A DNA stretch of 44,764 nucleotides from a virus, in IMG/VR virus record IMGVR_UViG_3300030012_003071, positions 1-44,764 of that record; one strand, given 5' to 3'. Positions 1 to 44,764 of the stretch are shown here, piece after piece. The stretch's first letter is position 1; each line of letters begins with the position of its first letter. Position numbers and translations under genes: made by a program. The notes beneath the pieces were generated by a model, which was not told the origin of the DNA, ran no database searches, and saw only the letters and a program-made list of their open reading frames with translations.

Positions 1-266
1 GTATCATGGTTACCAGGAATAATGTCCATAGTCATGCCATGTTCACGCATTTTATTCAAAAAGCTTTTTCGATTATGATTTAGGGCTTTTATGTTTACTA
101 CTTTTCGATTATCATAGTAATCACCTAAATGAATGATCTGCTTGATGTCGCGCTTTTCGCACTCAGGAAAGAACACGTTAGAATAAAATTCTGCCGCGTT
201 GTCTAGAAATATTTGAGATGAATTACGAATACCGCAGTGAGTGTCGTTCAATACTGCTATCTTCAA
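1..266 (-). CDS. 47: gp47-like recombination endonuclease subunit (Mre11/SbcD family), partial
   Basis: Only the first 88 codons are present; the gene runs off the low-coordinate edge. The N-terminus shows the calcineurin-type metallophosphoesterase motifs in order: NDTHCG (D8, H10), GDYYDNR near residue 42 and GNHD at the edge. In T4, gp47 pairs with the gp46 ATPase to form the Mre11/Rad50-like nuclease that resects DNA ends for recombination-dependent replication. There is no ATG. A TTG at 264-266, preceded by GGTAGG about 8 nt upstream, gives the natural start MKIAVLND. The TTG overlaps a TGA stop in another frame. Its position next to gp55 fits T4-like order. The family is clear; the start is inferred. 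Confidence 0.85.
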   Translation of the reverse strand, partial: MKIAVLNDTHCGIRNSSQIFLDNAAEFYSNVFFPECEKRDIKQIIHLGDYYDNRKVVNIKALNHNRKSFLNKMREHGMTMDIIPGNHD

Positions 267-346
267 AAGAACCTACCTATAATTCCAAGTACTGCATGAT
301 AAGCACACCATCCTAAAAAACCAAATATGGATGCGAATATAAACAA
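263..346 (-). CDS. possible small membrane peptide (27 aa)
   Basis: The 99-base gap between gp55 and gp47 is open in one minus-strand frame. From a TTG it encodes a mostly hydrophobic peptide containing ASIFGFLGW that looks like one membrane segment, and its TGA stop overlaps the gp47 TTG start. No ATG or clear ribosome binding site is present, so the start is a guess. Support comes from the compactness of the genome and the stop/start overlap; it may be only a spacer. Confidence 0.25.
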   Translation of the reverse strand: MFIFASIFGFLGWCAYHAVLGIIGRFF

Positions 347-365
347 TTCAATGCTGTCTGTTTTT

Positions 366-956
366 TTATAAAAATTCAGACAAGTCCGAGTCAGCCGACA
401 CAGTACGTTTTTTTCTTTTCTTTTCAATTTTACTTAACTCCTTCACTTCAGTATCAACAAACTTTACCCGATCAATTCTGGTCTTGAGTGTATCAACAAA
501 CATTTCCGCCACTAAACCTGATTGTTCATCCCCGTGTTCGTTAACCATAAAGTCTTCGATACCAGAGTTGGCGATATATTTCATCTTAATATCTTGTTGC
601 TTCTTTTCTTTAGCGATACGTCTTAGAAAAGCATACCACGTAATCTGTGTAAAGTAAGCAAAAGCGTTTGGTTTACCCGTTCTTGTTGCGGCCGCTATAT
701 CGTAATTGTTGATTGCCTTCAAACAATTTTCTACTGCGTCCATAACCATTTCTTCACGATACGTATATCGAATAAAGTTAGCTTTGTGTGATAAACCCTC
801 GGCTATACGCAAGAAGCATTGCGCTACGTAATTAGGTACCTTTGGAATGGTCGTGCTTTTCTTTTTTGCATCATTTACGATGGTAACATAATCGACGACT
901 GCTTGTGAGAAGTCAGCATTGTTAACGTAATGAATGCTTTTTTTCTTTTGACGCAT
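366..956 (-). CDS. 55: late-transcription sigma factor gp55
   Basis: This 196-residue protein (T4 gp55 is 185) carries the divergent sigma-2 region of the gp55 family: YREEMVMDAVENC near residues 66-78 and FAYFTQITWYAFLRRI near 99-114, followed by a lysine-rich tail. gp55 directs host RNA polymerase to TATAAATA late promoters together with the sliding clamp and a co-activator. Matching late promoters stand before many structural genes in this window. The gene has its own sigma70-type promoter and an AGGAG ribosome binding site just upstream of the ATG, consistent with expression before late genes. The C-terminal SDLSEFL is a short acidic/hydrophobic end like the clamp-binding tail of gp55 proteins; that role is inferred. 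Confidence 0.93.
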   Translation of the reverse strand: MRQKKKSIHYVNNADFSQAVVDYVTIVNDAKKKSTTIPKVPNYVAQCFLRIAEGLSHKANFIRYTYREEMVMDAVENCLKAINNYDIAAATRTGKPNAFAYFTQITWYAFLRRIAKEKKQQDIKMKYIANSGIEDFMVNEHGDEQSGLVAEMFVDTLKTRIDRVKFVDTEVKELSKIEKKRKKRTVSADSDLSEFL

Positions 957-982
957 ATGTAATCTCCTACATTATGAATATA

Positions 983-1011
983 ATTATATCACGTGAGGCT
1001 GCATATGTAAA
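983..1011 (-). promoter_or_regulatory. sigma70-type promoter with extended -10, for gp55
   Basis: Read on the minus strand: TTTACA (1006-1011), a 17-base spacer, then TATAAT (983-988) preceded by TGA, an extended -10. It lies about 27 bases before the gp55 start codon, with AGGAG between. This is a near-perfect host sigma70 promoter, unlike the TATAAATA late promoters elsewhere. Confidence 0.85.
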
Positions 1012-1078
1012 CATATATTTTTACGAATCATATGAAAATATTTTTATGTACAAACCGTGCATTGTATGGTATAATAAA

Positions 1079-1837
1079 TTAAGGTATTTGGGGAGAGGGA
1101 TATACTCGATAGAAATCTTTATGTCTGTGGTACAAATCATCCAAAGTTTCTACGTTACTATCTTTTGCGAGTAAATCTTTAAACATGTCTTTATCACTAC
1201 TCCACGCGCGGCCAGTCCACCATTCGAATCCATTATAAAAAGATTTGTATTCGCATACTTTTTCATAGGCGTAAGATGAATAGTAGTATTTGTAGTCTAG
1301 TTTTTCGTATGTCATACATTCAAAGTTCTGCGCGAATATTCCAAGACCTAATTTAGGATTTTCATAATCCCACGCGAACTCGCCCGCCACAACACTCCAA
1401 TTATATCTTGTTAGATTAGTGTAAGCAATTACCTTATCGTTATGCCAGTATACGAAATAATCTTTGTCACCATACTCCTTGTCAATCAAACCTGCGTCAT
1501 GATGATCATCATAGCCTCTATAATCACAATATTTTTTGAATACTTCATCGCATTCTTTCTGCCACGGGTTTGTGTCTTGGTAGTGTTTACCTGTTACACC
1601 TGTATTTAGGTATCTTTTATGCTTACGTTTTACCTTGAAGTTAGGTAGACTAATACGCGTAGTTCTTGCTTGAATCCAAAGTTGCTTATCTGTTACATAA
1701 AAAAAGGCGTCCATCGGCGTCCAACCTAAGTCTAACGCTTTGTCTTCTTCACCAGGTTCAACCTCAGCTAATGCTAATCCATAAACGATGTCATACTTGG
1801 TGGTGTTACCATAGATATGATCGTAGAATATTTTCAC
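1079..1837 (-). CDS. arginyl/leucyl-tRNA-protein transferase-like (ATE/Bpt) protein
   Basis: The 252-residue protein follows the layout of ATE/Bpt aminoacyl-tRNA-protein transferases. Around residues 55-75 ARTTRISLPNFKVKRKHKR resembles the family's xxR-I-xx-F-xx-(S/R)xxxRR segment. A GNAT-like C-terminal half follows, with VYWHNDKVIAYTNL, then LGLGIFAQNFECM, YYYSSYAYEKVCEYK and WWTG, matching the family's SLG...YLGY...MxYK series. These enzymes add Arg or Leu to protein N-termini, marking them for degradation by the N-end rule. The N-terminal cysteine pair of eukaryotic ATE is absent, so the family match is by pattern only. The gene overlaps the upstream 243-aa gene by 4 bases (ATGA) and precedes the gp55 promoter. 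It could instead be another GNAT-fold phage protein. Confidence 0.5.
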   Translation of the reverse strand: MKIFYDHIYGNTTKYDIVYGLALAEVEPGEEDKALDLGWTPMDAFFYVTDKQLWIQARTTRISLPNFKVKRKHKRYLNTGVTGKHYQDTNPWQKECDEVFKKYCDYRGYDDHHDAGLIDKEYGDKDYFVYWHNDKVIAYTNLTRYNWSVVAGEFAWDYENPKLGLGIFAQNFECMTYEKLDYKYYYSSYAYEKVCEYKSFYNGFEWWTGRAWSSDKDMFKDLLAKDSNVETLDDLYHRHKDFYRVYPSPQIP

Positions 1838-2565
1838 TCTATTGGCGTCTCGTCGATATCGATCTTACTTTTATTTCCATGTTTCTGGTGTATAGGACCA
1901 ATCGGCGTTTCCTCAGCGTTAAACACATCAGATCCAGTTTGTTCCCATTGCGTAAAGTAACTATCATCCGTAATAGTATCCTCACGGGTATTTTCAACAG
2001 TATAAAAATTTTGGTCAATAAGATAACCTGGATTACCAGTTAGTCGTTCTTCCATAAACGCGTCATCGTACCATATCGTTCTATTGTTAGGATAAGCAAA
2101 GAAGTTACCGTCGTCCATTCTAAACATGTGTGCACATTTATGTTCAGGGTCTTCACTAAAGTTTGTATCTAACATGGCAGCCTTATCTTCCCATCCAAAG
2201 TCGATGGTAAACATATAGGTGCCTTTTCTTTTTTCGCCATGCCAATCAACAAGTTCTGCTCGGCAATTGGCTAACCGGTTTCTTCGATTCACGTTAACGT
2301 ATGAACTAAAACAATCCCAGTACATATGAATATTTAGTGGATACTGCGGCGCGTCTCTTTTCCATACAAAAGCGTTGATAGGTCTTCGAGTCCAGTTAAC
2401 TCCATTAGGTAGTAAACATTCGAATAATATCGCTCTACGCTCCATACAATTTACCGTATGAATATCAGCAAACGTAAATTCACCGTGGCCTTTAGTATGG
2501 TTGTATAAGTATTCGTTTCGTATGTAAGCGCTAAAAGGTGGTATGTTATGATTTAAGTATGGCAT
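1834..2565 (-). CDS. conserved-looking phage protein of unknown function (243 aa)
   Basis: I do not recognise a family. The protein is rich in aromatic, Asn and Asp residues, has no membrane segment or signal peptide, and shows two WKRDAPQYP/WHGEKRKG-type basic stretches in the first half and an acidic, less ordered C-terminus (NAEETPIG, IDIDETPIE). The start ATG overlaps the stop of the upstream gene by one base (TAATG), and its own stop overlaps the downstream start by four bases. It is therefore translated within a tight block UvsY-UvsW-148aa-243aa-ATE-like. Placement among recombination and late-transcription genes is the only hint at role. Confidence 0.75.
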   Translation of the reverse strand: MPYLNHNIPPFSAYIRNEYLYNHTKGHGEFTFADIHTVNCMERRAILFECLLPNGVNWTRRPINAFVWKRDAPQYPLNIHMYWDCFSSYVNVNRRNRLANCRAELVDWHGEKRKGTYMFTIDFGWEDKAAMLDTNFSEDPEHKCAHMFRMDDGNFFAYPNNRTIWYDDAFMEERLTGNPGYLIDQNFYTVENTREDTITDDSYFTQWEQTGSDVFNAEETPIGPIHQKHGNKSKIDIDETPIE

Positions 2566-3011
2566 TAGTGCATCGTGTCCTTTGGTTTGAATACAATTAC
2601 GTTTTCACCAAGTTTTCTTGTTTCTTTATCTTCTTCATCAAGCTCGTCTTGTACGAGTTGTTCTATATATCCCTGCATTTCTTCGCTATCCATCATTTCA
2701 AAATCTTCAAGTGTAGCACCAAGCTTTGTAAACTTGCTCATGCGTTTCACAGCAACCGCGTAGTGCTTCATAATATTCTTTGATGGAATCGCTTCTACAA
2801 TTAATTGGTTAGTGTGTACAAGTTGTAATGCCTCGACATCTTGTGTAAAAGATATAAAAGGTCTAAAAGCAAAATAGCTATAGCCTTCTTCTATATTTTC
2901 GCACTCAACAATACGCATTGCTGCTCGTACGACCATATGTGATTTTTCTTCATCTACTACATCAGCAATAATCTCATCACCATTGGTAAATTTTAACTGC
3001 TTGAATGTCAT
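2565..3011 (-). CDS. unknown protein with possible Sm-like N-terminal fold (148 aa)
   Basis: The first 60 residues alternate short strands around a TNGDEIIADV turn and VVRAAMRIV, a pattern seen in small Sm-like beta-barrels; this is only an impression of fold. The C-terminal third is strongly acidic (EEMQGYIEQLVQDELDEEDKE) and probably helical. There is no membrane segment. The start overlaps the UvsW stop by four bases (ATGA), and its TAA stop overlaps the next ATG. Co-translation with UvsW suggests a DNA or RNA transaction role, but no catalytic motif is visible. Confidence 0.7.
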   Translation of the reverse strand: MTFKQLKFTNGDEIIADVVDEEKSHMVVRAAMRIVECENIEEGYSYFAFRPFISFTQDVEALQLVHTNQLIVEAIPSKNIMKHYAVAVKRMSKFTKLGATLEDFEMMDSEEMQGYIEQLVQDELDEEDKETRKLGENVIVFKPKDTMH

Positions 3012-4534
3012 AGCGCTACCTTGTATGTTTTATGGTTAAATTTTTCTTTTTGGTATATCTTTAATCGTTCGTTTCCGTGCAACCAGGCAAAGTTCTTCTT
3101 TTTATCCGTACTAATATTATCTATAAGGTCATAAAGTGTGGTTGGTTCGTCGTTATCAGATTTTCTTAATCCTCGTCCAATTGATTGTAAAACTCTGATC
3201 TGGCTTTTCGAAGGTGACGCAAAGATAATGTTGTGTAGATTCCTAATATTGATGCCAGTACTAAAAGTACCCAAAGATGCGACAATGATAGCATTTTTCT
3301 GTTTCTCCACTATACCACGAATAGCTTCACGATCTGATGTTGCAACACTACCTGATACAAAAAATACGCGTCGATCTTCATCAGCTTTATTTTGAATCAA
3401 ATCAAATAGAGGTTTGCCGTGTTTCTCTACAAAATTAAACAATACAAGTGTGTTACCTTTTTGATCAAGTGCTAAGTTACTTATTAACCTATTACGTTTT
3501 TCATTTGTAACTATATATTCTATTTCACCTTGATAATCTTTTTGCTCGCAGTCCCGTCTGGCATTTTCCGGATGATCAAGAACGAGTCGTTTAATGTTGA
3601 GTTCTGCGAGGGTTCCTTTATCTTGAAGAGTCCTGGTTGTAGTGACCTTATAGATCTTTCCAAAAAGTCCCTGAAGCACCAGCTCATGAGTTTGAGTTCC
3701 ATCCAAAGTCCCAGTCGTGCCATATCGATACTCCGCTTCTATAGCTTTGTTCATAATATTCATCAATGATTTTGATTTGAATCCATGACATTCATCACCG
3801 ATTACCATACCAAACTGTAAAAACCAATCTTTCGGTAACTTGTATATTGATTGCCATGTACTGATACAAATCGCTTGTTCGAATTTTTTATCCTTACCAG
3901 AATAAATTTTATGGATAGCACCCTCAGGGCATCCGTAACTAATTAAATCAGAAGACATCTGTTCAACCAACGATGTTGTTGGTACAATTACTAATACTCT
4001 TCCGCCTTGTGGATATTTATAGCCTGTAGTTAATCTAGTTAGCCAGTACATCGCTAGTACGTATATAATTAAAGACTTACCTGAACCGGTAGGTGATAGT
4101 AGTATTCCACGTTTTTTATGTAATGCTTCCATTACAGCGATAAACTGATAGTCTCTAATTTCAAATGGTAGCTTTAAATCTTTTACAAAATGCGCAACAT
4201 CTTTCGGATCTGGCCTAGCGCCTTCAATAGGATCACCATACTTTGTTTTCACACACTCGTAGTTATAGCCACGTGTTTCAATAAACTTAACTAAATGATG
4301 TATTAAGCCCGCGGGCAACTCACCAGTATTAGAATCAAACAAACGTATCTTTCCATCCCATATCCTACGTTTGAAAGCTGGCATGAACTTATATCCAGGC
4401 ACGTAGAATGAAAAGAACTCTTTGATTTCTGCAGCTTGTCCCCAGTCACACTGTACGTGAAGATTCGCGTGATTTAGTTTCCTGATTCGAATTGCTTCCA
4501 CTTGATCATGTTTCCAATCGTCTGGTGTCGCCAC
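3008..4534 (-). CDS. uvsW: UvsW recombination helicase
   Basis: A superfamily 2 helicase of 508 residues (T4 UvsW about 500). Walker A SPTGSGKS is at 147-154 and the DECH box at 247-250; the SAT-like GTTGTL, late motif SLGTFSTGIN and QSIGRGLRKSD (motif VI) follow. The N-terminal FFSFYVPGYKF and WDGKIRLFD match the UvsW N-terminal DNA-binding domain. UvsW drives branch migration, replication-fork regression and R-loop unwinding, switching the phage from origin- to recombination-dependent replication. It starts with GTG and overlaps UvsY by 61 bases. An alternative GTG at 4499-4501, behind GGAAA, would shorten the overlap to 28 bases and better match the length of T4 UvsW's N-terminus. Confidence 0.95.
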   Translation of the reverse strand: MATPDDWKHDQVEAIRIRKLNHANLHVQCDWGQAAEIKEFFSFYVPGYKFMPAFKRRIWDGKIRLFDSNTGELPAGLIHHLVKFIETRGYNYECVKTKYGDPIEGARPDPKDVAHFVKDLKLPFEIRDYQFIAVMEALHKKRGILLSPTGSGKSLIIYVLAMYWLTRLTTGYKYPQGGRVLVIVPTTSLVEQMSSDLISYGCPEGAIHKIYSGKDKKFEQAICISTWQSIYKLPKDWFLQFGMVIGDECHGFKSKSLMNIMNKAIEAEYRYGTTGTLDGTQTHELVLQGLFGKIYKVTTTRTLQDKGTLAELNIKRLVLDHPENARRDCEQKDYQGEIEYIVTNEKRNRLISNLALDQKGNTLVLFNFVEKHGKPLFDLIQNKADEDRRVFFVSGSVATSDREAIRGIVEKQKNAIIVASLGTFSTGINIRNLHNIIFASPSKSQIRVLQSIGRGLRKSDNDEPTTLYDLIDNISTDKKKNFAWLHGNERLKIYQKEKFNHKTYKVAL

Positions 4535-4917
4535 GTAATGTTACTCACTATTTCAGTTAACGTTTCTACGAGTGTTTTGTAGTATTGTATTTTTTCTTCA
4601 GACTTCTGTATCTCAGGATCTGAATCATAGTAGTAGTCCATATCGCCTTTCATAATTTTAAGACCATTGAAAGGGTCAGGATCCCATCCAAGTTCTTTCA
4701 AAGTATCGGGATCCATCTTACCATTGTACCATTCCCACTTTTGCTTAAGCAATACCTTTTGAGTAAACTCAGCTCTTTTAAGTAATAACTTAGAGTTAGC
4801 GAGTTTTTCTAGATACTTAGCGTGTAAGAGAGGTGTGTTACGAGAATCTTCATCAAGTTTCATGCCGATTCTGCTGTCCTCGGCCCAGTCGGCCAAGACT
4901 TCTTTCAAGTCAATCAT
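4474..4917 (-). CDS. uvsY: UvsY recombination mediator
   Basis: The 147-residue protein (T4 UvsY 137) begins IDLKEVLADWAEDSRI and contains ARLSKLH-like LEKLANSKLLLKRAE, then KWEWYNGKMDPDTLKELGWDPDPF, the central signature of UvsY. A helical C-terminus ends in the basic ITWRHQTIGNMIKW. UvsY loads the UvsX recombinase onto single-stranded DNA covered by gp32. A GGAG ribosome binding site precedes the ATG. The gene sits directly after the tail-tube-like gene and overlaps uvsW, the same uvsY-uvsW pairing as in T4. Confidence 0.93.
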   Translation of the reverse strand: MIDLKEVLADWAEDSRIGMKLDEDSRNTPLLHAKYLEKLANSKLLLKRAEFTQKVLLKQKWEWYNGKMDPDTLKELGWDPDPFNGLKIMKGDMDYYYDSDPEIQKSEEKIQYYKTLVETLTEIVSNITWRHQTIGNMIKWKQFESGN

Positions 4918-4942
4918 TATTTACTCCATCATATAGAATTAT

Positions 4943-5461
4943 CTATATAAGCTCAAAAATGTTATATCTAAATGAAACAGGGAAAGTGATAAACTCTGTT
5001 CCACTTGCAGTTGATTCAAAGTTGATGGCTCCAAGGTTTGTAGGCATAGCTCCTTGGTACCGAATATTTTTTACCTTATTGTTCATGCTGTTTAGTATTG
5101 TCAATGTAATGTCTGCCGTAGAAGGTATACTATCAGTTGACGCAGCACTTGCGCTGTTTCTATCGAGTGCACCTTTTAAGGGCGCATCGAGTAACCTTCT
5201 CATCCAGTCATGCATCTCTGTATAAGCTTTCATATCTTCATCAAGAATAATATTAGCGCTTAGTTCACCATAGTCTAAAGTACCGCCTGGCACTGGAATA
5301 CTTCTAACTTTTCTAAACTGTAGTTCACTTGGTACTAACGTTAAGTCTGGATGTTGTACGTTTTGTGCAAAGAACTCTAGGTTCGGGTAGTTTTCCCGAT
5401 CTATTGTAAGCTTATAACCTGTAGGTTGCAGATAGTTGATATTTGTAGTTAGTGTTGCCAT
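4943..5461 (-). CDS. tail-tube-like structural protein between gp23 and uvsY
   Basis: The 172-residue protein has a strand-rich pattern (TGYKLTIDRENYPNLEFFAQNVQHPDLTL, split here as two strands) and an IPVPGGTLDYGELS segment followed by MHDWMRRLL. That order, a beta-strand/loop start and then an (E/M)W-type helix, mirrors the gp19 tail tube protein at 10564, which has EIPFRGRRLKV then EMEKWMNAI. I infer the tail-tube (Hcp-like) fold, perhaps a baseplate-proximal tube or tube-initiator component. T4 gp48 and gp54 are not otherwise visible here. A late promoter lies only 6 bases before the ATG, after the gp23 terminator. Confidence 0.6.
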   Translation of the reverse strand: MATLTTNINYLQPTGYKLTIDRENYPNLEFFAQNVQHPDLTLVPSELQFRKVRSIPVPGGTLDYGELSANIILDEDMKAYTEMHDWMRRLLDAPLKGALDRNSASAASTDSIPSTADITLTILNSMNNKVKNIRYQGAMPTNLGAINFESTASGTEFITFPVSFRYNIFELI

Positions 5462-5466
5462 AAGTG

Positions 5467-5474
5467 TATTTATA
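5467..5474 (-). promoter_or_regulatory. T4-type late promoter TATAAATA
   Basis: Exact TATAAATA on the minus strand. It overlaps the end of the U-tract of the gp23 terminator and lies 5 bases before the ATG of the tail-tube-like gene at 5461. Late promoters start transcription about 6 bases downstream, so the transcript would have almost no leader. Confidence 0.6.
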
Positions 5475-5507
5475 CAAAAAAGAAAGGGACCCTCCGAAGA
5501 GGGTCCC
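5474..5507 (-). terminator. intrinsic terminator after gp23 (UUCG tetraloop)
   Basis: On the minus strand GGGACCCTC, loop TTCG, GAGGGTCCC form a perfect 9-bp stem (5499-5507 with 5486-5494). It is followed by TTTCTTTTTTGT. The UUCG tetraloop and T-rich tail are typical of T4-like terminators. It isolates the abundant major-capsid transcript from the downstream genes. Confidence 0.93.
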
Positions 5508-5533
5508 AGTTTATGTCAAAGCTGAATTTATCC

Positions 5534-6865
5534 TTATGACAGGATATTGTTAACAGCTGAAATACGATAGTACTGGTTAGTACGATCATTGGCAAGACCG
5601 TTTGCTGGTGAAGAACCAACGAATGGGTTTGATACCATTCCGTAACGAGTCTTGAAGCCGATCCGAGGCTGGAAGTCTTCCTCGCCCACTGCTTTGACCA
5701 TTGTCAAAGGAACGTATGGGCAGTAGAACAATCCGGCATCGTATGGGTTTGTACCCTTATAACCGACGTTGACATAATCGCGGCTTGAGAATGGATCGAT
5801 GTAGACACGGATCCGTCCGTTCAAGGTACCTGCAAATGTGTTACCAGTGTCGTCCACGTTCAAGTTTGCGGACAATGCTGGAGTGTAATCCAACATACCA
5901 GCAGCGTTAAGGGCTGCAGCAACATCTGATGAACACAGGATAAAGTTACCTTTACCACGACGTGTTTCTTTAGCGATTGTGTTAGCTTCACGCTCGATCT
6001 GCATAATCAGACCTTTGTACTTCTCAACTGACCACCGGCCGTCGACGTCTGTTGCCAGGTCGATGATACCGAGTGTTTGGTTTGAAGTTTGACGTGAACC
6101 GATTTTAGCTTGACGGTTGACTGTACGTACAACCTCACGGTTGATTTCAGCCAAGATTTCTGTTGACAGAATGTTTGCCAACTCGGTCTCAGCATCCAAG
6201 CCGTGGATTGCTTTCAGGTCTTGTGCAAGCTCAAGTGTGTAGTTAGCGCGTAACGCACGTGACTTAGCTGTCACTGTGGACTTTTCAATTGTAAAGCCCA
6301 TTGGTGCGAGTACTTCTTGGCCTGAACCACCAAGTACTTCAGCTTCTGCAGTCGTGTATGCGTCACCGATGACTGGTACGTGTGTTGATTCGGAGTCAAT
6401 GATTGTTGAGTCATTGTCGCCGTCCAAAGTACCTGCCAAACCAGATGGACCAAGTGATCCGTTACCTGATACGGCTGAGTCACCTGAGTAACCGACTGGA
6501 GCTTCGTTGAACAGAGCTTCGTCACCGTTTGATACACCAGCTTTTGTCTTCTGGAAGGTTGACTTCATTGCGAAGATCAAGCCTGTTGGTCCAGTCATTG
6601 GCTGCACACCACAGATGTCATAAGCAACAAGGTTAGGCATTGCGCGACGTACGAGTGCGATAAGGACTGGGTTCCAGTTAGCAGTACTAGATGCTACGGT
6701 TGTTTCTTGAAGTTGGCCTTCTTCTTTGAGGGCCAATTCTTGGTTTTCTAGAATTGTGGCAGTAACTGCCCGGCGATGCGCGTCTTGAATAGTACCGGCG
6801 GCTTCATTGTCAAGTACCGGTGCCCACTTTTCGACGAGCTTATCGTATGAAACTACGTTATGCAT
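5534..6865 (-). CDS. 23: major capsid protein gp23
   Basis: A 443-residue gp23-family capsid protein (T4 521; marine relatives are shorter). The diagnostic segment NWNPVLIALVRRAMPN followed by DICGVQPMTGPTGLIFAM lies near residues 64-95, and the C-terminal YKGTNPYDAGLFYCPYVPL is also typical. The N-terminal helix with ILENQE is the scaffold-binding leader removed by the gp21 protease. A LQE|T site after Glu54 fits the (L/I)xE cleavage rule, so the mature protein would begin at Thr55. The gene follows gp22 by 15 bases and ends just before a strong terminator, consistent with very high late expression. Confidence 0.97.
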   Translation of the reverse strand: MHNVVSYDKLVEKWAPVLDNEAAGTIQDAHRRAVTATILENQELALKEEGQLQETTVASSTANWNPVLIALVRRAMPNLVAYDICGVQPMTGPTGLIFAMKSTFQKTKAGVSNGDEALFNEAPVGYSGDSAVSGNGSLGPSGLAGTLDGDNDSTIIDSESTHVPVIGDAYTTAEAEVLGGSGQEVLAPMGFTIEKSTVTAKSRALRANYTLELAQDLKAIHGLDAETELANILSTEILAEINREVVRTVNRQAKIGSRQTSNQTLGIIDLATDVDGRWSVEKYKGLIMQIEREANTIAKETRRGKGNFILCSSDVAAALNAAGMLDYTPALSANLNVDDTGNTFAGTLNGRIRVYIDPFSSRDYVNVGYKGTNPYDAGLFYCPYVPLTMVKAVGEEDFQPRIGFKTRYGMVSNPFVGSSPANGLANDRTNQYYRISAVNNILS

Positions 6866-6880
6866 TTCTGATAATCTCCC

Positions 6881-7945
6881 TTAGGATTTGATTTGTCTAT
6901 TGATGGCATTCATGTACTGAGCCATTGCGTCTGAAGTTTCGACTACGGCATCACCGTCTTCTTCAACTTCTTCTGTAACACCTTCAGCTGCTGCCGGTTT
7001 CTTGAAGTAAGATTCCTTCACGGTATTAACTTTTTCAGCGAAGCTGTCGCTGTAGTCAATATCTTGTACAAGGGATTTTAACTTCTCGATTTCTGTCTGA
7101 GCCATATCTTTAGACGCTTCACGGATAACCGCTTCACGCTTAAATTCTTCTAGCTCACCAGACATTTCGATGATTTTACCTGTTGATTCGTTGAGTTTGC
7201 CTTCCAGCTCTTCAACTTCACCAGCAAGTTCGTCAACTAGGTCGACTTTAGACTCTGGTACGTCGATGTAGGATTCAGTAAACAGATCTTTAAGATTGTT
7301 CATGAACTTTTCTGCGATCTCTGTACGTAGGCCAGCCTGTACGGCTACTTTGTTGTCTTCCATCCATTGCTCAACCACGTAGTTCAAGTAGGAATCTACT
7401 TTTTCTACCATGTCAGCTTTGGTTGTTGAGACTTCTTCTGCCAATTCCTCTTGATACTTCTCTTCCAGACGATCAATCTCTTTTGAAAGCTTTGACTTAA
7501 TCGCAGCTTCAAAGATTGTCTCAGCTTTCGCCTTGAACTCATCTGATAGTGTAGCTTCTTCGGATACTAAAGCGTTTAGATCTGCTTCAAAATCTGCCTC
7601 ATATGCAATTTCTTGCACTGCTGCGTCATCTTCGTGATCTACATCTTCCATATTGTGGTGCTTCATGGACATCATTTTACCATACATGGCATTGAGCTTT
7701 TTCTTATCCATTTTACCCATGTCATGCATCATGGCGGCCATTAATGCAGCTTTAGTTTTTGGCATTGGATCCTGTTTACCAGCATCTGATGCACCACCTG
7801 CGGTACTACGCTTTGGCGCAGAACCACCAGCATCGGCGGCTTTATCAGCACTTGCAATTGATCCAGCTTCGTGATCATCCATCTCCAAGATAGTCTCGTC
7901 ATCTTGGAGTTCAATTTCTTGATCTTGATTCTCTTGATCAGTCAT
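6881..7945 (-). CDS. 22: prohead core scaffold protein gp22
   Basis: A highly charged 354-residue protein (T4 gp22 is 269) that is almost entirely helical or coiled coil, for example EKYQEELAEEVSTTKADMVEK and VEELEGKLNESTGKIIEMSG. It has an acidic N-terminus, an Ala/Gly linker and a Met/His/Lys segment (KMDKKKLNAMYGKMMSMKHH, residues about 78-97) not expected in T4. gp22 is the main internal scaffold of the prohead and is degraded by gp21 during maturation. It lies between gp21 and gp23 as in T4. The Met/His-rich insert is an oddity and may be lineage-specific. Confidence 0.9.
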   Translation of the reverse strand: MTDQENQDQEIELQDDETILEMDDHEAGSIASADKAADAGGSAPKRSTAGGASDAGKQDPMPKTKAALMAAMMHDMGKMDKKKLNAMYGKMMSMKHHNMEDVDHEDDAAVQEIAYEADFEADLNALVSEEATLSDEFKAKAETIFEAAIKSKLSKEIDRLEEKYQEELAEEVSTTKADMVEKVDSYLNYVVEQWMEDNKVAVQAGLRTEIAEKFMNNLKDLFTESYIDVPESKVDLVDELAGEVEELEGKLNESTGKIIEMSGELEEFKREAVIREASKDMAQTEIEKLKSLVQDIDYSDSFAEKVNTVKESYFKKPAAAEGVTEEVEEDGDAVVETSDAMAQYMNAINRQIKS

Positions 7946-7963
7946 TTAATTGACTCCTTATTT

Positions 7964-8620
7964 TTAACTTTTTAACAACGAGAGGAAATTTTTGAACTCA
8001 CGAACTTGTACCTCATAGAGATCAGCACGTGGAGCCTTTTTAATTTCAGTCTCCATTTTTTCAATTGCTTGAGCTGACAAAATACCGTTATCCCAAACCC
8101 AGTCAACACCTTCCATAACTCCATTAACAAATGCAGACGGTGCAGATGGATCTTGTACTATATCAATAGCATTAAGCATAAAGTCGTCTTTGACGACCAT
8201 TGCGTTATTTTGTTGCATCAAACTTCCCATACCACGAGTCGAAACGCCCAGTTGAACACCACCGTCGAGAAGACCTTTAACAATCTCGCCCATTGGAGTA
8301 TTCAATACTGTGGCTTTGCCCATAACATCGTTTCCCTCAAACTTGAGTTCATCGATCTTATGAGAAACTTTATCTAAATTAACGGTCGGTCCTTCAGGGT
8401 GATTCAGTTCACCAACAGCTCTACCTTTGGAAACTTGCTTTTCGCTATAAGCGTTGACAGCCTTTTCCATAATAGGCTTTGGATATATTCGACCGTTTCT
8501 ATTCTTTTGTTCTGCTTGTGCGAATACGCCTTCAATAACATACTTCTTCTTACCAGATTTCTCTTCGGTAATAACATTATAACCGATTTGATGATCTACA
8601 AATTCTGAAATAAGTTTCAT
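7964..8620 (-). CDS. 21: prohead maturation protease gp21
   Basis: A 218-residue serine protease (T4 gp21 212) of the herpesvirus/phage assemblin-type fold. The catalytic His is in GELNHPEGP (H74) and the catalytic Ser in GVSTRGMGS (S127). NGRIYPKPIM at 42-51 is the conserved family opening. It cleaves gp22, gp23 and other core proteins after glutamate. It is preceded by a TATAAATA late promoter (8651-8658) and an AAGGCGAG ribosome binding site, and is followed by gp22 and gp23. Confidence 0.95.
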   Translation of the reverse strand: MKLISEFVDHQIGYNVITEEKSGKKKYVIEGVFAQAEQKNRNGRIYPKPIMEKAVNAYSEKQVSKGRAVGELNHPEGPTVNLDKVSHKIDELKFEGNDVMGKATVLNTPMGEIVKGLLDGGVQLGVSTRGMGSLMQQNNAMVVKDDFMLNAIDIVQDPSAPSAFVNGVMEGVDWVWDNGILSAQAIEKMETEIKKAPRADLYEVQVREFKNFLSLLKS

Positions 8621-8650
8621 GACGCTACTCGCCTTTCTTATGTGTAATAT

Positions 8651-8658
8651 TATTTATA
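8651..8658 (-). promoter_or_regulatory. T4-type late promoter before gp21
   Basis: Exact TATAAATA on the minus strand, 31 bases before the gp21 ATG, leaving a leader of about 25 bases with an AAGGCGAG ribosome binding site. It sits in the short gap after the gp67/68-like gene. Confidence 0.85.
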
Positions 8659-8675
8659 TGATTTCAATTTTCTAC

Positions 8676-9032
8676 TTAAACGGATTCTTCAGCGTCTTCT
8701 TCATCGCCCATATCATCGCCTTCGCCATCGTCCATATCCCCTTCAGCATCAGAATCTTCCACATCCACATCATCATCAGATACGTCTTCAGAATCTTCCA
8801 TGTCTTCATCTTCGACTTCATCTTCTTCGTCCTCCTCGTCAGAAGCGTTGTAGATTGCGTTCGATAAACGAATACGTTCTTGGTCCATGACATCATCTAG
8901 TTTAACACTAATAGCTTGACCAAAAATCTCATTAGCTTTATTATAGTCTTTTGCCAGTGCAGCGTCAACTAAGTCTGCCAACGGGTTTTCTACCACTGGT
9001 GGTTCTTCAACTGCGGCTTCTACTTCACTCAT
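8676..9032 (-). CDS. prohead core protein (gp67/gp68-like)
   Basis: A small protein of about 118 residues: an acidic N-terminus, a central helical segment (LVDAALAKDYNKANEIFGQAI, then LDDVMDQERIRLSNAIYNA), and an extreme Asp/Glu tail making up the last 50 residues. The helical core resembles the minor prohead core proteins gp67/gp68, which lie between gp20 and gp21 in T4; only one such gene is present here. Two ATGs compete. AAGGAG abuts the first (9036-9038) with no spacing and is 6 bases from the second (9030-9032), so the second is chosen. It overlaps the end of gp20 by 8 bases. Confidence 0.8.
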   Translation of the reverse strand: MSEVEAAVEEPPVVENPLADLVDAALAKDYNKANEIFGQAISVKLDDVMDQERIRLSNAIYNASDEEDEEDEVEDEDMEDSEDVSDDDVDVEDSDAEGDMDDGEGDDMGDEEDAEESV

Positions 9033-10509
9033 TCTCATCTCCTTGTTCGCCAGATGCTGGCAGGTTCATATTTTGTATTTCATCATCAGTAAACTTTAAG
9101 ACATTCTTTTGTACCCAAGCCTGTGAGAAATAGGTACCAATATAGTTACTAACCTGATCGAGGGTTTGCAGCCTTTCTCTAAGTATTTCTGATTCTTTTA
9201 ATTCAGAGAAATAATTATCTCTTGCAAATACTACGATAATATCGTTCTTCATGCCGGCCCAATCGTCTTCGGTCATAACACCCTTAAGTACTAATTGCTT
9301 TTTCAGTATGTCTAAGAATAATCCAGCAAATCGAGTACGTAAACGATCTATAAACTTTTGAAACTTAAGTTCGTCACGATTAATCTCAGTAGTTCTACCG
9401 ATAGCGAATGACGGGCTATCTTGTTCTAACCGATTGATTGGTACGTTTAGTGAACGATATAATTTCTTTTGAAAGTAAAATATATCTTCAATCTGTCCAA
9501 GGTTTTCACCGCCAGGTAGTGTAGATATTTCTGTACCTCTACCACCTTCTCGGCGTGGCATCCAAAAATCTTCAAGCAATGACTGGTGTTTACGATCATC
9601 TTTAATCTCACCAGTTTGCGCATCATACACTAGTTTATTACGGTACCGAGTCATGATGTCTTTCATATACTGCTCGGCTTTACCTCGAGGAAGGTTACCT
9701 ACGTCAACGTAGAAGATCCTACGTTCTGGTGCACGTGCTAAACGATAGATAACCAACGAATCTTCCATCATTCTTAACTGATTCAAAGGCTTTAATGCTT
9801 TATGTAAGAATGATAATACTTTCTGTCGCTTTTCATCAAGCAAGCCTGAGGTGCAATATGATATTGCATCAAGTGTTAATTTAACTCCGGCTGCCTGGTA
9901 TCCAGGTTTTTCTTGATAGATAAAATATTCCTCTACCTTTTTAACTAAAGGTGCTCCAGTTAGAGGATCTTTCTTTTTCTTGACTTCTCTTACTTTACGA
10001 ATACGTGCTGCGTCAATAGGACGAATGTCAATGATACCTTGCTTGAGATTACCTTCATCTACTACAAGGTGATGATATATTCTACCATCGACGTACCATC
10101 TTCGAAAGATGTCGTGTCCTAGTTCTGTAAAATCCATCATTGCTAAGATACCATCAAACTCTTCTTTAATAGATTTTTTGATGGTAGCCGGTGCTATGAG
10201 ACTATCCATGTTTAAAGTAACAGGTTCATTCTCACCACCAATGATAGCTTCGTTTGTAATATCTTCAATTGCTGCATCAACTTCTGGATGCATTGCGGTG
10301 CCACGATATTTCATAATCAATTGATGATTATCTTTTGCGTCGTAGCCGTCTTGATTTATGTATTGGCCATAATGAGAACCGGATGCGGTTACATAACCTG
10401 CACCATCTTCATCTCGGGCTGGAACGATTGATGGAGCCTTGGCTGGATTCTCAGCGGAAGCTCGTTTAATCTCAAATCCAAATAATTTAAAGCCGTCTTG
10501 TTCTGCCAT
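9025..10509 (-). CDS. 20: portal vertex protein gp20
   Basis: A 494-residue portal protein (T4 524). Family hallmarks include MHPEVDAAIEDITNEAI (72-88), IDIRPIDAARIRKVREV, the LNQLRMMEDSLVIYRLARAPERRIFYVDVGNLP stretch (the two halves are the conserved gp20 core), EDFWMPRREGGRGTEI and LPGGENLGQI. Twelve copies form the channel through which gp17 pumps DNA, and head assembly begins on it. The gene follows a hairpin after gp19 and has AAGGAA upstream of the ATG. It overlaps the gp67/68-like gene at its end. Confidence 0.97.
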   Translation of the reverse strand: MAEQDGFKLFGFEIKRASAENPAKAPSIVPARDEDGAGYVTASGSHYGQYINQDGYDAKDNHQLIMKYRGTAMHPEVDAAIEDITNEAIIGGENEPVTLNMDSLIAPATIKKSIKEEFDGILAMMDFTELGHDIFRRWYVDGRIYHHLVVDEGNLKQGIIDIRPIDAARIRKVREVKKKKDPLTGAPLVKKVEEYFIYQEKPGYQAAGVKLTLDAISYCTSGLLDEKRQKVLSFLHKALKPLNQLRMMEDSLVIYRLARAPERRIFYVDVGNLPRGKAEQYMKDIMTRYRNKLVYDAQTGEIKDDRKHQSLLEDFWMPRREGGRGTEISTLPGGENLGQIEDIFYFQKKLYRSLNVPINRLEQDSPSFAIGRTTEINRDELKFQKFIDRLRTRFAGLFLDILKKQLVLKGVMTEDDWAGMKNDIIVVFARDNYFSELKESEILRERLQTLDQVSNYIGTYFSQAWVQKNVLKFTDDEIQNMNLPASGEQGDENE

Positions 10510-10520
10510 GTAAATTCCTT

Positions 10521-10552
10521 ATAATAAGAGGAGAGCGGAGTACCGCTCTCCC
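10521..10552 (-). terminator. probable terminator after gp19
   Basis: On the minus strand GGAGAGCGG, loop TACT, CCGCTCTCC form a perfect 9-bp stem (10543-10551 with 10530-10538), followed by TCTTATTATAAGG. The T-run is imperfect, so this may be a leaky terminator or an mRNA 3' stabiliser between gp19 and gp20. Confidence 0.6.
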
Positions 10553-10563
10553 TTTATATATTA

Positions 10564-11100
10564 TTACTGATCAGTGGTGTTACTGGTCCAGTACTGATAC
10601 TGCCATTCGATCTGGAATCTTTCAATCTGATCATCAGCATAGCTGAGTTCGATTGCAGATAAAGATGATGGCCAAGCATCCTTGATTGTGACTGTCTTAA
10701 TGACTGATTCGTCACGATCAAACTGCTGTACCTGAAGATCAGCAAAGTAGAGTTCTGGATTCTGCACACCACCAGCATCTGCATGGTTAGCGATTGCGTT
10801 CATCCATTTTTCCATTTCGTCTCTGATCTTAAACCCTGTATCGTTAATCACTGTTACAGTCCAAGGATCAAATACTCTGTCGCCAGCTACTTTCAATCTA
10901 CGACCGCGGAATGGAATCTCAATTGTTCCTACGGTTGATGCAGGCAGCTGAGCCGCCTCACACATGAAAGATGCAAAGTCAACATCGAGTGCGACCCCTA
11001 AACCACCACGTGGGTTGTTCAAGGTAACCTGGAAGAGATTACCGCGAGCACCACCGCCAGTGAGTCTTGACTTAAATTCGTCTACACTACCAAGTGCCAT
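10564..11100 (-). CDS. 19: tail tube protein gp19
   Basis: A 178-residue protein (T4 gp19 163). It starts MALGSVDEFKSRL and contains the family segments GGARGNLFQVTL, CEAAQLPASTVGTIEIPFRGR, VFDPWTVTVINDTGF and the helix EMEKWMNAI. It forms the inner tube of the contractile tail, stacked inside the gp18 sheath. It lies 13 bases after gp18 with an AGGAGGGA-type ribosome binding site and is followed by a hairpin, so gp18 and gp19 are one late transcription unit. Confidence 0.96.
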   Translation of the reverse strand: MALGSVDEFKSRLTGGGARGNLFQVTLNNPRGGLGVALDVDFASFMCEAAQLPASTVGTIEIPFRGRRLKVAGDRVFDPWTVTVINDTGFKIRDEMEKWMNAIANHADAGGVQNPELYFADLQVQQFDRDESVIKTVTIKDAWPSSLSAIELSYADDQIERFQIEWQYQYWTSNTTDQ

Positions 11101-11113
11101 AAGTTATCCCTCC

Positions 11114-12907
11114 TTAGAATGCCTGTCCGGTTACTTCCTCGAAGGAAATACCGGTACGAACTGCGACAAAGTTTAGTGTTACGAAGTTAATCGAACGAGC
11201 CGGCTTAATAAAGATATTAGCGATGAACTCATTACGATCAACAACCGCTGGAGTGTTTACTGTTTCATCAGCAACAATCCGGAAGTCTGTAATACCACGC
11301 CGTCCCTTTACGTCTCTTAGTACAGGCTCAACGATATTGACAAATTCAGCTCTTGTGAACTCATCATTGAACTCGAAGAGTACGTTCTTAGCGGCCCGTT
11401 CAATGGCCCGCTCGAGAGTTAGGAACAATCTACGTACGTTAATACGATCGAATGCCGAAGGTCTATTTTCATGGGTCTTATCTCCAAAGAGAATAATACC
11501 TTGACCTGGCATGTTAATGATCGGGTTTACACCAGCTTTGTACAATGTATCCCTACGCGTCTTATTAGGATTGTAGTCGACTGCTGTTACGCCGAGTAGT
11601 TTACCACGTCTTGTTCCAGCTGGTGAGAACCATGAGGCTGCCACTCTATCGGTTTCTGCCATAAGGCCTGCAACCGAAGATGAAGCTGGAATCTGAATAA
11701 ACTGATCATTAAACTTATCGTACATTTTCAAGTAGTTACCAGCAACAATGCTGAAACTTGATCGTGTAAACGTGTTTGTGGTGGTTGTGATGTTTGTTGT
11801 AGCTGTAGCTTCACTTGTTACGTTAACAACATCAGTTCTTGCTGGGCTTGTTACGACAACACAGTCTTTACGTGATCTTGCAGTTGCAACAAGGTCGTTT
11901 GTTACTACTGTTTGATCTGCCCGTGATCCCATTCCAGGTGCGATTAAGAAGTCAACCTCAACAACATCTTTGTCTTCGAAGAAATCAAAGGCAAGTAAGT
12001 AGTTTGATGTTGACAGTGTTCCAGCATTTGCGCCAGAATCAAAGTTAAAGTCTGTTACTGCTGATGTGCTAACTGCGGTACCGAGGAAGTCCTTAGCGGT
12101 TCCTGGTGTAATTGCAGTTCCAGCATTACCGGTATTAGTATCGTCTGAATCAAAACCAACCATGTGAACGTACTGTGATCTTGTGTTAATCACATCTTTC
12201 AAAAAGATGTTTGATCCATCTACCAGTGATACTGCGTTAGATGCTACTGACAGGAATGGATAAGTTTCTAGAACCGTACCCTTTGTTCCTGTAAACTCAC
12301 CATTCTTATCAACGACTACCGCGTGAACTTCATCGTTCGTTGCATCGTTAGCAGCAGCAAAGTCTGATTGACCAGGTGCAGCATCGAAAGAACTAGCATA
12401 AGTCCAGCCATTGAATGCTGAATCGTTGATCGAAGGTGGGCATATTGAAACTTGTAGTGAGTTACCGAGTACTCCCGGAAACCTACCAATGAATGTAAAT
12501 CCGTCAGAATCAAGTGAACTTGATTGTGCGTCGAATGCTGTTGGATTTTTGACTACAGGGACTGAGTAATTACCTACAGCATAGTTACCCTTAGCTACTG
12601 TTCTCCGTCCCGTTGTTGCTACGGAGTTTTTAGCATCTGAATCAACTATGCGAAGCAATTGTAAAGCATTTGAATACTTTAAAAACGTCGCTGCGTCATG
12701 ATAGTTTATTGAGTGAGAAGTGTCTGGTGCGCCAAAGGTTTCTGTTAGCTCTTCTTCATTAGCAATTAGAGTTCTTTGGTCGGCAGGTCCCCACATAAAC
12801 TTACCTGCGTACATGCCAGTAGAAGTTTGAACGTTAGGCACTCCGCCTGTAAGATCAACTTCCTTGACTACTACTGCAGGACTTTCGGATGGTGCAAAAA
12901 GTGCCAT
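11114..12907 (-). CDS. 18: contractile tail sheath protein gp18
   Basis: A 597-residue sheath protein (T4 659). It starts MALFAPSESPAVVVKEVDLTG, the classic sheath opening, and ends with the core domain PVLRDVKGRRGITDFRIVADE, NEFIANIFIKPARSINFVTL and SFEEVTG. A variable, Thr/Ser-rich middle part (about residues 200-370) is the surface-exposed insertion typical of sheath proteins. Two TATAAATA promoters precede it. gp18 contracts to drive the tube through the host envelope. Confidence 0.97.
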   Translation of the reverse strand: MALFAPSESPAVVVKEVDLTGGVPNVQTSTGMYAGKFMWGPADQRTLIANEEELTETFGAPDTSHSINYHDAATFLKYSNALQLLRIVDSDAKNSVATTGRRTVAKGNYAVGNYSVPVVKNPTAFDAQSSSLDSDGFTFIGRFPGVLGNSLQVSICPPSINDSAFNGWTYASSFDAAPGQSDFAAANDATNDEVHAVVVDKNGEFTGTKGTVLETYPFLSVASNAVSLVDGSNIFLKDVINTRSQYVHMVGFDSDDTNTGNAGTAITPGTAKDFLGTAVSTSAVTDFNFDSGANAGTLSTSNYLLAFDFFEDKDVVEVDFLIAPGMGSRADQTVVTNDLVATARSRKDCVVVTSPARTDVVNVTSEATATTNITTTTNTFTRSSFSIVAGNYLKMYDKFNDQFIQIPASSSVAGLMAETDRVAASWFSPAGTRRGKLLGVTAVDYNPNKTRRDTLYKAGVNPIINMPGQGIILFGDKTHENRPSAFDRINVRRLFLTLERAIERAAKNVLFEFNDEFTRAEFVNIVEPVLRDVKGRRGITDFRIVADETVNTPAVVDRNEFIANIFIKPARSINFVTLNFVAVRTGISFEEVTGQAF

Positions 12908-12926
12908 TAGTTTACCTCTTGGGTTC

Positions 12927-12934
12927 TATTTATA
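12927..12934 (-). promoter_or_regulatory. T4-type late promoter, proximal, before gp18
   Basis: Exact TATAAATA on the minus strand about 20 bases before the gp18 ATG. It is the nearer of two late promoters in the 71-base gap between gp17 and gp18. Confidence 0.85.
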
Positions 12935-12967
12935 TGGTTCATGATACGGTTATTTCAATTACCCAGT

Positions 12968-12975
12968 TATTTATA
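12968..12975 (-). promoter_or_regulatory. T4-type late promoter, distal, before gp18
   Basis: Exact TATAAATA on the minus strand, starting 3 bases after the gp17 stop codon and 41 bases upstream of the proximal late promoter. The tandem pair probably gives gp18/gp19 high late output. Confidence 0.8.
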
Positions 12976-12978
12976 TAA

Positions 12979-14589
12979 TTACCGAATTCCATGGTCATCG
13001 AACTCAACATACCAATCTGGCTTACCATCGTCTTCTATCTTTTTAATAAACTCTGAACCGTCATCTACAAATCCAAAAGGTACAATATCATCTTCAATTT
13101 GCTGCATTCTTTCTTTAAATAGCATTTCTTTTAAGTTGATGTCTGTCATATCATTAAACATTTGTGTTTGAACAAAGTAACCAAATAGTACCAGATTCAT
13201 TACTAAGTCATCGTGGTTACCTGTTGAAGCTTCAAACGAGTTACCTCTAGCCACAAATGTAGATATTTCTAAGATTGTATTTTCATCAACGATCTTTAAC
13301 TTATTATTTTCTAAACAGTCTTTTAATCCAGAACATCCGAGTCTTTTTACTTTACGTGTCATGGTAATACCAATCGCATCGGCTTTAATCGACGATTCCA
13401 TATGTACGTTTTCATATTCTAGATCATAGTATATTCCATTACAAACTACAGAACCTTGATCATTTGATTCTATCACCACATAAGCGTTGTTGTAGACTTT
13501 TGCGTACTTATATATAATGGTAGGGAAGAGTAATGGAGAGATAGTGTTGTTCCGATATACAGCCACCTGTTCAAATGGTTTAACGCTAATATCGATTAAA
13601 GTAAATGTAGAGTAATCCTGTCCTCTTCCCTTCCCAACATCCACTGTCATAATGTAATCATGTTCTTTTACAGGATGTTTGTAAATAACACCATCTCCAT
13701 TTTCAATATAAGAAAGTGGATTAGCAGCCCGTAGTTCCATTAAAGCTTCAGCATTAATTAACGTATCACCAGTACCGAAGAATGTATTACCAAACTCTTG
13801 GTCAAACTGCAGCTTAGATGTATTGTTTATCGTTTCTTCTTTCCACTGCTCATTCCGGCCAGGTACGTCCCACCAGTCAACTCGAAAAGAATGGTACTCG
13901 TTGACTCGCTGCTCAGCACCTTCCCATATCTTATAGAACATATTACCAATACCGTTTGCTGTAGACGTGACAATTACTTTGGTGTCTACACCAGATGAAA
14001 TAACAGGATATGTGGAGGCGTAGAACTCTGCGGCTTTTTCTACAAATGCAAACTCATCTAGATAAAGCAGGTTAATACTAAGACCACGGATAGAAGAACC
14101 AGTGGTTGCAGAAGTAATAATTCTAGAATTGTTACCGAATTCAAGAGAACCTTTGTTGACAGACTTAGCTCCGGCTTGTAGAAAGAACGGTAGGTTCTCA
14201 AGCATAAGCGTGATCCTGCCGAGCATTTCTCTTGCTGTTGCTCCTTTGTTAGCAAGAATCGCAACAGTTTTTTCCGGATAAAACAGCGCGTACCAGAGCA
14301 GGTAGGCACACGCGGATACCGATTTACCGCTTTGTCTGCATGCCAGAACAATGTTAAACCTATGCTCATTGAAGTTATTAAACATTTCCTTTTGATAAGG
14401 ATAGAGATCGAATGGCACTAAACCCTTATCAAGTGATACGACCTTAATATAAGTTTTTGCGAAATATATGGGATCATCCATACATTTCTTATACTCTTGT
14501 AATTTTTGTGGGTTCCACTCTTCTTGAGCATCAGCTCGCTTGAGATTTATGTTCCCCAGATACGTCGGTATGCTCGGTTGCTGTTGCAT
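12979..14589 (-). CDS. 17: terminase large subunit gp17
   Basis: A 536-residue packaging motor (T4 610). The N-terminal ATPase has Walker A CRQSGKS (84-90) and Walker B LLYLDEF with D178/E179. The coupling motif TSTANG is near 208-213. The C-terminal RNase H-like nuclease has VDVGKGRGQDYS (D317), VVIESND (E374) and a late NHDDLV (D460/D461). It pumps DNA into the prohead and cuts the concatemer. The ATG lies inside gp16, a 59-base overlap, as in T4 where genes 16 and 17 also overlap. The pre-ATPase segment NLKRADAQEEWNP aligns with the T4 NLKRANIKTQW region. Confidence 0.97.
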   Translation of the reverse strand: MQQQPSIPTYLGNINLKRADAQEEWNPQKLQEYKKCMDDPIYFAKTYIKVVSLDKGLVPFDLYPYQKEMFNNFNEHRFNIVLACRQSGKSVSACAYLLWYALFYPEKTVAILANKGATAREMLGRITLMLENLPFFLQAGAKSVNKGSLEFGNNSRIITSATTGSSIRGLSINLLYLDEFAFVEKAAEFYASTYPVISSGVDTKVIVTSTANGIGNMFYKIWEGAEQRVNEYHSFRVDWWDVPGRNEQWKEETINNTSKLQFDQEFGNTFFGTGDTLINAEALMELRAANPLSYIENGDGVIYKHPVKEHDYIMTVDVGKGRGQDYSTFTLIDISVKPFEQVAVYRNNTISPLLFPTIIYKYAKVYNNAYVVIESNDQGSVVCNGIYYDLEYENVHMESSIKADAIGITMTRKVKRLGCSGLKDCLENNKLKIVDENTILEISTFVARGNSFEASTGNHDDLVMNLVLFGYFVQTQMFNDMTDINLKEMLFKERMQQIEDDIVPFGFVDDGSEFIKKIEDDGKPDWYVEFDDHGIR

Positions 14590-14920
14590 CTACAATATCA
14601 CCTTGAAGCATTCGTTGAATATCGGCTGTTGAACCGATATAATAATTATTCTGTTGATTTTCTACTTGCTTCGTTTCATTCTGTTGTTCAAGAGCTTTTT
14701 GTTTCTTATTTAGTTCCATTAACTTATCGTTAACGTCAGAAACATTTTTAAGTAAACCTGCTAATACTTCATATGCTCTAGGATGTTCAGATTCCCGAGC
14801 TACATCTATCATATTGTCTAATGCGTCTTTACCCTTTTCAATCAATTCATAATATGTTTCTCTTGAATAGTTGTAATCGTTCTGGTGATTACTATCCTGG
14901 TGCATCACTATCTCCATCAT
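14531..14920 (-). CDS. 16: terminase small subunit gp16
   Basis: A 129-residue protein (T4 164). A helical core contains YYELIEKGKDALDNMIDVARESEHPRAYEVLAGLLK, the gp16-family helix pair, and NVSDVNDKLMELNKKQKALE, a coiled coil. gp16 recognises phage DNA and regulates gp17 ATPase activity. It overlaps gp15 by 29 bases and gp17 by 59. The C-terminus after the coiled coil (VENQQNNYYIGSTADIQRML) is conserved in marine relatives by impression only. Confidence 0.9.
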   Translation of the reverse strand: MMEIVMHQDSNHQNDYNYSRETYYELIEKGKDALDNMIDVARESEHPRAYEVLAGLLKNVSDVNDKLMELNKKQKALEQQNETKQVENQQNNYYIGSTADIQRMLQGDIVDATATEHTDVSGEHKSQAS

Positions 14921-15689
14921 GATCTACGCGGGTGAATCCAAAGTCGGAATCAGCAAGTATGTTCAAAGAAGTTGGGTTAGGTACTAATTGTATTGTATTC
15001 AATCTAATATCTGAATCAGCCAGGCCGGCTCCAATGTCAAATGTTTTAGCACGAACATCACGAACAATCTTACCTGTATTGATTGCTCCGTAGAATCGTA
15101 CTCTCATTTCAAAGTCCATAGTATATATGATAGTTCTGCGCGCCCCTAATTCACCTTCAAAATCGTCTTGAAAACTTACGCTTGAAATTGCAATTGGTAT
15201 ATCTTCTAAAACATCTGGAAAATCTGCAAAAGGTTTTAACGTAACAGAATACTGTGGATTAAAAGTCGGTAAGATCTGCTCAACGATTTGTAAAGCGTCA
15301 TCCTGAGTTTTTGTGTATACATTCAGTTGAAAAGAAATTACATATGGTACACCAGCGAAAAATTTATTTCTATCGTTAGCCGTAGTACCAAACCTAGTGA
15401 AATTATTTGTCTTTGATAGCTGCCTTTGATTATCGTATGCAATAGACGTAATTTCAAACGACATACGTGGAAGTTTAATCGCTACTTTTGTATCAGTATC
15501 AAGATCTTGGTTTTCACGAATTCTATCTAGATATTTTGCTTTCGGCGCATACGCAAGTGGAACTTTTACCTGTGATACGGTAGCGCCTGTAGTTCTATTT
15601 TTACGAATCACAAAAATATTATTAAACAGTTTACCAAATATGGCAACTGCTTTTCTAGTTTTTTCGTGATAAAAGTGTGTTCCAAACAT
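14892..15689 (-). CDS. 15: tail terminator / sheath stabiliser gp15
   Basis: A 265-residue protein (T4 272) beginning MFGTHFYHEKTRKAVAIFG, the conserved opening of gp15. It continues with NNIFVIRKN and a VKVPLAYAPKAKYLDR segment, then LPRMSFEITSIAYDNQRQ. gp15 forms the hexameric ring capping the contracted or extended tail and joins it to the neck. The start overlaps the stop of the 87-aa upstream gene by one base (TAATG), so the two are probably co-translated. Confidence 0.95.
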   Translation of the reverse strand: MFGTHFYHEKTRKAVAIFGKLFNNIFVIRKNRTTGATVSQVKVPLAYAPKAKYLDRIRENQDLDTDTKVAIKLPRMSFEITSIAYDNQRQLSKTNNFTRFGTTANDRNKFFAGVPYVISFQLNVYTKTQDDALQIVEQILPTFNPQYSVTLKPFADFPDVLEDIPIAISSVSFQDDFEGELGARRTIIYTMDFEMRVRFYGAINTGKIVRDVRAKTFDIGAGLADSDIRLNTIQLVPNPTSLNILADSDFGFTRVDHDGDSDAPG

Positions 15690-15952
15690 TAGCTATTATA
15701 AATCTTTTGTAAGTGTGTTTCAAACTGTTCTACTTTATTTAACCTATCCGGCCAAAGAATATATTCTTTTTCTGGATTCTTTTTCAGGTTATTTAAAAGC
15801 GGTACGATAGCATTATATAGTTTATCTATCTTTTCTTGAGTGTTCAACTTTTCTGCAGCAACTGTTTCAGTTTTTGCCGCGGCCTTTTGAACAGCCTCGA
15901 GTTCATTCTCGTCAACTGCTGTAAATCCAAAATCAAAAAAATCGTCAGCCAT
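15689..15952 (-). CDS. small acidic protein of unknown function before gp15 (87 aa)
   Basis: This protein is helical and charged. The N-terminus is acidic and Phe-rich (DDFFDFGFTAVDE). A Lys/Ala helix (NELEAVQKAAAKTETV) follows, then a C-terminal segment with EYILWPDRLNKVEQF. I see no membrane segment or catalytic motif. Marine T4-like phages often carry a small gene at this site; the function is unknown. It overlaps the upstream gene by 8 bases and its stop overlaps gp15's ATG. The DFGFTAVDE motif is echoed by DFGFTRVDHDG at the gp15 C-terminus, so the two may share a short binding motif. Confidence 0.8.
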   Translation of the reverse strand: MADDFFDFGFTAVDENELEAVQKAAAKTETVAAEKLNTQEKIDKLYNAIVPLLNNLKKNPEKEYILWPDRLNKVEQFETHLQKIYNS

Positions 15953-16199
15953 GTGGTCCTAATACCTTATCAACGTCTACAAATCTTATGATATTATAAT
16001 CCGCGTCATGTTCTACTTCTAAATTTTTACACGATACTCGTACGGATCCGCCGTATTCTCTTGATTTACCACCGCGTAGTGTGCGCTCGATAGTGCGCTT
16101 TGCACTAAGGCACTCACTCATACTCTCACGTATGGTGTATTCTTTTAGACTTAATGGTTCGCCAAAAAACATCAATAATACAAAAAATGTTCCTGTCAT
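15945..16199 (-). CDS. small secreted or membrane-anchored protein (84 aa)
   Basis: The chosen ATG (16197-16199) overlaps the TAA of the preceding 56-aa gene as TAATG, the coupling used throughout this operon. A longer start at 16232 would overlap that gene by 34 bases. The N-terminus MTGTFFVLLMFFGEPLSL is hydrophobic and looks like a signal sequence or anchor. A region with SMSECLSAKRTIERTLRGG and SVRVSCKNLEVEHD follows, whose two cysteines could pair in the periplasm. No family is recognised. It shares its layout (hydrophobic start, Y-E/R-S-x(3-4)-C-x2-A) with the 56-aa protein next to it. Confidence 0.65.
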   Translation of the reverse strand: MTGTFFVLLMFFGEPLSLKEYTIRESMSECLSAKRTIERTLRGGKSREYGGSVRVSCKNLEVEHDADYNIIRFVDVDKVLGPHG

Positions 16200-16369
16200 T
16201 AGTGCTTCATCTTCTCGCCTTCTTTTATGCAAGATAGATGTCCCTTTTTAAACTGTGTCTTGGCTATCTCCAGCGCCTGTTCACATTGTTGCGTTGATTC
16301 ATATTTGCCAAGTTCCATCATCGAATGGTCCGGTTTCATTAACATAAGTACGATTGCCATTGCTTCCAT
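16199..16369 (-). CDS. small protein of unknown function (56 aa)
   Basis: A short gene filling the gap between two annotated genes. The ATG at 16367-16369 comes 1 base after the upstream stop, and the stop overlaps the next ATG (TAATG). The start MEAMAIVLMLMKPDHS is hydrophobic and Met-rich. It continues GKYESTQQCEQALEIAKTQF and ends basic. The YES-x3-C-x2-A pattern resembles the adjacent 84-aa protein, suggesting an old duplication. A role in lysis or the envelope is possible but there is no direct evidence. Confidence 0.6.
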   Translation of the reverse strand: MEAMAIVLMLMKPDHSMMELGKYESTQQCEQALEIAKTQFKKGHLSCIKEGEKMKH

Positions 16370-16370
16370 T

Positions 16371-16832
16371 TTAGTGTCCCGAGTGATCCTGATTTGCCGA
16401 TGGTGGTCTCATATTACTATTCGAATGTATTAGATCCATAATGTCATTACGAATCTTTTCATGTGTTGCTTCTAAGTTTTCAATACGTTTTAACATAAAA
16501 TCAATTTGTAGTTTCTGCTGCTGATCGAACGGCGCCTCGCCACTTTCAATCTCTGTTGTTAATTTTTCAAGTTCTGCTGCCAGATGCTCGATCATCATAA
16601 ACTGTTCTGAGTCAGCAGGTAAACTACCCATCTCACCTCGTGGCCACTTGATACGAAACTCTGTATTATGTTCAAGATCAGACTTCATCATAGTTTGAGA
16701 AGTCTCTAGATTGTTCAATCTTTCTACAATACCAAAGTATGCCCATGTCGCAATCGATGCTGCTGCTATCAAACTTATCATATTACGTAGAGGCAATGCT
16801 ACCTCTGTACCTTCATTTATTTTAGTCGCCAT
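16371..16832 (-). CDS. single-pass membrane protein with periplasmic coiled coil (153 aa)
   Basis: One membrane helix lies near residues 17-36 (MISLIAAASIATWAYFGIV), after a short cytoplasmic N-terminus. It is followed by coiled-coil-like segments (IVERLNNLETSQTMMKSDLE and HLAAELEKLTTEIESG) and a His/Pro-rich tail. The topology resembles an inner-membrane spanin or a virion-associated membrane protein, but no family motif decides between them. It overlaps the end of the Gly/Asn repeat gene by 11 bases and is followed by the 56-aa gene. It lies between neck gene gp14 and gp15, an insertion relative to T4. Confidence 0.7.
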   Translation of the reverse strand: MATKINEGTEVALPLRNMISLIAAASIATWAYFGIVERLNNLETSQTMMKSDLEHNTEFRIKWPRGEMGSLPADSEQFMMIEHLAAELEKLTTEIESGEAPFDQQQKLQIDFMLKRIENLEATHEKIRNDIMDLIHSNSNMRPPSANQDHSGH

Positions 16833-17067
16833 TACCGCCTCCGCCGTTTCCTCCGGCGTTGCCTCCTCCGTTTCCGCCGTTACCGTTTCCTACATTACCA
16901 TTACCATTGCCGTTTCCATTGCCATTACCATTTCCGTTACCATTAGTAGGTTGTGGTTCCGGTTTTGATCTGCCAAAGTATCTTCCAAACCGAATAGGTT
17001 TGTAGTCTTTGATGACACACATTTTTAAACTTTTACTATACTTGTAACCCTTAGGACATTTTTTCAT
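16822..17067 (-). CDS. Cys-Lys N-terminus plus Gly/Asn-repeat protein (81 aa)
   Basis: The first 38 residues are basic and tyrosine-rich with two cysteines (KKCPKGYKYSKSLKMCVIKDY), like the CPKGY-type small domains of some phage proteins. After a Pro linker the rest is almost only Gly and Asn, beginning as tandem NG and ending GGNGGGG. I recognise no family. The start overlaps the gp14 stop (TAATG). The basic head plus low-complexity tail could be an adhesive, phase-separating or modified peptide; none of these is shown. Expression with neck genes suggests a late function. Confidence 0.7.
   Translation of the reverse strand: MKKCPKGYKYSKSLKMCVIKDYKPIRFGRYFGRSKPEPQPTNGNGNGNGNGNGNGNGNVGNGNGGNGGGNAGGNGGGGNGD
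16831..16946 (-). repeat. Gly/Asn codon repeat (hexanucleotide type)
   Basis: A tract of near-tandem hexamers of the type GGNAAY on the minus strand, about 12 units between 16874 and 16946, decaying into GGN runs toward 16831. It encodes the NG repeat of the 81-aa protein. Third positions vary (GGT/GGC/GGA/GGG with AAT/AAC), so the repeat is kept at protein level as well as DNA level. Confidence 0.8.
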
Positions 17068-17951
17068 TAGTCATTTCCCGACGGATCACCAAATGGATTT
17101 GATTCACTAAAGTCTAAGAAGTCATCTCCAAATGTTCCGAAGTCTGTATTTTGTTCATTAGCAGAAATCACATTATCTTGAGCAATCGAAGCGATTCGAT
17201 AACTATTGTTTGCAGAATCTACCGTGATAGTACTGTCAGCCGAGAATAACCCAAATGTTCCATCGCTCTTGCTTAGATGTATCGCGTGTATCACTTTATC
17301 TGAATCTGAGAACTTAGCAACCTCAGCGGTAACAAGAACACCACTTTGGTCTTGTGTAATTGTTCTACCTTCAAGTATATTGTAAGACGACGAAGAGTCT
17401 ATTGTAAGCAAGTAACGATAACCAAAGTCTGTTTCGATATCTTGAATTGCTTCTACACCAGTATCAAAATCTTCGTTGTTGTAATCAAACAGATGCGCTC
17501 TACACTTAAACACGGGTAAGTTTGAAAGCTGATAGAACGGCATTTCATGTTCTACGTGTGTAATCTGAAACATAGAATTTGAGAGTGGAAGATAGATTAG
17601 ATCACCTTCACGTGGTCTTTCACTGTTTATATTGTTTTCATACTTTTGTACTACCTGATTCCATCTTTTTCGTGCAACAACAAACGTGCATTCATCTCTT
17701 ATCTCAACACCAAATCGAGTAAACAAGTCTCCCTCACCATCAAAACCTTCGATGTTGTCGAGATACATTTCTATCTTGTAACTAGAATTATAACGTGATG
17801 GAATTTCTTCACCAAATATTCTATCTTCAAATACAATGTCGCGTGGAAGATAAAAAACATCTTGGCCGTGTATTTTTAAAGATTCAATTACAATGTCTTC
17901 ATAAAGGTTTTGTTCTGACCTTACATTATCTCGTATGTAAAAATTTCGCAT
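17067..17951 (-). CDS. 14: neck protein gp14
   Basis: A 294-residue protein (T4 gp14 256). It begins with the gp14-type QNLYEDIVIESLKIHGQDVFYLPRD region (residues 14-38, read in two parts) and ERIFG-like DRIFGEEIPSRY. The EMYLDNIEGFDGEGDLFTRFG segment and DLIYLPLSNSMFQI follow. gp14 and gp13 form the neck that connects the portal to the tail. The C-terminal third has an extra beta-rich part with Asp-Ser repeats (DSSSSYN, SDSDKVI). It starts 4 bases after the gp13 stop. Confidence 0.94.
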   Translation of the reverse strand: MRNFYIRDNVRSEQNLYEDIVIESLKIHGQDVFYLPRDIVFEDRIFGEEIPSRYNSSYKIEMYLDNIEGFDGEGDLFTRFGVEIRDECTFVVARKRWNQVVQKYENNINSERPREGDLIYLPLSNSMFQITHVEHEMPFYQLSNLPVFKCRAHLFDYNNEDFDTGVEAIQDIETDFGYRYLLTIDSSSSYNILEGRTITQDQSGVLVTAEVAKFSDSDKVIHAIHLSKSDGTFGLFSADSTITVDSANNSYRIASIAQDNVISANEQNTDFGTFGDDFLDFSESNPFGDPSGND

Positions 17952-17955
17952 GTCA

Positions 17956-18711
17956 TCACCCTAGAAAGAAGTCTGTAGGCATTTCAAATTCGAGTCTAAT
18001 CCTCTCTCTAAGGTCTTGAATCTCACCTGTTGCATCGTCATATAGCTGTCTACCGTTTAATATGACACCACCGGGCAACTGCATGCCTTCAAACTTTATT
18101 AAGTTGGTGCCCCACTGTAACTTAAATAAAGCCGTGGTATATTCTTTTAGCCATAAATCGTTGTAGATAGATGTGTGTGTATCTGGATCTACTGTACTAA
18201 AATATTCATAAACTATATAATCGCCAGCTTTAATATCTAAATCTTCAATATGACCAAAAAGATAAATACGCCCTTGCCTACGAGCAAAATCAACCATCGT
18301 GTGACCGTTTAATTTCATATCTAATAATGAAAGGTACTGCTGTATTTGTTCGTAGTAAGCGATATCGCCGGCAAACTGCGACATGTCAGTAAGTTCTGAC
18401 AGATGCATTTGATACCTTAAATTAAATAGATTTTTAGATGATGTTGCCGAAGAGATTAAAGGAAACACTCTTGATACAAAATGTACGTCTGAAGGAACAG
18501 CAATAAATTTATTAGTTATATCAGTTGCGGTTAACTCGTGTGAAACGTAAGCTCGGTGTGTAGCATCAGAGTGATACTCTTGGTAATACTGAATAGCCTC
18601 GTCAACCCGATCTTCTTGTTGATCCTCATCAATATTAACCTCGATGACTGGTTCACCAAGACGTCTTTTACAATAATCGATCAATTGATCTCTGGTTGCA
18701 GGATTAGCCAT
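17956..18711 (-). CDS. 13: neck protein gp13
   Basis: A 251-residue protein (T4 gp13 309). The start RDQLIDYCKRRLGEPVIEVNI, followed by RVDEAIQYYQEYH, is the conserved gp13 opening. The C-terminal half has YTTALFKLQWGTNLIKFEGMQLPGGV, with VILNGRQLYDDA. It is a head-completion neck protein. Its ATG overlaps the stop of the upstream tail-fibre-like gene (TAATG), so neck and fibre genes are co-translated. Length is shorter than T4's at the C-terminus. Confidence 0.94.
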   Translation of the reverse strand: MANPATRDQLIDYCKRRLGEPVIEVNIDEDQQEDRVDEAIQYYQEYHSDATHRAYVSHELTATDITNKFIAVPSDVHFVSRVFPLISSATSSKNLFNLRYQMHLSELTDMSQFAGDIAYYEQIQQYLSLLDMKLNGHTMVDFARRQGRIYLFGHIEDLDIKAGDYIVYEYFSTVDPDTHTSIYNDLWLKEYTTALFKLQWGTNLIKFEGMQLPGGVILNGRQLYDDATGEIQDLRERIRLEFEMPTDFFLG

Positions 18712-19790
18712 TAATTACCGGCTCCTACTACTGTTTTAAGGGTTGAACCGGCAGCGTTTTTAATTGTCAATGTACTTGCACTTGCCAACTCGTTTGAATT
18801 AACAGTGTTAGCTTGTAAAGCTACTGAGATACTAATACCAGCAGTACCATCAAAGTTAGCCGTACCAACTGCGTCACCTGCGATCGCAATTGCCCTAGCG
18901 GTTTCTAGTGCTGTGGCAGTGGCAGCGTTACCTGTACAGGATCCTGATGAACCACTTACGTTACCGGTAATGTTTGCAATCAAACCTCCAGTTGAAACTG
19001 TAAGGTTACCAGTTTGACCGGCAGAATCTGTGGTTGTACCTAGTGCAAATTTATCTTCTGTTTCATCCCAGATAAAAGCAGCGTTATTACCAGTTGACCC
19101 ACGCTCAAAAATAAATCCTAAGTCGTTGGCATTTGAACTAGCACCTTGGTTAAGACCAATCAGTGGATCAGTAATCGTGGTGTTTGTCGAATTAACAGTT
19201 GTGGTAGTACCATTGACAGTTAAGTTACCACCAATTGTGGCGTTTGTACCAATATGTAAACCAGCAAATACCACAGAATCAGATGCGGCAACAGCCTGAC
19301 CAATTGTTATTGCTCCAGTTCCACTATTGTATGTTACACCACTTGTACCACTAAAATGTGCACGTACTTCGGAGGCAGAAGGACCGGTATACGTAAACTT
19401 TCCTAGTGATGAGTCGTATGCAAGTGAGCCGTCCCCTCCAGCATCATGCACTGATATTGCATCAGAAACCGCTAATAGAAAGTTAGCATCGCCTGAGTCT
19501 CCGGGTCTGAACCTAGAGTCACTCTTCAAACTTGTAGGTGCGCCTGTACTATCTTGAACAGCCAGCTTATTACCATCAGCTCGTAACTTAACACCACCAA
19601 GGTGGATTGTGCCAGATGATAAGAATATGTCTCTAAATTTAAGTGAAGCAGAACCGATGTCAAAAGCTGAGTCGGTACCCGGCGTGATATTACCGTTGAC
19701 CTCCATTGCTCCTTGAACATCAAGCCTGTCGCTTGAGGGGATCTCTCTAATACTGGTCCCCGATATAACTAGTGGAATACGATCTGCCAT
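18711..19790 (-). CDS. tail-fibre-like structural protein (359 aa)
   Basis: The protein is low in charge and rich in Gly, Ser, Thr, Ala and Asp, with repeated short beta strands typical of fibrous virion proteins. The N-terminal part (about residues 30-170) holds DIGSASLKFRDIFLSSGTIHLGG and GGDGSLAYDSSLGK. Both recur in the 1203-aa gene upstream. A second module has GGNLTVNGTTTTVNSTNTTI and DPLIGLNQGA. A late promoter (19815-19822) precedes it. It probably forms part of a fibre or whisker at the neck or baseplate; its receptor is unknown. It lacks a recognisable chaperone or peptidase domain at the end. Confidence 0.75.
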   Translation of the reverse strand: MADRIPLVISGTSIREIPSSDRLDVQGAMEVNGNITPGTDSAFDIGSASLKFRDIFLSSGTIHLGGVKLRADGNKLAVQDSTGAPTSLKSDSRFRPGDSGDANFLLAVSDAISVHDAGGDGSLAYDSSLGKFTYTGPSASEVRAHFSGTSGVTYNSGTGAITIGQAVAASDSVVFAGLHIGTNATIGGNLTVNGTTTTVNSTNTTITDPLIGLNQGASSNANDLGFIFERGSTGNNAAFIWDETEDKFALGTTTDSAGQTGNLTVSTGGLIANITGNVSGSSGSCTGNAATATALETARAIAIAGDAVGTANFDGTAGISISVALQANTVNSNELASASTLTIKNAAGSTLKTVVGAGN

Positions 19791-19814
19791 TTTCTGATTC
19801 CTTTAGGTTCCTTC

Positions 19815-19822
19815 TATTTATA
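19815..19822 (-). promoter_or_regulatory. T4-type late promoter before the 359-aa fibre gene
   Basis: Exact TATAAATA on the minus strand, 25 bases before the ATG, in the 34-base gap after the 1203-aa fibre gene. It would drive the 359-aa gene, gp13, gp14 and downstream small genes. Confidence 0.85.
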
Positions 19823-19824
19823 CA

Positions 19825-22800
19825 TTAAAGACTGATAGTAAACGCTGAACTATCAGCAAGTAATACTGAGATTGTGTTACCAAATCCAATTGCCGAGCCG
19901 GTTGAAATGACCGCCGCTTGTGTGATTGGTACTAAAAGTTTTTGATCACCGGCACTGTCATCGATTTCTAAGTTAATTATCGATGCTCCTTGCCTGAGTG
20001 CTACGTATGCTGAGTCAACTAGAGTCGTTATAAACTCACGAGTCATAATCGTGCCAGTTGAGTCAGGTAACGTTAGTGCGTGATCAGATGTATAGTCACC
20101 TGGTGTAAGTAACTGATGGAAAGAATCGTCACTAAACGCTACTCTTTCGTTTCCAGCAAGTACGATACCCGTTGGTGTAAACTTCATCTTTGTTCTTTGT
20201 ACACCAGATTGTGTGAGTACAAAGTGCATTTCTGCATCTTCAGTATCGGCCGTAGCGTCATTAATATGTGCTGATATTTTAGCGTACGATATCGCTGAAT
20301 CAGAAGAGTTTCTACCTCTAAATTCAATGTTTGCTAAAGCGTCAGAATCTGCCGGACTAGAACTATTTCTATCTAAGACGATATTTGGACCAGCAGTTGC
20401 ACCGGCATCCACCAGGTCAACTTTAAACTGATTGGTTGTAATATCTTTAGCACGTAGATTAACAAAATTAGAGTCAACTATTTCACCATTTAATATTAGC
20501 TCACCGGTAAGACTTAATGGTATTTGGTGACCAATATGGAAACCAGACTTACGTAGCCGAGTCGCGGTAATAAATGATCCACCATCTTTAATCAGTGTTT
20601 CAATTGTACCATCTTCACTACTTGTCGTGGCATCATCGATTACTGCTCGAATCTTTGCATATTCTTCAGCATTACTACCTGAATCGTTACTTTCAAAAAC
20701 AATTTCGCCAAGTAGATCAGAATCGGCCGCAGATGTCGTAGTGGTTTTTAATTTAAGTACTGGTCCAGCCGCGGCATCGTTACGAGCTGTGGTGATTGTA
20801 ATATTACCTTCGAGGTTCTTAATACGCTCGGCAAGGTAGTCAGAATCAATAAGATTTCTAGCTCTTTCTGAGTCTAACGAAACCTGTTCAACATAAGCTG
20901 AATCAACAAACATTGCGTTGTTAACAACTTCGCCACCAATTTTCAATACAGTAAAGTCGGCTGAATCAAAGGTTAACTTGCCTCTACCTTCAACACCGTA
21001 CTTTCTAGTATTCAATATCAGGTTACCTTCAGAGTCATTTAACTTGACGCCGTGAGCAGAACCTACATGAATTAGGACCGGATCGTTACCTGTTTCGTCT
21101 GCTAATTTGATCTCAGGCGCAGATAAGAACAAAGTGCCGGTTTGTTCTCTTAAGATAGTATCATATTGTTCCCTAACTATCTTAAAGTCAGATGAGTCGC
21201 CAAAGAAGAGCGGTGAACTATCATTAAATCCACGCATGACAGTAGTAAAACTACCACCGTCTGCAGTGCTTATCGTAATCGTAGCCGTATCTGAATCGTA
21301 TGCTACAGCAGTTACACCTGCTACTAATACTTCTCCAATACTGTCAATGAATCCAGAAGTATTAACTGTCATAACAGGTATTTTAGTTGATGAACCATAG
21401 GTGTCTGAATCAACGTTTGGAGCAGCTCTTGTCAACGTAGTTGATGTGACAGAAGTCGTAGATAACCCAGTAACAGTTAGGTTAGTCATAGTAGCCGAAT
21501 CGGCTAGTAAGTTAGCAACGTTTAAATCAGCTTTTGCGAATCCAGTTGCTGATCTATTGATTGTTAAAGATGAATCAAGTGAAGAATCAACAACGTCTCT
21601 AAATAAGTAATACTGTTCGTTTGATGCGTCTCTTATCAGACCGGTATGTCTTTGCTGGCCATCGCGATAATACTTACCTACAAAACCAAGATCAACAACG
21701 TCTGAGATTTCGTTACTATCTGCAAGGTGAATGATAGGATCATGAACTTTAACGGTTTGCGTATTGATGGTTGTCTGTGTACCAGATACTGTAAGGTCAC
21801 CGGTAATCGTCATGTTACCGATTCTAGCCGAGTCACCCGTAATATTAGCTAAGTGCGCAGTGGTATAGTTTAACCCAGTGCCTGAAGCATTTATTATTCT
21901 AGCTGAATCTGCAGATAAACTTGGTGTAGTAAGAACTGTGGCTCTTGCTGAGTCAGCAGATAACTGACTAATTAAGCCAGTGGTAAAGTTGACTGTAGTT
22001 CCAGAAATATCAGTAATAATTGCAGAGTCAATGGTTGCAGTAGCAGCAGTGAAGTTTGTAGCTCGAGCTGAGTCTGCAGATAGCTGACTAATTAGACCCG
22101 TTGTAACGTTAACTGACGTTCCTGATATATCTGTAATGACTGCCGAATCAGCAGTAATGTTAGTCGCAGTAAACTGATTGATACTACCAGAGTCATAATT
22201 AATGCTACTGCCTGAAATTTCAAAAAGTTCTGCGGAGTCTCTGCTATGAATCGGCGCAGAGAAAGATCCGCCATCGGCAGTACTAATTGTAAGTACTCCT
22301 GATGCAGAGTCAAGCGAGAATCCAGTTACACCAGCAACCAACACTGAACCAGCAGAATCAACTCTACCCTGTGCGTTGATCGTAAGAATCGGAACTCGAG
22401 TTGAAGAACCGTAAATAGCAGAATCAACACCGGTGTTGATAAGACTTAACTTGTGGCGCGCTGAATCATATGCGATACCGTTAGTAGCATTTAACGATAA
22501 GCTCAGGTCTGATTCGAAGTTGGCCTGTGTATATACACTCTCAACATCAAAAGAGAACTGACCTGTGCCTGCGTTATACGAAAGATCTCCGCCAGCAGAA
22601 AATAATCCACGTACTTCTGATGAATCAACTGAAATATTACCCGTGCTTGTAGAATATACAATACCGTGGCCACCATTTAGGTGAGCTCTTACTTCTGCAG
22701 CACTTGGTCCAGTGTATGTTATTTTTCCTAAAGATGAATCATACGCTAGTGATCCATCTCCACCAGCATCCACAATAACCATTGCGCTTCTGGCCGCAGA

Positions 22801-23436
22801 ATCCGCTCTTGCTGTAGTATAGTATAGGTTGTTTCCTTCAGCAAGATCTGTGGTTGTGTTACCAGCAAGACTTATAGATGCGGCTGCACCGGCAGAATCT
22901 CTTACTGTAAACGCAGTGTTTTCATCACCGATAATAAGTCCACCGAGATGGATTGTACTACCAGATAAGTAAAGGTCTCTAAATTTTCTAGAAGAATCAC
23001 CCAGATCGATCGCACTATCGTTGTACGGAACTAGTGATACTCTTAACGCGCCAAGTTCAGAATCAAGTAGATTATTAGTTCTTTCTGAATCAAGAGAGTT
23101 AGCTTCAACGTACGCTGAGTCTACAAAGTTACGAGTCGTGTCTTGACCAGTAATAAACTTTACGTAGCCAGAATCAATAATGGATTTTATTTCATCTGAA
23201 TCAACAGACAAAACTAAATCGTTTGTAGAAGTATTGTGAGCTTTTACGATACCGTGGCTACCAACGAGTTCGCCAGGTTCGTATAGGTTTGTACCAGACT
23301 TAACGACTAATATGTCACCGGTTGATCTACCAGTACCTGATACCGAACCAGATGCAGCTTCGTTAACTGAACTTACAGGCGTACCAATAGTAACTCGTTT
23401 GACAAACGTGGTTTGACCGGTTACAGTAATTTTCAT
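19825..23436 (-). CDS. large tail-fibre-like structural protein with repeats (1203 aa)
   Basis: A very long beta-rich repeat protein with close to fifty Asp-Ser dipeptides, often as DSA, DSE or DSS, spread at short intervals. Internal repeats are clear. SQLSADSARAT occurs twice in near-identical ISGT...TTGLISQL blocks. A 60-residue unit ending STADGGSF occurs twice (near residues 355-395 and 680-720). DSAYVE-SLDSER occurs near both ends. The N-terminus shares modules with the 359-aa fibre gene (GGDGSLAYDSSLGKI). It is probably a tail-fibre or adhesin-type virion protein. No catalytic domain is visible. Confidence 0.8.
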   Translation of the reverse strand: MKITVTGQTTFVKRVTIGTPVSSVNEAASGSVSGTGRSTGDILVVKSGTNLYEPGELVGSHGIVKAHNTSTNDLVLSVDSDEIKSIIDSGYVKFITGQDTTRNFVDSAYVEANSLDSERTNNLLDSELGALRVSLVPYNDSAIDLGDSSRKFRDLYLSGSTIHLGGLIIGDENTAFTVRDSAGAAASISLAGNTTTDLAEGNNLYYTTARADSAARSAMVIVDAGGDGSLAYDSSLGKITYTGPSAAEVRAHLNGGHGIVYSTSTGNISVDSSEVRGLFSAGGDLSYNAGTGQFSFDVESVYTQANFESDLSLSLNATNGIAYDSARHKLSLINTGVDSAIYGSSTRVPILTINAQGRVDSAGSVLVAGVTGFSLDSASGVLTISTADGGSFSAPIHSRDSAELFEISGSSINYDSGSINQFTATNITADSAVITDISGTSVNVTTGLISQLSADSARATNFTAATATIDSAIITDISGTTVNFTTGLISQLSADSARATVLTTPSLSADSARIINASGTGLNYTTAHLANITGDSARIGNMTITGDLTVSGTQTTINTQTVKVHDPIIHLADSNEISDVVDLGFVGKYYRDGQQRHTGLIRDASNEQYYLFRDVVDSSLDSSLTINRSATGFAKADLNVANLLADSATMTNLTVTGLSTTSVTSTTLTRAAPNVDSDTYGSSTKIPVMTVNTSGFIDSIGEVLVAGVTAVAYDSDTATITISTADGGSFTTVMRGFNDSSPLFFGDSSDFKIVREQYDTILREQTGTLFLSAPEIKLADETGNDPVLIHVGSAHGVKLNDSEGNLILNTRKYGVEGRGKLTFDSADFTVLKIGGEVVNNAMFVDSAYVEQVSLDSERARNLIDSDYLAERIKNLEGNITITTARNDAAAGPVLKLKTTTTSAADSDLLGEIVFESNDSGSNAEEYAKIRAVIDDATTSSEDGTIETLIKDGGSFITATRLRKSGFHIGHQIPLSLTGELILNGEIVDSNFVNLRAKDITTNQFKVDLVDAGATAGPNIVLDRNSSSPADSDALANIEFRGRNSSDSAISYAKISAHINDATADTEDAEMHFVLTQSGVQRTKMKFTPTGIVLAGNERVAFSDDSFHQLLTPGDYTSDHALTLPDSTGTIMTREFITTLVDSAYVALRQGASIINLEIDDSAGDQKLLVPITQAAVISTGSAIGFGNTISVLLADSSAFTISL
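21880..22200 (-). repeat. tandem imperfect repeats inside the 1203-aa fibre gene
   Basis: Protein-level repeats of about 40 residues: ITDISGT, then (V/F)N(V/F)TTGLISQLSADSARAT, then a Thr/Ala-rich link. There are two full copies and partial copies either side. The DNA copies differ at many third positions, so the repeats are old or selected at protein level. Confidence 0.7.
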
Positions 23437-23446
23437 ATTAGCCGCC

Positions 23447-23800
23447 CTAGGTTACTGACGGCGTAACCTGGATTCGGCCTTCAAGGATTCTTTCTATAAT
23501 AGTATTACTACCACTATCTACAAAAGAAAGTTCAACATCATATACGTACCGTCCAGCTCTTAGTGCCGTGGTTTGTGTGTTGTTTAGGCTAAGGTTGATA
23601 ATACCTGCTGTAGAGGGAGTAGCAATGATAGCGGTGAAAGCTTGTATGTCTGAATCACTCGTAGACGTGTAAGTCTTTTTCATTTTAGCTGCGACGCTAT
23701 GAGCCGTTAGATCTTTTTTAGCGTCATTCTTGTCTACGCATTCTAATTCAATGGATACGTCAGTACCCTGCGCAATCGTAAACTCTTCGTACTGGGCCAT
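23447..23800 (-). CDS. small beta-rich virion-type protein (117 aa)
   Basis: A strand-rich domain: EEFTIAQGTDVSIELECVD, then AHSVAAKMKKTYTS, IINLSLNNTQT and AGRYVYDVELSF. It ends ERILEGRIQVTPSVT. The pattern resembles Ig-like or BppU-type domains found in phage tail proteins that bind baseplates. There is no membrane segment. It has GGAG 7 bases before the ATG and a late promoter upstream. It lies 10 bases before the large fibre gene, so it may be the fibre's attachment or baseplate partner. Confidence 0.65.
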   Translation of the reverse strand: MAQYEEFTIAQGTDVSIELECVDKNDAKKDLTAHSVAAKMKKTYTSTSDSDIQAFTAIIATPSTAGIINLSLNNTQTTALRAGRYVYDVELSFVDSGSNTIIERILEGRIQVTPSVT

Positions 23801-23850
23801 GAATTACTCCAATGAATTCTTTGTCGGTGACTACCACCCTGCCTATGAGT

Positions 23851-23858
23851 TATTTATA
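23851..23858 (-). promoter_or_regulatory. T4-type late promoter restarting virion-gene transcription
   Basis: Exact TATAAATA on the minus strand, overlapping the stop codon of the last radical SAM gene and 50 bases before the 117-aa gene's ATG. It marks the boundary between the biosynthetic cluster and the virion genes. Confidence 0.85.
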
Positions 23859-24960
23859 ACAATTTGCGTTTTGGGATCTTAGAATCTGCAGATGAAACAC
23901 ACGTTTGTGTGACACATGGCATTGGTTTATCAAATAATTTAAAGCCTGTAGTAATATTTCCTAAAGGCTCGTCAGAACAGGAATAGCTCCGTTTAATATT
24001 ACCATCAGGCTCACGTATAATAATACTACGATAGCCTGAATGGCAATGCCAACCATAAAACTTATTAAAATTAAACGTGTTAAAGCGTTCAGCTTGGTCC
24101 ATGTAGTACTTATTGCCTTTATCATCTTCTAGCTCTACTTGCATGTGTTGCGGTATGCCAGTCTTCTCATAACGGAGGTCAAGCTCAACTTTTGGACGAG
24201 GCCTTTTGATTCTCTTTTTGACATCGGTAAATCCACGTTGAGGCATGCCGTTACGTAAGCGTTCAAGCATACTATCAGTATAACCATCAACAATAAAACT
24301 AGCAGTAGGATCAGACTGAGGTTTAAGAGTGACATTGATTCCCCTTTCATGGAAATATATTGCGTCTTCCCAGCATTGTTCAAACTTATCCGGCAGCATA
24401 ACTTGATTGATTGTAACTTGAATGTCTTGGCTTTGGCAGTATTCTAACTTGTCGGCAAACTCCGCAACTTTCTCTTGTGTATCAACATGTTCCCTATGGC
24501 ACGATGCAGTGATACTGGCTCTATTGAACTGTGAACAAATCTTAGCGTATTCTTCAAACCAGTTCATCTTACGTGAAATGTTTGAAGTCATGTGTACTGA
24601 ATGATAGTTACAGTTCGGAACATCATCAGCCAGATATTGCATAATTTCTAAGTACTGTGGATGGAATGTAGGTTCACCACCACTAAAACTGAAATGAAAA
24701 GAATTATATCCATTATTGCGAGATTGACGTTTAATCTCATCAATAGTCATTAAAATTAAATCGATAGGTCTATGATCTTTCTTACGAGAAGAAGCATATG
24801 GCCAGCAGTATGAACATGAATAATTGCAGAATCGACCAAGCAACCAACTCACCGTAAACAGGTCGCGATGAATCATTGTGCGTTGACCCACACTTACAAT
24901 ATCATTGAATGGTATTTTATTAAAGTCGTACTGACTCCATTTTAGATCAGTCGTAGACAT
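23854..24960 (-). CDS. radical SAM protein with a C-terminal twitch/SPASM-like tail
   Basis: The radical SAM cluster motif is CNYSCSYC (three cysteines in a CxxxCxxC pattern) near residue 45 of the chosen start. The SAM-binding motif FSFSGGEPTFHP lies downstream. The last 70 residues hold CHSG, PDGNIKRSYSC, LGNI and C-x4-C, a short SPASM-like pattern for an auxiliary Fe-S cluster. Such enzymes cleave SAM to a 5'-deoxyadenosyl radical, often to modify peptides or carbohydrates. Two ATGs are possible. The one at 24958-24960 overlaps the preceding gene by only 14 bases; the longer start at 24990 lacks a ribosome binding site. It is the last gene of the cluster. Substrate unknown. Confidence 0.85.
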   Translation of the reverse strand: MSTTDLKWSQYDFNKIPFNDIVSVGQRTMIHRDLFTVSWLLGRFCNYSCSYCWPYASSRKKDHRPIDLILMTIDEIKRQSRNNGYNSFHFSFSGGEPTFHPQYLEIMQYLADDVPNCNYHSVHMTSNISRKMNWFEEYAKICSQFNRASITASCHREHVDTQEKVAEFADKLEYCQSQDIQVTINQVMLPDKFEQCWEDAIYFHERGINVTLKPQSDPTASFIVDGYTDSMLERLRNGMPQRGFTDVKKRIKRPRPKVELDLRYEKTGIPQHMQVELEDDKGNKYYMDQAERFNTFNFNKFYGWHCHSGYRSIIIREPDGNIKRSYSCSDEPLGNITTGFKLFDKPMPCVTQTCVSSADSKIPKRKLL

Positions 24961-25792
24961 ACTGTGGGTCTTCTTCAGCTTTTTCACCATATAATTCTAA
25001 ATATTTATTCACAAAGCTTTGAGCAATTAGTTGCATTCCCAGATCGTTAGGATGCCTTTCTTTCCAACCAAGCCAGTATCTTCTGTAGACGTTATACCAA
25101 TCAGTTTTTAATTTGAAAAAGTCAGGGTCACCTACTACATTCTCTAGTTGTTGAATCTTTTCGTAGTAAACACTTTTCTTACATGCTTCTAAAACAGCGT
25201 CTCTAATTTTTGGTTGTAGATCAGCTTGCTTGCCAGCTGGAGCGTCTGGTAAGGTGATCCATTCTATACCTACAAGCGTGTTTAATGCTCGGGCGTGAAT
25301 GATAGGTATGTCTTTAGCTTTACAGTATTGATCAAGCAACCAGATGCTTCTTAGCGAAATATTACCAACCTGACACCACCACTGTTCTTCGGTTAGTAAA
25401 GGTCCAGAATTATCGTTCATATGCAATTTTGCAAGTTCTGTGATAGCATGTTGAATTACACGCTTATGTTGACCGAATGGAGGAGGATACAGTGGCATAC
25501 CAACGCAGTGTGTTACTTGTGCAGAAGACATTTCATATGGAGTTATTCTGCATGCCTGGCTCCAACCAACCATTACTAAAAGATCTCTATCAGAGTTTTC
25601 TTCAATAGCATCTACAGTTTTATTATGAATGTATTCGTTTCCCGCTCCACCAAGACCAATATTCAAAACGTCGCAGTCAAGAAAAGAAGAAACGTAATCA
25701 GACCAGACTTTAGTCATACCTGCATCTTCATAACATCTTTCGTTTTTATTAGTCCAACTATCTCCAGCTGCTATTAATAATTTTTTAGTCAT
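24947..25792 (-). CDS. SGNH-hydrolase-like protein 1
   Basis: The 281-residue protein begins LLIAAGDSWTNK, with GDS at 10-12 as SGNH block I (Ser12 nucleophile). It continues VLNIGLGGAGNEYI near 42-55 as block II and ends with ERHPNDLGMQ, where His247 fits block V. SGNH enzymes are esterases or deacylases acting on O-acyl groups, often of sugars or peptidoglycan, but this family also includes non-catalytic members. The block III GxND is not obvious (VMVGWSQ fills that place). It overlaps the sibling SGNH gene by 8 bases and the following radical SAM gene. Confidence 0.7.
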   Translation of the reverse strand: MTKKLLIAAGDSWTNKNERCYEDAGMTKVWSDYVSSFLDCDVLNIGLGGAGNEYIHNKTVDAIEENSDRDLLVMVGWSQACRITPYEMSSAQVTHCVGMPLYPPPFGQHKRVIQHAITELAKLHMNDNSGPLLTEEQWWCQVGNISLRSIWLLDQYCKAKDIPIIHARALNTLVGIEWITLPDAPAGKQADLQPKIRDAVLEACKKSVYYEKIQQLENVVGDPDFFKLKTDWYNVYRRYWLGWKERHPNDLGMQLIAQSFVNKYLELYGEKAEEDPQYVYD

Positions 25793-26570
25793 AAATAAAT
25801 TCCGTTTCTACATCATCATATACAACGTCAGACGATATTTCTTTAACTCCAGACTCTTTCATTACCAAAAAAGATTCCAGTATATACTGGTGGCCCTTCT
25901 CATTTGGATGACTATCTTCATCAGATAAATGACATGTTTTGTCTTTCATCCACTTCATATTAGACCTAAAAGATTGCGTGGTAAAAAAATATGGATTGTA
26001 ATATCTGTTATGTGGAGTTTCAGCAATCAATTTACTATACCGATATTGTTCATATTCTTCACCTTCGTCTGGTCCCATCCACACAAGATTAGTTATTAAA
26101 GAACTAGACTGCGCTTGATAAAATTCAATATTGTTATTTTTTAAAAATTCGTTTAGTTTCCACATACATCTTAAATTATAATTTACAGCAACCTTGTCAA
26201 AATCACTACCCCAGAATCCATAAAGATCTAAAAAATTTTCAACTATCTCATGATCATTGTTTAATTGCAAATGTTTACCAGCTACATGAGTAGAATAATC
26301 AAAAAAGTTTATACGGTTTGGACTAGTCCATAGAATCATTACAATAAGTTTCTTATCTAAATTATCTATTACTGCGTCCATAACAGAATTAGTTATGTTG
26401 TCATTGCTGTATCCTGACTTACATAAGTTTAGAGTTTCTATTCCTAATTCTTTTCCTGCCAGTTCAGGCCAAGGTGTAACGTTATGTTTGAGATATCCAC
26501 TATAAGTAGAATCACCAAAGCTACATCCTCCGGCGATCAAAAGACTTTCACGTTGTATTTCTTTTCCCAA
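25785..26570 (-). CDS. SGNH-hydrolase-like protein 2
   Basis: A 261-residue relative of the next gene with the same frame: GGCSFGDS near residue 14 (block I), CKSGYSNDNITNSV (block II), VMILWTSPNRI, and DSHPNEKGHQY near the C-terminus (Asp/His of block V). Both end in a short acidic Tyr-Asp tail (EFIYD and QYVYD), suggesting duplication. TTG starts are the only options. The one used (26568-26570) keeps the first beta strand and overlaps the carbamoyltransferase by 34 bases. A TTG at 26538-26540 (TTTTGA overlap) would remove most of it. It probably edits an O-linked group; substrate unknown. Confidence 0.65.
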   Translation of the reverse strand: MGKEIQRESLLIAGGCSFGDSTYSGYLKHNVTPWPELAGKELGIETLNLCKSGYSNDNITNSVMDAVIDNLDKKLIVMILWTSPNRINFFDYSTHVAGKHLQLNNDHEIVENFLDLYGFWGSDFDKVAVNYNLRCMWKLNEFLKNNNIEFYQAQSSSLITNLVWMGPDEGEEYEQYRYSKLIAETPHNRYYNPYFFTTQSFRSNMKWMKDKTCHLSDEDSHPNEKGHQYILESFLVMKESGVKEISSDVVYDDVETEFIYD

Positions 26571-27877
26571 TCTTCAGCGTCTTTCTTATTGTCCACCATC
26601 GGTTGTCCTTTGATATTCAAACTTGTATTCAATAACATAGGACAGCCAGTAAGGTTATAAAATTCTTCTAAGACTAATCTTAGTTTTGATTCACAATCTG
26701 GTTTTACTACCTGTACTCTTGCTGTACCATCTACGTGTGTTACAGACTTGTAGTCATGTTCAGCTTTTGCTACAAACTGCATGTATTCATTCATCGGTCC
26801 GCTAAAAAATTTGGTGGAATATTCTTCGAGGATGGCTGGTGCAAAGGGCCTAAACTTTTGTCTTCTTTTAATTTCGTTGACTGTATCTTTAATGTCCAGT
26901 CGTGGATCCGCCAAAAGACTACGATTGCCCAAAGCACGAGGGCCGTATTCAGCCCGACCGTTGGCCAAGCCAGCCACCCCGTAAGTGCTAATGTAGCTTG
27001 CAACTTCTCTCGGGTTGACATCCTGTTTAATTTCTGTTCCAAGATAAGGTCCTTTCCAATTAAGTTTTTTTCCATAGTGTCGAGCCGCGGCACCAAGCGC
27101 TGATCCAGCATCGCCAGGATTCGGCATAATCCAAATATTTTTACCTTTGATCTTTGAGTTAGCTACACAATTAAGAGCGCAGCCTCCCATTAAGATAAGA
27201 TTCTCATGCTTACACCATATGCCAACTAATTGTAAAAGCCATTTTTCATACGATGCTTGAATACTAGCAGCGATATCTTCTGGTTTTCCTTGAGGTAGTT
27301 TAATTCCTTTATGGCAGTTTTCATGAATCAAATGATCAAAATCGTAGATTGGTTCGCCGTAAGCCGCCAATCCCATTACTATGTATTCTTCTTCCATAGA
27401 CTTATAACCGAGGCTAGCTGTCACAGCCGAGTAAGCTAATCCAGCGCTATCAGGGTAACACATACGATATACCTCGGTCATTGCACCATTACGAACTTCA
27501 AAAACAGCCGCTGACTCTTTTTCGCCGATCGCATCGATACAGAGTATGTCACAATCATCAAACTTGCTCGTAGCCCAGCCAGCCCATGCATGAGTTTCAT
27601 AGTGGTTGTACTCGTAATCAACCCTAATATTTTCTATTGATGGCTCTTGTCCAGCCGCTTTACGTCTTTCCTCTCTTCTCGATTTTACTTCATGACCAAC
27701 AAACACCGCATCCCTACACCATCCAGGAATGTGTGTAATCCATTTTTGATTCTTTACTTTAGTTGAACGTTCAGCGTGATGCGCCTTTATAATCTCACCG
27801 TTGCGGTGCCGACCACCTGCCTCAATCAAACACCATGCAGCGTCGTGGCTACCTTCTGCTATTCCTAGTATCTTCAT
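26537..27877 (-). CDS. NodU/CmcH-family carbamoyltransferase
   Basis: A 446-residue member of the carbamoyltransferase family (usual length 500-600). It has GSHDAAWCLIE near the start, NHYETHAW (H-x3-H, the metal/carbamoyl-phosphate site), GGCALNCVANSK, NPGDAGSALGAA and the hallmark GRAEYGPRALGNRSLLADPR. It ends with MLLNTSLNIKGQPMV. These enzymes make carbamoyl-adenylate from carbamoyl phosphate and ATP and transfer the carbamoyl group to a hydroxyl of a sugar or natural product. The ATG overlaps the upstream TGA (ATGA). The two SGNH genes come directly after, suggesting that carbamoyl and acyl groups are added to, or removed from, one product. Confidence 0.92.
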   Translation of the reverse strand: MKILGIAEGSHDAAWCLIEAGGRHRNGEIIKAHHAERSTKVKNQKWITHIPGWCRDAVFVGHEVKSRREERRKAAGQEPSIENIRVDYEYNHYETHAWAGWATSKFDDCDILCIDAIGEKESAAVFEVRNGAMTEVYRMCYPDSAGLAYSAVTASLGYKSMEEEYIVMGLAAYGEPIYDFDHLIHENCHKGIKLPQGKPEDIAASIQASYEKWLLQLVGIWCKHENLILMGGCALNCVANSKIKGKNIWIMPNPGDAGSALGAAARHYGKKLNWKGPYLGTEIKQDVNPREVASYISTYGVAGLANGRAEYGPRALGNRSLLADPRLDIKDTVNEIKRRQKFRPFAPAILEEYSTKFFSGPMNEYMQFVAKAEHDYKSVTHVDGTARVQVVKPDCESKLRLVLEEFYNLTGCPMLLNTSLNIKGQPMVDNKKDAEDWEKKYNVKVF

Positions 27878-28938
27878 GTCCACTGCGCCACGAACGGGTC
27901 AAACCCTTTATTACATTTCAATCCACACGTTTTCATTCTGCCTTGACCAACCCCATGAATGTCCCAGCTATTTTTAATTGATGAAAAGAACTCGCCCTCA
28001 AGGATTGTTTGTATAGGAGTATAGTGAACGTTGATCTTTTCAAAACCGCCAGTCGATTGGATGACCTTGTATTCTTGAGAGTCTTCCATCGGCCTCCACC
28101 ACTTATATACTTGCCCCGCCAACCAACAACACGGAAACACGAGTCCTTCGGCAGACACGTAAATTTCTTTCTTATCAACGCACTTTGGTTGTATCTCAGC
28201 AACGTCAATAAACTTATCCATCGAGCCGTATCGTTCGATGATATTATTATAGTCTTCATCAATTGCTTTATTACGCCACTTGGGATCTTTTGGTGGCGCA
28301 AGTCTTTTCGCATCCTTGCCTCTAAATACTGCTTGGTGGTCATCTTTTTTCTGTAGGTTTGCTGTGTTTATATATCTACCAGATTTCTTTACGATAAAGT
28401 CACGCACACCAATAATTTGTGAAAACATTCTAGCCTGTTCTATCTGATGTTCGTTATAATTAAATACTAGAAATGTCCACTTCGCATGACCACCCGCATC
28501 GCAAAACGCTGCCATGTTGTCTTCAACATTTGACCACTTTACACCTTGACGATAAAAATGATTTGTATCTTGTAAGCCGTCAACAGAAAAGTTGACAAAG
28601 TTTACTACTCCAGCGAGTTTTTCCCACCAATCGGGTTTGCGAGCACCGCCATTAGTAGTAACAAACATATGAATGCTAGGGTTGCTATGACGCACATATT
28701 CTGCTATCTCCAACATGTCTGGTGCAAAGATGGGATCACCATGATTGCCACAGAAGTAAAACGTTTCGAGTTGAGCCAAGAACTCTGGTGAAAAGGCTTT
28801 TTGAAAACCTTCCAAAGTCATTGACTCGTCTTTTAGATACTGATTGACTTCACCACCATTCTTGTTTCTATCACACATAGGACAAGAAGCCTGACACATC
28901 TGTGTAGGTTCGAAGTGTATCATCTTCACGTTATACAT
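27874..28938 (-). CDS. radical SAM/SPASM-type protein with GDP variant motif, copy A
   Basis: The 354-residue protein has EPTQMCQASCPMCDR with cluster cysteines C15, C19, C22. Instead of GGEP it has GNHGDPIFAPD. The rest includes TNGGARKPDWW and FSVDGLQDTN. The C-terminal third has PKC...KKEIYVSAEGLVFPCCW and CGLKC, fitting a SPASM-like auxiliary cluster. It is a clear duplicate of the next gene (28931); the pair share the FAPD, TNGGARKP and YRQGV motifs. The two overlap by 8 bases. The likely role is radical modification of a peptide or small molecule; substrate unknown. Confidence 0.85.
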   Translation of the reverse strand: MYNVKMIHFEPTQMCQASCPMCDRNKNGGEVNQYLKDESMTLEGFQKAFSPEFLAQLETFYFCGNHGDPIFAPDMLEIAEYVRHSNPSIHMFVTTNGGARKPDWWEKLAGVVNFVNFSVDGLQDTNHFYRQGVKWSNVEDNMAAFCDAGGHAKWTFLVFNYNEHQIEQARMFSQIIGVRDFIVKKSGRYINTANLQKKDDHQAVFRGKDAKRLAPPKDPKWRNKAIDEDYNNIIERYGSMDKFIDVAEIQPKCVDKKEIYVSAEGLVFPCCWLAGQVYKWWRPMEDSQEYKVIQSTGGFEKINVHYTPIQTILEGEFFSSIKNSWDIHGVGQGRMKTCGLKCNKGFDPFVAQWT

Positions 28939-29935
28939 ACTGCAGTTTTACCGTATCCTGTGTTGTGTTACATTTAGCTGCGCAAATATATGGTGTGTCA
29001 TCTCCGTTCCATCTTTCATGTAGATTACTAAACCACGACATTGCGGCGTACAGTCCGTATTTCTTTGCATCATTTTCTGGTGATACAACCATTGAAGCCA
29101 TATCTAATCGTTCTTCTTCAGAAACATTTTGAGAACTTACAAGCGACGTGTGGGCCCAGCAACATGGAAATACGTGACCAGTGGCCGATACAAAAATTTC
29201 TCTTTCAACAACACATTTTGGTAATATTCTAAAAGCACTTCTTTCATTAGACGTGTAAGGATTTTTCATTACCTCACTTTGGTATTTATCTTGTTTCGGT
29301 GGCTTTATTATTGTTTTCTTTTTCCCTCGTAAATATGCTTGCCAAGCTGGGCGTTCCTTATCGTATCTACTTGTTGTCTTTGGCCTGAAGTCTGTAAAGC
29401 CCATATCTTTTGACAGTCTTTCAGCGTCCTTGACTTGGTGTTCATTATGTTCGAACACAAGGTAGTCCCATTTTGCTTTTCCACCCGCATTAATAAACTC
29501 CTTAACGTTATTCATTATATTATACCACACTACTCCCTGTCTGTAAACCCCATTTGTATCTTCGAGTCCATCAATTGAGAAAGTAACATGGTTAACTACC
29601 TTTGCTATTTCAGCCCACCATTCTGGTTTACGCGCCCCACCATTAGTATTCATTGACATGTATATCTTTGGATTGTGTTTTCTAAAATACTTGAATATTT
29701 CAATACAATCTGGCGCAAATATTGGGTCACCAAGATTACCACACATGTACATATCTTTTAGTTGTTCTACAAAGTCTGGTGGAAAGATAAGTTTTACATC
29801 ATCAATAGAAAGCGATGCACCACTTATAATAGGATTTAACTCACCGTCAAGCGTAACCCTATCGCACATCGGGCACATTGCCTGACATAATTGAGTTGGT
29901 TCTAAATGTAACTTCGTTACGTGGTAACCATTCAT
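28931..29935 (-). CDS. radical SAM/SPASM-type protein with GDP variant motif, copy B
   Basis: A paralogue of copy A: EPTQLCQAMCPMCDR (C17, C21, C24 from the chosen start), GNLGDPIFAPD, TNGGARKPEWW, FSIDGLEDTN, and PKC...REIFVSATGHVFPCCW with CAAKC near the end. It starts at ATG 29933-29935, which overlaps the preceding TGA as ATGA; a TTG three codons earlier is also open. Keeping two related enzymes side by side suggests two similar substrates, two sites on one substrate, or a heterodimer. No accessory domain distinguishes it from copy A. Confidence 0.85.
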   Translation of the reverse strand: MNGYHVTKLHLEPTQLCQAMCPMCDRVTLDGELNPIISGASLSIDDVKLIFPPDFVEQLKDMYMCGNLGDPIFAPDCIEIFKYFRKHNPKIYMSMNTNGGARKPEWWAEIAKVVNHVTFSIDGLEDTNGVYRQGVVWYNIMNNVKEFINAGGKAKWDYLVFEHNEHQVKDAERLSKDMGFTDFRPKTTSRYDKERPAWQAYLRGKKKTIIKPPKQDKYQSEVMKNPYTSNERSAFRILPKCVVEREIFVSATGHVFPCCWAHTSLVSSQNVSEEERLDMASMVVSPENDAKKYGLYAAMSWFSNLHERWNGDDTPYICAAKCNTTQDTVKLQYV

Positions 29936-30669
29936 GATCCACAATCACCAGGCCAATGGTATTGTCTGAAAGCCCAGCTTCTTTCCATACACCACCAGCA
30001 TTCACCACACTCTTTGGTAAAGCCATCAGTCATATAATCCCATCCTTCACATGATCTTGTAAGTGGAAGTAACGTATCAACTAGATTATATTTTTTGTAT
30101 AACTCTGCCACATGACCTTTGTGGTGCCGAACAAACGGACAGCAATGTAGTATGTTTCTTTTTGAATCATCATTAACTTCAGGTTTAGATCCTCTGCAAT
30201 GCCAATCACGATGTTTTTCTCTACATTCCCAAACCTTTTCACCAAATACTTCGGACGATCCCCAGAATGCGTCACCAATTTCTTCAGGTGGATTCGCAGT
30301 CACACCGTTAAATACTTGAGTATATTCGCCAATCGTGGCCACGGTTTCATCTATAAGTCTTTCTTGAAAGTCTACATAGTTATTTGCATTTTTACTATCT
30401 GGTATGCCGCCAGGATCATGGCACATCCAAGCTTCTTGTGGTTCAAAATTTACATTCGGCCAGTGTTCTTGAATAAAATCATAAACTTGCTGCGCGTGAT
30501 AACTCTGCCAGTTACGCACTCCATGAATCACAGTGATTGGCCATACCGTAAGTGGCTTATTTGCCTTTGTCCATTCATCACATATCATCCAAAGAAGTAA
30601 AGCGCTATCTGCTCCACCTGATAATCTTATAATTACATTTTCTGTTTGTACTGGAATCTTAATAGACAT
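29932..30669 (-). CDS. QueC-like PP-loop ATPase
   Basis: The 245-residue protein opens with IIRLSGGADSALLLWM, a classical PP-loop (SGGxDS). The C-terminus has SCEGWDYMTDG, then CGECWWCMERSWAF, matching the four-cysteine zinc site of QueC/ExsB-type enzymes. It also has CHDPGGIPDS and HCCPFVRHHKGH. QueC makes preQ0, a precursor of queuosine and 7-deazaguanine DNA bases, by adenylating a carboxylate. Here the gene lies inside a radical SAM cluster and no QueE/QueD/FolE partner is visible, so it may instead activate a different acid. It starts at ATG 30667-30669 with an 11-base overlap. Confidence 0.75.
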   Translation of the reverse strand: MSIKIPVQTENVIIRLSGGADSALLLWMICDEWTKANKPLTVWPITVIHGVRNWQSYHAQQVYDFIQEHWPNVNFEPQEAWMCHDPGGIPDSKNANNYVDFQERLIDETVATIGEYTQVFNGVTANPPEEIGDAFWGSSEVFGEKVWECREKHRDWHCRGSKPEVNDDSKRNILHCCPFVRHHKGHVAELYKKYNLVDTLLPLTRSCEGWDYMTDGFTKECGECWWCMERSWAFRQYHWPGDCGS

Positions 30670-31864
30670 AATCAAAAATCCTTGGTGCTAATTCGCTAGC
30701 ATCTCTATCATATAGTTGATCTTGTAACATCGCAATCTCTTTGAATGTTTCTACTGGTATGCTTCTTTCGCCTTGTAGTCTAAGCTTATATTCACGTAGA
30801 AATTCACTATCGTTAGCTTCTTTTAATAATCTTTTCTTTGTAGTCTCAGCTAGATTTACGACATCTAAACCTTCTGGCCAATGAACAAAAGTAGTTTTCA
30901 ATCTTACAGTTATTCCATACTGCGATTCAAACATCTCTTTCAAACCCTGTAAGTCTTTTTCTATTTCATTCATATAAAACGCATGATAAGCCGTAGTGGT
31001 ACAAACAAGTAGTATATCTGCTACTTTTGTAGTTCTTTGAAGCATGTCATGAATGTTAGCAATAACCTGATCGTAATCACCCTTGTGTCTAAAATAATTA
31101 AACACATCACCTGTTCCATCCATACTTACAGTGATGTCTACGTCTTTAAAATATTCCCATAGATCTACAATATCGTATTGTTTGAAACGAGTCATAGACA
31201 TGTTTGTGTTATATGTTAGCGTTATCTTGCTAGTGTCAATGGTATTACTTTCTATCATTCGAGTTAAAGCCCGATACATTTCGGCATGCATAAACGGCTC
31301 ACCACCAGAAAACTCTATACGTTCTACATATGGTATTACATTTTGAAACAAATCATCAAGTACTTCAGGTGTTGGAATATCAATCTCATTAAGAAAATCA
31401 CTTGGCATCATAGGTGATCCAACGTGATTGAACCTATGATCGTTAAAAAGTTTTTGACCTATCTCTGGATTTTCTTTACCAACTTTGATAAAACGAGAAT
31501 TACTTTGCGTACCGCAATGCCTGCAATAGTAATTACAAGCTCTACTCATTTTAAGCTGCAAATCTTTTATAACAACTTTATCTTTACTATAATCGGGTTC
31601 TGAGATCAGCGGTGATTCATTGAAACGTTGACGATAAGATACGATGCCATTGTCTTCTTGTATCTTACAATCAATACATTCTTTAGGCCATTCATCGTTT
31701 CTAAGTTGTTGACGTATCCGTACCCACTCATCTGAGTTTATTGTCTCAGACGGCATATCTGGTACACCACCAAATTTATGATTCTTGTATAACTTAAATC
31801 GAAAACATGGAGCGTAACCACCAGGTTTAAAATCAAAGTGTGTCCATGCGTACTTACATTTCAT
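30659..31864 (-). CDS. N-terminal-twitch radical SAM protein
   Basis: The 401-residue protein has a Cys-rich N-terminal module (C3, C20, C63, C66: a KYAWTHFDFKPGGYAPC start, ECIDCKIQE and a later GIVSYRQRF). The radical SAM site CNYYCRHC follows (C110, C114, C117) with IEFSGGEPFMHAEM. The module resembles the end of SPASM domains but sits in front of the core, a layout known from twitch-domain radical SAM proteins. It is the most divergent of the seven in this cluster; its first cysteine is unusually early. It overlaps the upstream radical SAM gene by 11 bases and the PP-loop gene. Confidence 0.85.
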   Translation of the reverse strand: MKCKYAWTHFDFKPGGYAPCFRFKLYKNHKFGGVPDMPSETINSDEWVRIRQQLRNDEWPKECIDCKIQEDNGIVSYRQRFNESPLISEPDYSKDKVVIKDLQLKMSRACNYYCRHCGTQSNSRFIKVGKENPEIGQKLFNDHRFNHVGSPMMPSDFLNEIDIPTPEVLDDLFQNVIPYVERIEFSGGEPFMHAEMYRALTRMIESNTIDTSKITLTYNTNMSMTRFKQYDIVDLWEYFKDVDITVSMDGTGDVFNYFRHKGDYDQVIANIHDMLQRTTKVADILLVCTTTAYHAFYMNEIEKDLQGLKEMFESQYGITVRLKTTFVHWPEGLDVVNLAETTKKRLLKEANDSEFLREYKLRLQGERSIPVETFKEIAMLQDQLYDRDASELAPRIFDYVY

Positions 31865-33026
31865 CGATCAAATCACAATAATAACAATCACGGGTTGGTG
31901 GACGTTTGTGAGCATCCACATATCTTTTAGTATTTATGCGTAAAGCTTCGTGCAGTTCTGGATTAGCTTTTTCGAGACTGGTGTTATAGTATCGATCGAA
32001 CGTATCAATGGTGTGCAATGTTCTGTGCCAACCAATATGATCGTATTTTCTACTCTTAAAAATACCACGTAATTTCTTGTTGTTAGTTCGTGATAGCACC
32101 CATTCTTCAAACCAATCAGGCGCTTGTAAAAACGAAAACTTGTAATCGTCATACGACCAGGATACAGTATCAGTGTGTGGCTTATAAAGTTCTAAAGCTT
32201 CATCAATATGACTTACATTGATTACAGTAAAAGTTTGATGTACTGACATTTGACGATTCTTCAACAACTCGCCGTATTCTAGAAAATGATCGAAGTTTTG
32301 ATACCAATCAGATCCTACACGTTGATACATAGAATGTTCAGGTAACCCATCAAAACTACCATAAAGATAAACGTACTTAAATTGATTTAGTATCTCAGTA
32401 ATCTCTTCAGTCATCTTCATTGTACAATTAGTTACAATTTCTAGATTGACTTTGCTTATTTCTGTACGCATGTCTAAAAAGTATAGAAAGTCTAAAAAGT
32501 TTGGAGAAAGAAAAGGTTCACCACCAAGTAGTTTTACACTTCGTAATTCTGACCAATCGATCTTCATATCTTTCAAAGTTTCGTATCTAGACTTTTCTAC
32601 CTTCGCTACATGAAAATCTAAATGATCATGGTTTTCAACTAGCCATTTATCTCTTTTTAAAAGTTTTGATGAAAATCTACTTGAGCACATACGGCACTGC
32701 AGATTACAAGTGTTATCAATACTTAGCTCGATATGTACTGGTTTTCTAAAGTTTTCTGTAAGCCATTCTTTCTTAAACTCGAGACCATGAAACTCATTAG
32801 CGTGTGTTCTCATACTCGGTTGGCCACACGCTTCTTCTTCCCAGCATTTTCTACAGCGTGGGTCTTTTTTACCAGCTAACATATCGCGCCGAAGTTGTTT
32901 AAAAGCTTCGTCGTAATCTTCAGCTAATACACCCTCGGTAGTTTGAAACCTACAGCACGGCCGAAAGTTGTTGTTCATGGTAACCGTAAAAGATTCCCAA
33001 GGTAACATACAGATCGTATCTACCAT
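31854..33026 (-). CDS. N-terminal-twitch radical SAM protein
   Basis: The N-terminal twitch module comprises C6, C24/C25 (FRPCCRF), then CRKCWEEEACGQPSMR (C58, C61). The core has CNLQCRMC (C107, C111, C114) and VKLLGGEPFLSP. GSFDGLPEHSMYQR corresponds to the SxDG...YxR signature shared by the paralogues. The second half has LLKNRQMSVHQTFTVINVSHIDE. It lies between the methyltransferase and the 401-aa radical SAM gene, with GGGAG about 12 bases upstream of its ATG. The likely auxiliary Fe-S cluster points to peptide or small-molecule chemistry. Confidence 0.88.
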   Translation of the reverse strand: MVDTICMLPWESFTVTMNNNFRPCCRFQTTEGVLAEDYDEAFKQLRRDMLAGKKDPRCRKCWEEEACGQPSMRTHANEFHGLEFKKEWLTENFRKPVHIELSIDNTCNLQCRMCSSRFSSKLLKRDKWLVENHDHLDFHVAKVEKSRYETLKDMKIDWSELRSVKLLGGEPFLSPNFLDFLYFLDMRTEISKVNLEIVTNCTMKMTEEITEILNQFKYVYLYGSFDGLPEHSMYQRVGSDWYQNFDHFLEYGELLKNRQMSVHQTFTVINVSHIDEALELYKPHTDTVSWSYDDYKFSFLQAPDWFEEWVLSRTNNKKLRGIFKSRKYDHIGWHRTLHTIDTFDRYYNTSLEKANPELHEALRINTKRYVDAHKRPPTRDCYYCDLIDEM

Positions 33027-33580
33027 ATCGCAAACATACTCCCGTTGTGGTCAATAAAATTGTCTGGTTCAATTATTGCCAAAGCTTCAGCTACCTCTTT
33101 ACCGTACTTTTCATGATTCAAATATCTACCAATTATAATACCATCATTTTTTATTTCTTGTATCGCTTTCATGTAATGAAAGAAAACGCTTAACATACTT
33201 TTTGTTGCGGCCGCTGATAGTATTATAACATCAAACGACTGCTTTGTAAACAGAATATTTTCATAAGATTCTACATGATATTCAGAGAACGGGCAGTTCT
33301 CTTTAAAATATTTTGAATGGACCATAGGATAATCAAGAGTATGATCGAACGGGAGCTTGGGATCAACCATAGGAAACGGATAAAGCTCCCAAGTATCAAC
33401 AGCCGTGTAATCCCAATCAGGCCTGTGTTTAAACAAGCCGTGAAATGTTTTTCCTACATACGCACCAACTTCAAGGATTGATCCCTCATTGTCCCACATA
33501 AAGCTTCTAATAAAATCAATCTCATCTTGCTGAATGTATCCCTTAGACAACGAATCCAATAATAAACTCTTTCCAAGCAT
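33020..33580 (-). CDS. class I SAM-dependent methyltransferase
   Basis: A Rossmann methyltransferase: GSILEVGAYVGKTF is motif I (SAM-binding Gly-rich loop). YTAVDTW is the acidic motif II. FDVIILSAAATKS is motif IV, and the post-motif NDGIIIGRYLN follows. The longer open frame (to 33649) overlaps the oxygenase gene by 107 bases, so the Met codon at 33578-33580 (MLGKSLLLDSL) is preferred, leaving a 38-base overlap. It probably methylates the cluster's product or a phage/host surface group; the substrate cannot be told from sequence. Confidence 0.75.
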   Translation of the reverse strand: MLGKSLLLDSLSKGYIQQDEIDFIRSFMWDNEGSILEVGAYVGKTFHGLFKHRPDWDYTAVDTWELYPFPMVDPKLPFDHTLDYPMVHSKYFKENCPFSEYHVESYENILFTKQSFDVIILSAAATKSMLSVFFHYMKAIQEIKNDGIIIGRYLNHEKYGKEVAEALAIIEPDNFIDHNGSMFAIW

Positions 33581-34085
33581 TTTCAAACTTTCTAGCAGAA
33601 TGTAATTGCTTACAATCAAAAAGCAATGCTTTGTTTTTATCCCATTCAAATGTTAATTCTACACCTGGTATATCCCTAACGTACAACGCAACTTCGTTAT
33701 TATCTTCGTATCTTATTTCGCCATTTCCAGCAAACATCACTCTACGATCTGACCACCAGTTGTACATGATTGTTGCTGGGTCATGGCCCTCCCAATCAAC
33801 TGGGAGGATAAATCCAATGTCGCCATTGTTACCATGTATAGTATCGGTATGATATAAAACACTAACCTCCGAGTGGAAGAACTCATATTCCCATCTCCCT
33901 TTGAAATACGGCATCTGTTCGTTCATATATTGTTGTGCCGACTCAGGTAACCTACGTACCCAGTTTTTTTGTTCTTTTCCTAGATAACGCTTTTCATCTA
34001 GGATTGGTCCATCAACAATCATGTCAAGAATATCCATATCAAATGGATTGTTTATAATCTCATTTTTCGAGAAGTTCAACTGCAT
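33543..34085 (-). CDS. 2-oxoglutarate/Fe(II) oxygenase-like protein
   Basis: The 180-residue protein has a cupin-like beta pattern with YHTDTIHGNNGDIGFILPVDW (H79, D81: the HxD pair), then TIMYNWWSD, and a distal LHSARKF (H162, R165: the third Fe ligand and 2-oxoglutarate-binding Arg). The order H-x-D ... H ... R fits the family. These enzymes hydroxylate, desaturate or otherwise oxidise a substrate. It sits between the PLP enzyme and the methyltransferase with 26-38-base overlaps, so the three are probably co-produced. A catalytically dead cupin is the alternative. Confidence 0.6.
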   Translation of the reverse strand: MQLNFSKNEIINNPFDMDILDMIVDGPILDEKRYLGKEQKNWVRRLPESAQQYMNEQMPYFKGRWEYEFFHSEVSVLYHTDTIHGNNGDIGFILPVDWEGHDPATIMYNWWSDRRVMFAGNGEIRYEDNNEVALYVRDIPGVELTFEWDKNKALLFDCKQLHSARKFENAWKEFIIGFVV

Positions 34086-34968
34086 TTAATCCTCTATCAG
34101 TTCCACGTATGTCGTATTTATTTTCTATTAACATACGTAATGGTGTTCTTACACCAACATAATCCATACCACGCCAAGCTACATGTATAGAGTCAGACTC
34201 TTCTAAATTAAAGTCTTCACAAACTTTCTCATATAAGTTTTCATAATTATCCCACCAAAAATCTGTACCGAAATATTCTATTGACTTCACACCAATCCAA
34301 GCGTCAGAAACATTCTGGTATCCGTAATCATTCATAATACGAATAGGGCCGTTCACTTCTTCTTTTGAGTATCTAATCCCGATTCTTTGTGAACCCATGC
34401 CGAATGCTTTTGATAAAGATACTGAAACAGACTTAATTGCTGGATGAGTTACGTCAAGTTCAAAGTCTCTACATTGCGAAAACCAAGCTCCATCAATATG
34501 AACCTGAGCATCAATGGAACTACAATAGTCTAATATTTCTGGCAAGTTTGGTAAGTTATTTGTAGTGATTGTTGATGGTGCAGATATTATAACACACTCC
34601 ATAGGCATGATGTCTAATTTGTCTTTAACAATTCTAACGTGGTTTGGAAGTCTTTGATGATATTTGTATTCTCCTTCAAACACAGCAATATTGTTGTTAT
34701 GTAACTGGTGAAGTTCATCTAATTGTTGTGTAACACCTAAGATTGTATGTCTCACTGGAAAAGTATCTAGTCCAATATACTTAGCTCTTTTATGTCTTTG
34801 AATCCATTCGTCAATGGTAGGTAAAAACGTATGGTTACAGTACTCACAAGGATCATGAGGATATTCTAGCATACTTAATCTAGATCTGAACTTATGAAAC
34901 TCAGAAAGATACATGGGCCTTTGCCTTTTAGTACCTAAATCTTCCTGCGTTATATCTTCATACTTCAT
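34060..34968 (-). CDS. fold-type-I PLP-dependent enzyme (aminotransferase or lyase)
   Basis: The 302-residue protein has VHIDGAWFSQ (D159 contacts the pyridine N) and SVSLSKAFGMGSQRIG (K187 forms the Schiff base with PLP). The N-terminal third is unusual: it has CEYCNHTF and TFPVRHTILGV. At 302 residues it is shorter than the usual 350-450, and the small C-terminal domain looks reduced. It could make an amino sugar, transaminate a keto intermediate or act as a decarboxylase. Its ATG overlaps the TGA of the 48-aa peptide gene. Position between the peptide and oxygenase argues for work on the cluster's product. Confidence 0.75.
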   Translation of the reverse strand: MKYEDITQEDLGTKRQRPMYLSEFHKFRSRLSMLEYPHDPCEYCNHTFLPTIDEWIQRHKRAKYIGLDTFPVRHTILGVTQQLDELHQLHNNNIAVFEGEYKYHQRLPNHVRIVKDKLDIMPMECVIISAPSTITTNNLPNLPEILDYCSSIDAQVHIDGAWFSQCRDFELDVTHPAIKSVSVSLSKAFGMGSQRIGIRYSKEEVNGPIRIMNDYGYQNVSDAWIGVKSIEYFGTDFWWDNYENLYEKVCEDFNLEESDSIHVAWRGMDYVGVRTPLRMLIENKYDIRGTDRGLNAVELLEK

Positions 34969-35111
34969 TTATAGTTTCCATCAATGTCATAATGTTTAGC
35001 ATTGTAATGTGCACAACTAATCGCATACCATATGCCATATTGTTTTTTGATCTTACGAAACCAGTTACAGTAATGCTGCAAACTCTGGTACCACTTTTTT
35101 AAAATTTTCAT
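34965..35111 (-). CDS. 48-aa aromatic/lysine-rich peptide, candidate radical SAM substrate
   Basis: This open frame starts at ATG 35109-35111, inside the end of the upstream radical SAM gene, and its TGA overlaps the PLP gene's ATG (ATGA). It thereby fills the only gap of about 100 bases within the minus-strand cluster. The 48 residues are basic and rich in Trp, Tyr, His and Lys (KKWYQS, NWFRKIKKQYGIWY, HYNAKHYD, NYK), with two Cys. Small peptides beside radical SAM maturases are often precursors. No leader motif or cognate recognition domain is identified, so precursor status is speculative. No clear ribosome binding site was seen; translation may be coupled. Confidence 0.5.
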   Translation of the reverse strand: MKILKKWYQSLQHYCNWFRKIKKQYGIWYAISCAHYNAKHYDIDGNYK

Positions 35112-36264
35112 TACGAGCTAAATCCAATCTATGTGTATAGTCTTTAAACTTTGGAAGTAAGTGTGAGTTATCTTCATTGTACATATAGTTAATAATTTGA
35201 TCGAAGTTATCTTGAACTTTTTGCGATGGAGCCGAGTATGCTAATCTTTCTGCTACCATGTCTTTTGCCCACTTTGGTAACACTGTAATCGATAAAAAAC
35301 TAGGTTCAGTTACTGCAACAAAATTCATCCAACTGTCTTCACTGAACCCATGATATTTATCTTCTTGTTCAGCAAACCAATGTGCTACACCCGACATGTT
35401 TAAAACGTTGTAGATTGTAATTGTTGATCTAACACCAACCCATGAGTTCGGTAACTGCATCAGGTCATCCATTACTTGTTTTACGTCACACCATTTTGTA
35501 GGGTACCTTTGATATTCCATGATATGTCCAACACCATCAAGTGACGCGGCAAACATAACCTTTTCGTATTTACTCCAAAGTTCTTTTAATCTTTTCTTTG
35601 GCCGTACTGTTAGATTAGTGCTATAGTTCAACCACATGCCTTCTGCGTTACCTATCTCATCGATACGCTCTAAGATTTGATGATACTCAGGAATTAAGAA
35701 TGGTTCACCACCAGTCATCTTCACCATGCGTAAATCTGGTATATGCTTGTCTAGTGTAGACATATCAAATGACTGCGCCTTGTTACCATTACTTGCTAAG
35801 AACGCTTCTATATCATCTCTTTTCTTACCAACACCTGGAATACCAAAAGCATAATCATTTACGGTAATCCAATCCTTAAACCAGTTTGTAGAATAAAATG
35901 GTCCACACATTCTACATCTAATATTACAACGATTTGAGAATGCAAGTTCTAACCAGCGAATCTTAGGATTGTTTGGGTCAAGGTCGTATGTCATTGGATA
36001 GTTAAATCCTTCAACCTCTAGATGAATCTGCCTTAGTGATCTCTTACGACCAGCATCTTCTTCTACCCAGCACTTGCGGCAGCCCGGATGTCTTTTACCT
36101 TCTAACTTGTGTTGTTGAAGTTCTTTTATAAACTCATCATAATTATTGTGATCAATCATATTATAGTTAAAACGACTACACGGCTTTCTAATCGATTCAG
36201 GGCCGATATAAGAATGATTAAAAGGCATTGGACAGAATGTAGATGAATAATCTAAGCGATCCAT
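35065..36264 (-). CDS. N-terminal-twitch radical SAM protein
   Basis: The start is ATG 36262-36264, behind AAGGA at 8 bases; the longer frame to 36300 has no such site. Twitch cysteines are C11 (TFCPMPFNH), C29 (KPCSRF), C62 and C65 (HPGCRKCWVEEDAG), then SLR. The core has CNIRCRMCG (C113, C117, C120) and VKMTGGEPFLIP. It shares DG...EYQRYPTKW and the closing LDLARNENFKKVVPEF with its neighbours, so these are recent paralogues. It stops just before the 48-aa peptide's unique part, and they overlap by 47 bases. Confidence 0.9.
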   Translation of the reverse strand: MDRLDYSSTFCPMPFNHSYIGPESIRKPCSRFNYNMIDHNNYDEFIKELQQHKLEGKRHPGCRKCWVEEDAGRKRSLRQIHLEVEGFNYPMTYDLDPNNPKIRWLELAFSNRCNIRCRMCGPFYSTNWFKDWITVNDYAFGIPGVGKKRDDIEAFLASNGNKAQSFDMSTLDKHIPDLRMVKMTGGEPFLIPEYHQILERIDEIGNAEGMWLNYSTNLTVRPKKRLKELWSKYEKVMFAASLDGVGHIMEYQRYPTKWCDVKQVMDDLMQLPNSWVGVRSTITIYNVLNMSGVAHWFAEQEDKYHGFSEDSWMNFVAVTEPSFLSITVLPKWAKDMVAERLAYSAPSQKVQDNFDQIINYMYNEDNSHLLPKFKDYTHRLDLARNENFKKVVPEFAALL

Positions 36265-37202
36265 TTTGTTGTCCTTATATCGCAATAGTCCATACACCAC
36301 TTCTTATCACATACTACTGGCGCAGTTGGAAACTCAAAGTTATCATCGTTTAAATTACCAAAAGCTCCACCAACATTACAGTTACCTACAGACACTCTAC
36401 CCATTGGATCAATATTACATTGTTCGATACCAGCTAAACAGGACCAGCCTGTATAAGAATGTTCGTTATTTAATGTTATTAGTTCGTAATTGATTTCTTC
36501 TTCTGATCCATCTTCATATGTTCTAACAATGTTAGATGCCTGCTTACCATATTCGTCGTACCATTCATTCATCTTATTTAGATCTTTATCGCTGTACCAT
36601 GTTTCACCACTATTAAATTTAACATTACGAAAATCTACCTTGTGAATATTTGCTAACATAAGTTCACGGTACATATCTTCGATTAAATCCATATAAGCTG
36701 GATCAATCATAAATCTTGCTGTAAGACTTTGGTTGTCCCTACGTTGATCTTCTAACGCAATAAGTTTTTCGATATACTCATCTGGTTTTTCTGCAACGTA
36801 TTTCATATGTAATGACATTACGATACCATCAAGGTCTTCGTATATCGGTAAAAGTTTCTTTTCAGGTAACGACCCGTTGGTACACATAGTGACATCATAA
36901 GGATTTGTTTGTCTTAGATATTTCACAAGCTTAGGAAAGTCTTTAATAACTGTTGGTTCACCACCGCCTAGTCCCCATTCGATATTGTTACCTTTGTGTG
37001 AGATAATCTTATCGACATAAGATAACATGACATCAAGTGTTGGAGGTTTACTTACAGCATCATGATAGTAAGACCACTTGTTATCAGGATCCCAAGGCAT
37101 ACAGTAAGCGCAATCAAAGTTACAACGCGGTGTCATATACCATTGCACAGCAAAAGGAGTATTAGGTTTTCTCCAGTTAATTTTTTGTGCTACCTGTTTC
37201 AA
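36252..37202 (-). CDS. radical SAM protein with C-terminal SPASM-like domain
   Basis: The 316-residue protein has CNFDCAYC (C27, C31, C34) after an AVQWYMTPR strand, and WGLGGGEPTVI. The C-terminal 50 residues have CLAGIEQCNIDPMGRVSVGNC and CDKKWCMDYCDI, the canonical SPASM-like auxiliary-cluster spacing. It lacks the N-terminal twitch module and is a different lineage from its neighbours. It starts with TTG (37200-37202) overlapping the upstream TGA in TTTTGA, behind GAAGG. It is the only SPASM-classic enzyme within the twitch block, so it may be the central maturase. Confidence 0.87.
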   Translation of the reverse strand: MKQVAQKINWRKPNTPFAVQWYMTPRCNFDCAYCMPWDPDNKWSYYHDAVSKPPTLDVMLSYVDKIISHKGNNIEWGLGGGEPTVIKDFPKLVKYLRQTNPYDVTMCTNGSLPEKKLLPIYEDLDGIVMSLHMKYVAEKPDEYIEKLIALEDQRRDNQSLTARFMIDPAYMDLIEDMYRELMLANIHKVDFRNVKFNSGETWYSDKDLNKMNEWYDEYGKQASNIVRTYEDGSEEEINYELITLNNEHSYTGWSCLAGIEQCNIDPMGRVSVGNCNVGGAFGNLNDDNFEFPTAPVVCDKKWCMDYCDIRTTKWIA

Positions 37203-38521
37203 AATAAACCTTCGTATTGTGGCACTACACTTAGAATATTCTGATTGCGAATGAGATCTAATTTTGTAGTGTGTAATTTAAACTCTTCAAGGTGGTCTGT
37301 TGCAAAGTCTTCTGAGTTCATAAAATCCATAATGCCATCGAGAATAGCTACAAACTTTTGCTTTACGTGATCAGAATGATCTGATGCTAGTACCCAATCG
37401 ATATATTCTTGATACGTATCACATACTTCGTCTTTCAACATTTGTGGTAATACCTTGACATTATAATACTTTGGCGAATGACACATGTGCTGCGTGATTA
37501 CCGGCCTTGGTCCGGTAACAGGATTGAACCGTGTAAGACCAGATTCTTCTAGTTTCCATTTCATAAACTCGGGTAAATGAAAAACGTTAAATGGTGTAAC
37601 GGTAAAAGCAAACCAGCCTTTCAAGTTGATGTTTGGATTATCATTTAGCTTTTTCATGTTTTTATAAACTGAAGGCCATTTTGCTGGTGTTCTTTGATAT
37701 TCAAACACGTCACCATAACCATCGATTGAAACGCCAATGCGAACCTGTTTAAAGTTTTCCCATATCTTCATTATGCGATCGGTAACGTTAGTCAGGTTAC
37801 TATTGTATTCGATTTGAATATCTTTGGCTCTACCAGCAGCAATCAATCTTTCAAGTGATTCAAAGTGTTCTTCAATGATAAGTGGTTCACCGCCGACAAT
37901 GTAAAGTTTCTTAGCCTTTGTTGTATGTTTCTCAAAATTGTTCCAATAGAAGTTTGAGTTCTTAAACCAATTATATTGATCGGTAGACCACTTACCTTTT
38001 TCATTCTTAGTTAGTTGGATGAGATCGTGCGTATCTTTATACTTGGTGGTATTGTAAAGGGCGACATGATCTGAATACCACATGTGACTGTCGGTGGGCC
38101 CGCACATACGGCATTTAAGGTTGCAAAAATTGCCGTAACGAATATCGAAAAACTCGAGATCAAAATCACTAGGATCAATGGATCCGTCTTCGTTAGTTTT
38201 TTCCATAGCCTCCTCAAGCGTGAGGTCCCAGTCTTCTGATTCATATTCTCTCCTTGATCTAATACCATTCACTTCTTCTTGGCGGCAACGTTCACATTCA
38301 GGATTCCATTCGCCTTTCATCATTGAAACACGAACATCTTTTATTATCTCAGCGTTACGGGCATCATTTAAGTCATCACGACCAGCGTTGTATGGTGTAC
38401 CATCTGCTTTACGCATGATACCTTTCTTCGGGCTGTAACTATTCGTGTTACAACAAATACGAAGGTCGCCGTTATTTCTTAAATTTATTGAGTTCCAAGC
38501 TAATGGACAAAACGTGCTCAT
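37199..38521 (-). CDS. N-terminal-twitch radical SAM protein
   Basis: The 440-residue protein has twitch cysteines C5 (FCPLAWNS), C23/C24 (RICCNTNS), then CERCRQEEVNG (C76, C79). An acidic linker leads to CNLKCRMCG (C133, C137, C140). LYIVGGEPLIIEEH and SIDGYGDVFEYQRTPAKW follow. The C-terminus ends LDLIRNQNILSVVPQYEGLF. AAGGAAG 7 bases upstream is a strong ribosome binding site. An insertion with DLNDARNAEIIKDVRVSMM resembles the substrate-side loop of the 473-aa paralogue. Probably works with an auxiliary 4Fe-4S cluster. Confidence 0.9.
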   Translation of the reverse strand: MSTFCPLAWNSINLRNNGDLRICCNTNSYSPKKGIMRKADGTPYNAGRDDLNDARNAEIIKDVRVSMMKGEWNPECERCRQEEVNGIRSRREYESEDWDLTLEEAMEKTNEDGSIDPSDFDLEFFDIRYGNFCNLKCRMCGPTDSHMWYSDHVALYNTTKYKDTHDLIQLTKNEKGKWSTDQYNWFKNSNFYWNNFEKHTTKAKKLYIVGGEPLIIEEHFESLERLIAAGRAKDIQIEYNSNLTNVTDRIMKIWENFKQVRIGVSIDGYGDVFEYQRTPAKWPSVYKNMKKLNDNPNINLKGWFAFTVTPFNVFHLPEFMKWKLEESGLTRFNPVTGPRPVITQHMCHSPKYYNVKVLPQMLKDEVCDTYQEYIDWVLASDHSDHVKQKFVAILDGIMDFMNSEDFATDHLEEFKLHTTKLDLIRNQNILSVVPQYEGLF

Positions 38522-39588
38522 GCAAATACTTCCTTAAAAATCGGAATGTAATCATATATACTTTTTCCATAAGCATTATCGTATAATTCTGTTCTTACTT
38601 TCAATATGTTCATTCTTTTTTTATCGTGTTTACCGTTTTCTAACCTATGAATAATTGCTAATAACTTACTCGTGTATAAATCATCGTATCCCTTAAAATT
38701 TTGATAAAACTCGTCAAGCGCGTAATCTCTCCATTTATCAGGTAAAATACTAATATCCATTTCTTCTGGTGTATTTGCGTATATGTAGTCGCATCCACCT
38801 CCAACATAATTACTTATTTTCCAAAAATCAAATACGTTATAGGCAGAAACACATACGTGTATTCTATCATCTACGTGTGGTAATTGATCTCTAAATTCTG
38901 CTAGATTTTTTTGAATTGTTTTCCATTTTGCAGGATGCCGTATATACTCATATGTTTTTTCTGTACCGTCAATACTCCAATGTATTTTTACTTTATAAAA
39001 TTTTTTAATTAGCTTCATAAAACGTTTGTTTAAGTTAGTAAGATTAGATGTAATAAAAATTTTCACATGAGGATCTAATCTTTCTAAAATATCGTAAGCT
39101 TCCGATTGTAGCATTGGCTCTCCACCAAGAAGTTTTACTTCAATAGCTTTACTAAAATTAAGATCTACTATTTCAGGCTTTACCGCTGGTGTATCAAACT
39201 GAAGCAATTCAGGATGCCTTTTAAGTTGTTTGTCTATTTGTGAGCTTGAGTACGGCCCACACATTCTACATTGTAGATTACAAAGATTATTCAGCCTTAA
39301 ATCAAAAGTAAGTGGTAATCCAGTTTCGTTACCTTTTACAATATCAGGTTTGAAGTCTGTAAACTTATTCATAAGTTTTCTATGACTTAATGATCCAATA
39401 GCATCGTTATGATAGCACTCTTCGCAACCTTTAACTTTTTCGTTATTTAATTTTTTACGACGAACCTCTTGCATCGCTTTATCGTTCCATTTGTATCTCA
39501 AGCCTCCTTGTTGAGCGCAACACAATCCACTCGTGCCAGCGTTATCTACATGCTGGTGTATAAATGGTGCGGTACAAAACGTGCTCAT
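38518..39588 (-). CDS. N-terminal-twitch radical SAM protein
   Basis: The ATG at 39586-39588 overlaps the upstream TAA (TAATG); the longer frame to 39615 adds nine residues without support. Twitch cysteines are C5 (FCTAPFIHQ), C23/C24 and GCEECYHNDAIG. The core is CNLQCRMCGPYSSSQ (C103, C107, C110) with VKLLGGEPMLQ. SIDGTEKTYEYIRHPAKW and IPIFKEVFA at the end link it to the paralogue family. It is the shortest twitch enzyme here (356 residues). The CGP(Y)SSSQ segment next to the cluster is shared with the 394-aa neighbour, so these two are closest relatives. Confidence 0.9.
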   Translation of the reverse strand: MSTFCTAPFIHQHVDNAGTSGLCCAQQGGLRYKWNDKAMQEVRRKKLNNEKVKGCEECYHNDAIGSLSHRKLMNKFTDFKPDIVKGNETGLPLTFDLRLNNLCNLQCRMCGPYSSSQIDKQLKRHPELLQFDTPAVKPEIVDLNFSKAIEVKLLGGEPMLQSEAYDILERLDPHVKIFITSNLTNLNKRFMKLIKKFYKVKIHWSIDGTEKTYEYIRHPAKWKTIQKNLAEFRDQLPHVDDRIHVCVSAYNVFDFWKISNYVGGGCDYIYANTPEEMDISILPDKWRDYALDEFYQNFKGYDDLYTSKLLAIIHRLENGKHDKKRMNILKVRTELYDNAYGKSIYDYIPIFKEVFA

Positions 39589-40772
39589 TATATTTCTTCT
39601 AACATTTGATGACAAATCGGGTGATAGTCTTTTACGTGTTTACCTCGGCTAAAGTCCTGTAACCCAGTTAAGTATTTAAGTTTTTTCATGTGTTCTAGAT
39701 TTGTTTCCCTTGATAACATATCTTCAAAAACATGTTTGTTCCTATCGTAGCTATTATTTTGTTTCGCTATATCAATTGCTTTTTCTTTCCATTCTTGTTT
39801 CATATAACCAGGACAGTGATGAAAAGGTTCAACTACTAGTTCAGTATGATTTTTAGATAACCAAGGAGTTTCATCTACGAGTTGGCCTAGTTCCCAAAAG
39901 TCAAATATGTTGTAATTCATTATCACCTGAGCTAATTCTAAATTCATCTCGCCATTCCAAGACATCTCAGATATCTTTTGAATATTTTGCCACATCTTTT
40001 TTCCATTAGCGTTTCCTCTAATATATGCTAAACGGTCAGGATGCGAATCAAATGAAACATTCAAAAGAACTTTATCAAATTTTGTAAGTAGCTTATAAAA
40101 CTCATCTTGAGCGTTCGTACCGTTTGTAACAACTTTAATCGATACCGAGGTGTTTCCAACTTCAATAAGCTTTCTTAATAATTGTTTTACCTCAGGTTGT
40201 ACTGTAGGTTCACCTCCAAGTATCCTTACGTATTTAATAAACTCGGCTTCTTCTAAAAGAGGATCAATGTTTTTTCTTTTTCCTAAGCTAAGTTGAAACT
40301 CTTTGTCGTACTTTTCCCAATGAGGATAAAGTTCTGGAAGTTTTTCTGCTTCTTTTACAAGTTGCGAACTCGATTCTGGCGTACACATTCTGCAAGCTAG
40401 ATTACAAACATTGTTGAATCTTAAATCGTACGAGAATGGTACACCAAATATATTTCCTTGGCGTATGTCTAACGATGGACTACCACTTTCTTCCCAAAAT
40501 CCGTTTATCTGGTGTCTAAATGAAAAATTACCTAAAGCTTCTTGATCCTTACAATACCTGCATTCATCTAACCAGCCTTCACCATTTAACATGAAGTCTC
40601 TAACTTTTTGATAATCTTCACCTTCCCAATCTTCTAAATCAAGTAACTTTTCTTGATGCTCGTTACTTACACCAGGCTTTGGCCAGCGATCAGACCAACA
40701 ACAAAGAAACTTTTTTCCTTGTGTTGATATAAACTGGTGCATAAAGGGTGCAGCACAAAAGTTATTTGCCAT
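39588..40772 (-). CDS. N-terminal-twitch radical SAM protein
   Basis: A 394-residue enzyme with twitch cysteines C6 (FCAAPFMHQF), C24/C25 (KFLCCWSDR) and ECRYCKDQEALGN (C71, C74). The core is CNLACRMCTPESSSQ (C123, C127, C130) with VRILGGEPTVQP. A Lys/Glu-rich region (EKLPELYPHWEKYDKEF) lies between. The final part has WELGQLVDETPW and CHQMLEEI. It overlaps the 473-aa gene by 11 bases. It has GGAG about 4 bases before the ATG. Like its neighbours, it retains all four twitch cysteine positions, arguing for function and not decay. Confidence 0.9.
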   Translation of the reverse strand: MANNFCAAPFMHQFISTQGKKFLCCWSDRWPKPGVSNEHQEKLLDLEDWEGEDYQKVRDFMLNGEGWLDECRYCKDQEALGNFSFRHQINGFWEESGSPSLDIRQGNIFGVPFSYDLRFNNVCNLACRMCTPESSSQLVKEAEKLPELYPHWEKYDKEFQLSLGKRKNIDPLLEEAEFIKYVRILGGEPTVQPEVKQLLRKLIEVGNTSVSIKVVTNGTNAQDEFYKLLTKFDKVLLNVSFDSHPDRLAYIRGNANGKKMWQNIQKISEMSWNGEMNLELAQVIMNYNIFDFWELGQLVDETPWLSKNHTELVVEPFHHCPGYMKQEWKEKAIDIAKQNNSYDRNKHVFEDMLSRETNLEHMKKLKYLTGLQDFSRGKHVKDYHPICHQMLEEI

Positions 40773-42183
40773 ACCACTCCAACCAATCTAAATCTGGAAA
40801 TACTTCATTGAAATCTAAGAATCTTTGCTTGGCTACCTTGTAGCACCATTCAGCGGTCTCAGGTAATCTTTCAGACCAGTCATCTGCTTCCATAAATGTC
40901 AATAGTCCTTCTAAACGTTTAATACCATACTCGGACTCACGCCATGTTTTATAATCAGGCGCGCCTGTACACCTATGCCAGTTCTCTTCTAACCAAGGAT
41001 ATAATTCTTCTTCATACTTTTGTCTAACCTCGCTTTTAAACCAGTCTGGTAAAACTTTCACGTTCAACTGTGGTGGCCAATAAGCAAGATGGCAATTGAA
41101 TATTCCAGCGCCATTAGGCCATTTGTTGAGTATCTTAAAATTAGAATCAATCTTCCACTTGATAAACTCAGGAACATAGAATATATTTAACGCCATAATT
41201 GTTGTGGCCGTTGTAAGAGTTAAGTTACCATGTGGATAGTTATCCATCTTATGAATTGAATTAGTAATTGTTTGCCAGTCAGATGGATAACGAATGAAGT
41301 GATTACGTATTGATATGTCGTCTACACTAAAATGAAATATCACATTACGAAATTCTTTCCATAGATCAAATAAATTGTCTTGCCATTCTATACCGTTTGA
41401 ATTGTACCGTAACTCGATGTCTTTGGCTAATCCATCTTCGATACATTTTTCAAGTAACATGTAGTGTTCATCCATAATCAATGGCTCACCACCAGCAAAA
41501 TATAACTGCCGAAGATGCGGAAGTGTTTCGTACAGTTCATCCCAAAACTTTGGATTCTTTTTATGCCAGTTGTAAGAACCGCCCGACCAGGCTAACTTGC
41601 CAGATTCTTTTTCCCATGCCATAGATTTTCTAAGATTATCATTTTCAAGTGTAGGGTAAATCTTTTTGTGTTCTTTTACCCAGTTACTAGAATCATGAGG
41701 GCTACACATAACACATGCGAGCTGACACTTACTGCCAAGGCGTAAGTCGATATAGCGTATTCGTGGAGCCACTGATCCATCTTCACCCGTGCCTTCGATA
41801 ATCGGTTCAATACCGCCTTGGTCTTTGATCCACTTACGAGTTTCCCAAATCCTTTTTGAGATATGGCCTGCCTCTTCTTCTTTATAGCACTTAGTACAGC
41901 TACTAGGTTTTTGTCCATTAAGCATCATCCTTCTTACGCCACGCATGTATTCGTTGTTCCACGATTCCATCAAACTGGTTGTGGCAAGGTTAGATGGTTT
42001 ACCGTCGTCATTACGAAGTACACCAGATTCTGAAACTGTCTTATTTGTCGAGTTTGCATTCACTGCAACCCCTGATGCGTTTGCGGTACAACACACTCTC
42101 ATGTGACCATTAGGTCTCGTGGAGAGATGCATCCAAGGCAAAGCACAAAAAGTTTCTGAAGGGAACTGATCGTCGATTTTCAT
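40762..42183 (-). CDS. N-terminal-twitch radical SAM protein, first gene of the cluster
   Basis: The largest of the set (473 residues). FCALPWMHLSTRPNGHMRVCC (C13, C31/C32, read in two pieces) opens the twitch module, which continues LMESWNNEYMRGVRRMMLNG and CTKCYKEEEAGHISKR (C96, C99). The core is CQLACVMCSPHDSSNW (C153, C157, C160) with LYFAGGEPLIMDEH. The second half has FIRYPSDWQTI and NIFYVPEFIKW. It starts 56 bases from the oppositely oriented glycosyltransferase ATG. No strong ribosome binding site or promoter is seen ahead of it; GAAAAG is the only purine run. Confidence 0.9.
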   Translation of the reverse strand: MKIDDQFPSETFCALPWMHLSTRPNGHMRVCCTANASGVAVNANSTNKTVSESGVLRNDDGKPSNLATTSLMESWNNEYMRGVRRMMLNGQKPSSCTKCYKEEEAGHISKRIWETRKWIKDQGGIEPIIEGTGEDGSVAPRIRYIDLRLGSKCQLACVMCSPHDSSNWVKEHKKIYPTLENDNLRKSMAWEKESGKLAWSGGSYNWHKKNPKFWDELYETLPHLRQLYFAGGEPLIMDEHYMLLEKCIEDGLAKDIELRYNSNGIEWQDNLFDLWKEFRNVIFHFSVDDISIRNHFIRYPSDWQTITNSIHKMDNYPHGNLTLTTATTIMALNIFYVPEFIKWKIDSNFKILNKWPNGAGIFNCHLAYWPPQLNVKVLPDWFKSEVRQKYEEELYPWLEENWHRCTGAPDYKTWRESEYGIKRLEGLLTFMEADDWSERLPETAEWCYKVAKQRFLDFNEVFPDLDWLEWYGK

Positions 42184-42184
42184 G

Positions 42185-42213
42185 TTTACTTTTCAATCAA
42201 ACTGTGATATAAT
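42185..42213 (+). promoter_or_regulatory. sigma70-type promoter with extended -10 for the plus-strand operon
   Basis: TTTACT (42185-42190), 17 bases, TATAAT (42208-42213) preceded by TGA (extended -10). It closely matches the gp55 promoter at 983-1011 in both hexamers, the spacing and the GTGATATAAT end. GGAG then ATG follows at 42239. The divergent cluster has no comparable site. Confidence 0.85.
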
Positions 42214-42238
42214 AAATACTGTTACGGAGCTATTTATT

Positions 42239-42937
42239 ATGGATTTTTATGCGTTAAAATGGGGTGACAAATACGGCCCTGAGTATGTCAATAGGCTGTA
42301 TGGTAGTCTAGTTAAGCACTACAAAAAACCTTTTACGTTTACGTGTTATACTGATAATATATCACATCTCGATGAGAATGTAAAGGTAAAAAACATAAAA
42401 GATCTAAAAAAGTTTGATACAGATCGAGTGTTTACGTATGAGAAGCTAGTGCTCATGGAAAAACACGAGAAAGGTATTTGGCTTGATCTAGATATACTTA
42501 TACACGACGACATTACAGATATTTGTGAAGATGATTCAGACTTCAAGATGATATGGAATCATTGGAACAATTACTGGGTTAAATCTGGTAGATGGTATGG
42601 TAAAGGCTCGTCTTGTCACGTCAACAGTTCGTTCGTTAAGTTTCACAATCCAGAATGGTTAATAAGATTCACTAACGATAACTGGGAAAAGATTGAATGG
42701 ACATATAAATCGCTTGATAAATACCTGTTCTATCAACATCATAGAAACGATCGTTTAAAATACTGGAACAAAGGTATTGTTTCAAACTACAATCGTGAAG
42801 GATTTAAACTGCGGGGAAACATTTCGATATTTAATACGTCGCACATATACAACAATAAAGGAATCGTTGAAGAATCTTATGAACTACATGAAGCTGATGA
42901 AGAGACAATAAAGTTATGGAAAAGTTACGACAGATAA
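42239..42937 (+). CDS. glycosyltransferase-like protein (GT-A type)
   Basis: A 232-residue protein beginning MDFYALKWGDKYGPEYVNRL. It contains FTFTCYTDN, then WLDLDILIHDDI, an acidic D-x-D motif (LDLDIL) fitting nucleotide-sugar/Mn binding in GT-A enzymes. Later HVNSSFVKFHNPEW and NTSHIYNNKG resemble the acceptor side of GT8-like enzymes. It probably transfers a sugar to a surface or cluster product. The start at 42239 has GGAG upstream and follows the sigma70 promoter; an open ATG at 42182 would lie within the -35 region and is rejected. It overlaps the next gene by 22 bases. Confidence 0.75.
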   Translation: MDFYALKWGDKYGPEYVNRLYGSLVKHYKKPFTFTCYTDNISHLDENVKVKNIKDLKKFDTDRVFTYEKLVLMEKHEKGIWLDLDILIHDDITDICEDDSDFKMIWNHWNNYWVKSGRWYGKGSSCHVNSSFVKFHNPEWLIRFTNDNWEKIEWTYKSLDKYLFYQHHRNDRLKYWNKGIVSNYNREGFKLRGNISIFNTSHIYNNKGIVEESYELHEADEETIKLWKSYDR

Positions 42938-43326
42938 AACATATTTGTATGAATTACGATAAAGTTATATTTTTAGCCTGTAATGATTTGCAGCAAGAAC
43001 TTCATATCTTAAACGCATGCGAGGTAGAAGCTACTGCTGTTGATTACGATCCTAAGTTTAAGGACAAGCCAAACTACATTAATAAAGACTTTGTGTTTGA
43101 TAACGTAGAACTCGAGGCTGATCTTATAGTTCACATGAATGTTGAGAAAACTTATCCTGTAAAACTTACCGGTGACGTAATATTACGTGGAGATAACGAA
43201 GGTCATAATGGTGATTGCACAATCGTAAGTTCTTGCGAACAACTAATTAAGATGTACAACATTGAAGAAGTATACAGCACTCGTGAAACAGATACACACT
43301 ACTTTGTTTATGGACGCGCCGCATGA
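42916..43326 (+). CDS. small Rossmann-like, methyltransferase-related protein (136 aa)
   Basis: KVIFLACND, TAVDYDPKF, DFVFDNVELEADLIVHMNVEKTYPV, and VILRGDNEGH fit the order of class I methyltransferase motifs I, II, III/IV and V, but with motif I lacking the glycines. At 136 residues it is short for a full enzyme, so it could be a degenerate or pseudo-methyltransferase partner. The ATG at 42916 has AGAGA upstream and overlaps the glycosyltransferase end; the internal ATG at 42949 lacks a ribosome binding site. The layout echoes the 206-aa methyltransferase-like protein two genes on. Function unknown. Confidence 0.55.
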   Translation: MEKLRQIKHICMNYDKVIFLACNDLQQELHILNACEVEATAVDYDPKFKDKPNYINKDFVFDNVELEADLIVHMNVEKTYPVKLTGDVILRGDNEGHNGDCTIVSSCEQLIKMYNIEEVYSTRETDTHYFVYGRAA

Positions 43327-43487
43327 AATTACTTGACTACGTTGTAATCTACTTTTTTACATACATGATTTCTTCGCATCTCATGTTGATAATGTTGCAG
43401 AACTATTTTATTGGTGCTGCCGGTGTATGGTTATTCTGGAGTCTGTTTAATATGTACTGTCAATGGCGAGCAACGAATGCAAATTGA
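43323..43487 (+). CDS. small two-helix membrane protein (54 aa)
   Basis: The ATG overlaps the TGA of the previous gene (ATGA), and its own end overlaps the next ATG by 11 bases, so the frame fills the gap exactly. The sequence MKLLDYVVIYFFTYMIS begins a first hydrophobic helix, followed by LMLIMLQN and FIGAAGVWLFWSLFNM as a second, and a Cys/Gln/Arg end. Two membrane segments seem likely. No family is known to me; it may anchor a surface-modifying complex. Confidence 0.6.
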   Translation: MKLLDYVVIYFFTYMISSHLMLIMLQNYFIGAAGVWLFWSLFNMYCQWRATNAN

Positions 43488-44094
43488 ATATGCTGAAATG
43501 ATGAAGTGGATAAGACATAACCACCCCGATCATATTGATCGATGGATGGATTCACTACACCCAAATCAGATTAAATGTAAGGAATGGCTAGTTGAGAGTC
43601 TCAATAAAGTTCAAATACCTCAAGACAACAATGACAAGTTTCGTATAGAAATTATTGGTGGTTGGTATGGTTATCCTTTGATAGATCTGCTGTATAAAAA
43701 CTTTAGAACCTACATTAGAGAAATTGACGTTTTTGAAATAGATGAGTTTGCTTGTAAAGTTATCAATAAGTATAAACAGTTATTTGAACATTGGAACGTA
43801 AGAATATTCCACCAAGATTATTTTACATATCAAGAAAAAAGAAGAACACACCTGGTTATCAATACGTCCTGCGAGCATATGTGGAATATGTCAACTAATA
43901 AAGAATACTATGAATCACCTGAACGAACCTTGCTAGCTTTACAATCAAATAATTTTTATAGATTACCTGAACATGTTAACTGCGTAAGCACTGGACAAGA
44001 ACTTGCTGCTCAGGCTGAAGTAAAAGAACTCTACGGTGATAAAATAAAGTTTGATGAATATACTCGATTTATGATTCTGGGCAAATGGAAATAA
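43477..44094 (+). CDS. methyltransferase-like protein (205 aa)
   Basis: The ATG at 43477 (MQIEYAEMMKWI), after GGCGAG, overlaps the membrane gene by 11 bases; the earlier ATG at 43411 would lie inside that gene. The Rossmann pattern is IEIIGGWYGYPLI (motif I), VFEIDEFACKV (motif II), RIFHQDYFTYQ (III) and THLVINTSCEHMWNM (IV). The YGYP loop and the NTSCEHM motif set it apart from standard methyltransferases. It could methylate a small acid, as nicotianamine-synthase-like relatives do. Its stop overlaps the radical SAM gene by 10 bases. No substrate can be inferred. Confidence 0.65.
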   Translation: MQIEYAEMMKWIRHNHPDHIDRWMDSLHPNQIKCKEWLVESLNKVQIPQDNNDKFRIEIIGGWYGYPLIDLLYKNFRTYIREIDVFEIDEFACKVINKYKQLFEHWNVRIFHQDYFTYQEKRRTHLVINTSCEHMWNMSTNKEYYESPERTLLALQSNNFYRLPEHVNCVSTGQELAAQAEVKELYGDKIKFDEYTRFMILGKWK

Positions 44095-44764
44095 TAAACT
44101 CAAATCCAGATTGTTGTATCGTTTCTTTGTTTGTACACAACGTTTGTAATTTTAATTGTAGTTACTGTAGTGACGAGCATCGTGATGGATCTTATCGTTG
44201 GCCTACTAACTGGGATGGTTATCTAGATCTGATTGACGAGATAAAAGAAAGAAAGAAATACGTATACGTTCAGATTCTTGGTGGTGAACCAACCTTATGG
44301 CCAAAGTTTCACGACTTTGTAAAATATATTAGTGACGATAGAACTTATATTGAATACGCAACAAACGGTAGTAGAACTAAAAGGTATTGGGAAAGTTTGC
44401 CTAAACATACAGCCACTGCTTTATTCAGTTGGCACTATCAAGAGATTGATGACGAACACTACCTCGACGTACTGGAGATCATGCAGGACAAAGCTTCTTG
44501 TGTAGCCACGTTTCTTATGACACCCGATAATTTTGAAAGAGGGCAAAGGGTTTATAACGAAATAGTAAAAAGAGATTTAAAGGTCGAAGCCATTCCAAAA
44601 TTTACTCGGGTTGTAATCGATGGCCCGGACTGGTTTGAATATACAGAAGAACAAAAATCGTGGATTCAAAGTAACTATTATAATAAGCTAGAATCTGGCC
44701 CGAACTTTACTTTACCGCTCGAGTGTAATCAGGGTAAGCTATCCGAGTTAATAGCTTCAGAAAA
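44085..44764 (+). CDS. radical SAM protein, partial (plus-strand operon)
   Basis: Open from ATG 44085-44087 to the window end, 226 codons. It has CNFNCSYCSDEHRDG (C21, C25, C28), then VQILGGEPTLWPKF, and FSWHYQEIDDEH near residue 122. No N-terminal twitch module is present. This resembles the stand-alone radical SAM type of the minus-strand gene at 23854. C-terminal auxiliary-cluster cysteines cannot be judged because the gene is cut. It is the twelfth radical SAM gene in 21 kb and the only one outside the minus-strand cluster. Confidence 0.85.
   Translation, partial: MEIINSNPDCCIVSLFVHNVCNFNCSYCSDEHRDGSYRWPTNWDGYLDLIDEIKERKKYVYVQILGGEPTLWPKFHDFVKYISDDRTYIEYATNGSRTKRYWESLPKHTATALFSWHYQEIDDEHYLDVLEIMQDKASCVATFLMTPDNFERGQRVYNEIVKRDLKVEAIPKFTRVVIDGPDWFEYTEEQKSWIQSNYYNKLESGPNFTLPLECNQGKLSELIASE

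Follow-up and report, generated by a model that had tools for sequence, protein, structure and literature searches.

A radical SAM gene island in the host recognition cluster of a marine T4-like phage, with a core shared by other viruses and Bdellovibrionota

T4-like phages which carry many radical SAM genes have been reported before. The Campylobacter phages CP220 and CPt10 are T4-like, and their 11–12 radical SAM genes make up an interchangeable module (PMC2853527), and the 183-kb T4-like genome TARA_ERS488813_N000010 contains 12 (PMC5332604). In pelagimyophages, a study of the host recognition cluster mentions radical SAM cassettes that differ between two genomes (PMC7029224). Here, we analyzed a 44,764-nt stretch of viral DNA (positions 1 to 44,764 of IMG/VR record IMGVR_UViG_3300030012_003071; hereafter the window), in which a preliminary description had recognized twelve radical SAM genes and proposed a biosynthetic pathway. 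The proposal is supported in part, in that the block is a coherent biosynthetic island; its novelty is smaller than was implied, because T4-like phages with 11–12 radical SAM genes had been reported in 2010 and 2017.

The radical SAM genes and their tailoring partners

All twelve radical SAM ORFs of the window contain the CxxxCxxC motif and match Pfam PF04055 (Radical_SAM) with E values from 7e-15 to 6e-7, which assigns them to the class. Ten pass the curated cut-off of 29.5 bits; R11 and R6 fall under it, yet are clear members of the NCBIfam family NF033640 (400 and 294 bits, respectively). GGEP is found in ten of the proteins and is replaced by CGNxGDP in R2 (27874–28938, minus strand) and R3 (28931–29944, minus), in agreement with the preliminary description. 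Its account of gene order is also borne out: the minus strand carries eleven of the genes, between 23854 and 42183, with seven others mixed in among them, and nearly every junction overlaps, the exception being a 96-nt gap (34968–35065). The twelfth gene, R12 (44085–44764, plus), is cut by the record end, and twelve is thus a minimum count. Relatives possess a complete R12 of 295 aa, one of them (L094) with a second copy behind it, and more than twelve radical SAM genes are therefore probable. A block of twelve radical SAM genes is far beyond chance.

Membership in NF033640 was defined by a whole-protein score above 170 bits and an N-terminal SPASM/twitch part ahead of the core. Seven of the twelve proteins match this family nearly over their full length with 203–400 bits, and the remaining five (R1, R2, R3, R7 and R12) score 30–48 bits. 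The seven, all on the minus strand, are R4 (30659–31864, 230 bits), R5 (31854–33026, 203 bits), R6 (35065–36300), R8 (37199–38521; 62–96% identity in viruses), R9 (38518–39615, 251 bits), R10 (39588–40772, 230 bits) and R11 (40762–42183), the first gene of the minus operon. R1 (23854–24990, minus) has a C-terminal Cys-rich, twitch-like part and is the most conserved core enzyme, R2 has C-terminal SPASM-like Cys residues, R3 is an R2 paralogue (47% identity), and R7 (36252–37202, minus) groups with R1 and R12. The paralogues are too divergent for their alignment to serve for a collection scan.

The labels proposed earlier for the helper genes differ in strength. That of CarbT (26537–27883, minus) is strong: Carbam_trans_N and Carbam_trans_C are both above cut-off (PF16861, 156 bits; PF02543, 96 bits), identifying a NodU/CmcH-type carbamoyltransferase, and the NodU equivalog reaches 129 of 1000 bits. 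The PP-loop ATPase PPl (29932–30675, minus) is well assigned, with PF06508 at 25.5 bits (cut-off 22) and a QueC-like C-terminal Cys motif. Matches are weak and below cut-off for the putative SAM methyltransferase MT (33020–33649, minus; PF13847, E 0.034), whose true start may be downstream, for the SGNH/GDSL-like paralogues SGNH1 (24947–25792, minus; PF00657) and SGNH2 (25785–26570, minus; PF13472), and for the aminotransferase-like PLP (34060–34968, minus; TIGR01141, E 0.0025), which has an SKAFG..G.RIG lysine motif. OX (33543–34085, minus) is a possible 2OG-Fe(II) oxygenase from its HxD and H..R motifs, recognized by eye; a family search gave no match. On the plus strand, GT (42239–42937, with a likely ATG at 42239) has a weak PHROG match (E 2.7e-4), but in 25 relatives the DxD never varies and GT-A-like motifs are present, which points to a GT-A-type glycosyltransferase. 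It is followed by a small conserved protein, MTa (42916–43326, plus), and then by MTb (43411–44094, plus), a core gene found in phages, Bdellovibrionota and phage Mosig. By its predicted fold, MTb is a class-I SAM methyltransferase (AlphaFold2 pLDDT 89.6; OxaG, Z 15.9; NodS, Z 15.3).

Locus, late promoters and conservation

The island occupies the pelagimyophage host recognition cluster of a marine T4-like phage, i.e., the variable region between VrlC and gp14 in which fibre genes are found; the gp14 and fibre side was read in the window and the VrlC side in the contigs L095, L096, L097 and L128. It is bounded by smallT (23447–23800, minus), which resembles an L-shaped tail-fibre assembly protein (phrog_3304, E 3.5e-15). 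Beyond it lie tailA (19825–23436, minus), a large repetitive fibre-like protein adjoining the island, and tailB (18711–19790, minus), which is fibre-like and a paralogue of part of tailA. The related phage C48C1 has only two genes at this site, one glycosyltransferase-like with DxD and one oxygenase-like, both by motif only. T4-type late-promoter-like sequences AATAAATA precede both operons, at 42211–42218 (plus), 20 nt before the likely ATG of GT, and at 42231–42238 (minus), 48 nt before R11. The motif (TATAAATA or AATAAATA) is conserved ahead of R11 at −38 to −48 in five relatives. A further site, TATAAATA at 23851–23858 (minus), overlaps the R1 stop and is assigned as the late promoter of the downstream tail genes. 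The overall count of exact TATAAATA sites is not above chance (7 vs. 5.1 expected); none of the seven is on the plus strand, and six are just upstream of structural genes. Sigma-70 promoters and terminators are not above shuffles.

The block is syntenic in several other, independent virus contigs. Very distant viruses share a smaller core, made up of R1, R2, R11 and often R8 along with MTb and glycosyltransferases, and up to 23 radical SAM genes are found on single contigs of such viruses. At least 558 uncultured virus stretches contain a relative of R1, with 64–91% R1 identity across viruses. Among the 30 R1-bearing virus contigs of at least 70 kb, NF033640-type genes occur in all 30 and an R11 orthologue in 25; the R1 and R11 distances co-vary (Mantel r 0.53, p 0.001), and dN/dS is low in the core genes. 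By conservation, a core (R1, R2, R4, R5, R8, R11 and the PP-loop gene) can be told from variable accessory genes (R7, R9, R10, SGNH, OX and PLP), and R7, R9, R10 and SGNH differ in number among relatives. The phages collection contains almost no R11, and isolates are therefore few.

In Bdellovibrionota, R1 and R11 are present in exactly the same 12 of 192 genomes, with R1 at 53–61% identity and R11 above the NF033640 cut-off (434 bits). In the R1 tree, the viral sequences form a clade with full support, and the Bdellovibrionota rows lie outside it; transfer may have run in either direction. The core is present there with no tail fibres nearby, which argues against a purely tail-fibre role. As a set, the island core is found again in some predatory bacteria and hundreds of uncultured viruses. 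Because order is kept across contigs, R1 and R11 co-occur perfectly in the bacteria and core dN/dS is low, we consider the block a coherent biosynthetic island. Whether the set moves together had been named as the check; it does, and scattered independent acquisition, named beforehand as the outcome that would count against it, is contradicted by these same observations.

Possible product and competing explanations

Glycosyltransferases lie beside the radical SAM genes in most settings examined, including the window. SYxEP-family glycosyltransferases accompany radical SAM genes in distant viruses and Bdellovibrionota, Vibrio phage K566 has a GT8 between NF033640 genes, and SAR11 phage Mosig has one alongside its radical SAM genes. 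Related islands also contain UDP-sugar dehydrogenase and NAD epimerase genes and a GFO_IDH_MocA/radical SAM fusion, i.e., a sugar oxidoreductase joined to a radical SAM protein. Of the precursors and glycan genes that the preliminary description suggested looking for, the latter are found and no universal precursor is seen. These glycosyltransferases, NDP-sugar enzymes and the fusion favor sugar chemistry; the window itself has no NDP-sugar enzyme, and since glycosyltransferases also occur in host recognition clusters lacking radical SAM genes, the association could reflect a shared location. Fold comparison does not select a substrate for R11, whose model fits BlsE (sugar-nucleotide), CteB/anSME/SuiB (peptide) and viperin (nucleotide) equally well, at Z 11–12. 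A defence assignment was also considered and set aside: PADLOC gave only partial viperin-like and weak QueC matches, and the best viperin scores, spanning the N-terminal half only, are 44 bits (NCBIfam NF038283) and 45 bits (PADLOC pVip), against more than 180 bits over the viperin domain.

Probably, the island enzymes synthesize or modify a sugar or a protein that serves at the surface of the phage or the cell. The explanation that we favor, with a probability of roughly one half, is a late-expressed carbohydrate-tailoring pathway which fills the host recognition cluster and acts on tail fibres or the host surface. It joins what is observed (which genes are present, that they are conserved as a set, where they lie, the late-promoter motif and the company of glycosyltransferase and sugar-enzyme genes) to a sugar substrate, an order of steps and an acceptor that we infer. 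SPASM/twitch radical SAM enzymes (core R1, R2, R8 and R11, the other paralogues being optional) would, with the PP-loop, PLP and oxygenase proteins, give unusual forms of a sugar or sugar-nucleotide; methyl, carbamoyl and acyl groups would be added or trimmed by MTb, CarbT and the SGNH proteins; and the glycosyltransferases would attach the product to tail fibres made concurrently, or to the host envelope. More speculatively, R1, R2, R8 and R11, together with MTb and a glycosyltransferase, might constitute an undescribed, ancient radical SAM pathway of large aquatic phages and Bdellovibrionota, whose radical-made modification phages place on their own receptor-binding fibres.

The main rival, which we regard as possible but doubtful, is that the SPASM radical SAM enzymes modify virion proteins directly, most likely the neighbouring fibre proteins, introducing cross-links, epimers or C-methyl/oxidised residues in the manner of RiPP maturases acting on peptides, with the other enzymes decorating further. 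SPASM/twitch domains are typical of radical SAM enzymes that modify peptides or proteins, and peptides are the more frequent substrates of SPASM enzymes. The block adjoins late fibre genes, and tailA of this lineage is rich in Asp-Ser (47 vs. 12 expected), unlike that of C48C1, which lacks the block. However, this enrichment is weak in other cluster-bearing phages (1.3–1.8-fold in tailA of L154–L161), so that Asp-Ser richness is at most a candidate modification mark; moreover, Bdellovibrionota have the core without fibre genes, and no precursor peptide or conserved acceptor is common to all loci. A conserved protein of ~75 aa ahead of R2 in distant phages was considered as a precursor peptide, but it occurs neither in the window nor in Bdellovibrionota or cluster-free sets, and is therefore accessory rather than a universal precursor. 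Against RiPP maturase families (PapB, StsB, W_rSAM and others), whose equivalog cut-offs start at 300 bits, the scores reach about 43 bits at most, and no adjacent precursor peptide is seen in the packed operon.

A small diffusible natural product, either RiPP-like or a saccharide antibiotic and released at lysis, is unlikely: radical SAM, carbamoyltransferase, PP-loop, aminotransferase and methyltransferase genes together resemble an antibiotic gene set, and the fold matches of MTb include NodS and natural-product methyltransferases, but no precursor peptide, NRPS/PKS or exporter gene is seen among the ORFs of the packed block, and why many phages have the island in their host recognition cluster would go unexplained. 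Independent auxiliary metabolic genes tuning host Fe–S/cofactor metabolism, clustered through an insertion hot spot, are somewhat less probable again. Nishimura 2017 took the T4-like genome with twelve radical SAM genes in this way, and the varying accessory numbers fit, but the conserved order, the strictly co-occurring core under low dN/dS and the single late operon do not. Least probable of all is nucleic-acid modification, in which a QueC/TilS-like PP-loop protein and QueE-like radical SAM enzymes would make a modified base in phage DNA or tRNA. The PF06508 match and weak QueE/NrdG2-like matches of R7 and R12 speak for it; against it, QueC reaches 18 of 150 bits and QueE about 32 of 260 bits, every such equivalog score being far under its curated cut-off, no further deazaguanine gene is recognized in the window, the block forms a late operon next to tail genes, and CarbT, SGNH and GT are left unaccounted for.

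The numbers of R1 relatives and of radical SAM genes per contig indicate that much uncharacterised radical chemistry resides in viruses. Were the product placed on fibres or on the host LPS, it would matter for host choice or rival exclusion by abundant aquatic phages; placement on fibres would be, to our knowledge, the first radical SAM-made modification of a virus particle. The question can be tested now, as Vibrio phages K566/K567 and SAR11 phage Mosig are cultured and carry related genes.

Comparison with described systems

NF033640 provides a name without a function and models single proteins, not a multi-gene system. Taking homology to R1, R2, R11 or NF033640 as the measure, the island is not a CP220-type module: CP220 and CPt10 have no NF033640-type (N-terminal twitch) protein, no R1 and no R11, and three CP220 proteins give only distant R2-like matches (48–72 bits). 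Their module adjoins two nucleotide-diphospho-sugar transferases (PMC2853527) and has an amidinotransferase where the island has a carbamoyltransferase. TARA_ERS488813_N000010, which was read as Fe–S metabolism (PMC5332604), is likened to the island by description, not sequence. The pelagimyophage host recognition cluster shares the VrlC–gp14 position and the mix of tail-fibre and glycosyltransferase genes; the available part of that study contains no radical SAM analysis, named core, late promoter or cellular counterparts (PMC7029224). SAR11 phage Mosig (EXVC030M) has three MoaA-like radical SAM genes only and lacks NF033640, R1 and R11, whereas its island, likewise between fibre genes and VrlC, shares with the window CarbT (32–33%), MTb (about 32%), a related glycosyltransferase (44–50%), and SGNH and R2-like genes.

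Composition and conservation of the radical-SAM set

As given in the preliminary description, there are twelve radical-SAM proteins: CxxxCxxC is present in 12/12 ORFs, all match PF04055 (ten above the curated cut-off), and GGEP occurs in ten, the adjacent pair R2 and R3 (27874-29944) having CGNxGDP. The described layout also holds, in that eleven of the genes (R1-R11) lie with seven others in a minus-strand run from 42183 to 23854, with ends overlapping at almost every junction, and the twelfth, R12 (44085-44764), lies on the divergent plus operon, truncated by the end of the record, which is classed as a linear fragment of 44,764 bases. In relatives R12 is complete and may have a second copy after it, which makes twelve the minimum count. 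Among the companion labels, carbamoyltransferase (CarbT) and PP-loop (PPl) are well supported, those of SGNH, the aminotransferase-like PLP and the minus-strand methyltransferase are weak, and the oxygenase (OX) is identified by motif only. The methyltransferase MTb has a class-I methyltransferase fold in its predicted structure, and the glycosyltransferase GT has DxD and NSS motifs invariant in 25 relatives, with a weak PHROG glycosyltransferase match.

An all-against-all comparison separated the radical-SAM proteins into three groups. Seven (R4, R5, R6 and R8-R11) belong to NF033640, the NCBIfam twitch domain-containing family, with an N-terminal SPASM/twitch domain preceding the core; in R2 and R3 the core comes first, followed by Cys-rich SPASM-like C-termini; and R1, R7 and R12 form the third group, the conserved C-terminal Cys being found also in R1. 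Identities are mostly 21-33%, which points to old duplications, the exception being R2/R3 (47%).

IMG/VR was scanned with CarbT, PLP, R11 and R8, and the expected joint movement of the set is borne out by the gene order kept on the matched contigs: R11-(R10)-R8-R7-R6-PLP-OX-R5-R4-PPl-R3-R2-CarbT-SGNH-R1-smallT-tailA-tailB-gp14. The divergent GT-MTa-MTb genes adjoin this series on the side of R11. Gains and losses fall mainly at R7, R9, R10, R12, SGNH, OX and PLP; remoter contigs retain a reduced core (MTb, R2, R11, R8, R1, PP-loop) with other extra radical-SAM genes. A search with R1 reached at least 558 confirmed viral stretches; of the 30 contigs tested that bear R1 and reach at least 70 kb, every one carries NF033640-type genes and 25 also a clear R11 orthologue. 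Whole-contig PF04055 counts range from 7 to 23 (n = 18). Rough dN/dS values against two close contigs, with dS at or near saturation in many pairs, are 0.03-0.05 for R8, R11, R1 and R2; SGNH gives 0.16-0.34 and the tail genes 0.17-0.25.

Several variants were also observed. On eight CarbT-centred contigs (L031, L052, L057, L060, L071, L078, L083, L085) a GT-MTb pair adjoins CarbT and SGNH, and because this arrangement occurs with few radical-SAM genes in 17/80 CarbT-centred loci, CarbT-SGNH-GT-MTb may be a separate module. Single proteins carry two tandem CxxxCxxC motifs (L107 12161-14266; L167 2162-4369), and NF033640-like proteins of 670-691 aa (L118, L121, L124, L131, L352, L109) have an additional ~230-aa N-terminal part, without Pfam match in the four scanned. 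Genes resembling flavin thymidylate synthase ThyX by eye lie in or beside islands (L147 8605-9297; L153 8643-9302; L361 11167-11832). A conserved ~75-aa protein (LR.LQ.E.AR....ATNNNI..FN..AHHNS..WY...GDLPS..GPG) lies near R1 or R2 in 36 loci (e.g., L126 7457-7684, L127 19343-19573, L145 6020-6250, L167 8847-9068, L169 9769-9993); it has no significant Pfam or PHROG family and is absent from the window and Bdellovibrionota.

The Bdellovibrionota counterpart

In Bdellovibrionota MAGs, homologues of R2 are encoded on long chromosomal contigs, where their neighbours are R1, R11, MTb, a DxD family that we name SYxEP and, often, R8. Among 192 Bdellovibrionota genomes, R1 (E<=1e-60) occurs in 12 and R11 in the identical 12 (in G126 by weaker R11-type matches only), an overlap with a chance probability of 3e-19; five of these had been reached earlier through R2, and without them (7/187) the chance is 7e-13. 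R2 (E<=1e-100) is found in 11 genomes and SYxEP in 12, ten being shared in each case. Because phage-tail-like genes adjoin R1 in G190, part of the copies may be prophage. The R1 tree places 92 virus or virus-like rows in a single clade with full support, separate from the Bdellovibrionota rows, which fits a single old exchange in either direction. Distances correlate across loci (Mantel) for R1-R11 (r 0.53) and R2-R11 (r 0.63), both with p 0.001. The R1-R2 correlation is weak (r 0.15, p 0.03), for which confusion between paralogues may be the reason.

Genomic site and expression

In relatives, the island lies between the gene of a VrlC-like baseplate protein and a series made up of smallT (which encodes a protein like the L-shaped fibre assembly protein), tailA, tailB and gp14. 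PMC7029224 defines the pelagimyophage host recognition cluster as always lying between VrlC and gp14, and by that definition the island site is this cluster. In C48C1, a related phage whose portal is 67% identical, the same flanking genes enclose two genes only, GT-A glycosyltransferase-like and 2OG oxygenase-like by motif, neither with a Pfam match; thus, the site seems to be occupied by a minimal glycosyl/oxygenase pair in one phage and by a large radical-SAM set in another. TailA (19825-23436) contains 47 Asp-Ser dipeptides versus 12 expected; enrichment is 3.0-4.6-fold in island-bearing siblings, 1.3-1.8-fold in other cluster-bearing lineages and at most about 2-fold in C48C1 fibre proteins.

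The protein encoded at 366-956 is late sigma-factor-like (61% identical to the annotated C48C1 late sigma factor), which agrees with the presence of late promoters in the window. The minus strand carries all seven TATAAATA sites, and six of these lie 6-61 nt upstream of structural gene starts; AATAAATA is present on both strands between R11 and GT. Upstream of R11, one or other motif lies at 38-48 nt in five related contigs and at 14 nt in two remoter ones. Judged from these sites and the sigma-like gene, the island is probably transcribed late, together with virion genes.

Likely product and known systems

Glycosyltransferases often accompany the radical-SAM genes (in Vibrio phage K566, an isolate, NF033640 genes flank a GT8 gene), related islands contain UDP-glucose/GDP-mannose dehydrogenase and NAD epimerase genes, and a single 785-aa protein (L169 3363-5720) joins a GFO_IDH_MocA sugar-oxidoreductase domain to a radical SAM domain. 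Together with the carbamoyltransferase, these suggest sugar-type chemistry, and we give a glycan-tailoring pathway a probability of about one half. Its main rival, direct modification of protein, seems rather unlikely to us; fold comparison of R11 favours neither, since Z is 11-12 alike for BlsE, which acts on a sugar nucleotide, for the peptide enzymes CteB and anSME, and for viperin, whose substrate is a nucleotide. The acceptor may be either the fibre or the host envelope; the Bdellovibrionota copies are more in keeping with a glycan of the envelope than with a role in fibres only. For glycan tailoring as for its rival, the K566 isolate offers a culturable test system; its locus (OZ196521, 11426-28793) holds five NF033640-like genes and GT8, with a PagP lipid-A acylation gene nearby.

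In the open-licence literature we found no explanation of phage radical-SAM sets and no prior description of the linked virus/Bdellovibrionota core, the near-empty site or the late promoter, and earlier work may exist elsewhere. Radical-SAM cassettes were already noted in host recognition clusters (PMC7029224), and T4-like phages, those of Campylobacter and one represented by a Tara genome, carry 11-12 radical-SAM genes (PMC2853527; PMC5332604). The radical-SAM proteins of Campylobacter phage CP220 belong to none of the NF033640, R1 and R11 types.
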